This document shows, one piece after another, positions 1-64,000 of a DNA stretch of 64,000 bases. The notes under the pieces were generated by a model. It was not told where the DNA came from. It ran no database searches and saw nothing but the letters and a program-made list of their open reading frames with translations. How positions within the stretch are numbered: position 1 is the first letter of the stretch; every line of letters begins with the position of its first letter. Origin of the DNA: Nitzschia sp. DOCU1 (lineage: Eukaryota; Bacillariophyta; Bacillariophyceae; Bacillariales; Bacillariaceae); assembly GCA_951394045.1 (NCBI GenBank), contig OX595985.1, forward strand, positions 3,472,001-3,536,000, given 5' to 3'. The position numbers were made by a program, and so were the translations under genes.

Positions 1-312
1 AGAACATGTTCTCACCGTTGCCTCTTGGACGCTTGTTCGGACGATCTTTGGCATTGCCAGGGAGATTCCAACACTTGTCGTCAGGGGCCGGATGGAACCT
101 GCCGCAATGCTTACAGGGTTCCTTTCGGTCCCCCTTCTCGCTCTTTTTGCGGTCTTTGCCTCGCTTCCTTTTCCTGCCGCCGTCCTTGCTTTCGCCTTCG
201 GACTTGCCGGCTTCTTTTTTCTTTTCTTTGTTCTTTTTCTCTTGCCGCATCGCATCGTCGAAGACGTGCTTGGCTTCGAGCTTCTCGAGATACTTGTAGT
301 ACTCATCGAGGC

Positions 313-1017
313 TCATAGCGAAAGGGTCGATGTTAGAGGTGAGTAGGTCTCTCTGCCACTCAATCCTCTTCGCCCGATCGAGTATCTCCACGAGTTCGTC
401 GTCGTCAAACGGCTCGCATGTAGTCTTGTCCTCAGGGATTGGAAAGTGGGCCAACATCCTGTTTGCCGTAGGAGCTCAGCGCGGAAGTCGGCTAGGGACA
501 TCTCCATCATGAAGACATGGTAGCGGAGGTACTGCTTTTGGCGCCGGTAGGCGTGCTCCGAACCGAAGTAATCTCTCGACATCGCTTGGATGGTTTCGTT
601 GAATGTGTCTTCGGGCGTCTCGTCCGGGTCCTTGAATCGCAGGTCCGCAACCTTGTTGGTGAATTTCTCCCTTGCCGTTCCACCCAACAACATCTGGGCG
701 TACTTGATTTTCTTCTCGCCGGTGTCTAGGGGGACATCACGAACGAGTTCTTCAAACTGCATCCTCCACTTGGCCCATCGCTCCGCGTCGCCGCTTTCGA
801 AGATGAAGCAGCGGCTCTCGAACTCTTCCGAATCCTTGTCCTTGGGGTCGAGTTTGATCTTGATCTTCTTGACCTTCTCGTCTTCTCCAACGATCTCGTC
901 GTCCTCTTTTGGTTTCTCACGATGGAACGGAATCAGAGGAGGGTTAACATGCGCCGCTTGCGTCAACAAGAACGCAACCTTCTTGGCGTACTCGTGGTTG
1001 CTGTAGGCCGTTTTCAT
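313..1017 (-). pseudogene. gag N-terminal part of gypsy A0
   Basis: The frame opens with MKTAYSNHEYAKKVA and matches the gag start of the other family-A copies (MKTSYSNHEYAKKVA). Gag builds the retrotransposon particle. The frame is lost near 440-450, where the bases for the LRQNNM segment are changed (LRQTGCW), and gag continues in another frame to base 1, including the basic Lys/Arg-rich stretch and the zinc-knuckle region at the window edge. Homology to the 1,487-codon copy is clear; function is not expected. Confidence 0.8.
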
Positions 1018-1040
1018 AACCTAGCGGGAGTTTTAAAACT

Positions 1041-1317
1041 GTGCCCTATCCCGGGGGTGACGATAAAGAAATAAAGACGATGATAATTGTGAGACCTATG
1101 TTATCAGCGAATCGAAATATTGAATAAATAAATATATGCACATTATTTACGTGTGGGGAAAGTCGTTCACAAAATGAACGACCGGTTGCAAATATTTGAA
1201 CGACAAAAATCTTTCCTCTCGTCAATCTTGTTGTTGGAAGTCAATCTAATAGAAGTAACATAGGTCTCACAATTATCATCGTCTTTATTTCTTTATCATC
1301 ACCCCCGGGATAGGGCA
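1041..1317. repeat. Palindromic LTR scrap with about 60-bp inverted arms
   Basis: Bases 1041-1103 are the gypsy-A LTR terminus in minus orientation (TGCCCTATCCCGGG...). Bases 1104-1317 are the same LTR end in plus orientation (ending ...CCCGGGATAGGGCA). The outer arms of about 60-65 bp are near-perfect reverse complements. The left arm is joined to gag as in a normal 5' LTR; the right arm is joined to the middle of pol. Either two LTRs fused head to head or a foldback formed by template switching. Confidence 0.75.
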
Positions 1318-2318
1318 CACTAAATGTGCCTTTGCTCGTTATCAGAATATCATCCATGTATACTTGTACGTACTCCAGGTCACCAAGGAGACGCATCATG
1401 ATACTTTGGAAAATATCAGGGGCATTGGATATACCCATCGGCAGCACCTGGTACTGATATAAGCCTCACGGCATTACAGTACCAAGGAGGCCTTGGCTGT
1501 ACTTATCCATTGGAATGTGATAATAGCCCATGCTGAGGTCAATAGCCGTTGCCCATTTAAAGCCTGGAGTTTTTGCAATAACTCGTTGATCTTTGGCAGT
1601 GGGTGCGGCTTGCGCACAAGGTATTCGTTGAGTTTCCGAAAATCCGTAAGTACGCGCACATCGCCCGTTTTCTTCGGCTGAATGAACGTGCCGGCCGTCC
1701 ATGTGGATTGGTTGACACGCTTCCAGATTCCAAGTTTTTCGAATCGTTCGATCTCTTTGCGTCGTTTGCTCGTACGCATGAGGAATGCCGAATGGCTTAG
1801 CATGATACGGCTTTGCTCCTTCTTTTAACTCTAGACGAATAGGATCTATTTTCAGTTTACCTAATCTGCCACCGAATAGTGTAGGGTGCTGCTTCAGTTC
1901 AGCTAGTAGCTCGTCTCGTTGCTCCTTAGTTAAGTAGTCGAGTGCGTCAACAAACTCTTCCATCTCGACCTTGGAGTAGTCGGCGTCGAGGATCTTAACT
2001 TGTCGTTCTTCCGCCGCTTTGATAACGGGGGCGTCTTGAGACATTTCATACAGAAGCTGTAGCGCCTCTGGATCCGTCACGAGACCACCTTCCTTCATCT
2101 CGACTTCGCTATCGCCCCACCGAATCGTTCGTTTCTCAAAATCGAGTACAAACTTCAGTTCGGCTAATAGATCAAGTCCTAGAATCAGGTCATAAGGTGA
2201 GCTTTCGCGATCTGTGTGCTCGTCGACGTGACATGGCCAGTGTATTTCTTTACTAGACGAGAGTTCGGGGATCATGAAGCGAATCATCCCGACTTTGTCC
2301 GTCTTGAATTTGCCGCCC

Positions 2319-4019
<1,701 letters not shown>

Positions 4020-4044
4020 CAGTTTTAAAACTCCCATTTGAAGG
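4020..4044 (+). promoter_or_regulatory. Putative primer-binding region of gypsy A1 (palindromic)
   Basis: Between LTR and gag there are only 25 bases, beginning CAGTTTTAAAACTCCC. The usual TGG that pairs with a tRNA 3' CCA end is absent. The core AGTTTTAAAACT is a perfect 12-base palindrome, and element C has the parallel AGTGTTAACACT at the same place. Minus-strand priming must start here, so a non-standard primer (self-priming or an internal tRNA fragment) is possible. Confidence 0.5.
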
Positions 4045-9152
<5,108 letters not shown>

Positions 9153-9555
9153 TGCCCTGATCCCGCAAGCGAACCTCATGGCGGTGGAAGAAGTTTTTAT
9201 GATCGAATTCAGTCTGAGGAAATTTAGCCAAATCCTTAAAGGGGGCAGGCGGTTTTTCCACGGTCTTGTTCATCGGCTTAAATTCCATAATTCCTTCCGC
9301 AGCTTTAGTCAGTTGTTTCAGTAGTTGAAAATGCAATTGAGCCATGTTAACACTCTCAGCACCCGCATCTTCAGCCAATCTACGACGAAATTTCACAGTG
9401 AAAAAGACATCGCGACCATTTGCTGCAAACTCAACCGTTTTCCCTCCCGCTTTCGCTCCCATGCCTTCCGAAGCCTTAGGAGGGCCTTCGCCAAGGGGGG
9501 TCACCTGCCTAGGTGCACCCGGGTTGTCAGGGGGACGATCGAAAGGGTTGCCCAT
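9153..9555 (-). pseudogene. H1, unrecognised large ORF, 5' part
   Basis: ATG at 9555 (MGNPFDRPPDNPGAP...). A Pro/Gly-rich start is followed by a stretch reading VFFTVKFRRRLAEDAG and FHRHEVRLRDQG, where the frame meets the TSD of gypsy A1 and would continue at 3401. I do not recognise the family. The region upstream (9556-9776) shows no coding sequence. Whether H1 is a host gene or part of an older mobile element cannot be decided here; its interruption by two gypsy elements and one frameshift shows it is not under selection now. Confidence 0.5.
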
Positions 9556-9776
9556 GGTCAATCTTTTTCACGTAAAAGTCGATGTAGAGTAAGTATGGCT
9601 AAATAATTAGCAATTTACCTCTGGCCAATTGGAAAATTCTGAAGTCAAAACAACAAAAGTGCCAAATCTAGAAGATTGTGAGCTGCAAAAGTGCTCTAAC
9701 AAAACCTATCCAAAGACAAACCAAGAATGAAACGTCAAGAGCATTCCTACAAGGTTGCGTAGAGAATACACGATGA

Positions 9777-10178
9777 TCAGCCGTTTCCTTGCATCCAAGA
9801 TGCTTGCGGAATGGGAACCTCGAGAAGATCACCATTACGGCGCGGACTCGAGGGCATGATGACGTCAAGGTTCGGCATGTCGATGACGTCAATAGGGTCA
9901 ACAGAAGAACAGACAGACGACACAAACGACTTGAGGAAGCTAGCAAGCGTCTCGTACGCTGACACCATGGTCGCAACATGACTGCCCGGTCGGTGAGCAA
10001 TCCCGGTGCATTCGGTATCACAATGGGGCTTGTAACGATCCGGCTCTGTATCATTTTGTCCTCGCCCAAAATATTGAATCACCATGAGCGGTTCTAGGCC
10101 GAATTCCCGAATGCCCAAACCCAAAACGTGTTCTGAGTAGTCATAAATTCGCCGCGCTAGTTTGGCAGTGTCAGTCAT
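9777..10178 (-). pseudogene. Truncated prolyl-4-hydroxylase paralogue
   Basis: ATG at 10178 opens a 133-residue frame whose first about 65 residues match the catalytic part of the intact gene next door: ARRIYDYSEHVL, VIQYFGRGQNDTEPDRY, and the iron-binding HCD. After the HVATMV segment the similarity stops and an unrelated tail follows to 9777. The distal iron-binding histidine and the 2-oxoglutarate-binding basic residue are therefore missing. It lies head to head with the intact copy, 310 bp apart. Probably a broken inverted duplicate. A missed intron could restore more of the domain, but no downstream P4H-like segment was found. Confidence 0.7.
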
Positions 10179-10488
10179 GCGACCCGCCGACGGTCATTTG
10201 TTGATCCACGTTTGAGAAAGGCGGACGAAGGACGGGCGAAGGATCTTGTGATCGGAGTTCGCGAATTTCGAAATGGATGGAAATCGACCCGCGCGCCGGC
10301 CGGCGCCATCACACAACGAGAATTGCGCCTGCATGCTAAATGCAAATGAGGAACGTGGACCACAGCACTGACAGAAAAACCCATAGTGTCCCTAAGATAA
10401 TACCGATCATTGCGATTGAGATTGCTTGTCATTGTCAGGTCCATCCTTCCTCCTTTGTTGACGGGTGGTGCTTATTATTATCGTCATC

Positions 10489-12029
10489 ATGTGGTCTCGC
10501 TTTCTGTTGTTGAGTTTCCTGGTGTTCCTTCGCCGCGTGTCTGGTGCCCCGGCTACCACCAAAGCGACCGAACGCCCCATTAAGATTTTGAACGAATCGG
10601 GGTCCAAAGTCGAGATTTACTGGGTTCATCCCCACACGAGAGAATTGTCGCTAATGAGCAGCCCCAATGTGTTGAATGGCGCCTCCTTTAATTTGAATAG
10701 TTTTGTCGGACACGAATTTGAAATTCGCGAATTGCCGTCTTCCAAGACGGGCGTTTGCAAGGGCAGCGATCAAACTTGTCGAACCAATTATCTGGCTGTC
10801 ACTGAGAACTCGGAGCAAAGTGAGTGATATGCGGTGTTGTCGCGTTTTTTATTGTACTTTGTAGTCTGACAGTATTTATTTCGGTGCAGCTGCCACCCTG
10901 AACAAAGACTTTGAAATTGTCTTTGAGGATGATCAAATTCGGGCCAAGCAGGAAGCGGAGGGAATTGTGAGTGACTGCCAGGCATCTGCTAGAGTAAAGT
11001 TGAGCAAGGCCAATGGAGACATGACCTTGACGTTGGAGGCTATGGATGAGTTGGCTTCGTGCGTCGAATCGGGGGTGGCCGGTACGCTTGCCAAAGCTAA
11101 CGAAGAGATCGCCTTTCAAGCCAAGGTCCGAAGGGATATGGCCGCACTAATGGAAAACTATACTTGTGTGGACACATCGTTGAATACGTCAGAGCCAGTC
11201 GAAGAGACTACTTGGAAGAGCTTAAAGGACGGCAAAACTCGCAAGGTTCAAATCATGCTGGACCGTCCTGCCTCCAAGATTCATGTCATTGAGAACTTTA
11301 TCGATGAAGAGGAATGCAAGGCCATGGCAGCGGCGGCTCAGCCAAAATTGCATCGGGCAACCGTTGCAGACGGCAAGGGGGGTTCACACTTTTCCGAACA
11401 TCGCAAGGCCATGCAAGCTGGAATCAAGGTGCCTTGGGATCAGGAGTCTAAAGGAAATAAGATTGCTCGATTGTCCCGTCGCGTTTATGATTACGCAGAA
11501 CATGTTCTGAATCTGGGAATTGACGAGTTTGGTCAAGAGGATCTCATGTCGATTCAATATTTTGGACGCGGTGAAAATGATACGGCGCCTGATCGGTACA
11601 CACCTCACTGTGACGGTGAATGCACGGGCATGCCGTTCAAACCGGGAAATCGCATGGCAACCATGGTCCTGTATTGTACGGTTCCAGAAGTGGGCGGCCA
11701 CACTAATTTCCGAAATGCGGGGGTTCATGTAAAGCCCGTTTCGGGAAATGGAATCTTCTTTTCATATATTGATCCCGAAAAATTGATCATGGACAATGGT
11801 AAGGAACCAATCAGAGTTGAGTAGGCACTTGTTGCGCTTGGCGGATGCATAATCTCACGTACCTTTGCTCTTATCCTTACTACTAGGCTTCACGGAGCAC
11901 TCGGGCTGCCCCGTTTACAAGGGCGAAAAGAAGATTGTCACCCAATGGATCCGCCTGGGAGTCGACAAGGAAAATCCTTGGGACAGCTTCAATACATTAG
12001 GTGTTAAGAAGGCAGAACAGGAGGACTAG
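10489..12029 (+). CDS. Prolyl 4-hydroxylase-like 2-oxoglutarate/Fe(II) dioxygenase
   Basis: Three exons, 10489-10819, 10890-11798 and 11887-12029, all GT-AG and phase-consistent, giving 460 aa. The ATG starts a hydrophobic signal segment (MWSRFLLLSFLVFL, likely cleaved near VSGA), so the enzyme should enter the secretory pathway. The C-terminal half is the P4H catalytic domain: FGRGENDTAPDRY, iron ligands HCD (about 11610), a distal His in FTEHSG at the start of exon 3, and the following KGEKK basic residues for 2-oxoglutarate. The N-terminal half has coiled, charged sequence of no clear family. By family it hydroxylates proline in secreted or wall proteins; the substrate is unknown. Exon 3 is needed for the active site, so the gene model matters. 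Confidence 0.88.
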
Positions 12030-12482
12030 TACCTAGACATGTTGCTGGAGACTCTACTAGTAAAGAACTTAGACTTTCATCATATTTTACAGACATAGTA
12101 CACCCGTTATCGTCGACAAGTCTACTATCCGTTTCATTTAGTTCGCGAGGGAGGAGGCAGGGCAAGATGTCATTGGAATCGTCTGGCCTCCTCCCTCCGA
12201 CATCGAAAGCGCGCACCTCTCGCGCAAAGATTGCAAAGCTGTTCATCGGTCGACACGTGGCGTGCTCTGATGACTTCTGTCGGCCGGCCTTTGGCGTCAC
12301 AAGCTACCTACCAAGCGTACGCAGGTAACGAACGAGCATGCATCCTCGTACAACAAGTACCAAGATCTACTGAGGTCGAAACCATGGAACCATTGTGAAT
12401 TCAACGAGTTGACAATGTCAATGAACATTGCTGTTGAGCCCCTCGGTTGCTACAGTGTCTAGTAGTTGTGTATCAAAGAAAT
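12030..12482. other. Intergenic region between P4H and NF-YB genes
   Basis: About 450 bp with no coding signal in either strand beyond short chance frames. It must hold the P4H 3' end and the NF-YB promoter. No TATA box or other element was assigned. Confidence 0.5.
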
Positions 12483-12983
12483 ATGTCTGACGCCCCTTCC
12501 CCAGCGCTCAGTGAGGCAGCCCAAGCCGTTGCGGACTCCAAGATTCCTCCTGGTGATGAGTATGAAGAAATTCGTGAACAGGTACGTCATGGTTTCGACG
12601 CCGGCGGAAGGAATGTTGCATAGCATTGATGATAACACGTTGGACTTGCACCGTAACTGTTATAGGACCGGTATCTTCCGATTGCGAACATTGCTAGAAT
12701 AATGAAGAATACGCTGCCCGAGAATGCCAAAATAGCCAAGGATTCCAAGGAGACTGTTCAGGAGTGCGTTTCGGAGTTTATCTCGTTTATTACTTCGGAA
12801 GCTAGCGACAAGTGCTTGCAGGAAAAGAGGAAAACCATCAACGGGGACGATCTTTTATGGGCAATGTCCACTTTGGGCTTTGACAAGTACGTGGAGCCTT
12901 TGAAGATCTATCTCAACAAGTATCGTGAGGCGGTTCGTGGTGACAAGCCGGACAAGTCAAGGACCGAGGGGGGTCAGTCCTAA
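12483..12983 (+). CDS. NF-YB: NF-YB / CBF-A histone-fold transcription factor subunit
   Basis: Two exons, 12483-12581 and 12666-12983 (intron 84 bp, GT-AG), 138 aa. The spliced protein has the diagnostic run [14 protein letters not shown], then [34 protein letters not shown] and [27 protein letters not shown], the whole NF-YB histone fold. In the NF-Y trimer this subunit pairs with NF-YC and with NF-YA binds CCAAT boxes; it acts in the nucleus. The exon-1 tail is short and acidic. Length and motifs are normal for the family. Confidence 0.95.
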
Positions 12984-13318
12984 CACGGGGGTGTATTTTT
13001 GTGTTTCCATATGGAGTGGAACTGTTCTAGTAGGGATAATGAATCGGTTGTAGGTGGGTCGCCAACGCGGACTATGAGGCTAGAGTGCCCGCAGAATGTC
13101 ACGTTTAGGTGTGTGGATTGTATAGCAAATTGTGCGATAACGTGTCGCTGGAGCCATAAAGAGTACAGTAGAAAGCGAACACACCAACTAGTAAATTTCA
13201 TTTGGCATGCTACTAGAAGTGACTTTGTCTGGCGGGCCGAGGTTGCAAAAAGGAAGGAGTTCATTGGGCATTCCATTGCTGCGACGAAGATTAATCATGC
13301 GGTACAACAAAACTTGAA

Positions 13319-14637
13319 CTATACGGACAAGTCCCGATCGGGTCGCAAAGCGATTTCCGCTTGCATGCTAGCTTCGTCTTGTTCAACAAAGCAGAAGATA
13401 GCTAGGTTCGCCACGCCGCAAACGACCCAACCAAGGATGCCAACATTAAAGGCCGGAAGACGGCCTCCCATGACAGATATTAACAACGATACAAAAAAGG
13501 GCCCCAGTCCCTTACCAAAGTCATCAAAAAGGTTGAAAAATGCAAAGGCTTGACCCCGGGTCCTGGGTTGCGTAACGTTAGTCAAAGTGGCCTTGATGAT
13601 AGGGCCTGTGGGGCCACTTCCAAAGCCCGCCAGCATGGCTACCATTACAACCCTCCAATACGATCCTTGTGCATCAACATTATTGAAGAGAACCCATAAG
13701 GGTAGGCATCCTCCAAGCGCCGAAAAGCCCGCAAGCAGTGCTGGATACCTTTTGTCCGTGCGATACAGACGTTGCCCCATGCCACCACCGAGCAAGAAGA
13801 GACCAAGACCATTCCCAACGCTAAAGAACATAAGAGTTGTCGTTGCCATTTGAACCGTGAATCCTCGATCCTCCGATAGAAAGTCATTAAGAAACACGTT
13901 GATGATGCCCCTGCCAGAAAATTTGTTAGCGACTGATGTTTTGAAATCATATGACTTTCGGATCATTGCACTTACCACGTAATACAGCCCGGGGCGCCCT
14001 GCACGATTGCCAAAAGAACGGTCGGCGTCGACAGGAGTTTGCTCATTGTTCGCAGGTGCACTTTGACATCAGAACCACAATAGCCACCGTAGTGCTCCTC
14101 GCACATTCCGTCAAAGTAGGTTTCGACGATATGTGTTCCGTTTACTCTTGGATCAGGTGGTAATGTAGAATCCTTTGGAGGGGACGGTAATGCTGTGTAT
14201 TGGTGCGATCGGGGTTGGATAGGAACAAGTGCCACGCCACCTTCATCCTGTTCATCCTGACTGTCCATAATCGATGACTCCATGGCACCTCGCTCCGGAT
14301 CTGGAACTGTAAATAACACCATGGCGGCAGTTATTAAGGCCGGTAGTGCCACCACCAGGAATGGCAGTCTCCAACCATAAACCGGTCCCAAGAACCCCGC
14401 CACAGCTTGTCCTACCGCGATTCCCGCCCCCGTGCCAAAACTGACCAGAGCGCTGACCAAATGGCGATCCTCAGCGGCAAATAAGTCTCCCAGTACGGAA
14501 TAGATCAAAGGCACGGCTCCGCCGACCGAGAACCCCGTAATGGCGCGACAAACATACAGTTGACTATAGCTTTGCACCCAATACGTAGCCAGGCACGCCC
14601 CTTCTCCAATGAAAACAGTCCAAGCATAGTCTCTTTT
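13319..14637 (-). CDS. Major facilitator superfamily transporter (5' end missing)
   Basis: Two visible exons on the minus strand: 14637-13976 and 13910-13319, joined across a 65-bp GT-AG intron (GTAAGT...TGGCAG). The protein shows serial membrane spans, the MFS signature YVCRAITGFSVGGAVPLIYSVLGDLF, a GWRLPF turn after the sixth span, a long hydrophilic central loop (about 14160-14290), and six more spans (LLGGGMGQRLYRTDKR corresponds to the second MFS motif A). The best resemblance is to organic-solute or spinster/SV2-like carriers; the substrate is not predictable. The open frame begins after a TAA at 14638 and lacks spans 1 and 2. An upstream exon was sought in 14640-14980 and not found, so either it is unrecognised or the gene is truncated. 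Confidence 0.8.
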
Positions 14638-14985
14638 TTAGAGAGAGGTGTCAAGGTGTACTGTATACATTTAACATGTGATGATTAGAACCCTGGCCCT
14701 TTGGTCGAATCAGTCAGAGTTTAGACGGACGATGGCAAGGCGACAGGTATCCGAAAAACGTCATTCATTCGTCATCATCGTCCTGTCCACGAGACCGACT
14801 TTCCGTGTCACATTACATTAGACACATCAAAGATGATGGAGACCGAAAGAAAGACTTTTGTCATAGTCACATTCCAGCATCTATCGGAAACATTGTGCTT
14901 CGCTAAACAAGGAAGGACAGAAACTGATCACGCGATCTTTCTCATACAACACTAAACAGAGCCCAGCATTCGTATCAAGAACAAA

Positions 14986-15841
14986 ATGGCGGCCGAAGCA
15001 GCTCACCGTCCGGTGCAAATCTACACTGACGAGAGAGTGATGTATCTCATTCGAGTCTGCGTCGCGGTCGTCTCCATGATGTTGCTACTTGGATGGCAAC
15101 AGCTCATTTTGTTGAGACCTCTAAAGCAATACAAAGCGGACATGGTATGTGGCATCTTTTTCTGTTTCTTTGTTTGGTATTGTTGAATATTTCCGGATGT
15201 CATCTAACCTGTCCTATTTTGGTGTGGCGGCGTCAAGGAACACATGGATCCAAGTGAGATCCTAGCTACTCCTTTCGATCTGAAATATGTTACACCTTTC
15301 ACTATGGTCCCCGTCGTTGTCACGATGATTTACTGGCTCGTTAGATTTCCAAACAAGTTTTCGTCCAAGCTTATGAATTTGGTCAAAATGTCGTTGGTGA
15401 CGTACGCCTTATTTGCTCTCTGCGGTAACAACATGGTCGTGCATTGGAGACACTCGATTTATTCTGCCATTTATATTGCTACACTAGTGAACTCAACGTC
15501 AAAAGACGTCGCGACATCAAATATTCTCGAGCAGCTGCCCTTTGATTATTCGGATGTTTTGATGGCGTCAAGGCTGTACGGAATTTTGGCATTGATTATC
15601 CCATTCCAGGTTTTGTCGGTGTTAGATCATGGTGCTCAAATCTCAAGATGGCCTTTGCCTGTCCTATTCGGAGGGTGAGTAGTATGCTGAACTGGTGAAG
15701 GCGCGGAGATGCAAATTGGAATGTCGTCTCAATAATTTGCGTTCTATCGTTAGTACCTATGGCTATGTGGTCGGGACTGCGGTTGGATTGTTTGCGAACT
15801 ACATGAAAAACATGAGGGATCCTAAGCGAGGAAAGGTGTAG
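14986..15841 (+). CDS. PIG-F/GPI11-like membrane protein (GPI-anchor synthesis)
   Basis: Three exons, 14986-15144, 15238-15674 and 15754-15841, all GT-AG and in phase, 227 aa, close to the usual PIG-F length. It has several hydrophobic spans. The C-terminal run (LYGILALIIPFQVLSVLD, SRWPLPVLFGGTYGYVVG) follows the PIG-F pattern in which a short lumenal turn with an Asp precedes a WP-I/L-P motif and a Gly-rich last span. In the ER, PIG-F partners PIG-O and PIG-G to add ethanolamine phosphate to GPI precursors. The assignment rests on this C-terminal pattern only; the N-terminal half is divergent. The alternative is an unassigned multi-pass ER protein. Confidence 0.6.
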
Positions 15842-17324
15842 AAGTGAGAATGCTCGACTTCACTGGGACTTTGGCGTCGCTACTAACGCAGCCACACATG
15901 GAAGCAATTTGTATCCCTTTGTTGATGCAATTATGTTAGTATCACATTTACTTCACCTACTTAAACAAGCAAATCCGTTGTTTACTAAATGCGAGCTGTT
16001 GGTCTTGCAGTCTACTGTGAAATATCGAAATAGTACATTTCGCCAATAGTTCCTTCCACATGGCACCATGCGCTGTCGTCCTTGCACGTTTATGACTAGT
16101 TACACCCAGCAGCCGACGGCTCGACGATGCTCAATCTTATTGCCGTCTGCTTGAGCCTGTCCTGACTAGGAGAAGGGTGCGATTCCCCGTCGTAGCACGA
16201 TCCCCACAACACACAAGACTTCAAACGTGAACCAGGTAACATGCCCATCCCTTTACCGCCGAGACAAATCGAGCCATGAAATCACCCTGCTTTCTATTGC
16301 AAAGAAACAATGCGTGAGTTCGATTTCGGGGCTCTTTCAAAAATCTCAAGGCAGGGAATTCAATTATTTTCCGTCCAACAAGAACCGCTCTTGCCCATCA
16401 TCCGATTCACGGTGAGATCATCGACCATATTGTATATGGGCTAGCATTAGAGGTGTCAGATTTTTGTGAAAACATTTTAATCGTCATTTGATGGCAAGAG
16501 TGGTGCATGTCCATCCGTCGGGGAGCGTCTCATTGTGGTCCAATTCAATCCTTCCATGATGGTCACAAAGTAATACTGCAAAGGAAGAAAACGGCGATTA
16601 GTCAATATGCTTGCAACTCGTCTAGTGGCCACCAAACACGCAATCCTCATTCGACGTCCACTGCAAACGCTTGTTTCAGTTTGGTTAGGCTCCGTTGATA
16701 TCACGTTGTCCGCAACGAGCCGCCCTGCCAAACGCCTCGTCGTCTCCATTTTGGAGGGACTCGACGCTGCCAAGACGAGCCAGTGTCACTTCAAACAAGT
16801 CATAAGACCGTCGTGAATAAAGTTGGAGTGGTAATTTCATCATTTTCAGCGCGCATTGTATGGACTGTCCAACGTTTTCCCAGCATCCATCATCCTGGCA
16901 CACGCACACGTACACACACCTCACTCTGGTCATTGTTGTCGGTCAGCACGAGCTGGCGCTCACATCGTATCTTTCTTCGAATCCGACGATAAATTACGAC
17001 CTTCCTTCGTTCTTCGTCATCCTTAGTTCCATAGTATTTCCCTGACGATGGAGGTATTATCGCTTGTGGATACTCGTAGTGGACATGGTGGCGTCTTTAA
17101 CCCACAAGTCCCTTTTCCTCGAAACGAACGAGACGAAGAATGCCATGGTCGGCGGATCCAAAGAGCGAGAAATGTTTGAGTGGTTCTTGGTGGCAGCCAG
17201 TTTGAAATCGCGCGATGGCGCGCATTCGACTACTTGGGTGGGACGCCTTGCTTCCAACATGATCGCCCGCCCGACTTTCCCTCCAAGGCTTCGTACCTGT
17301 ACGAGATTGATTGGTGGATGTATG
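15842..17324. other. Long region without a confident gene
   Basis: No convincing gene. A minus-strand splice acceptor (TTCCTTTGCAG) at about 16580 is followed by a short open frame ending near 16470-16500, and a frame with EVTLARLGSVESLQNGDDEAFGRAARC lies at about 16690-16800, so a small minus-strand gene may exist between about 16470 and 17150. I could not assemble a complete in-phase model with a start. 15842-16440 shows nothing. Confidence 0.3.
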
Positions 17325-17368
17325 CTACAGCCAGACATGGGTGCGGATTGTACATGGGTGCGGATTTT
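17325..17368 (+). repeat. Paired CATGGGTGCGGA motif, copy 1
   Basis: A 25-base unit at 17325-17349 recurs exactly, in inverted orientation, at 19173-19197. A second partial copy of its core (CATGGGTGCGGATTTT) follows at 17353-17368. Each site thus has two cores. The role is unknown; it could be a bound regulatory motif or the end of a short dispersed element. Confidence 0.6.
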
Positions 17369-17579
17369 GGAGACAGGCCGGCGCGCAACCAGAATATTCA
17401 AATGACTCCTTGATTCACGAACGAGTTCTTAATCATAGTAGTCAACATTTGCCGACTTGCCTCCGAAACAAATTGGCGCGGATGCAAGAATTGTTCTTTG
17501 TCACACAATGATCTACCATTGCTGCCGATTGTAGACTACTAGTTCTTTTCCTCTATTCTATATTCTATTACTCTATGCT

Positions 17580-17828
17580 ATGAGTGAGAATGTGGCAGTT
17601 CTGGAAAGACGGTCCAAGAAGGATACGTCGCTTCGAGTCCAACTGGCGACACATCAAACGAAGCGCGTTTTGCAAGATGCGACAAACAAATGCACGTCGA
17701 CCCTTGAGGAATTGGCAGCTAGTCCGTCGGTTTCTCGTGCCCAGAGAGAAGATGCCAAGCAGACAGTGAATCTTATGGAAACTTTGAATGAGGAGGTCCA
17801 AGGAGTGCTCTCAATCTCGGCTACTTAG
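17580..17828 (+). CDS. Small helical protein, function unknown
   Basis: Intronless 82-aa frame from ATG 17580 to TAG 17828. It is charged and almost wholly helical (LERRSKKDTSLRVQLATHQTK, then heptad-like Leu/Val spacing), suggesting a small coiled-coil or helical-bundle subunit. I do not recognise the family. Its last codons, stop and following 3' sequence (17811-17898) have a second copy inside transposon T at 42458-42536, which supports this being a real transcribed gene end, since such captured pieces usually derive from genes. Composition matches neighbouring host genes. Confidence 0.5.
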   Translation: MSENVAVLERRSKKDTSLRVQLATHQTKRVLQDATNKCTSTLEELAASPSVSRAQREDAKQTVNLMETLNEEVQGVLSISAT

Positions 17829-17898
17829 TAATCTCGTAATATTAGTGATTGTCGTGTGAAAAGTGCACTATGTGATACGGTCAAAATCGATATCACAT
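17811..17898 (+). repeat. Gene 3' end duplicated in transposon T (donor-side copy)
   Basis: 88 bp covering the last codons, stop and 3' flank of the small gene. The copy at 42458-42536 is identical by eye except for a 9-bp deletion (GCACTATGT missing). The direction of copying is inferred from the coding context here. Confidence 0.8.
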
Positions 17899-18278
17899 CA
17901 CACTTCATCTAGCTATTCCTATTCTAAGACGTTCCTACATTTAGAGGTCTACAAATAATAGCTCTTTGATTATAATTTGTCCGCTATTGGGTTCTCAAAG
18001 TCATTTTTGTTGTTCCATCAGCCGAGGCTCTCTGACTGCCCCAATACGAGTCGTTCTACATCAAAAGCGGGATGCACTATTCATACCACTTGCAGTACCC
18101 GCGACAGAGGAATAGTGGAAAGACTACCACCACCCTAGAAACCCCGCATGAATGATTGTAGAACATTCTTTTTCGAAAATTGACCATCGTCTAACAACAC
18201 AGTAGCAGGCGTTCCAGAGCATCCCACTAAGAGCCGACGATGATACCACCAAGATGGTTGATTGTAGAGTCCCACGAC

Positions 18279-18898
18279 CTAGCCATCGTCTCCAGTGTCC
18301 TTGAAATCGATCGGCAAACCCGAGGCGGCATCGTAATGGCCTCTGAGGATGATAATAGTCAGAAGACAAAATTTCAATAAAAATAAGGGCGGGGTTAGCT
18401 TCACGAATCTTTATAACTAGAACGTTTTCAAGAGATCACTTACCATTCAAACCTCCCCCTGCGAGTGTACTGCAAGGAAAGCTTGGAACATTTGTTAGTC
18501 GACTAGTAAAATATTAAAGAAAACGGCACGACGTCTGCCAGCACCTGTTTTGCACAAAAGCCTCGGTCTGGTTCTATCGTGAGATGAAACGAGGCCTGTG
18601 ATAGCTTTACAAAAGATCCAAAACCATAGACGTCTCTTCAATAATATGAACAACAACTTACCTGCTTTGTTCCGTCTGAATCGTCCTGTAACGAATGATA
18701 GCCGCGCCAACAGCCTCGTCGGCCGCCGAGGAATTTTCATCAAATCCTGGCCTTGTGCAATTAGAACCGTTCTCCGCCGAAATGAGCTGCAATAACCAGA
18801 GAAGCGGCTAAAATAGGCTTCGATGAGTGGTTGATCCAATGCAACAAACCGCGGTAAGAAATACTTACTACAGCACTCGCAATCGTCGACGCCGTCAT
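18279..18898 (-). CDS. Four-exon small gene, function unknown
   Basis: Not visible as a single open frame; recovered from splice sites. Exons (minus): 18898-18869, 18786-18662, 18469-18444 and 18340-18279, with introns of 82, 192 and 103 bp. Three donors are GTAAGT and the acceptors end TTATTGCAG, CCTTGCAG and CTCAGAG. The frame closes exactly through all four exons to a TAG, 80 aa, beginning MTASTIASAV and ending with a Gly/Asp-rich tail (GHYDAASGLPIDFKDTG). Exon 3 is only 26 bases. No family recognised. The strength is three consecutive consensus donors plus phase agreement; the weakness is that no homologue could be checked. Confidence 0.55.
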
Positions 18899-19123
18899 TT
18901 TGGAGATGGGGCGAAATGACGATTCGCCACACAAAATACCACGTTCGTCGATCGTTGTGGGCCTCGATCTCTTTGATCCATAGCTCGGATTCGAATGATT
19001 CAAGCAACAAAGTTCATCCTTACATACAGCCAGACAATGAAATGACAAAAGTAGCCTCTCTACATTGAGTCTCCAGTAGCTACTGGAGTTACAAGTTGCA
19101 GGTGTGTTTTTGTGGCCGAAAAC

Positions 19124-19197
19124 TCCGCACCCATGTTCTACGGCGGCACGTGGAATTTGACGCGCGCTCAAAAATCCGCACCCATGTCTGGCTGTAG
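19124..19197 (-). repeat. Paired CATGGGTGCGGA motif, copy 2 (inverted)
   Basis: Core at 19124-19135 and the exact 25-base reverse complement of the 17325 unit at 19173-19197. It lies upstream of the eIF4H/eIF4B-like gene, so a regulatory role is possible. The rest of 18899-19608 shows no gene. Confidence 0.6.
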
Positions 19198-19608
19198 TAT
19201 GATCGTGCTTGGATTTTCGTCGTGCATCCGTGGCCTTCAAAATTCCATCGCGCGCCAAGCAAAATGTCAAGTCCATACGAGCCACCCGCTCTCTTTGGAT
19301 GTTTGACGTCGTGTTCAATCAACACTGTTTGTGGAAGAGGCATCATCATTAACCTTATTCCTCTACAATCTAGTAGAGTCAATATCAGCTTGCTGTCCGC
19401 AGTCTTGCATCTGAATTGTGGAATCGCCTCTCGAGAAACACTTGCGTTGTTATCGAGGCCTTGAACCGAAAGAGGCTTTCTACGAGAGAATCTCATCGAT
19501 CGCACTGTAGTAGTCCCTGACTTTGGGTTCCGCTTTCTTTCGTGTCGAAATTATTTCACGCGATAACTTATCTTTGGCTTACTGCTTTCGTATTGACAAA
19601 CTATTAAA

Positions 19609-20847
19609 ATGAAGAGCTGGGCGGATCACTGTTCTTCCGACGAAGAGTCGATTGACGATGTTGCTGAGGAATTTGAAGCCCAGAAACTAGAGGAAACGCC
19701 CCCGCCACCGGCAGATGTGGAAGTCGACGGGGCGGCAGCCGATCCAGTCGCAGGAGAAGAAGGTGAAGCTCCTGTGGCCCCTACTGAGCGAACTTATGAT
19801 TTTCCTGACAAGCCACCTTTTACGGCCTTTATCGGCAACCTGGCGTATTCATTGAAGGATCCTGAAGAACTCAAAGCCGAAGTGGCAAAGTGTGCTGCAG
19901 ATTTCTTGGGGCAAGAAATCAACATTTTGGGTGCACGGATTTCCTTTGGTCGGGACGGGAAGCACCGTGGATTCGGCTATTTGGAAGTAGAGACTTTGGA
20001 TCAGGTGTGTATATAATTGTTGCATTGTACCTCGAAGCGACTCGACATTCAGGTCACTAGCTCGGATGGGTGACATGTCAAAGAACACGTTTATCTCACT
20101 ATTGATCATTCCACCGTTATTGCTTGACAGCTCAAAGCGCTCATGGAGTTGAATGACAAAGAGGGTACCATTGCTGGACGCAAGGTGCAGATGGATACTG
20201 CCAATGGAAATTATAACAAGCGACGAGATGCGCACCAACGCCGAGGCCAGGGAGAGGGAAACGTGGATGGCTCCAAATTTCGCGGTGGTAAATACAACAG
20301 GAATCGCAATGAGGGTGGTGGCAAATCGGATGGCCCTCCGCCGGTTCGAACTACTCTCAAGTTGGCGCCGCGCACAAAGAAGGAAACTGACGAAGAGAAG
20401 CAGGCGCAAGGGACCTCGTCGAACATCTTTGGTGGAGCTAAGGCACGCGACGCACAGGCGTGGGAACAGAAACGTAAGCCGGACAAGGGAAACAATGGAA
20501 ACAGTCACCGCAAGGGCGAAAACGACCGGCGGCAGACGTCGCAAGGAGGACGTGGACGAGGTGATTGGCGCGGTGATGGGCGTGGTGCTGGACGTGCGGG
20601 CGGTCGAGGAGGAAGTGGCAACAGCGCTAGCGGCAGCAAGGGCGAGAATAACAGTGGAAACAATGGTGGTAAGCGAGGTCCTCGTCGCCAGGCTCAGCCT
20701 CAGAATAAAACATCTCCCGAGGAAAGGGCAGCAGCTGCTGCTGCCAAGGCAGCTACCGAGGCTGCGGCCGCGGCACCTGCTGCATCGCAGACCAAGGCTC
20801 CTCCTGCAAACAAGTTTGCGCTCTTGATGGACTCGGATTCAGAATAA
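19609..20847 (+). CDS. eIF4H/eIF4B-like RRM protein with RGG-rich tail
   Basis: Two exons, 19609-20004 and 20131-20847 (intron 126 bp), both full codons, 370 aa. It starts MKSWADHCSSDEES, an acidic W-containing N-terminus typical of eIF4B/4H-like factors. A single RRM follows with RNP2 FIGNLAY and RNP1 KHRGFGYLEV (about residues 67-150; the intron falls within it). The rest is a basic Gly/Arg/Asn-rich disordered region with RGG repeats, ending in an Ala-rich segment. By family it would stimulate the eIF4A helicase in cap-dependent initiation in the cytoplasm. A general RNA-binding role is the alternative. An antisense frame of about 230 codons overlaps but is a composition shadow. Confidence 0.8.
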
Positions 20848-21145
20848 GCAAATGGCATCAAATCACTGCCCAGTCTTTGATCCACAAACGGGGCTGCAAC
20901 TTTTCTCCAAACAGTATACAACATCTAATCGCAAAACAATCATCTAGTCACCCACCCACGAATCTCGAAAGGGTGCTATAATTAGTCCGAATACAATATC
21001 TCTAATCTAGTAGTATAAATTTTTCCTTGAAGGAAGATCCGACGTACCCCCGGTACCGTAAGCTGTCAATTCCGCAATACCATTTCTAGTAGAGAGGTCT
21101 ACATCGAATTACGGATATACAGTTTTTTGCTCGATGCGACGCATT

Positions 21146-23517
21146 CTACATAGCCGACGCCGCACGTCGTTTCATTTCTTCGTCTGCCTTGGATAACGTT
21201 GTCGTCTCAAGCCTTTCAATGCGCGAATTGCGAGCCACAAAGTCTGACGCACGGGCGGCATTACGCCAAAGAAAGATGCCGTTTCGAACTGCAGCATCGC
21301 GATGCTTCTCGGGAGGCCCAGCTGCCACAAATTCGGTCGGTTGTTCGGCTGACGGAACCAACGAAGCTACTTGGGAGGATACTTGTTTCTCTTTGAGTTC
21401 TGAAAGAAGCTTGGCATCATTGTCATAGCGCGCCTTGGCCTCTTTCCAGCTGAGCGCTTTTTTCGGATCGGTGCCACTTCCACCTTGCATGGTACCTCGG
21501 CAATTCTTGGCCCCGCAACGGCAGAGAAATCGATCCGCCTGCTTCGTATCAAAGTGATAGTCGTAGCACAGGAATTCCCCTGCCTTGATATCACGCAGTG
21601 CATAAATACCGTTGCGTTTGTACCCTCTCACGTTGATAGTGGTTACTTGACAATTTGGATCACAAGAGTGATTGATGAATCGGCTCATGTTGGCGAACTC
21701 CCGAGCATCGACATACCATCCACTGCCGAGACCCATGACATAGAAGTTGGGATCATTGGGGTGCTCCTTGCTCCATTCTATGAGACGTTTCTCCTTTTCG
21801 GCTTCGTTGATTACTTCCCCCACGTACTCTTGCACGAGCTTTCCTTTGGGGACATCCTCGAGCGTAACGAGACCCCAACCCTTGCCACTTTCGCGTTTCG
21901 GTTTGCACTTGACAAACTGGCGCTTCCCCAAGGCACGGTTGCCACACTTGTCGGCACCTAGCGCACAGTTGGAACTCTGGCCTTCCCCACAACATTCTAC
22001 GAGTGTCATGCGGTTGAAGCAGTCATCGCCACAAGTGCCAACGCACTGACATTGCTCTCCGGCAGGAGGGATCTTCTTGGGCCGATTGTTGGGATCGTAC
22101 TTCAGACCGTGGATATGCGTATAACTGGGTGGTTTGGAGTGTACCTCCGTTTTGACGTCTGCGGGGAGGCAAAAGGGGACACCGTTGGCAGCGGCAACGC
22201 CTACAAGAGCCACGCTAGTGAGGTCGGCCTCGTTTGAGATTTCGTTTTCTTCATCAATTTTGGCCAGAAAGTCCTTAAATGGCTGCTCCTGTGCGATCAT
22301 GCGATCACCTCGCAGTCCAGGAAAGAATGGATTGGACAAAGCCCCTCCTCGACCACCAGCCAGACCACTTAGCAGCCGCCGACGAACGCTTGTTTGTCCG
22401 CTCAGTTTTTGTATTGTTCGATCAATCTTATCCTCCACGGTGCTTTGTAGGGAAGTGGAAAGGTCTAGATCTGGAAGCTTTTGCGTCATGGAATGTTCCG
22501 GGCATAAAATGGCCAACTCATGAAATTTACTAGTTGGAGGCAAACAAGTCAAATGGTACGCCCAAGGACAATACAAGCAGCGCTAATGTTCAAATAGGAA
22601 ACACAGCAAGTTTGTTAGTCTGGAACAATGCAACACAACACAACACAACACAACACAACTCCAGCAAGTAATCTTACGTAGAGACGACTTTCTGTCTTGC
22701 ATTGATAAATGCTCGTTTGCTTTTTCTTGCCACGTTTCTTCTTTTTGCCGGCGGCTTCTTTCTTCTTGGCCTCTGCTGCTGCTTCCTTGTTGAGGGCATC
22801 TTCTTGAGTGCATGTCCAACAATGATGTGCCGGACACACAAAGGAAGGAACCGCAAAATTAGTGCTACTAATGGCACCCTCTTCGTCACTCCTCGGACTG
22901 ACATTGCGAGTAACCGGCTGTTCCATCATTTTGACAGGAACACTATTCAATGCTAGACAAGATTCATGAAAAAAGAGTCCACACTGATCCTTGCGGCAGC
23001 CGAAAACATCCACGTTATCTTTCCCGTACTCTTGACAAAAGGCACATGGATGCCGGGATTTACTACAATCTTTGCAGATCCAATCGTCCTCTGTAGGAAT
23101 CTGAGACAAGCCGGCACATGGATAATGAAAGACGCGGTGACAATCTCCGTCGCACAACAAGAATTTGTCGGCGCTGGGTTCCATCAAGCATTCTGCCTCT
23201 TTGCACTCGGCACAGACCCAGTTCATATCTTCGGCTTCGGTACTTTTCGCCTTTTTCTTTTTGTGTGCCCTGGATTCGGAGTTTTCCGTATTGCCATCCT
23301 GTAAGTTTTGCCTTTTCGAGTCCCGAGACTCGTCGTCGTCGTCGTCGTCGTCGTGGGAGGTGTCATTGTGGCTGCGCTTGCCTTGCCGCCGCCGTCGCGT
23401 CGACGGCAGCTGCGAGGTGTCATTGCCAATGCTAATCGACTTTTCTGGTGGAGGCTGCTCAAGCGCTTCGGTACATGCTGCTTCTGTAGTCATCTCAATG
23501 TCATCCTGAGGCGGCAT
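21146..23517 (-). CDS. PHD-finger and SET-domain histone lysine methyltransferase (NSD/ASH1/SETD2 type)
   Basis: Two exons, 23517-22678 and 22582-21146, intron 95 bp with a (ACAAC)n-type tract, 758 aa. In order: an acidic/basic disordered start with an Asp-run (coded by a GAC/GAT repeat near 23340); a PHD finger (WVCAECKEAEC...CDGDCHRVFHYPC...WICKDC); an extended PHD-like zinc region (PCAFCQEY...CGLFFHESC) finishing in exon 2 (YCPWAYHLTCLPP...CPEH); an AWS pre-SET (CQCVGTCGDDCFNRM...CGNRALGKRQ); SET with EYVGEVI, SRFINHSCDPNC and YDYHFD; and post-SET CRCGAKNCRG. The AWS-SET-postSET order is that of H3K36-type methyltransferases. Nuclear. It is divergent from the SbcCD-like gene, with a 463-bp shared upstream region. 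Confidence 0.92.
22631..22659. repeat. (CAACA)n microsatellite in the SET-gene intron
   Basis: About five uninterrupted 5-base units within the 95-bp intron, close to the donor site at 22677. Length variation here could affect splicing. Confidence 0.8.
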
Positions 23518-23980
23518 GGTGCTTCTTGTGAGTAACTCTAGAAATGGAGAGACACAAATGCAAAATCCACTGTCACTAGGATCATGACAACAATCCGATG
23601 ATAAAACGTGACAACGAGGGCCGAAGATCGCGTCATCCTGTTTTTCGAGTTTTGGGTGGTAGCATTTCGACCAGGGGTCAATTGTGGGGAACTCTAGAAA
23701 CGTTGCGAACAATTGACCCCTGAGTTCGACACGACCGGCGCGAAACCGTCAGTTAACGGATCTATGCGTTCCTCGCCTTTCTTTTGAATCGAATCAATCA
23801 ACCTGCGAAAGATCCAACACACACATACATACATTTCACGCCCATCCACCATGATACCTGCAATCTAGCTAGAGAGGTTTGTCTCCAGACCAGCTGAGAT
23901 AATCTTTCATTCTTTTATCTACTTGAAAGGCGGGTACATGCGAGAAGTGTTTGACTTTCGGTGTGACGACGACGAGCTCG
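23518..23980. promoter_or_regulatory. Shared upstream region of divergent SET and SbcCD-like genes
   Basis: 463 bp between two divergent starts. It contains a perfect 12-base inverted repeat, AGGGGTCAATTG (23673-23684) and CAATTGACCCCT (23710-23721), with a 25-base spacer: a possible hairpin or dimeric protein site placed nearer the SET gene. No TATA box was assigned. Confidence 0.45.
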
Positions 23981-26900
23981 ATGCTTCATCCAAGGACGTC
24001 CAACACCACAAAGATTCCAGCTATTCATACGACTACTCGTTGTCGTCGTCATCACGGCTCGATATTGGTCGCCGCGATCGTGATGCTTCTCTCTTCTAGT
24101 CGCGTTCAATGTAGCTGGGTCTCTCGTTCGCTTTTTCCGAAGCGTTCCCAGCAAGTGTACTCGCAAGTTCGACTCTTGGCAAGCTGGAAGGTGGGAGAGT
24201 CAGTCATTGTTAAAACCAACGACCTCTTGGAATACGGCGTCATTCAAGAAGTGCGGGGAGGAGGGTGGTACTCGGTACGCCTTGCTACGAATGAGTCGAT
24301 TATTAAATGTCGTACCACGCAATTGGGAAGTGTCAGTACATCGTCATCTGCTGTGACGACGAGGACGAGCTTGCCTCGCATGTTTTCGGCTCCCAATCCC
24401 GAGCGTCCCATGGTTCATCCCGACGCTGGAACGTCGCCTGAATTTCCGCCCCCGCCTCCCACAATATACGATCTGGACGCTGCTCTGTTGGACATGGCCA
24501 ATATTACCAATCCAAGAGACCAAGAGTTCCTAGAACAAATTCAACATCATTCTCAGTACGAAACGTGGGTCGTTTTTACGGATCTACATTGTTCATCGGC
24601 ATCATTGGAGACTTGTCTACAAGTACTTACTCGAGTTCATGAGTTGGCGGTCGAGCGAGATGCAGGAGTCTTGTTTTTGGGTGATTTTTGGCATCATCGT
24701 GGAACTTTGAGGGTGGATTGCTTGAATGCAGTCTTGAGACACTTCCAGGACTGGCAAGTCCCCATGGTCATGATTCCTGGCAATCACGATCAAGTATCCT
24801 TGAATGGGCATAGTCATAGCTTGACGCCCTTGGAAAATGCCTATCGAGTTGGCAATATTGCGGGGCCACTGATCTTTTCCCACCCTACCAAGTTCCGACA
24901 AGCATTATTCGTGCCGCATATTCGAGAAGTGGCCACCATGGAATCCGTGTTACAATCGTCCTTGGCACAAGCGGCATCGGCACTCTTTGTTCATGCTGAT
25001 GTTACGGGGGCATTGATGAATGATTTGATTGTGAGCTTGAATGGAATCCCACCGGCATCTTTTCCCGTGCACAAGCTCATTTACTCGGGTCACTTTCACA
25101 AGGCGCATACTGTCAAGGCTGGCGACAATATCCGCATTGAATATCTGGGCTCGCCCTATGAAACATCCTTGGCAGAAGCGCAACAGGCAAAAACGTTGGC
25201 GATATTAGACAAGAACTGGGAGTGTATCGAATATGTTCCCATGGATATCGGAAGGCGGCACTTTAAAGTGACTTCCTGGGATGAACTTTGCAATCTTCAT
25301 CTCCAAGAGCATGAGGAAGAGTCCTTGGCAATAGTACGATCAGGAGACCGCATCGTTGCCTCCATTCCTCGGTCAGAAATGGATTCCTTACCGTCAAAGG
25401 TAGAGTTTCATGTACGAGAATTACGAGAAGCAGGAGTCATGGTGGAGATTCGGGAAATCAAAACGTCTCCCGAACACGCTATGGGGAGTTCTTTGGTTGG
25501 CGGTGAGGCCGAAAAGCTGGAAGAAATGACACCAGAGTCCACGTGGCGACTGTACCTTGCGGAAGAATTGGGCCAACGCGAAACGCTCGACAAGGCAGCT
25601 GCCGAACGGTTGTTAGAAGCCGGTCTGGAGATTCTAAATGAATTGGAAGCTTCCGAGGAATCCCAGACGGCGAGGACGACCAAAGTTACCGACCTTGCAT
25701 TGGAAAAAGTTTCCGTGGAAGGTTTTGGCCCATTTCGCGACAAGGTGACTTATCCGTTGTTGAATCGAGGATTAGTTCTACTCAAGGGAACCAACAACGA
25801 TGTTGGATCGGATAGCAATGGAAGTGGGAAAACCTCGCTAGCAATGGCTGCTTTGTGGGCACTGACAGGGTCAATGGATCCTCGTCGTGCACTGGACGGG
25901 AAAGTGTCAGACGTTGTTCATGACGATTCCAAGGTACGCTTGGTGGTAGAATGTAGAATTGTATCATCATCTCTTCCGTCCTAGTTCTCAAATCTGCTTG
26001 CTCTCCCCAATACAGACAGCGCGTGTCACGCTTGACGGAACTTTGAACGGTCTTCCTTTTACTATTTCCCGAAGCAAAACGTTGTCCAAAACAAATCTCT
26101 TCTTTCAGTTGAACGGAGTGGAACTGACAACACAGTCGGCGAAAGAGACACAAGCGCTTATCGAGGAGCATTTGGGAGTGAGCGGGCCCGTTTTGTCGCG
26201 GACCATGTTCCATGGGCAACACGCCGTGAACGAGCTGCTGGAAGCCACAGATGCAAAGCTGAAAGAAGAGCTGTCCTTGTTGGTTCCATTGGGAATTTGG
26301 CAGGCGGCGGCTTCGCGATCGAGAGCGAAATCAAAAGAAGCAGGCAAGCGCATCGCAGAATACGAGGGGATGATTGCCATGCGAGCGCAGGATGTGGATC
26401 GGCTATCTCTGAAGAAAAACCAAGCTGAGGCTAACGTGCAGCAAATGCAAAATACTGTCGGATGCATGGAAGCTGAATTTGAGAAAGCGTCAGCATCAAT
26501 CAATGCGGAACCTGAAAATGACATCCAGGATCTACAGGTGTGGTTCAGCAATGCAAGTTCTGATGTCGTACGACTGGAAACGGAGTACAAGCAGATGCGG
26601 CTGCAGGCAGAAGCATCCTTGAAGCCACTGCGATCAAAATTTCAATCGGCGTCCAATGCATATGATGCTGCGATGAGGCTTGTCCAAGACGCAGAACTGT
26701 CTGTGTTTGGTGCCAGATTGAATCTAAACAATACAATGGAAGCGATTAAGAGCATGGAGCAAAAGTGGTCCATTGACATTAGTGCCGGGAATCTGACTGA
26801 CGTATCCGCACCAAATGCATGTCCAACATGTGGCCAACCGATTCATGGGGATGAAGGTGGCCACTCTCATGAAGATTTCGAGATAAAATTGATGAATGAG

Positions 26901-27884
26901 ATCAAGTGCACCGTTGCGAGGCGCGATGAGGCACAAGAAAAGCTCGATCTGGCCTTGATGACGTTTGAAGATCGACAGCAAGTCCTGAAAACTCGGAAGG
27001 ACGAGGTGGTGTCGATAGAGGCAGAAATCGAAAGTGCTGTGTTGTCGTGGGATAACCGGATCAGCGAACTTGAAAAGACCCTGGCGAGCACCAGTAATGA
27101 ACGCAATCGCATTTCCGAGACAATAGCATCCGCAGCTAGGCGTTCCCAGAAGCTGGCGAAGCACGAGATGGCGATTGCGAATATCAAAACTGAGAAGGCG
27201 TCTCTACAGCATGCACTGGGGAGCCTGTCAGACATTCTGGAGGAATTGGAAGACGTTGAGCGTCGAGTGAAAGAAATGTGCGACAAAATGGAGGAAGAGA
27301 CAATACGCGTGAGAACCATGAACGAGCTCGCAGAGCGATTCGGTCAGCGAGGGGTTCAAACATTTGTTCTTCAGAACATCGTAGAAGTCCTCCAAGCGTG
27401 TTCTCAAACATATTTGGATGACTTGAGCGACGGTGCGCAGAGGATTGAGCTATCCTTGGACGCAGGCGATCGAATATCTAGAACCGCCTTTGTACTCGGA
27501 GCAGATGGAACTTTGAAGGAACGACCGTTGGCGACATTGTCCGGTGGACAGTGGCGTAGATGCTCTCTCGCTGTGACTTTAGGCTTTGCAGAAATTGTGG
27601 CTCGCAAAGGAAAATTCCGACCATCCATGTGCGTTCTGGACGAGCCTTTGACCCATCTGGACCAATCTGGGCGCTCCAAGGTTGGTGATGTGATCCGAAA
27701 AATGCTACGACCGAGTTGTGCTGAGGCAGTCACAGGATTTGGCGTCAAAGGCATGTCGACAGTTGTCCTAATTCTTCAGGACCTTGCCGCTGAAGAGTTG
27801 GATGAAGCATTCGACCACATAGACGAAGTTGTGAAGGAAAACAGCGCCAGCATTGTCAAACTCGATGGGTTTCTTTCTGAGTAG
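23981..27884 (+). CDS. Single-chain SbcD/MRE11 nuclease - SbcC/RAD50 ATPase fusion
   Basis: Two exons, 23981-25933 and 26016-27884 (82-bp intron), both in phase, 1,273 aa. Residues about 1-60 hold a basic start and a hydrophobic core (ILVAAIVMLLSSSRVQCSW), resembling a diatom signal plus plastid transit sequence. A small Tudor-like stretch follows (VGESVIVKTNDLLEYGVIQEV). The calcineurin-type nuclease has TDLHC, GDFWHH, PGNHD, FVHAD and SGHFHKAH, all metal ligands. The ATPase has Walker A SNGSGKTS (about 25815), a Zn hook CPTCGQ (26819) between coiled coils, signature LSGGQ (27539) and Walker B VLDEP. MRE11 and RAD50 normally come from two genes; here they are one protein in nuclease-ATPase order. 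The ATPase half is short (about 640 aa), nearer phage gp46 or compact SbcC than nuclear RAD50. Role inferred: DNA end processing, perhaps in the plastid. Confidence 0.9.
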
Positions 27885-27945
27885 CAATTTGCGTAGCCAT
27901 GTTGTTCGAAGAAGAACTGGGCAAGCCATTCAATGCAATAAGAGC

Positions 27946-29400
27946 ATGGCATTCACGAAACGGGGCACTGTCGGCCGTGCTGGATTTCGAATGCTTGAGA
28001 TACACGATGTTTTCTTTCGTTTTGAACTGCCATTCTGGAAACAAGCAAAACAAGACGGAGCGGCATGTTTTCCCAAAACCTTTGCATCTCTCGACAAGAT
28101 CAAGAAAGAAAGCACCAGAAAAATGAAGAGAGAGCAACTCGTTGCGGCCATTGAAGCAGGGTACAATGAGCTGATTAAAATGTCGCAATACTACTTCAGT
28201 GCTCCCGTGATCTTCTTGGTTCTTCTACTTGGTATCGAGGGCCCCCATTTTGCACGAGCACTGCTACGACTGTTGGAACGATCACTGGTTCAAGAACCGA
28301 ATGGCGAACTGGCCACTGTGGTGGAACGAAACTGGACGCTACCAAATGACAAAACACAATTGGAACATGATTTCACGAGATTGATGGAATTAGACACGAG
28401 AGCAATCATCCACTGGCTGAGACAACATGGTCTTGCGAAGCCGAATGCCTTTTCTGAAATCCAGCGTCTCGCCCAAGAAGAATCATCAAACCGCAAGCTT
28501 CTGGATTTTCGCGTGGCATACCCAGCAATTTTTGTGACGCTCCACTCAACTTTTGGCTTGATGCCATCATCAAGCCGAATAGCAGAACAGTTACACGGCA
28601 TGCTACGACACCATCTAACTCCTCAAAGATTGACATCTGCTGATGAAACAATAACTCAGCGACAGGCTTATATGATGGATCTGGAATACCTAAACCGAAC
28701 AAAACGACGAGAGCAAGTGGAAGATCGGCTTGGGAAAGACCGACGACCCAGTGGAGGCTTCAAGCACGAGCGCAGCAAGGCCGAACAGCAACTGGCGGGT
28801 GAGCAAGTTTTCCAGTCCATGGACACGTATGATGAAAACAATTTAAGAAGGCACCTGACAAGTCAACAAATGGAGATGGTCACAGTGAAACGAGTCAGCA
28901 AGGAAGGAGTGCGACTGAAAGATGTAGCACGAGCGACAGAACTAAATGAATTGGGAAAAGCAAAGGCTGCAAAACGAGCCCTAAAAAACCGACCCGACAA
29001 AACAGTGGATGAGATCTTTGCTGAGGGTGATGGCGAGGATATTGAGAATGATCTCGAATGGGTTGGCTACGAACAACAAGTTCTTGATGCCCGTCGCAAG
29101 GAACTAGCAACCCTAGCTTTTTGGAGAGCACAGTCGCCGGGGACGCTCACCAGAGTGTACAAGGATGTTTTCCCTGATATTCAGGCACCCGATAAGACAA
29201 CAAAAGATGCAATCTGCAAGGCCATTGGAGCCTATCTAAAGTCAGAAGGTGGGGCAAGCCGGATCAACCTTCAGGCCGCCATTGGATTGGAGTCGAAGAA
29301 AGACAGTGGTACACATTTGCGGGTGGAAGCAACCACCGCATTCTTGCGCAACTCGATTGCTACTACCGCTGATACACACTATCTTGAGTACTGTGATTGA
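27946..29400 (+). CDS. Unrecognised 484-aa protein downstream of the SbcCD-like gene
   Basis: Single open frame; the ATG at 27946 was chosen because it is the first after the stop of the upstream gene (62 bp), though the frame itself is open into that gene and a further start at 27865 would overlap it. The protein is charged and helical, with one hydrophobic patch (YYFSAPVIFLVLLLGIEG). Around 28510-28610 the run YPAIFVTLHSTFGLMPSSSRIAEQLHG weakly recalls the C-terminal dimerisation segment of hAT transposases (P-S/T-S...E). No catalytic triad could be read and no TIR was found around it. It could be transposon-derived or a lineage-specific protein. Confidence 0.5.
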   Translation: MAFTKRGTVGRAGFRMLEIHDVFFRFELPFWKQAKQDGAACFPKTFASLDKIKKESTRKMKREQLVAAIEAGYNELIKMSQYYFSAPVIFLVLLLGIEGPHFARALLRLLERSLVQEPNGELATVVERNWTLPNDKTQLEHDFTRLMELDTRAIIHWLRQHGLAKPNAFSEIQRLAQEESSNRKLLDFRVAYPAIFVTLHSTFGLMPSSSRIAEQLHGMLRHHLTPQRLTSADETITQRQAYMMDLEYLNRTKRREQVEDRLGKDRRPSGGFKHERSKAEQQLAGEQVFQSMDTYDENNLRRHLTSQQMEMVTVKRVSKEGVRLKDVARATELNELGKAKAAKRALKNRPDKTVDEIFAEGDGEDIENDLEWVGYEQQVLDARRKELATLAFWRAQSPGTLTRVYKDVFPDIQAPDKTTKDAICKAIGAYLKSEGGASRINLQAAIGLESKKDSGTHLRVEATTAFLRNSIATTADTHYLEYCD

Positions 29401-30240
29401 ATAATAGATGCTTCTAACTAGATAGCGCATTCTCTTTGATGTTTTAATATTAGTTTCTCGAACAAGGCGCATCGATGGATGCTCGGTTGTGTCCACCCAC
29501 TTGTTGCGACGTTAGTAAATATTTGTGAAATGTTGATGCGATGTTAGTAAATATTTGTGAAATGTTGCTTTTCTTGTTGCCGAAACACACAACTTTCGGC
29601 TAAATCTCTAAATATCATAGAGCAAATTTCTAAATATCATAGAGCAAAATAAATAGAGAGTGCCAATGTAGTTAGACCGACATTGGATGACAGTGCCAAT
29701 GTAGCTAGAGAGCACTTTTTGATTTTGCGCTCAAATTATGGTTACATAGAGAGAAGGCTTCCGATCAAATGCGTGCGAGGAATATTTGAACGCATTCGAA
29801 GCAGTCAAAATAATTATTGATCAAATCGACTGCTGGAAGGCCCGGCGCGTGTGCAAAACTGACTAAATGGACTCATAATTTTTACCTTCTCAACTCGACC
29901 AACTTCGGAGCTCTCTATAGCTCGATACTACAAAGAAGTATGACAAAATAACTTTATCAGCGGTTCAACCAATGTCTTATGTCTATGATTGGTGAGTATC
30001 AGCCCATGAAGTCGTTTGTAGCGAAGACGAATAAACTTCTTCGTAACGTGCTCTACAACACGGCGTTTCGCTGGTCCCGGATGATAGTGACTGACTTACT
30101 ACTGGACAACTAGGGCACCTATGCACGAGTTATGGTTATTACAATTACTACCATTAACTGTTTGAAGACGTGGCATGGTTTTTAGCACCGAAACGGGAGT
30201 TTGAAATAACACGAGCTATCGCGGGGTTGTCACCCATAGC
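29401..30240. other. AT-rich intergenic region with short tandem duplications
   Basis: No gene seen. It holds a 32-bp tandem pair at 29506-29569 (unit ...CGTTAGTAAATATTTGTGAAATG...), a 21-24-bp pair at about 29605-29650 (CTAAATATCATAGAGCAAA) and a repeated AGTGCCAATGTAG(T/C)TAGA at 29660-29720. It lies between the host-gene island and transposon T. Confidence 0.6.
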
Positions 30241-30560
30241 AGCGGTGGGCTCGTGTTGGGTGATGGGGGGCCACGGGAAGTGGAGGAATTTGCGCTACTT
30301 CGCTAAAATGCTAAAATGCTAAATTTTAGCCAATCAGCGTGCAGGATTTTTGTTCCACAGCCGAGTCACGTGTCACAGGTGCGAAAATTTTTAGAAGTGA
30401 AATGGCCTAAAATTTAGAAGTTTAGGGAACCCTCTCATGTTCCTGGTGCTTCATGAGGGTGGACGGGCGTGTGAACTCTGAAAATAAAGACAGCTAAATG
30501 CTTAATGAAACTGACCGGCGATTTTACTTCATAAAATAAACAGCTAAATGCTTAATGAAC
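30241..30560 (+). repeat. Left terminal inverted repeat of transposon T
   Basis: The core 30428-30560 pairs with 55923-56055. Within it the unit CAGCTAAATGCTTAATGA occurs twice (30491 and 30541), a candidate transposase-binding repeat. About 150 bp at 30275-30427, absent from the right end, separates the outer from the core TIR; it carries its own small inverted repeats (CTAAATTTTAG and CTAAAATTTAG) and may be a tiny insertion. Confidence 0.8.
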
Positions 30561-31428
30561 AAGTGAAGTAAGTGATAGTACACCAACTGAGGCTTCAGAT
30601 GAGAAGGCAGTTGAGGCTGTCAAGGGGCAGTTGGTGGCAGTAGTGAATAGCGTTATTTGGCCCAAGAAACAGTTCATTGTGTTAGAGGGTGAGCTGGATG
30701 GAGATGGTAAGCTAGCCAAAAAGACTTTAAAGGCATTGCATATGATCAGGGAGGATTGGAGTAAGATCAAATCAAAAGTCAGGGAAAAGCTAAGAGACAA
30801 ACGAAACAACACTCAAAATCTGGTGCGGCGGGCTTTAAATAGTAAGTTGGTGGAGTTGGTGACCTTGCTTCATTGCGGTTGCTCGTGATCTGGGAGAGGT
30901 GCCTTGTCGATGATTCTGTACTTACTTTTTTCCTTTGCTGTACTACTAAGGAGCTCTGGTTGAGAACAAATTGCCTGAACCAGCTTTGGTTGCAAAACTG
31001 CGCGAAAGAGAGGATGTATTTGGGTGGTTTCTCGACAATATTTGTGCATGTGTGGTTGGTAAAGAGACGGCTAAAAAAGAGGCTGCGATCAAACTACCAT
31101 CAGAATGGATGACACCAACTCAAGAAGCATTTGCGCTATTATGTGTGGAAAACTACTATGATATGATGGTGGACCAGCACAATCGTGTCCCAGATCCTGC
31201 CACACCTGTTTGGACTGATGGTGGGAGAGGCAAGCGCCGAGGACAAGGCTGGGATCAACATGGCATCACCCGCTACAATAGCTTGGTTCACCTGGTGAAT
31301 AGTGATCGAAGCAAGAATAGGGCAGTAGAGGAGCGCTATATGCATCAAAAGCGCCGTGCACTGCGTGATGCCTTGGAAGAGAAAAGGCGAGTTGAAATGG
31401 AAAGGAGGAAGGAGAGGGAAAGAGGAAT
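30560..31428 (+). pseudogene. Transposon T left gene, 5' and middle part
   Basis: Two exons, 30560-30841 and 30951-31428, intron 109 bp (GTAAGT...CTAAG), frame continuous. The open frame begins at the inner TIR edge with no ATG before codon 62 (first in-frame ATG 30742), so a 5' exon is missing or unrecognised. The protein is basic and helical (EDWSKIKSKVREKLRDKR; ENYYDMMVDQHNRVPDP; a long Arg/Glu/Lys helix at the end) with no known domain. Gypsy A2/A3 entered at codon G-I (TSD GGAAT). The last exon part lies at 40878-40946. Possible role: DNA-binding accessory protein of T; inference only. Confidence 0.6.
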
Positions 31429-31449
31429 TGCCCTATCCCGGGGGTGACG

Positions 31450-32013
31450 AAGTAGTTCGGCCCGGAAGTCGGCCAACGACATCTCCATCATGAACACATG
31501 GTAGCGTAGGTAGTTGCGTTGGCGGCGGTAGGCATGCTCGGTGCCGAAGTAGTACTTGCCCATTCGCTGCACCGCTTCGTTGAATGTGTCGTCCGGGGTC
31601 TCTTCTTCTTCCTCGTCCGACTCGTCAATGTTGTGACGAAGGTTAGCCACGATGTCGGCGAACCTCTGCCTTGCTTCACCGGCCAACAATGCCTTCGCAT
31701 ACTTGATCTTTTTCTCCCCATTGTCCAAGGGGACGTCCCGAATTAACTCGTCCATCTGGATCCTCCACTTGACCCATCGTTCGGCGTCGCCTTGCTCAAA
31801 GATGAAACAACGCGTTTCGAACTCATCCGAGTCCTCGTCGGTCGGGTCCAACTTGATCTTGATCTTCTTCGATTTCTCGTCCTCTTGGAGAACGTCATCG
31901 TCCTTGGGTTTCTCGCGACGAAAGAGGATCAGCGGCGGGTTAACGTGAGCGGCTTGAGTTAGGAGCAACGCGACTTTCTTGGCGTACTCGTGGTTGGAGT
32001 AAGAGGTCTTCAT
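31450..32013 (-). pseudogene. gag fragment of deleted unit A2
   Basis: ATG at 32013 and about 187 codons of gag, the same as A3 to the FRAELLR segment, where the sequence jumps to the LTR tip. Non-functional. Confidence 0.85.
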
Positions 32014-32037
32014 CCTCAAACGGGAGTTTTAAAACTG

Positions 32038-37145
<5,108 letters not shown>

Positions 37146-37169
37146 CCTCAAATGGGAGTTTTAAAACTG

Positions 37170-37503
37170 TGCCCTATCCCGGGGGTGACGAATAAAAGAA
37201 TAGAAGACAATTTAATTGTGAGACCTATATTACATCTATTTGACTTTCCTTCCAACAACAAGATTGACGAGACGAAAGATTTTCGTCTTTCAAATATTTG
37301 CAACCGATCGTTCATTTTGTGAACGACTTTCCCCGCGCGTAAATAACGCGCATATATGCTATCCATTCGGATATGTCGATTCCTCGTATCGTCGCCTTCT
37401 AACTAGGCGTCCCTAGTCTTGGCTAGCTACGACTCCTCTTTACCCATGGTCTGAATTATTTCCTTGTCCTAAATACATCTCCTCTATTAGGCGATGAATA
37501 TTT
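37170..37503 (-). repeat. Partial 5' LTR of gypsy A3
   Basis: The gag-proximal 334 bp of the family LTR, cut after ...GATGAATATTT by the 3' LTR of element B1. The remaining LTR part does not follow B1 on its other side, so A3 lost its promoter half. Confidence 0.85.
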
Positions 37504-37912
37504 TGCACTACGCTGAAAGTACGATGAAAAAGTTGTAGTGGAAATAATTGTGAGATCTAAAGTTATCGCTGATTCTATTGCTCCTAGACCCCCAGGGTCT
37601 TTCCTCAACGCATCCTACATGCGTTGGATACAACTCCCACCGATCTAGCTTCTTCAAGGTCCATAGCTAGATACCGTTGGAAGTTCTATTCCAGTAGTAG
37701 ACGTCGACGGCTTGCCGCGCTCGCCGTTGTCGTCGTCATTGCTCGTCAGCCGCGCCGGCCTTGCCCGTCCGTCCGTGCGTCCACAGACGTTCGACCAAGT
37801 CGACGTCAGCCAGGTATGTATGTAAGGTATGTAGGTACTACACGTAGGCCATTGTGTGTACTCTTTACTCTAACTACTTGTTAGATCTAGAGGGGTATTC
37901 TAGTGTACTGCA
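37504..37912 (-). repeat. 3' LTR of gypsy B1
   Basis: 409 bp; minus-strand ends TGCAGTACAC...GTAGTGCA. It lacks a block of about 45 bp with AACATTCTAAC-type short repeats and a CGGATCT segment that B2 LTRs carry. Confidence 0.85.
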
Positions 37913-37942
37913 TGCGCCCCCATGACAAGGGCTTCTAAGAGC

Positions 37943-40257
37943 TCACTCGTCATAAGCATCGCGTTCCTCGTACGGATGCAGATTCCGGATATTGTACGTT
38001 TGTTGCACTGCTCCCTTTCTGATGCGAATAGAGCCATTGTCATTAATGTGCACGATCTCATACGGACCGCTATAAGGATTCGTCCCATATTTGCGGGATT
38101 GTTCATTACGGACCATTACCTTCTGTCCTACGCGATACCGGTAAACTCTTCACGTCTTGTTTTCTGCTTCGTTATTTTGGATAATACGAGATTGTTTTCG
38201 TTCCTTAATTAATTTCCAGTTAGCTTCGAACCGGGTATTTAGGATAGCGTCGCGGCCAAACACTAGCTGTGTTGGCGTCGCTTGCATCGTTGTGTGATAT
38301 GTTGCGCGTACAGCGAACATAGTGGCTGCGAGGACTCCGTCCAGCAACTCCGTGTCTTTGGAGTCTTGCAACTCGAAAGTGCGAATCATGTTCCCTATGG
38401 TTTGGTGAACTCGCTCGATAATCGAATTAGCCTGCGGGTTTCGCGCTGTAATTGGCTTGGTCATTACGCCGTAGTCTTCGCGCACCATTCTTCGGAATTC
38501 TCCCATGAATTCAGTTCCGCGGTCATAAAAAATATTTTGTGGCCACGTGTATCTCGTAAACCACGCCATTTCGGCCGCACTGGCTATCGAAAAGGCTTCT
38601 TTATTTGCTACACGTACCATCTCGAACCATCCGGTTGCGGGATCTATCATAGTGAGACACCATAGTTGTAGTGTCTTCTTACTACCTAGTTGTTTTATCT
38701 TATATGGACCTATCAGGTCGACACATAGCGTATCCCAAGGGTCTATTTCTGCCGCCTTGGGTGGAAGATGCCCGTACTTGATTGTCTTTCGCTTGGTCAG
38801 CTGACAGGTCGGACAGGACTTGCAGATCCGCTCGACATCGCCGCGGATGTTCTTCCAGTAGAAGTGCTGTCGAATCGTTTGTTCGGTACGCGTTTCTCCT
38901 GGGTGACAGAGCATCTCGTGATACCACTTGACGCACGGCTTCTGGAGACTCGTTGGGAGAACAATCTTGTCCTCGCGTACTATTTGTTCTCGCTTCTTTC
39001 CGGCCCCACGATAGACTTTGACTGAATATCGCGGGTTTGTACGTACTTTAGATAATAAGGCGCGGTCGGCATTCTGCATGCGCGCTATGTTCTTGTAAGT
39101 GAGGGGGAATGCATCGCGCGGTAATTCGTCGCCCGCCAAAAACTCATTTAAGTGAGATTCGGGGAAAGGTCTATCGTCGAGATCGAGTCGACTAAGCGCG
39201 TCCGCAACGACGTTGTGTTCGCCCTTGATATAGACGAGTTCGGGGCCAAACTCCTCGATTAAGAGGCGCCAACGCATGACGCGCTCCGTGTTAAATTCTT
39301 TATACGTAAGATTTTTATGGTCTGTGAAGACTCTGATTCGCTGTCCCAAAAGGATATTGCAAAATTCTTTAAGTGTTTCGACGATAGCTAAAAGCTCTCG
39401 TTCCGTCGTAGTATAGCGCGTTTGTGCTGGGTTCAGCTTTCGACTATAGAACGCAATCGGTTTTCCGCGTTGCGATAACACTGCACCTAGCTGAGTATGA
39501 CTAGCATCGGTGTGTATTTCGAATGGTATGTTGAAATCGGGGTATGTTAGTAGTGTCTGCTTACTTATAATTCGTTTCATCGTGTCGAAGGCATTCTGCT
39601 CGACCGGACCCCATTGCCATTTGGCTTCTTTAGAAGTTAGCGCACTCAGAGGGGCTAAAACTTCAGAGCGACGAATCCACATGTCGCGGTAGTAGTTAAC
39701 TACGCCTATGAACTTACGTAGCTCGCGTTTATTGGTAGGTGCTTTCATAGCGTGAATAGCCTCTACTTTCTTTGCGACTGGTTGGATTCCGTCTCGCGTT
39801 ATCCAGTACCCAAGGTATTCTAGTTCGCCACGGGCGAAGAACGACTTTCGGGCGTTCACCTTAAGACCGGTGTCTTTTAGACGTTTGAAAATGACTTCTA
39901 GTTTCTCTAGGTGGTCATTAAAATCGCCTTTAGTTAGTTCTAGTAGATCGTCGATGTACACTCGTACGTACTCTAGATCCTCAAAGAGGGTGCCCATTTT
40001 CTCTTGGAAAATGTCGGGACTATTCGAGAGCCCCATCGGCAAGCGTTGCATTTCGTACTTACCCCAAGGGAGTACGACAGTACATAGCTTCTTACTGTCT
40101 GGGCTTAACTCTATGTGGTAGTAACCCATGTTGAGGTCGAGACTCGTCGCGTACTGAAAGCCTTCTAGCTTCATCAGTAAGTCCTGAATCTTCGGGATTG
40201 GATACGGCTTGCGTTAAATCCGTTTGTTCAACTCTCTGAAGTCGTTGATGAATCGAA
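37943..40257 (-). pseudogene. pol of gypsy B1 (RT, RNase H, integrase)
   Basis: RT from KPYPIPK with YIDD, RNase H (HTDASHTQLGAV, VADALSRLD), integrase HHCC (HEMLCHPGETR...C..C) and core MIDPATGW, YDRGTEF, NPQANSIIERVHQ. In-frame stops: TAA in NKRI-RKPYP (about 40215, AAA to TAA against B2) and TGA at 38150 (CGA to TGA). Not functional. Confidence 0.88.
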
Positions 40258-40275
40258 CAAGAGGGAAAGAGGAAT

Positions 40276-40877
40276 TGCCCTATCCCGGGGGTGACGAATA
40301 AAAGAATAGAAGACAATTTAATTGTGAGACCTATATTACATCTATTTGACTTTCCTTCCAACAACAAGATTGACGAGACGAAAGATTTTCGTCTTTCAAA
40401 TATTTGCGACCGATCGTTCATTTTGTGAACGACTTTCCCCGCGCGTAAATAACGCGCATATATGCTATCCATTCGGATATATGCCTTCTAACTAGGCGTC
40501 CCTAGTCTTGGCTAGCTACGACTCCTCTTTACCCATGGTCTGAATTATTTCCTTGTCCTAAATACATCTCCTCTATTAGGCGATGAATATTTACTACTTA
40601 GATTGTAGGCATGCCGTTGGCAAGGGACTCTATGGGTTAGTCGAATGTTACTATGCGATATAATACAGAGCGCGTATATGTGTAACGCTGCGACTCCTTT
40701 GATCGCTACGTCGGTGCGCCGTCAGCGACGACGTCATCGCTCGTTCTCGTCCGTGTCCGTTAGCCGTCTGTACGTCGTCCGTCCAACGGACGACTCCGTT
40801 CGTCTATGACTACTAAGACTACCAGCGTAAAGGACTAACTTGACTAAACTAATTATGCGTCTCTGTGGGGTATGGCA
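40276..40877 (-). repeat. Solo LTR of gypsy family A with perfect TSD
   Basis: 602-bp LTR flanked on both sides by GGAAT (40271-40275, 40878-40882), with an internal deletion of about 17 bp. The 16 bases before it (AGAGGGAAAGAGGAAT, 40260-40275) repeat the transposon-T flank at 31413-31428 exactly. This is what a solo-LTR allele of the A2/A3 insertion would look like. Confidence 0.85.
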
Positions 40878-40946
40878 GGAATGTATGAAGCCGTAGATGA
40901 TTTCAGCAGCAGTGATGAGGATGAGGATGAGAACCAGGTAGCATGA
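40878..40946 (+). pseudogene. Transposon T left gene, C-terminal end
   Basis: Continues the frame interrupted at 31428 once the LTR and one TSD copy are ignored: a short acidic tail (DDFSSSDEDEDENQVA) and stop TGA at 40944. It closes the left gene with an acidic, Ser-rich end. Confidence 0.65.
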
Positions 40947-42159
40947 ATATATTAGTTTCATTCTATGATAGAAAGCAATAGATTATTATTATCGAGGGGT
41001 ACATTGCTACTTGTGAAATATGCTGCATATGTCACAATGGTGGTGTGAAGATTAATGTCGGCTTTTTGTGATTGCAAAGATTGGAGAAAGTTGAATTGTA
41101 TTGATTTCGAAGTAGCTGACAGATGAGGGATGGTTGAGTAGTATAAGCATTGATGGCTCCTGATAGTATTTGAATGCAGGTTGGGCTGTATGCGCATTGT
41201 TGGTGGTCATAAAAACAGAGCGAGTATCTGTTCTACTCTACCCTGCGGTATGAGCAAAATTTAATGTGGTGTATGCACCAATTCGTGCATGTGCCACACC
41301 ATTTGGTGGATGGAATTTATATTTTTTGGTGGGGGAAGAAGGGGGGGAAAGATTCATTTTCGTGTTCTCTGATGTAGTTCGCTCGTCTTCTTGTTGTTGT
41401 TGTAGCACTAGTAGAATAGCAGCATACTGGAGCTACTTCAGCAGTACTAACTACTGCCATGAGGACCACCCTAAAGCTGGGAAGCCTTCAGTGCATCATC
41501 CTACTACCTGCGCGGGCGGTGGCACTCATAGTAGGTACAAGTAGGAGTAGTACTATTACTAGTAGTCGTAGTATACTCGGAGGAATACTAGCAGCTCCTC
41601 GTCACAGCAGCTAGTAGCCACTACTACTTCTGCTACTACTGCTACTACTACTATAACACCAGGTGTCTGGAGAGCTGTGCTGGTACTATTACTAGGTAGT
41701 ATAGCTACCTGGTATGAAGTTTAGTGCTGTACTGTACTAGTTGCAGAATACTAGCAGGTAGCTTTCTGCGCACCTGCATGGGATTTCCCCTTTTTCCTTC
41801 TCCCTTATTTTCGGGCGGCCAGGAACACTAGAAAATTGCCGAAGTTTGGAAGGTCAAGTTGAATTTACAGGGTCAACATTCCACCTACTTTCTACTAGAG
41901 AGTAATGATGCAGTTGCAAGTAAGGAAAACGCTGTTTGCTAAGAACAATGCCAACAATAGTTCATTTTTGTAGTACCAACGTTATTCTGGGGGACCTGTG
42001 GGGTGGGTGCTTGGTACTTTTTGCCACAGAACTGCACTCTGCCTGCTCACAATAGTTGCTGGAATGGCACGCCAAAAAAGGATGGCCAAGCATGTAAAAT
42101 GGCCTCTCAGAGCATCCAAAAATCGAGAACGAGGAAACCTGGTTGAGGACAGGAGGCCT
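40947..42159. other. Non-coding interior of transposon T, CTA/TAG-rich
   Basis: No gene seen. A hairpin (GTGTATGCACCAATTCGTGCATGTGCCACAC, in two halves, about 41265-41300) is followed by a degenerate trinucleotide area at 41380-41760 dominated by CTA, TAG, AGC and CTG units. The rest is unremarkable. Confidence 0.6.
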
Positions 42160-42436
42160 GGGGAGATCCTTCAATGTAATTGCAACAATTCCACGTAGGG
42201 TTCCTGGTTCATGCACAATGCCTGTAACACCTTCCAACCGACTACTGTCCATGCAAGTATCCAAGGGGGTTGTAGGACAGGTTCGTTCAGACGGAAGAAT
42301 TACTTTGGGTCATACCCCAAATAGTTGAATACTTCTTTGGCCATCTGATATCGAGTCACACGCACTGAACCCCCCATATTGTAGATATTGTACTCACCAC
42401 AGGGTGAATAGTTCACTACCATATCCCGGCGCTGCC
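42160..42436 (-). pseudogene. Fragment of an RmlD/SDR-type sugar-nucleotide reductase
   Basis: Minus-strand translation gives VVNYSPCGEYNIYNMGGSVRVTRYQMAKEVFNYLGYDPK, and after a 1-base shift (near 42309) a segment with P-L-D-x-x-MDSSRLEGVTGI. Both match the C-terminal end of dTDP-4-dehydrorhamnose-reductase-like short-chain dehydrogenases (G-Y-N-x-GG, SR/TR-Y-MA, GYDP, MDSS-K/R-L). No N-terminal Rossmann half is nearby. It is a decayed host-gene piece inside transposon T, probably captured. The RmlD/MAT2B subfamily cannot be told apart. Confidence 0.65.
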
Positions 42437-42457
42437 AGGTTTATAGGTGTGTAGGAA

Positions 42458-42536
42458 TCAATCTCGGCTACTTAGTAATCTCGTAATATTAGTGATTGTC
42501 GTGTGAAAAGTGATACGGTCAAAATCGATATCACAT
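42458..42536 (+). repeat. Captured copy of a host gene 3' end
   Basis: Near-identical to 17811-17898 (stop codon and 3' flank of the small gene at 17580) with a 9-bp deletion. It lies at the 3' end of the exonuclease gene; the TGA stop of that gene (42531-42533) is inside the copied segment. Confidence 0.8.
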
Positions 42537-43182
42537 ACTAGGAGGCTTGGTTCGTAAGTTGACATGTGGCATTGACTCCATTTTTAAGTAGCATAGCATT
42601 TGACAGTAGGCGTCGAGGGCAGCATAGGTTTCCTGCTCGACTGTCAGTTTGTCGGTACCCCAAGTTGAGTTGTGAGCCTTCTGGTCTTTGTACAGCTGTA
42701 CTCCTTTGAAGAGTGCCCCAAATATTTCAACCAATGCCACGTTGGCTCTTGAAACGACACCTCGCTCTTTCGCCATCTGCTGCAAATTGATTTCGCCCGC
42801 CAATTTGATGCCAGCCTCACGAAGTTTGCTCCGATCTGCAGAGATCCACGAAGCTACCTTTTTAATAGAGTTCGACTCCAACAACTTTATAAGTCCAGAG
42901 GGAAAGGGCCTGGTTTTACTTCGTTGGAAAATGTACGTGTCGAGGCCGGGAGTAGTAAGCTGGATGACGTCCGGTCCATGTTTCCCCCCCCTTGCCCACT
43001 CTGTATCCAGTGAGACGACTGACCAATTATTTTTTTCGCACTCTTGTATGATACCATTTGCAGTAGCTTCAGCAACGGCTCGTGTCGAGAACGTCACAGG
43101 TGGCTTGCTCAGTTCCAAATATTGCATTACATCACAACTTGAAGCTTGCTCTTGCTCTGCCTGCTCTTGCTGGGCTTTCGTT
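42531..43182 (-). pseudogene. Transposon T right gene, C-terminal DEDDy 3'-5' exonuclease
   Basis: Minus-strand frame with the three DnaQ-like motifs: Exo I VVSLDTEWA (D-x-E), Exo II ASWISADRSKL (D), Exo III YAALDAYCQM (Y-x3-D), about 160 residues, similar in plan to the WRN-type exonuclease domain. A Gln/Glu-rich linker precedes it. The 5' end is cut by gypsy B2 at 43183; the N-terminal part of the same frame is at 54280-55743. Allowing for a 4-bp duplication (AATG/AACG, one mismatch) the two pieces join in frame. The family removes nucleotides from DNA 3' ends; in a transposon it could trim donor or target ends. Confidence 0.82.
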
Positions 43183-43639
43183 TGCACTACGCTGAAAGTA
43201 TGATGAAAATGTTGTAGTGGAAATAATTGTGAGATCTAAGTTATCGCTGATTATATCGCTCCTAGACCATGAGGGTCTTTCCTCAACGCATCCAGTATGC
43301 GTTGGATACAACTCCCACCGATCTAGCTTCTCGGATCTCTTCAAGATCCATAGCTAGATACCGTTGGAAGTTCTAGTCCAGTAGTAGACGTTGACGGCTC
43401 GCCGCGCTCGCCGTTGTCGTCATCATTGCTCGTCAGCCGCGCCGGCCTTGCCCGTCCGTCCGTGCGTCCACAGACGTTCGACCAAGTCGACGTCAGCCAT
43501 GTATGTATCTAAGGTATGTTGGTACTACACGTAGGCCATTGTGTGTACTCATCGTTCGAACATTCTAACATTCCAATGTTACAACATTCTAACGTTCTAA
43601 CTACTTGTTAGATCTAGAGGGGTATTCTAGTGTACTGCA
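43183..43639 (-). repeat. 3' LTR of gypsy B2
   Basis: 457 bp, TG...CA in minus sense. It contains a short-repeat tract (AACATTCTAAC variants, 43556-43605). Preceded in minus sense by a purine tract (CATGGGGGCAC) as polypurine tract. Confidence 0.88.
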
Positions 43640-43669
43640 TGTGCCCCCATGACAAGGGCTTCTAAGAGC

Positions 43670-44379
43670 TCACTCGTCAGCAGCATCGCGTTCCTCGTAC
43701 GGATGCAGATTCCGGATATTGTAAGTTTGTTGCACTGCGCCCTTTCTGATGCGAATAGAGCCATTGTCATTAATGTGCACGATCTCATACGGACCGCTAT
43801 AAGGATTTGTCCCATACTTGCGGGATTGTTCATTACGGACCATTACCTTCTGTCCTACGCGATACCGGTAAACTCTTCGCGTCTTGTTTTCTGCTTCGTT
43901 ATTTTGGATAATACGAGATTGTTTTCGTTCCTTAATTAATTTCCAGTTAGCTTCGAACCGGGTATTTAGGATAGCGTCGCGGCCAAACACTAGCTGTGTT
44001 GGCGTCGCTTGCATCGTTGTGTGATATGTTGCGCGTACAGCGAACATAGTGGCTGCGAGGACTCCGTCCAGTGACTCCGTGTCTTTGGAGTTTTGCAACT
44101 CGAAAGTGCGAATCATGTTCCCTATGGTTTGGTGAACTCGCTCGATAATCGAATTAGCCTGCGGATTTCGCGCTGTAATTGGCTTGGTCATTACGCCATA
44201 GTCTTCGCGCACCATTCTTCGGAATTCTCCCATGAATTCGGTTCCGCGGTCGTAGATAATCTTTTGTGGCCACGGATATCGCGTGAACCACGCCATTTCG
44301 GCCGCACTGGCTATCGAAAAGGCTTCCTTATTTGCTATACGTACCATCTCGAACCATCCGGTTGCGGGATCCATCATAG
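43670..44379 (-). pseudogene. Integrase C-terminal part of gypsy B2
   Basis: Begins at the MMDPATGWFEM motif where element C is inserted (partner end at 50079) and runs through YDRGTEF, NPQANSIIERVHQ and a GPY/F-like module (YSGPYEIVHIND) to stop TGA 43670. The frame here is intact; the polyprotein is broken elsewhere. Confidence 0.88.
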
Positions 44380-44383
44380 TGAG

Positions 44384-44915
44384 TGCAGTACACTGCTTTA
44401 CACGTCGACTCCTTCGAATGATTGTAGTCCAATAATATTAGTCTATTTAGTCATGTGTGACATCATGTGTGATGACGTAGCATGACGAAAGCGTTGCATG
44501 CGGACGCGAACGCTAGGCCGGTCTCGGACATCGTCGGACAAGGCCCATAACCTATTGACGTCACCGTCGGCGTGACGTTGCATGACGCAGGCATCGCGCA
44601 TGACTCCAGCTAGTCGAATGCCGATGAGATCCTAGTGTCAATGCCACCTAAGATCTGGCACCTCGATGACATCGAGGTAGCTATACTTTATTCCAGAGTA
44701 GCTGACGACGTCCAAAGAACCCTAGTACAACGTCGTAGCTAGTCTACTACAAGATGCATCAACCTCCTGTTCGGATTGTTGTCGATGCATGTCAAAGGTC
44801 TCGACTCTACTAGAACTACGAGAGCCTACGAGACAACTTGCATGAGAAATACATCTAGTTTTTAACCTAGCCATAATTTTCACAACCTTTTTGATCCTAC
44901 AAACGACGTAGTGCA
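44384..44915 (+). repeat. 5' LTR of gypsy C
   Basis: 532 bp. It is followed at once by TAGTGTTAACACTCC, again a palindromic core in place of a TGG-type primer site. Confidence 0.9.
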
Positions 44916-44966
44916 TAGTGTTAACACTCCACGACAATCGTCGTGATCAAGATCAATTTACTCAAG

Positions 44967-46142
44967 ATGAAGCTCTCTAACGCAACCGTTGCCGCCGCCG
45001 CGGCTATTCCTCGCCATGACATGTCGAGAAAAGGTTTTCAACGAGCCCCGATCCCTATTCAACGTGAACCTGAAGTTGCAGTGAACAAGGAAAAGCTGGT
45101 TACCTTCAAGTGTCGCAATGTTCCTGAAGATCCAACCTCCACTCAGTTCGAACTGTCGATTCTTCCGTTCAACGGCGACGAGTCGCCTGAAACTTGGTTT
45201 CGCCTCCAAGAAAAGGCCAAAAAGGTGATCAACGGTCAGCACCTGACTACCGGTCCGCAAAAGTATGAGTTTTACCGCCGTATCCTCACCGGAAAGGCCC
45301 TCGCCAAGTTCGAGGAAACCGCAGCGACCGCTGGGAACGAAACAAGTGCAAATTTGAAAATCGTCCTCCAAGGAGTGACTAACTACGTTCTCCCGGCTCG
45401 CGCACTTCAGACCCAGAAACGTTACATGCGCCGTTTGTGTCGCAAGCCTCCTGAGATGTCGATGAAGGAATATATCAGCCGCTTCCAGCAACTCAACAGC
45501 TACTTGGCGATGTTTGACAGCACTCGTGGAGCAGCCAACAAGCTTCCCAACGACGAGATCATTGAGCATGCAGAATTCGCCATTCCCGCCAGTTGGCGTC
45601 AACAGATGATCCTGCAGGGTTTCGAGCCGATTGACCACACTTTGGACGAGTTTACCCAGTTCTGCGAGCGCCTCGAATTCACCGAAAAATTGCACGAAAC
45701 TCACCACGTCCGTAAGCAGAAGCCAGATGGCAACCATCCTCCGAAGGGGAAACGAGACCCGCGAATGGATCACTCGAAGCCCGCTATTAAGCGCGGCCCT
45801 AATGACAAGACTCCTCCCTTTAAATGTGCCTACCATGGCCCCAACTGGTCCCACAACACTGGGGACTGCAAGATGGTGGTGGCGCAGGCCCAGAAGATGG
45901 CTGCCGCCCATGGAAACTTCATCAAGAATGGCGATAAAAAGCCTCGTTACGGTAACCGCACTTGGGTTCGTGACGATGGCGGCGCCAACAAGAAAGAAGA
46001 ACTACATGCCATGATCCAGAACATGGTCAAGGACGCGGTCAAGGACGAACGCAAGCGCAAGGCGATTGATCCACCCGACGAGGAAAACTTCAATGTGGAC
46101 GAACTCTTGGCTAACCTTGTCGCTAGCGACGATGAAAACTGA
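44967..46142 (+). CDS. Gag of gypsy C
   Basis: 391 aa from ATG 44967 (an in-frame GTG lies upstream but has no reason to be used). Gag forms the particle. A capsid-like helical region (PFNGDESPETWFRLQEKAKK; TYVLPARALQTQKRYMRRLCRK) is followed by a C-x2-H-x5-H-x4-C knuckle (CAYHGPNWSHNTGDC, about 45827) and an acidic end. It ends with TGA at 46140. The pol frame is the same frame, with the next ATG at 46179, so pol is reached either by reading through the UGA or by reinitiation 37 bases on. A 317-codon antisense frame over gag is a shadow. Confidence 0.9.
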   Translation: MKLSNATVAAAAAIPRHDMSRKGFQRAPIPIQREPEVAVNKEKLVTFKCRNVPEDPTSTQFELSILPFNGDESPETWFRLQEKAKKVINGQHLTTGPQKYEFYRRILTGKALAKFEETAATAGNETSANLKIVLQGVTNYVLPARALQTQKRYMRRLCRKPPEMSMKEYISRFQQLNSYLAMFDSTRGAANKLPNDEIIEHAEFAIPASWRQQMILQGFEPIDHTLDEFTQFCERLEFTEKLHETHHVRKQKPDGNHPPKGKRDPRMDHSKPAIKRGPNDKTPPFKCAYHGPNWSHNTGDCKMVVAQAQKMAAAHGNFIKNGDKKPRYGNRTWVRDDGGANKKEELHAMIQNMVKDAVKDERKRKAIDPPDEENFNVDELLANLVASDDEN

Positions 46143-46178
46143 AGGTGTGAGCGAGTTGTACACGAAAAATCTAGTTTA

Positions 46179-49100
46179 ATGCATAATAATAAGGACGAGT
46201 TATCCTATTACAAAATCTCTGAAAGAGTAGGTGGGAAACGCAAAAATTGCCGATGTGACGAAGTTTTCGTTTTCCACGAGCAACACGATGGGGCACGACA
46301 TGCGAGCCCATCCGTCTATATACCGTCCGAGCCGGGCGAGGTCTTCGCCTCATTGGACCAATGCATTAATTACCGTATCGCGGCGGAATCGCACACGATA
46401 ACGCGACTGTACAACCGGAGCTCACCAAAACGCCAGAAAACCGCGCCAGACGAAATTCCGTACTGTTTCGTGCAAATTAACACGCGCCTAGGCAAGGCCA
46501 AGGCGGCAGCGTTGACGACGCTACTAGACACCGGAGCATCACGAGGACTGATCTCCGAGAAGCATGTCAGGAAACTACGTGTCAGGACGACACCATCGAG
46601 AACCACCTTCACGACAGCTGGAGGTGTCGTCGAGACACACCGCGAAGTAAAAATCCAGTTTAAACTTCCGGAATTTCATGCCAATAGGGTGATTGAATGG
46701 GTCTTCCAGGTGACATCCGACCTTGGCAACTACGACATGATCATTGGCAGAGATCTTCTGCGAGAACTAGGTGTCAAGTTCGACTTCAAGACAAGGGAAG
46801 TCGAATGGGATTTAGCTGCTATAGCAATGAAGATATATGGCGAGACGCCCAACGAAGACGCCTGGCAGGCCGACGCAGATGGTGGTGCCAAGTCTATTAA
46901 ACAAATCTTAGACGCTAAATATGCCCCAGCGGACATTCCGCAGAAAATCTCCGAGATGGACCATCTGTCGGAAGAAGATAAATCCGCCCTCAAGACGCTT
47001 CTTCAGAAACATGAGACGCTCTTTGACGGCACGCTCGGCACTTGGAAAGGCGAGCCCTATGATATCGAGCTAAAGCCTAATGTCACGCCATATCATGCGA
47101 GGCCATATCCAGTGCCGAAGGCATATGAACAGACGCTACGCGACGAGGTCGATCGCCTCTGCGCAGTCGGCGTACTAAAGAAAGTCAACCGCTCTGAATG
47201 GGCGGCACCGTCGTTCATCATACCAAAGAAGGACAAGACGGTACGGTTCATAAACGACTTCCGCGAGCTCAACAAGCGAATCAAGCGGAAGCCATTCCCG
47301 CTACCAAAGATACAAGAGCTACTGTTAAAACTAGAAGGTTTTCAGTACGCTACTAGTTTAGACCTAAACATGGGCTACTACCATGTGGAACTTAGTCCGA
47401 ACGCAAAGAAACTTTGCACTCTCGTCTTCCCATGGGGAAAATATGAGATGCAGCGACTACCTATGGGACTCAGCAATAGCCCCGATATCTTCCAGGAAAA
47501 GATGTCGTCGCTGTTCGCAGACCTAGAGTACATACGTACGTACATAGACGATCTTCTAGTACTTACTAAGGGTAGTTACCTAGACCACCTAGAGAAACTC
47601 GACGTGGTACTACAACGTCTGAAAGACACGGGACTCAAGGTGAACATCAAGAAGTCCTTCTTCGCGAAAGCGGAGCTCGAATACCTTGGCTACTGGATTA
47701 CCCGCGACGGCATCCAACCAGTAGCAACCAAAGTGCAAGCAATCCAAGCCATGCTCGCACCGCGCAATAAAAAGGAACTACGCGCTTTCATCGGTATCGT
47801 GAATTATTATCGCGACATGTGGGTGCGCCGTTCGCACATCCTCGCCCCGCTCGCATCACTTACGTCGAAAACAGCTAAGTGGGAGTGGACCGGCGCGCAC
47901 CAAGAGGCATTTGACACGATGAAGAAAATAATAAGTAAGGAGGTTCTCCTAACTTACCCGAACTTTCATCTACCGTTCGATATACATACTGACGCGAGCG
48001 ACACGGTAAGCCTATCGCGTTCTATAGTCGCAAACTCAATCCCGCGCAGACACGGTATACCACTACCGAGCGGGAACTACTAGCTATTGTAGAAACACTC
48101 AAGGTACGATTCTCCTAGGTCAACAGATTCGCGTCTACACCGACCACAAGAATCTAACCTATAAAAACTTCAATACTGAACGCGTTATGCGCTGGCGACT
48201 CATCCTCGAAGAGTATGGTCCCGAACTTGTCTACGTTCGAGGTGAGACGAATGTAGTAGCGGACGCCCTTAGTCGACTTGGTAAGGACGAAAAGCCCTTT
48301 ACCGAGGCCAATTTCGCAGAGTACTTTGGGGGCGATGAACTACCTGAAAGCGTCTTCCCCCTTACCTACAAGTACATTATGCGACATTAGCGAAAAGATA
48401 CCGCGCTGCTCCAAAAGGCAGCGTCGGACAGTAGATATAGTGTAAAGGTTTTTCGTGGGGGCGGTAAGAAACGTCCTCTAGTAGTTAGAGATGGTAAGAT
48501 AGTTATTCCGCAGTCACTCCAACGCCGATGCGTTGAGTGGTACCACGAGACACTGTGTCACCCGGGGGAGACCCGTACGGAGCACACGATTCGGCAGCAT
48601 TTCTACTGGAAAGGACTGCGAACCGACGTCGTCAACATCTGCAAGAAATGCAGGTTGTGCCAATTAACAAAGCGCAAGACCCTTAAGTATGGGCACCTGC
48701 CAATTAAGGAACCCGAGAGCGAACCCTGGGAAATCCTATGTGTCAATCTCATAGGCCCCTACTCGATTAACCAGGGTAAACGAAATAAGGGTAAACAGAA
48801 ACAACTCGAGCTTTGGTGCCTTACCATGATTGATCCGGCAACTGGCTGGTTTGAGATGGTTCGCGTACCCAATAAAGAGGCTTTTAGTATCGCCGAATTA
48901 GCCGAAAAGACGTGGTTCACAAGATACCCGTGGCCACAACAAGTTATTTATGACCGCGGCACGGAGTTCATGGGCGAATTCCGGCGAATGGTCAAGGAAG
49001 ACTATGGCGTGCTTGCGCGCCCAATCACTGCGAGAAACCCGCAGGCGAACGCAATACTCGAACGAGTACACCAAACTATCGGGAATATGATTCGTACGTT

Positions 49101-49515
49101 TGAACTGCAGCACTCAGACGATACAGTCGGACTCGATGGAATCCTGGCAGCCGTGATGTTCGCCGTGCGCGCGACATATCACACGACGCTACAGGCTACG
49201 CCGATGCAACTAGTTTTCGGTAGAGATGCCATTCTCAACACCCGCTTCGAAGCTAATTGGAAGCTCATCCGTGAGCGCAAGATGCAACGCATTGCGAAGA
49301 ACAATGCGGCAGAAAACAAAACGCGATTACCGTATGAGTATCACGTAGGCCAACAGATCATGATCAAGCAGGACCAACAACGTAAGTTTGGTGCTAACCC
49401 TTACGATGGTCCGTATCCAATAGTCGCCGTGAATGACAACGGTACAGTACGTATCCAGAAGGGTGCAGTTACTCAGACTTGGAACATTCGTAACATACAT
49501 CCCTATCATAGTTAA
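46179..49515 (+). pseudogene. Pol of gypsy C (two deletions and a stop)
   Basis: Protease LLDTGAS (about 46525), RT with FINDFRELNKR, LPMGLSNSPDIFQ and YIDD (about 47546) intact. In RNase H about 30 bases are missing after DASDT (about 48003), shifting the frame, and a few more after ETLK (about 48103); a TAG stops the frame at 48388. Integrase is then readable: HPGETRTEHTIRQHFYW with C..C, MIDPATGW, YDRGTEF, NPQANAILERVHQ, GPY/F (YDGPYPIV). Since the LTRs are nearly identical, this copy was probably moved by enzymes from a sister element while already defective, or decayed very recently. Confidence 0.9.
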
Positions 49516-49542
49516 GTCCTGTCCCTCCATCATGGGGGCGGG

Positions 49543-50074
49543 TGCAGTACACTGCTTTACACGTCGACTCCTTCGAATGATTGTAGTCCAATAATATTAG
49601 TCTATTTAGTCATGTGTGACATCATGTGTGATGACGTAGCATGACGAAAGCGTTGCATGCGGACGTGAACGCTAGGCCGGTCTCGGACATCGTCGGACAA
49701 GGCCCATAACCTATTGACGTCACCGTCGGCGTGACGTTGCATGACGCAGGCATCGCGCATGACTCCAGCTAGTCGAATGCCGATGAGATCCTAGTCTCAA
49801 TGCCACCTAAGATCTGGCACCTCGATGACATCGAGGTAGCTATACTTTATTCCAGAGTAGCTGACGACGTCCAAAGAACCCTAGTACAACGTCGTAGCTA
49901 GTCTACTACAAGATGCATCAACCTCCTGTTCGGATTGTTGTCGATGCATGTCAAAGGTCTCGACTCTACTAGAACTACGAGAGCCTACGAGACAACTTGC
50001 ATGAGAAATACATCTAGTTTTTAACCTAGCCATAATTTTCACAACCTTTTCGATCCTACAAACGACGTAGTGCA
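49543..50074 (+). repeat. 3' LTR of gypsy C
   Basis: 532 bp, preceded by the purine tract CATGGGGGCGG (49531-49541). Followed by TSD TGAG and the resumed pol of B2. Confidence 0.9.
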
Positions 50075-50078
50075 TGAG

Positions 50079-52772
50079 ACACCATAACTGCAATGTCTTC
50101 TTACTACCTAGTTGTTTTATCTTATATGGACCTATCAGGTCGACACATAGTGTATCCCAGGGGTCTATTTCTGCCGCCTTGGGTGGAAGATGCCCGTACT
50201 TGATTGTCTTTCGCTTGGTCAGCTGACAGGTCGGACAGGACTTGCAGATCCGCTTGACATCGCCGCGGATGTTCTTCCAGTAGAAGTGTTGTCGAATCGT
50301 TTGTTCGGTACGCGTATCTCCTGGGTGACAGAGCATCTCGTGATACCACTTGATGCACCGTTTCTGGAGACTCGTTGGGAGAACAATCTTGTCCTCGCGT
50401 ACTATTAGTTCTCGCTTCTTTCCGCCCCCACGATAGACTTTGACTGAATATCGCGGGTTTGTACGTACTTTAGCTAATAAGGCGCGGTCGGCATTCTGCA
50501 TGCGCGCTATGTTCTTGTAAGTGAGGGGGAATGCATCGCGCGGTAATTCGTCGCCCGCCAAAAACTCATTTAAGTGAGATTCGGGGAAAGGTCTATCGTC
50601 GAGATCGAGTCGACTAAGCGCGTCCGCAACGACGTTGTGTTCGCCCCTGATATAGACGAGTTCGGGGCCAAACTCCTCGATTAAGAGGCGCCAACGCATG
50701 ACGCGCTCCGTGTTAAATTCTTTATACGTAAGATTTTTATGGTCTGTGAAGACTCTGATTCGCTGTCCTAAGAGGATATTACGAAATTCCTTAAGTGTTT
50801 CGACGATAGCTAAAAGCTCTCGTTCCGTCGTAGTATAGCGTGTTTGCGCCGGGTTCAATTTTCGACTATAGAACGCAATCGGTTTCCCGCGTTGCGATAA
50901 CACCGCACCTAGCTGAGTATGACTAGCATTGGTGTGTATTTTGAAAGGTATGTTGAAATCGGGGTATGTTAATAGTGTCTGCTTACTTATTATTCGTTTC
51001 ATCGTGTCGAAGGCATTCTGCTCGACCGGACCCCATTGCCATTTGGCTTCTTTAGAAGTTAGCGCGCTCAGCGGGGCTAGAACTTCAGAGCGACGAATCC
51101 ACATGTCGCGGTAGTAATTAACTACGCCTATGAACTTACGTAGCTCGCGTTTATTCGTAGGTGCTTTCATCGCATGAATAGCTTCTACTTTCTTGGCGAC
51201 TGGTTGGATTCCGTCTCGCGTTATCCAGTACCCAAGATACTCCAATTCGCCTCGGGCGAAGAAGGATTTTCGGGCATTCACCTTGAGACCGGTGTCACGT
51301 AGACGTTTGAAAATTACTTCTAGTTTCTCTAGGTGGTCATTAAAATCGCCTTTAGTTAGTTCTAGTAGATCGTCGATGTACACTCGTACGTACTCTAGAT
51401 CCTCAAAGAGGGTGCCCATTTTCTCTTGGAAAATGTCGGGACTATTTGAGAGCCCCATCGGCAAGCGTTGCATTTCGTACTTACCCCAAGGGAGTACGAT
51501 AGTACATAGCTTCTTACTGTCTGGGCTTAACTCTATATGGTAGTAACCCATGTTGAGGTCGAGACTCGTCGCGTACTGAAAGCCTTCTAGCTTCATCAGT
51601 AAGTCCTGAATCTTCGGGATTGGATACGGCTTGCGTTTAATCCGTTTGTTCAATTCTCTGAAATCGTTGATGAATCAAACTGTTCCATCCTTTTTGGGGA
51701 TGATAAAGGTGGGCGCACCCCATTCGGAGCGGTTCACCTTTTTGAGTACTCCGACTCGACAGAGTCGTTCGACTTCATCGCGGAGGGTACACTCGTACGC
51801 TTTCGGTACAGGGTACGCTCTAGCATGGTACGGCTTGGCACCTTCTACTAGTTCAATATCATAGGGGGCCCCACGCCATCGGCCGAGGGTACCATCGAAT
51901 AGAGTCTGGTATTTGGCTAGTAGTTGTTCTAGCTTACATTGCTCATCCTTACTAAGGTGAGTTTGCTCTCTAGCGATGCTACGTGCATCGGCTTTCTCGT
52001 ACTTGGCGTCGAGAATTTCCTTGACGCGGTCCGACATCTCGTCGACGTGTCCGCGTTCATGTACATGATACGACGTCGCCGTCGTCGCATCTATTTCTTT
52101 CATTGGCATGCATGCATCGTCCCATTCTACTTCCATAGCTTTGAAGTCGATCACTAGACCTAGCTCTTGCATTAGGTCTCTGCCTATGATCATATCATAG
52201 TTACCTAGATCGTCCGCTAGGTGAAAGTCCCACTCGATCAATCGATCGTCGTGTAGTTCTGGTAGACTGAGTTGCGTGGTCATGCGTTCAGTACACTTAT
52301 AACTACCGCTCATAGTCGTGAATACAGTAGTCGCTTTTTGGGTCTTTATTTTTAGTTTACTAGCGCTGCTCTTCTTCCAGAGACAGCCACTACCGCCAGA
52401 GTCAAGAAGTGCCTTGACGGTTACTACTTGTTGCCGACGTCCGCCGCGTTGGTTAACACGAGCAAACGTGATCGGTACTAAATGGCTGGATTTTTGTCGC
52501 TTATTTGAGCCTGCAGTTCGACTACCTCGAATCGTATTCAATAAGTAAAGCTCGCGCTCGCGCTGTGCTTCCGCCAGACATGCGTCGAGAGAGCTGAACC
52601 TTCGAGATTCCCTTGCGTGTGAATTTTGCAAATTTTGTGTTGCGCTTGAAATGCTATCGCTATTGTAAAATGATTCCATGTATTGGACATCGTCCCTATG
52701 GTTAAAACTAGTGTAATTGTTCAATTTACCACTATTATTATTGTATTCACACGTAGTCACCGGCTCACGTCG
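50079..52772 (-). pseudogene. Pol of gypsy B2 (protease, RT, RNase H, integrase N-part)
   Basis: Reads from 52772 leftward: protease with LLDSGGS, a D-S-G variant of the usual D-T-G; RT with FIIPKKDGTV then TGA at 51675 (CGA to TGA in the conserved R of V-R-FINDF), continuing KPYPIPK, YIDD; RNase H (HTNASHTQLGAV, where the usual catalytic Asp of TDAS is Asn); integrase HHCC (HEMLCHPGDTR) to WCL, where element C interrupts. The same frame as gag, from which it is separated by UGA. Confidence 0.88.
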
Positions 52773-53849
52773 TCAATCCATCTCGACATCGCTGTCGCTG
52801 CTGACGCTAAGCTTGTCGAAATCTGGGAGATCGTTGAGATCATCCATGTCGTAATTGAAGTTGTCCATCGAAGGAGGATCTTCGGCCTAGCGCTTCTTGG
52901 CAGATTGCTTGACTGCGTTGTCCACCATGGACTTAATGTAGGCATGAAGCTCGCCTGTTTTCTTCTTCTTCTCGCCGTCGCCATAGTTGTTGCTGCGGCG
53001 CCAAGTTTTGTTTTCGAAGCGGGTCGTTTTGAAACGACCTCCGACGTTGGAGTGGGCAGATGCCATCTTCTTCGCCTGGTCCTTTAAAATAAGACAATCA
53101 TGGGAAGCGTGCGTGTTGTTAGCTCCATGATACAAGCATTCATACTTTGCGGCCTTACCGTCGGTTCCCGCTCTCGGGCCTCCGCGCTTCCTCTTCGAGG
53201 GATTTTCGTCATTCGACTTGCCATGCTTGTCCGCCTTATTGCTAAGGGCTTCATTGATTTCTTCAGTAGCTTCCAGCCGTTCGCAGAAGTCTACGAAGTC
53301 TTGAACCGTGTGTTCCACCGGCTCGAATCCTTGTAGGATCATCTCCTTGCGCCACTTGGCGGGGATCCCAAACTCGCAATTCTCCATGAGCTCGTCGTCG
53401 GGAATTTTGTTTTTCTCGCCTTTCGCGTCGAACAGCACGAGGTAATCGTTTAGCTCGCGGAGCCGAGCCACATACGCCTTCATTGTCATCGTCGGGGGCT
53501 TTCGGCAGATCCGACGCATATAGCGCTTTTGAAGTTGCACTGCGCGTTTTGGGAGAACATACGCCGTAACCGCGTGCAAACTTTTCTCGAAACTCTCAGG
53601 AGTTTCGGCTTCGAGTTCCGAGGCCTTCGCGTTGAACGCGGCCAATACCTGGCCTTTCAGCAAATTGTGTGTTAACGCAAATTTCTGAGGTCCCGTAGTC
53701 AAGTCCTGACCCGCGATCACATCCTTAAGTCATCCTTAAGTCCGATAAGGAAAAGGAACCACTCTTCGGGCGTTCCGTCGGTGAAATGCGGTTGTTTGAC
53801 GCGTCGCGTCAACGATTTTTTGTCTTTTGGGTCAATGCGCAAGTCGTAT
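52773..53849 (-). pseudogene. Gag of gypsy B2 (damaged)
   Basis: 5' part missing (joined to LTR at 53850). An 11-bp direct duplication (CATCCTTAAGT, about 53727-53748) shifts the frame. Then an open stretch (GQDLTTGPQKFALTHNLLKG...) with knuckle C-x2-H-x5-H-x4-C (CLYHGANNTHASHDC). A TAG at 52887 replaces a Lys codon present in family C; the true gag end by comparison with C is the UGA at 52773-52775. Confidence 0.85.
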
Positions 53850-54279
53850 TGTTGTAGTGGAAATAATTGTGAGATCTAAGTTATCGCTGATTATATCGCT
53901 CCTAGACCACGAGGGTCTTTCCTCAACGCATCCAGTATGCGTTGGATACAACTCCCACCGATCTAGCTTCTCGGATCTCTTCAAGATCCATAGCTAGATA
54001 CCGTTGGAAGTTCTAGTCCAGTAGTAGACGTCGACGGCTCGCCGCGCTCGCCATTGTCGTCGTCATTGCTCGTCAGCCGCGCCGGCCTTGCCCGTCCGTC
54101 CGTGCGTCCACAGACGTTCGACCAAGTCGACGTCAGCCATGTATGTATCTAAGGTATGTTGGTACTACACGTAGGCCATTGTGTGTACTCATCGTTCGAA
54201 CATTCTAACATTCCAATGTTACAACATTCTAACGTTCTAACTACTTGTTAGATCTAGAGGGGTATTCTAGTGTACTGCA
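53850..54279 (-). repeat. 5' LTR of gypsy B2 (inner end damaged)
   Basis: 430 bp, nearly identical to 43183-43639 but lacking about 25 bases at the inner tip, where it is fused to gag sequence. Confidence 0.85.
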
Positions 54280-55743
54280 CATTTCGGGCTCAAAGGAAGC
54301 AAAGATGGGCTCCTTGCCTTGGTTGTTTGTGCCTTCATAGAACGATCGCTCTTGATCAGTAGTGAAAATAATCGGCCCCTTAAAACCATGCAGCTTGTAT
54401 CGGCGATTCAGAGCTCGAAGCGAATCTTCAATCTCAAGCATGGTCATGCCTGCTACTAGCCGCCAAAGAAGAACTTTGTTGAACTCGTTCATCACCGTAT
54501 AAAGACCAACAAATGCACGTTCATGCTCCACAAGAACAACCTTTCCAATTTTCAAGAAATGGTTGCCACTGAGAAATAGGCCACCGTTCATTGTCATTCG
54601 GTGTCGGTAAAAGGGAATATATGATTCTATTTGTTCCACAGTCACCTTCAGAAGGTAGTTCAGGGAAGGCGTAGCCATCTCTGACCTATCATCATCAAAG
54701 GCAAAAAACAATGATCTGGCTGGGATAGCACGAGATTGGTCACCACTGTATCGGTAGAAACGTGCGCAATAGCTGCCCCACATGGTACGAAGAGCTGCAT
54801 GGGATTGGTGGTAGCGTTCGTCTACCATGTCGACAAACCCAGAGGCACTCATTCCATGTGCAAGTTCGGATCGCATGCTCTGAATCATTGTTCGTCTTAC
54901 ACCTCCACGAGCTGATAAAATGAATCCATTTTCGTTCCAATATGCTCGTATATATGCAGGAGCCTGGCAGAGGACGGCTGCGTCATAGCTGTAGAAAATA
55001 TATTTGCCTTCAGCAGTCTTTCCCCTTTCATCCATGCGAATTGAACATTTGTACTCCCTGCCAGTAAGAGCAGTAATGCCATCCTCGTCAAACACACGGC
55101 GATAATAATTGGACCAGCCATTGTGGACAACACAGGATGTCTCGCCGGGATGATATGGACAGCAGGGTTTCCCAGCAGGATAAAACTCGGGGAATCGCAG
55201 CTCAGGAGCCCAGAACATCACAGGACGACATGCAAAATCCTCGGCAGTCAAAGGGCCTTGACAACATCCAGCAGCAAGAGTGCTTTGGTAGAAGAGGGAT
55301 GGGTCTGATGAAGTAGAAGGGCCTATTGCTCATGCCATGAAGCTATCTGGCCAGCTTCCAAACCGCTCATGCTTCCCCTGTTCTTTGAAGCCAGTTGCAG
55401 CCTTCAGAATCCCAGCAAGTGAGTCGTAGAGTTTCAGGGTAGTTGGTTGAAACCGGCCCTGGGCAGAGCCGGACTTGCACTCGGCTCTATCACTGCTGGA
55501 ATCTTCACATGTCTGCTGCTTTTCCTGTTGATCAAGTTGTTTCGCCTTTCTTGTTGCTGCAGCTTTTTTTCCACGGCGGACTCGTTCTGGATCCTTCTGG
55601 AGCGTAGGCACTGACTGATTGGAGTTCATAAGTATTTGCAAGGTTCGTTGCTTCCGCCGCTCTTCCTTTTCCTTCTGGAGGTTTTCACGAGGATATGGAT
55701 TGTGAATCCTCTGCTTTGGGGCTGTATTGACATCCATAATCAT
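54280..55743 (-). pseudogene. Transposon T right gene, DUF6729-like and DDE-like N-terminal part
   Basis: ATG 55743, 488 codons to the B2 insertion, with one in-frame TGA at 55330 (context GCA-TGA-GCA, an easy CGA to TGA change). Residues about 1-135: basic disordered start (PKQRIHNPYPRENLQKEKEERRKQR). Then RPVMFWAPELRFPEFYPAGKPCCPYHPGE, GWSNYYRRV, YKCSI, an SARGGVRR segment and a Y-rich helix, the layout of DUF6729 proteins as I recall them. Last about 90 residues: LVEHERAFVGLYTVMNEFNKV, LEIEDSLRALNRRYK, IIFTTDQERSF, which resembles an RNase H-fold (DDE) core with an NEF motif and TTDQ. The exonuclease follows in frame at 43182. Likely the transposase of T; inference. Confidence 0.7.
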
Positions 55744-55922
55744 GTTGCGGGTGTTGAAATTTTGCGGGTGTTGAAATTTGATACATTGGACAATTGTGTC
55801 ATTGTTTGTGCGAGGATTTGGCCATGGTGCCGATAAAATTCAAACAATGCATTCCCTCCAATATTCGTATCAGATTTGGCGCGAAAGACAGTCAAACAAG
55901 TCAACAGACGGCTCATAACCTC
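55744..55922 (-). promoter_or_regulatory. Upstream region of the T right gene
   Basis: 180 bp between right TIR and the start at 55743; the only space for its promoter apart from the TIR. An ATTTTGCGGGTGTTGAA unit is partly repeated (55747-55780). No TATA assigned. Confidence 0.4.
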
Positions 55923-56088
55923 GTTTATTAAGCATTTAGCTGTTTATTTTATGAAGTAAAATCGCCGGTCAGCTTTATTAAGCATTTAGCTGTCTTTATT
56001 TTCAGAGTTCACACGCCCGTCCACCCTTATGAAGCACCAGGAACATGAGAGGGTTGCCCCAAGGGCTCACCAACACGAGCCCACCCGC
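55923..56088 (-). repeat. Right terminal inverted repeat of transposon T
   Basis: Core 55923-56055 is the inverse of 30428-30560 with about four mismatches, again with two copies of the CATTTAGCTG-containing unit. Outward match to about 56088. Confidence 0.8.
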
Positions 56089-56238
56089 TCGCTCTCAACA
56101 AGGGCCCCTTGTACGATACGAGGTACACCCGGGGGTAAACCCACGGGTAGGTAGGTAATGCGTACAGGTGGTGTTGACCTTGGCATTCCTTTGAAATCTT
56201 GCCGAGCGTCTTTGTAATCCGCTGGTTTCCCCACCACA

Positions 56239-57405
56239 ATGTACAGAATGCCCACGCCTTTGACAGCAGCAGCAAGCGGCGCGAGGATGACGAATCAGCA
56301 GCCAACGGCGGCGTTGGTGTTGGTAATGATCTTGGCAGTCGCAACCTTGATGCCGCTACCTTGCGTCAAGGAATACAATCAATTCGTCAAGTGGAGTGAG
56401 AACTTTGAAGACTCTCCGAGGTATGATGGTATGGAGAAAGTGGTGGGGGCGGCAGCAGCACAGGCACCCCTGTACATGGGACCCTTGCTGGTTCAAAACA
56501 ATACCAAAACGGTGGATATTGGGCTGCAAGCTTTAGTCGACAATGGCTACCCGTTGCAACCCGTATCCAAAGTGCTCCCAAAGAAGTTATTTCTGATTTA
56601 TGGATTGGAATCGTCGGGAACTACGTTTACAGCCAAGACGATTGCTACTGCATTGGGGCTTCCCACCACGTTTCCTGACCCTGACCCGAGAATGGCAGAT
56701 CGAATGGGGATGGGGGATATAGAAGTGCATCATGTTTCGCTTCCGACAGGTGGGCTCGGAGAAGCCATCTGGGGTTTCGAAACAAGATTTAGTCAGCCGC
56801 TACCGACAGTGCCCGTTTATTATCACAACAAGTGTCTCCTGGATGGCAATTTTAGCAACCCGCCAACCCTCGAGACACCATCGTTAGAATGTCAAGAAGT
56901 CTTGCCGGAGGCTGTCATGACGGCTCCTGGACGATACTTTGTCAATATTACAAGCAACGTTCAATGGTACCGGGAGCGGGGGGTCCGTGTCTACCCTGTC
57001 ATGGTCGTTCGAGATCCCATGCTACATTTTTGGGGGATTGTGAATCTGCATTGCCCGAATGAAACGGTCGCCTATCAGGAATACGAGCAGGGCAGGTCCA
57101 TCATGTTTGAGTCAGTCGAGAAGGGTGTGAATCCTCTAATTATATCGTATGAAAGCATGTTGACTCTTCGAAAGCCATATCTTCACCGGCTATATCATGA
57201 CCTTGGCATCGAATCGACCTACGCCCCCCACTTTCGAAACGGAAACACAAAATATGTTTCGCCCAAAGACAATCGACCAGATATCGAGCAGGCTCTGATG
57301 AAAGAAGATCCTCCCGAACCACCAAAACAGGCTCAAATTAATCCACCACTCAGTCAACTGAGTCCGGAACCACAACTGTCCATTTCCAAGCCAAGCGGTC
57401 CATGA
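56239..57405 (+). CDS. Golgi-type sulfotransferase-like protein
   Basis: Single exon, ATG 56239, 388 aa. A second in-frame ATG (56248) is possible. An N-terminal hydrophobic span (AALVLVMILAVATLMPLP, residues about 24-41) makes a type II membrane protein. The PAPS 5'-phosphosulfate loop is visible as YGLESSGTTFTAKTI (about residue 115), and the 3'-phosphate site as VMVVRDPMLHFWGIVN (about residue 255), followed by ISYESML. The C-terminus is Pro-rich. By family it transfers sulfate from PAPS to a glycan or lipid in the Golgi; the acceptor is unknown. Only 150 bp separate it from the right TIR of T, so T may supply or have displaced its promoter. Confidence 0.75.
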   Translation: MYRMPTPLTAAASGARMTNQQPTAALVLVMILAVATLMPLPCVKEYNQFVKWSENFEDSPRYDGMEKVVGAAAAQAPLYMGPLLVQNNTKTVDIGLQALVDNGYPLQPVSKVLPKKLFLIYGLESSGTTFTAKTIATALGLPTTFPDPDPRMADRMGMGDIEVHHVSLPTGGLGEAIWGFETRFSQPLPTVPVYYHNKCLLDGNFSNPPTLETPSLECQEVLPEAVMTAPGRYFVNITSNVQWYRERGVRVYPVMVVRDPMLHFWGIVNLHCPNETVAYQEYEQGRSIMFESVEKGVNPLIISYESMLTLRKPYLHRLYHDLGIESTYAPHFRNGNTKYVSPKDNRPDIEQALMKEDPPEPPKQAQINPPLSQLSPEPQLSISKPSGP

Positions 57406-58022
57406 GTATCTTCTTAGACAGCAACAAAAGCGGGCCTGACTGATTATGCCTGATCTCAAGAGAACAGCCACTGTCCGTGTTGCAGGCATGGAGCCACATA
57501 GTGTCGAATCAGCAGATACAGCCTGGGGGGTCGTCAAATGGCAGAATCAAAGAATTGGTCAACAATGAATCCTGTAAAGGTGCTGACTTGCAAGAGAGAA
57601 ACCACTGTTGCATGGCTGGAAAAGCGGCAAACCCTCAGTAGCTAGCTAGCAAACTTTTCAAATAGTTACGTCCAATGTTTAGCATTCTTCCTTCCCGCCC
57701 GTAAGGTGAATGAACAACACCAGTTAATCTTCATCATAAGGATGGACACGAACCATGGCGGATGGCCGAATTGGTTGAAACAGTTCGGTTGGGGCGATGC
57801 GCCCATAGCAAAAAGGCGATATCAGAGGACGCAATAGTAAATATGCTTAGGCATATGATATGGGGGTGAGGGGGGAAAAAACTACTACACTACAGTAACT
57901 AATACATCGACTTTATTGTTGGTCCTTGTGGGTTCTTTCCAGCACGAATGCAAAAATCAACTTTCATCGGCTTCATCTTTGATGTTGACAAGGTGGACCA
58001 GCCACTAGTAGTGTCGCTAGCC
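57406..58022. other. Intergenic region between sulfotransferase gene and copia element
   Basis: 617 bp with no gene recognised. Short AT-rich stretches near 57840-57910. Confidence 0.5.
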
Positions 58023-58305
58023 TGTTGGGGACATTTCTTTTTCATTAAATCTAGCAAGGAGTGGCGGACGATTCAAGCACAAACACACGATACGATGGAT
58101 GGTGATTCAACAATTGGACGAAACAAAATTGTGACCTTACTTTATATCGCGGGCATTTCCAGTCCCGCCTGAGTCCCTAATCTTGGTGACTATCACGGGG
58201 AATTAACGGTCCCCTCAATGCGACTCGGATACTATATGATCCGATGGCATTGTCATCTCTTGCCTAAGGGTTACCACCTCTTTGGATGGACGTCTAACTC
58301 CAACA
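58023..58305 (-). repeat. 3' LTR of the copia element
   Basis: 283 bp with the classic copia tips TGTTGG...CCAACA in minus sense, preceded by a purine run (GCGAGGGATC). A GATATAAAG box near 58147 may be its TATA element. Left flank TAGCC is the candidate TSD; its partner is hidden by the gap. Confidence 0.85.
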
Positions 58306-58363
58306 GATCCCTCGCGAAAGGTCACTGCCACCCTGCGGAGCCAAACGCATCTTCGACATCAAC

Positions 58364-61300
58364 CTAAAACATAACCTTCGAACATAATCTCTTTCTCTCC
58401 GGTCCAGTTTGAATCTTGGTCAGCATATCAGCCAGGTTTGATTGTGTAGACTCATACCCAATACGAATGATATCGGCCGCAGCCTTTGAACGAACGTAGT
58501 GATACGCAATGGAATTCGACTTCTTCTTCAGCATCGATTCGGGAACGCTTGTATTCTTCACGACGGACATGTTGTCAACTCTAACATTGGCATAGCCCTC
58601 AATAGGGATGCCCATCATTCTCAGCTTGTAGCGCAATGCTTCCAACAACTCAACTCCGGTTTTTAAAGCCATGAACTCGGAGCCAAACGAACTTGTTTCA
58701 ATACTGTTCTGTTTCTTTGAGTACCAAACAATTGGCGCTCTGTTCAAGAAAATCAACACACCTGTGCGTGACTGTCGAGTAACAAGGTTAGCAGCATGCG
58801 AAGCATCAACGAACATAGTAATTACCACTGGTTTTCCTAATGGTTTTGGTGTGTCCGGCGGCCATTCATCTTTAGCCCACGGATAGAATTCCGACCAATC
58901 GCATTTGGGTAACTCTTCCCACTCCATGTAGGCGTCATCCATAACAAGTTTTGATCGATCTTGAGACTTCAAATATGCAAAAATGTGTAGCACCGCATCC
59001 AGATGCCCTTTCCTCGGGCACGCATTATACGCTGACAGCATCGAAACCTCTCCGCAGATGTCAATTCTCCCCAACTCAACAATCCAATGCAAAATTCCAA
59101 TACATTGCATGTAAAATGATACACCGTCGTCATTCAGTAGTGGCGACGAATCCAGCTCTGGTCTGTAGCCATTCGGTAGTACAGAGCTGACCTTATTCTT
59201 CAGGGTCCCATCGATCCGTAATTGGATCACGCCGATTGCTTCTTTCACGTACTCCTCTGAACCGATAGCCCATTTAAAATTAGCATCACCGTCAATCCAA
59301 TATTTGGAGATTGAGGCTCCTAGATAGGATGTTGGCTCTCCCACTGACTCTGGTTTCAATAGGAACCGATCATTAAGATCGTTCAGGATTGACTTTGGAT
59401 CGTGAGAGACACACAGCAAGTCGTCAGTATACACAAGTAAATACTCATAATATTTTTCGCCGTTCGGGTGCAACGCCTCACGACGCCAAACATCCATATC
59501 AGCACGGCATGGAATAAATTGCAATTCCTCCCTCAAAACCTTTGCACAATGAGACCTCCATGAAAATCCTGCGGACGATAATCCATAGAGTGCCTTAATG
59601 ATCACAGCTCTCCGACCCTGGAGAGAGCCAAACTCCGGACCTAGGATTGTGTGAACCTTTTCTGCGCAAGGCGCATGCAAGTAAGCTCCTGCGATATCGG
59701 CAGACAAAATGTTAAGACCATTCAAAGCGGCAATAAGGAATGCTATTCGGATACTTTCCCGCGTCACAACCGACGCATATGTAATTGATGACGGCGCCTC
59801 GGTCTGATCGCCTCTTGCGCAGATCCGGGCCTTTCTTGTCAGATCCATTTTAACATCAAAAATAATCATCAGGTCGATCTGCTGCGACCCTACTGGTGGT
59901 TGTTCACTGTCTTCAAGGACTTTTAAGGCAGGCAGCACAGTTTTAACTTCCTTGGCCATTGCCTTCTCCCACAGGTCAGTACCGGTTTCAGCATCAATAG
60001 CTCGTGCCCGGGCCACGTCCATGGGCCCCGGGACTTCGATTCCAAATTTCTCATTTTTGCGACGAATCGCGCGACGTTTGACTGCTTTCAAAATCCGATC
60101 ACGTTTTCGTAGAGTATAGGGAACCCACCAAACAAACACCGGTTCTTCAACAAGTTTATTTGCGACAGCATACTCCGCCAGTTGCACTGGATAGCCCTCT
60201 TTCGCATCCTTCAGCGAGAGCCATTCAGTTGATCCATCGACCATTTCGGCACAAACTTTCCATCCTTTCGTTGTCCTCTTGGGTATTCTCTGGCCATGAC
60301 GCTCAATCCAAGCATCATCTTTCGACAAGGCACTCCCATCATGCTTGTGGTCGACGAACTCTTTCAAATGCATGACGGTGTAGCCTTCATCATCAACTGT
60401 GGCATAAATTGCTTCCGCGATCTGGTTAGCATTGTACGCTTCAACATGACCATCATCAAACTCAACTTCGTAGACGCTCGTATCCAGAATGGGATTGTCA
60501 TGGTAGAAACCAATGAATTTCCCATCAGGGCCACGCTTCCGGCCCTTCACGATACCTGTGAGAAACGAATTACCGTCACCCGTCCCTCATATTCCGGAAC
60601 GGTTGCCTCGATACGGATAAACCGATCGTCATCTTCTTCCGGCTCGACAGAAATTCCTTTTATTCGGTTACCAAGCGACACCTTTAACTTTTCAGTGAAC
60701 TCCTTTTTCGTTTGCTTAATGTCCTCGGAGCGATGCTCCTCGGGCAACAGCGGAATGACTGAAGTACGGTGCAAAATTGTCCCCTTCGAGGTCAGCACGG
60801 CGAAGCAGAGCTCGTCTCCAACTTCAAAGCTTGGGCCAAGCCAGCGAGTGAGCTGCTTTTTCGGTTGGGTTGATTCTGCCGGCGACCGAGACCAACACCA
60901 ATCGTAGAACGCAAAGTCCACGAGATGTGAAATATCTGCAGTATTACCTGTAATAATCGTAGTGGCGCATTCGCCTTCTTGCTCGGGGTGGTTCAAAACA
61001 GTGTGAGAACGTTGTTCGCAACAAGTCATAAAGCATCTGTCCCACAATACAGCTGGTACGTTACGTGAGGTCATCGTCCTCTCATACAATCGGGTAACTT
61101 CCCGAATCGTGTCCTCCGCTCTTGCTTGGTTATGCATGTAAGGCTCCACCGGATAAATAGGAACCTGCGCCTTTTGACAGCGCCTCAAGAATTCTCCTTG
61201 CGTTAACGTAGTAGCCGAATCCGGAATAATCGCTTCAGGAAATCCGAATGCACGAAATAATTTATCCAGCGATGTATGAGCATCTTTTTCTTGTCGCAAC

Positions 61301-62324
61301 GGGAAAGCTCGGCACCATTGAAATGTCGTAGCATAAACTTGGAGGCAAGTAGCCCCTCAAGCGATGTGCAGGGACCAAACTTCGTGTCGGTATACATAGC
61401 ACATTTCAACCTTGGATACCGGAGCTGATAATGGGAGGGCCGAAATAAACGGTCCCCTGAGACCTTGCTCCAGTCTCTGACGGCACGTTGAGTCGTTTTG
61501 TTAAGCGTTCGTTGCGCGGCTTCAATCGAGATTCTCCAACGACGGGCCAGGGAATCTGCTTTAACCAACGTAGTTTTTGCAGTGGTCTTCACTCCCGATA
61601 AGGTAGCTGAAACTTTGTTCCCTAGGAATGCCGAAAGAGCCTGATTTTGTATCATTGACGCAACATTGAAAGCCGACACAAGACGCTTCGCCACGACAGA
61701 GTCGAGATTGTGAAAATTGTTACCGCCGACCGTTTGTCGCAGGTGTTCCTCTGCATTGTTGCAATGAGGATCGGACGGTTTCCATTCTAATTCACTCGTC
61801 ATTCGAACATGAATATTGTTCACCGGATCGGTGGCCTCTTCTCTCGAGGGCTTTCTGCACGGAAAGAACGAAAAGGGTTTGTCATACTGCAGAGGGATCC
61901 GCAGGTCAGCAGTCCCCTCAATGATACAATGATCCGTTGACTTTCGCTGAGCCGACGGAATCCTCAACAACGGGACATCATTAACAATCAGCTGGTTTTC
62001 TCGCAATTGATCCGGGCATAGCAGATGGCAACCCATACCCGGAACGACCAAAACATGGTCAAACAACAAAATAAAAGTTTGATAGGTGAGAGGGCAGTCG
62101 TACGCAACAGCGACCAAACACTCGCGAACTTTTGAAATTGGGCCCATCGAAGCATGAAACCCATTCACTTCAATATCATATTGGTAGACATATAACACAT
62201 AACATCCGCTCTCAGAGAAAGCGCAAGTATCCGCATGAGAATCGAGCTCACATCTCCACACCTGAACCACAGCTCCAGACGACGACGATGCAATCCGGTG
62301 CAAGGATGCAGCTCTTCTTCCTAG
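58364..62324 (-). pseudogene. Pol of the copia element (two frameshifts)
   Basis: Protease ELDSHADTC (about 62240); GAG-pre-integrase (LARRWRISIEAAQRTL); integrase core with PDSATTLTQGEF and a late Glu region (NQARAEDTIREVTRLYER); RT with YTDDLL (about 59420) and an AGAYLHAP motif; RNase H (FVDASHAAN, SIETSSFGSEF, DNMSVVK, ADMLTK) to stop 58364. Frameshifts of one base near 61283 (after ELSR) and near 60575 (in RVTV) break the polyprotein into three frames. Otherwise complete, so the damage is recent or could include sequencing errors. Confidence 0.9.
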
Positions 62325-63329
62325 TCAGTTGCTCCCACCATTGTTCCGATTTCCATTATTATTTCGCCTGGTCATATTGTCCCCCATGTTGTTGTTGTTA
62401 TTATTATTGTTCGTCGCTGGGGTGGTCGATGCTTCATTCTGATTCGAGGTAAAAGTAGTTCCACCGGAAGATTGGGTAGAAGAAACATTTCTTTCACGAT
62501 TACGGGCACGCTGTTCATTCACATAGTCTCGTTCCTCCCTGGTAAAAGTAGCCCAGATAGTTGGAGGGTACGACCCGTTGTTCAGCAGGTGTCCTGATTC
62601 AGAGAAGCGACCGCCGCCGCCACGACCACGACCTCCGCGACCGCGCCCCCCGCCACGGCCTCTCCCCTGATTCCTGCTCCCTCTTCCGCCTCTTCCTGAG
62701 GCATTGTATCCTCGGCCACCTCCACGGCCTGAATTATCATTTTGTGTCACGGACGAAATATTACGAGGCAAGGGGTTACGCGAGGCCGACGATTCATTGG
62801 CAGCGAGTTGCCCGCCCAAGAAATCAACGGCAAGCTGATAGTCGTTCGAGCGACGATCGTCCCCAGCAATTAATCCTTTTGCGACCTGGAGCTTCGGATC
62901 GCTGATAGCATCCAGGAGAGTACGAACTTTGGAGTTTTCACTCCTAGCCTCACCATGGTCAGCCAAATCGGTGAAGGCAGAAGTTAAACGAGCAACGAAG
63001 CCCTGCCAGGTAAAGTTGCATGCTTTACCGTTCCAGAACGTTGTGGCGATAACACGATCAGCTTCCAATTTCAATTGATTAACGTGGCTTGCCCCAGTAT
63101 ACTGGGACTTGATGGCATGGTAAGCGGCCCGACCATTCTTGGTCGAGGCATTGCCTTTCACGAAAGACCACGCCTCGGTCCCATGAGTAACATGGCGGAC
63201 CATGAGCCATAGTTTCTCATTGTTGGCAGCATAAACAGCCCCGTTGTGAGACGCACGACGAATAAGCTCCTCGTGGAATGAGGGCTGGCCATATCCAAGC
63301 GGGTCATTTGCGGGATCCGGAACTGCCAT
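62325..63329 (-). CDS. Gag of the copia element
   Basis: 335 codons from ATG 63329 (MAVPDPANDPLGYGQPSF). The first 220 residues are the usual helical copia gag (LMVRHVTHGTEAWSFVKG, YHAIKSQYTGASHVNQLKLEADRV). Then a Gly/Arg-rich RGG tract (about 62610-62740) replaces the usual zinc knuckle as the likely nucleic-acid binder, then an Asn-rich end. It stops at UGA (62325-62327) followed by CUA-G, with pol in the same frame. Confidence 0.88.
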   Translation of the reverse strand: MAVPDPANDPLGYGQPSFHEELIRRASHNGAVYAANNEKLWLMVRHVTHGTEAWSFVKGNASTKNGRAAYHAIKSQYTGASHVNQLKLEADRVIATTFWNGKACNFTWQGFVARLTSAFTDLADHGEARSENSKVRTLLDAISDPKLQVAKGLIAGDDRRSNDYQLAVDFLGGQLAANESSASRNPLPRNISSVTQNDNSGRGGGRGYNASGRGGRGSRNQGRGRGGGRGRGGRGRGGGGRFSESGHLLNNGSYPPTIWATFTREERDYVNEQRARNRERNVSSTQSSGGTTFTSNQNEASTTPATNNNNNNNNMGDNMTRRNNNGNRNNGGSN

Positions 63330-63438
63330 GCTCGCATACGGGCTGGTATGCGCGCGCCAACTAGGTGGACGCACCTAAATACAAACCCTGCGTTCGGGGG
63401 TTAACGGCACGGGTATTTAAGAGAGAATAATGTGCAAT

Positions 63439-63638
63439 NNNNNNNNNNNNNNNNNNNNNNNNNNNNNNNNNNNNNNNNNNNNNNNNNNNNNNNNNNNNNN
63501 NNNNNNNNNNNNNNNNNNNNNNNNNNNNNNNNNNNNNNNNNNNNNNNNNNNNNNNNNNNNNNNNNNNNNNNNNNNNNNNNNNNNNNNNNNNNNNNNNNNN
63601 NNNNNNNNNNNNNNNNNNNNNNNNNNNNNNNNNNNNNN
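63439..63638. other. Assembly gap (200 N)
   Basis: Exactly 200 unknown bases, likely a scaffold gap of nominal size. It hides the 5' LTR of the copia element. Confidence 0.98.
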
Positions 63639-64000
63639 TGCGCCGCTGGCGAAGAAATCAGCAACAATGCAAGAGAACGACCACCAAGGAGGCGTGATAA
63701 ACGAGGGAGGGGAGGGGGGAGAGGGGGGAGGAAATTAGGACGGGAAGAGCAACGGGGTTTAAGGAGAAAAAGGAGGGGGAGGAAGAGGGGACTGCGAAGT
63801 ATGAGGAGGAGAAAGAAGGGGAGGATTGAATTGGATGAAGAAGGATAAGATTATTAGAAAAAGGTAAAGTGCCAGGACGGGATGTAGGCTGAAAGAGGGA
63901 ACTGAAGGAGGCGAAGGATAGAGGGAGGAAGTTTAGGAGTGGCTGAAGAACTTTGGAAAAAGTATATTGGGGGATGGGGCTGGGAAATAAGGAATATCAA
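63639..64000. other. Purine-rich (G/A) sequence of unclear nature
   Basis: Strongly G+A-biased on the plus strand with runs such as GGGAGGGGAGGGGGGAG. No gene. The composition is unlike the rest of the window, so low-quality read ends or a polypurine satellite are possible. Confidence 0.6.

Follow-up and report, generated by a model that had tools for sequence, protein, structure and literature searches.

Two decayed Dada-like transposons in a Nitzschia genome and tandem-array joints suggestive of copy-out/paste-in transposition

The window analyzed here, a stretch of 64,000 nucleotides from Nitzschia sp. DOCU1 (contig OX595985.1), holds two oppositely oriented elements of one transposon family, each with LTR-retroelement sequence inserted in its gene (Table 1). 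Element A (30425-41840) is a non-autonomous, decayed family member that carries a gene and has kept both ends. Element B is a decayed transposase-coding member with one end kept (at 56058) and a dead transposase. Throughout, we call the end that adjoins the transposase N-terminus the N-side end and the other the C-side end.

Table 1. Positions of elements A and B and of their parts within the window.
Feature	Positions	Strand	Basis or remark
Element A target duplication, left copy GAAGTTTA	30417..30424	.	7/8 identical to 41841-41848
Element A N-side end, left arm of the inverted pair	30425..30563	+	inverted-repeat comparison
Gene carried in element A	30564..31428	+	open frame starts at 30950
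Nested LTR-retroelement sequence in element A's gene	31429..40877	.	by eye
Element A C-side end (...AGAAAATTGCC)	41388..41840	+	match to C16 relative L042
Element A target duplication, right copy GAAGTTTG	41841..41848	.	8 bp
Element B DEDDy 3'-5' exonuclease part of transposase	42531..43206	-	D, E, D, Y, D all present
LTR-retroelement sequence interrupting element B's gene	43207..54279	.	direct repeats; boundaries by eye
Element B N-terminal and DDE-domain transposase part, broken	54250..55839	-	alignment
Element B N-side end, right arm of the inverted pair	55920..56058	-	inverted-repeat comparison
CCAAGGGC, expected half of element B target duplication	56059..56066	.	adjoins N-side end

Over 139 bp, the N-side end of element A shared 90-96% identity with those of five of six non-autonomous relatives and 76% with that of the sixth, and its C-side end aligned at 91% over 465 columns with the far end of L042, which is complete. 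The plus-strand open frame of the carried gene runs from 30950 to 31447, the part from 31429 onward being retroelement, and the gene had one other match in the genome (45% identical, contig C27), in whose neighborhood a motif scan found no family end. The nested insert is bordered by a 5-bp duplication, GGAAT, at 31424-31428 and 40878-40882 (read by eye). The original prediction had placed two genes between the inverted arms; this plus-strand frame is real, but it sits in element A and not with the nuclease gene.

In element B, the minus-strand pieces 55713-54250 and 43208-42558 matched residues 19-523 and 505-719, respectively, of one 1,524-aa protein encoded in this genome (tblastn). A single protein in transposon DNA thus comprises both the RNase H-like and the DEDDy nuclease parts, as had been proposed. 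Describing them as lying in one frame went too far: there is an in-frame TGA at 55330-55332, the codon of the first catalytic D reads AAC (N) at 54562-54564, and three residues (RCC) following the second D are missing. The exonuclease part matched Pfam PF01612 (E 4.3e-10) and the WRN exonuclease in the PDB (E 2e-15), and tblastn found no match in the window to the C-terminal half of the transposase, the carrier of the catalytic E. No target duplication was recognized at the edges of the LTR insert of element B, nor were element B's partner end and, beside a family end, the partner of its target duplication found within the window.

The inverted arms, predicted as 133-bp copies about 25 kb apart, extend over 139 nt with 96% complementarity and a spacing of 25,356 nt, and the suggested genome search with the 133-bp arm returned 33 matches, so that this multicopy sequence is not a chance resemblance. 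Their interpretation as the boundaries of a single element of about 5.3 kb was overturned, given that both arms are the same end-type, the N-side end, present twice in two oppositely oriented elements. A single 25.8-kb element with 133-bp terminal inverted repeats (TIRs) would agree with the inversion and 96% likeness of the arms and with an extra 16-bp inverted match outside them (30244-30259 and 56070-56085). However, the left arm is matched at 41840 by a complete partner end and a target duplication of its own, on which ground we rejected this reading; furthermore, the flanks of the arms show no match to each other as a duplication, and the 13 single copies with both ends have two unlike ends, so that one large element is extremely improbable. 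Within an element, the two unlike ends share a short inverted repeat (GGCAA/TTGCC), which extends imperfectly to about 25 bp in the C9 copy (by eye). Elsewhere in the genome, the N-side end-type mostly flanks short non-coding elements, against the expectation that it would flank the nuclease gene, but the gene is multicopy and lies within elements having target duplications, which leaves the transposase proposal standing and removes that of a single element.

In five relatives within this genome, an open frame of 1,428-1,596 aa encodes a common plan: DDE motifs, a DEDDy exonuclease resembling WRN that lies after the second D and ahead of DxxH, and then E. The active-site columns D, D, DxxH, and E (D381, D450, D861/H864, and E1014, assigned by motif only, the window copy being broken) and the exonuclease residues D, E, D, Y, and D were invariant among eight aligned proteins from three families. 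A C-terminal CCHC zinc finger (C1386, C1389, H1402, C1422) was invariant in seven proteins, the 1,428-aa frame (L069) ending before it, and, as regards the N-terminal CCCC zinc finger described for Dada, the invariant N-terminal C184, H187, C193, and C222 form a C/H mix, with two CxxC pairs in L070 (by eye). Given that homologues of the RNase H-like/DEDDy protein are found in multicopy elements, enclosed by 8-bp target duplications, this protein is likely the transposase, as originally suggested. The assignment to DUF6729 (PF20499) held for the sister family L070 (47.7 bits versus a cut-off of 27) but not for the window protein, with no Pfam match to this domain above cut-off in the window pieces or in the C9, C14, and C13 relatives. 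P0012 is a truncated protein without a whole exonuclease and hence no example of a nuclease-free relative.

Fold prediction, proposed as a check of D-D-E geometry, gave no confident DDE fold: two AlphaFold2 models had mean pLDDT values of 65.4 and 69.0 with a well-folded exonuclease, and the stretches with catalytic D residues were under or near 50. The Foldseek and VIA matches shown were exonucleases and polymerases with no DDE transposase among them, which is no evidence against a DDE fold, and the viral structure-search matches were similar, besides weak retroviral Pol matches. A scan of viral contigs with pattern A3 yielded 37 pattern matches, none of which was confirmed.

An 8-bp target duplication with at most one mismatch flanked 12 of the 13 single copies for which both ends were read. 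This count leaves out L055 and L058, whose C-side end was absent from the stretch fetched; the counts here also leave out the C11 copies L066/L067, which have identical flanks and represent one duplicated locus, and relatives on C13 (L039, L014), C14 (L044), C1 (L020, L026, L027, L033/L063/L064), and C6. Searches for small RNA genes at insertion sites gave no Rfam match in 20 loci and in the window, and no tRNA was detected in 36 loci (ARAGORN, bacterial setting), several of the loci scanned having short flanks only.

Many copies occur head to tail: of the 58 N-side ends in one end-class, 42 were in same-strand arrays, and none had an opposite-strand neighbor within 6 kb. Among 17 distinct arrays, the joint between units measured 6 bp in 15, 7 bp in one, and 10 bp in one, and in none was it 8 bp. 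In 13 arrays it reproduced the final six bases of the 8-bp flank on the array's own N side, and in none the first six of the C-side flank. An outer 8-bp duplication (at most one mismatch) surrounded 15 of the 17, the C5 and C11 arrays missing it on the C side, which speaks against copy-out. Two pattern scans requiring exact ends and tolerating gaps of 0-25 free bases retrieved 33 joints, comprising 30 of 6 bp, one of 7 bp, and two of 10 bp, against none for a reversed-pattern control. In the array tally, the C1, C17, and C14a joints were taken from the pattern scans, which supplied all 12 joints of the C2 array (13 units, spacing 1,220 bp), two of these being re-read; a second C1 array (3869-3878 kb) has the flanks of the first and the two were counted once, and a C10 pair at 443/454 kb, 10,774 bp apart, was left out.

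These target duplications, together with the length, source, and orientation of the joints and the conserved active-site residues, are what was observed. Given that a 6-bp joint beside an 8-bp duplication recalls ISCth4 and IS256, we infer copy-out transposition in this lineage, and consider it reasonably probable that the window holds two decayed Dada-like members, A non-autonomous and B coding but broken, of a family that moves by copy-out/paste-in. In such a route, the C-side 3' end would be cut and transferred to host DNA at a position 6 nt beyond the N-side end, leaving end-6 nt-end joints; circle or figure-eight intermediates and replication would be involved, and the DEDDy nuclease may trim 3' ends. 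Joining on the same insertion, on a sister or homologous chromosome, would create a tandem dimer in place, and multimers built at one site could be inserted elsewhere as a unit. In four arrays, the joints bore no relation to the array's own duplications, which were intact on the outside; this would be expected after insertion of a preformed multimer. None of 16 single N-side flanks matched these four joints, which counts against copy-out, as this should leave donors. A further difficulty for copy-out is the C16 dimer, whose units shared 1,423 of 1,461 aligned bases with 48 gap positions and were as different as two separate copies; plain in-place copying of one unit therefore fails to explain it.

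The arrays could alternatively stem from a cut-and-paste Dada-like element whose single insertions were later multiplied by unequal crossing-over between their 8-bp duplications. Once a dimer exists, this easily yields 3-13 identical units, as in C2, and it likely contributed to later array growth, but it predicts 8-bp joints. We rejected it as the origin of dimers since none of the 17 arrays has such a joint, and it leaves the foreign joints of four arrays unexplained, making it very unlikely as a full account. Cut-and-paste insertion of the element beside itself would leave the same final letters as a 6-bp joint if the 8-bp duplication comprised six flank bases plus the GG at the start of the resident N-side end and the newcomer lost its own first GG. 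The identical two-base loss and the same orientation would however be needed every time, together with a preference for the element's own edge, and no array among the flanks read had GGGG at its outer junction; we judge such self-targeting to be quite unlikely.

The conserved nuclease and the variation represented by the 7- and 10-bp joints would also fit excised linear elements that retain a few flank bases, are trimmed by the DEDDy domain, and are circularized or joined to a sister by host end-joining, with no transposase strand transfer at the joint. This we consider unlikely, since ragged joints would be expected whereas 15 of 17 were exactly 6 bp, and own-flank joints always came from the same side. 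For copy-out/paste-in, bacterial precedents exist: ISCth4 generates duplications of 8 bp and is integrated best when its joint measures 6 bp, joints of 5, 6, 7, and 19 bp occur in IS256 circles (PMC7780238), and in Tn4001 one IS256 end acts as donor and the joint is shorter than the duplication (PMC3299598). The present family resembles the IS256 family in its 8-bp duplication, a flank-derived joint of about 6 bp, tandem dimers, and the C/DxxH motif, the IS256-type combination of an 8-bp duplication and a shorter own-flank joint being found in 13 of 17 arrays and the joints of the other four not being own-flank. Joining in one direction likens it to Tn4001 (PMC3299598), while ISCth4 uses either end, a difference that weighs against copy-out. 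IS256 members, as described in the texts cited, are bacterial and have a short transposase without exonuclease (PMC7780238, PMC3299598), and their circles and figure-eights have been demonstrated, whereas those of the present family are predicted.

Among eukaryotes, KolobokP and KolobokD share with this family a DDE transposase, the C/DxxH motif, and multimers, KolobokD also having a DnaQ-type nuclease, and their authors liken the excision footprints to IS3/IS256 copy-out (PMC9587614). They differ in their TTAA duplications, in multimers that share long terminal direct repeats, and in a DEDDh, TREX-like nuclease (PMC9587614), the one here being DEDDy and WRN-like. Eukaryotic DNA transposition has been described as largely cut-and-paste, replicative pathways dominating in bacteria (PMC7780238); the fixed 6-bp joint beside an 8-bp duplication may be a readable sequence sign, in a eukaryotic DDE element, of the copy-out route known from bacteria and, if so, would explain how a single insertion grows into an array resembling a satellite.

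Judged on motifs and published descriptions, the family appears Dada-like. It shares the DDE triad with DxxH between the second D and E (here by motif only), a first-to-second D spacing of 69 residues (68 in Dada-U6_DR; PMC3706591), a DEDDy exonuclease that keeps every catalytic residue and sits between the second D and DxxH, and a C-terminal CCHC. The original prediction had known such proteins only as uncharacterized ORFs, but the 2013 Dada paper already describes this architecture in exonuclease-bearing Dada of Laccaria bicolor and Ectocarpus siliculosus and proposes a role for the nuclease in processing 3' ends after cleavage (PMC3706591). As characterized in that paper, Dada elements make 6-7-bp duplications (8 bp here), insert into small RNA genes (here the scanned sites yielded no RNA gene), lack TIRs (here GGCAA/TTGCC and longer imperfect ones), and, except in Perkinsus, have introns (here single long open frames). 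The domain combination was thus known; the 8-bp duplications, the 6-bp array joints, and the absence of RNA genes at scanned sites are new here. We lean slightly toward Dada-type elements being a eukaryotic copy-out/paste-in DDE superfamily, in which strand transfer in one direction, to a point 6 nt beyond the N-side end, would build tandem dimers as well as mobile multimers and a DEDDy exonuclease within the transposase core would process the ends. Our limited literature search, which met the KolobokP paper, found no printed account of Dada copy-out. Pfam DUF6729 becomes linked to a transposase having a nuclease inserted in its catalytic core. Zebrafish Dada-U1 has 8-bp outer flanks (CTGCGAAT) and 6 bp (GCGAAT) between tandem copies, resembling the outer/inner difference here, and its authors regarded the 6 bp as the true duplication (PMC3706591). 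Our results suggest an alternative reading, applied here to Dada-U1 but not to Dada-U6, as an 8-bp duplication with a 6-bp joint; copy-out, if true, would settle which of its flanks is duplication and which is joint.

The inverted pair in the window is present (139 nt, 96% identity), and each arm is the N-side end, beside the transposase N-terminus, of a separate element (A on the left, B on the right), so that the original prediction of a single 25.8-kb element bounded by it is not borne out. Complete copies have two unlike ends with only a short inverted repeat in common: the N-side end begins GGCAACCCTC, which is the arm first noticed, and the opposite, C-side end reads AGAAAATTGCC or AGAAGTTTGCC. 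Across the 63 contigs (52 Mb) of the source genome, the left arm had 33 matches, many of them in same-strand rows spaced 1,220 or 1,301 bp apart.

Features in the window and related loci on other contigs of the source genome
Feature	Location	Detail
16-bp exact inverted match	30244-30259 / 56070-56085	outside both arms
Element A	30425-41840	
Gene in element A	30564-31428	apparent intron, acidic tail
LTR-retroelement nest	31429-40877	GGAAT duplication
Element A, inner part	41388-41840	91% to C16 relative, 465 columns
Other repeat	42408-42535	adjoins exonuclease part of B
LTR-retroelement nest	43207-54279	no recognisable duplication
In-frame TGA in element B	55330-55332	
Sole other match of element A gene	C27:37404-37871 (L084)	45% identical
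Thirteen-unit array	C2:2562.7-2578.5 kb (L040, L048)	1,220-bp units
Array found twice	C1:3841.9 kb and 3869.6 kb (L079-L082)	3 and 6 listed units
Further exonuclease family	C10:443146 and 453920; C1:2782808 (L033-L035, L063, L064)	DDE-like motifs

We read element A as non-autonomous because the left arm has its C-side partner at 41840, the left 139 bp (96%) and the inner part match a relative on contig C16, and a target duplication flanks the whole (GAAGTTTA and GAAGTTTG). Its gene may have been captured, since a motif scan found no family end near the only other genomic match. An LTR element later inserted into A, with its own duplication as judged by eye.

Behind the right arm, the minus strand encodes a transposase that aligns with residues 19-523 of a protein of 1,524 aa from contig C9; beyond 10.6 kb of retroelement sequence, the alignment resumes with residues 505-719. 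This transposase is dead because of that insert, the in-frame TGA, an AAC in place of the first catalytic D codon, the loss of the RCC after the second D, and a C-terminal half without a match in the window. The place of that half has been taken by another repeat of about 130 bp, 85% identical to a stretch beside an element on C14 (L043). No left end of B was found in the window, and B is the sole copy of its own family within reach of the search, other matches of the 362-aa piece being at most 64% identical.

We call the family Dada-like because its protein plan is that described for Dada elements of Laccaria and Ectocarpus, with an exonuclease placed after the second D and before DxxH, plus a C-terminal CCHC (PMC3706591). 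We do not file it as plain Dada because three reported features, 6-7 bp duplications, RNA-gene targets and absence of TIRs (PMC3706591), were tested and did not hold for this family, and because the comparison rests on published descriptions. The role of the exonuclease is presumed, as in the Dada paper (PMC3706591), and structure modelling gave no confident prediction of a DDE fold. A further exonuclease family has two copies on C10, 10,774 bp apart.

Of the single copies for which both ends were read, 12 of 13 are flanked by an 8-bp duplication (≤1 mismatch), L054 being the exception. Leads of four kinds (N-side end matches, protein matches, gap-tolerant joint patterns and N-side end patterns) yielded 17 distinct head-to-tail arrays, in which the joint between neighbouring units is 6 bp long in 15, 7 in C8, 10 in C14a and 8 in none. 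Pattern scans in which the gap could be anything from 0 to 25 bases found 33 joints (30 of 6 bp, one of 7, two of 10), and reversed controls gave none. The outer 8-bp duplication (≤1 mismatch) is kept in 15 arrays. In 13 of 17 the joint is identical to the last six bases of the 8-bp flank on the N side; in none does it match the first six bases on the C side. The joints of C8, C14a, C4b and C15c are unrelated to their own outer duplications, which are intact (one mismatch in C14a). Arrays account for 42 of the 58 N-side ends in one end-class, none having a neighbour on the opposite strand within 6 kb.

These arrangements lead us to infer copy-out transposition, in which a 3' end would be linked to a position 6 nt beyond the opposite end to give the observed joint; it is favoured because the joint is fixed, two bases shorter than the duplication and, where taken from the array's own flank, always from one side. 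Bacterial parallels point the same way: ISCth4 of the IS256 family makes 8-bp duplications and its 6-bp joint integrates most efficiently, the same pair of lengths, while IS256 circles carry 5, 6, 7 or 19 bp (PMC7780238). IS256 in Tn4001 likewise joins in one direction, with a duplication longer than the joint (PMC3299598). For zebrafish Dada-U1, outer flanks of 8 bp were reported, yet only 6 bp separating tandem copies; the authors settled on 6 bp for the duplication and left 8 possible (PMC3706591). Circles in eukaryotic DDE elements are not a new idea, since excision footprints of KolobokP were likened to IS3/IS256 (PMC9587614).

Crossing-over between duplications would also produce arrays, but with 8-bp joints, the length absent from all 17. 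Self-targeting insertion with loss of GG would yield identical final letters. Counting against copy-out are the two arrays without an outer duplication (C5 and C11) and the C16 dimer, whose units differ as much as separate copies (1,423 of 1,461 aligned bases identical) and which requires exchange between homologues or gene conversion. It also counts against copy-out that none of 16 single flanks supplies a donor for the four joints unrelated to their own duplications. Within the C4a, C11 and C5 dimers the units show no differences, but in C8 they share only 902 of 935 aligned bases.

The array on C2 is satellite-like, with thirteen non-autonomous elements head to tail inside one 8-bp duplication. 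The two C1 arrays share the same flanks and represent a duplicated locus with changed unit number; the array sits in sequence that looks like the N-side part of the transposase element on C14.
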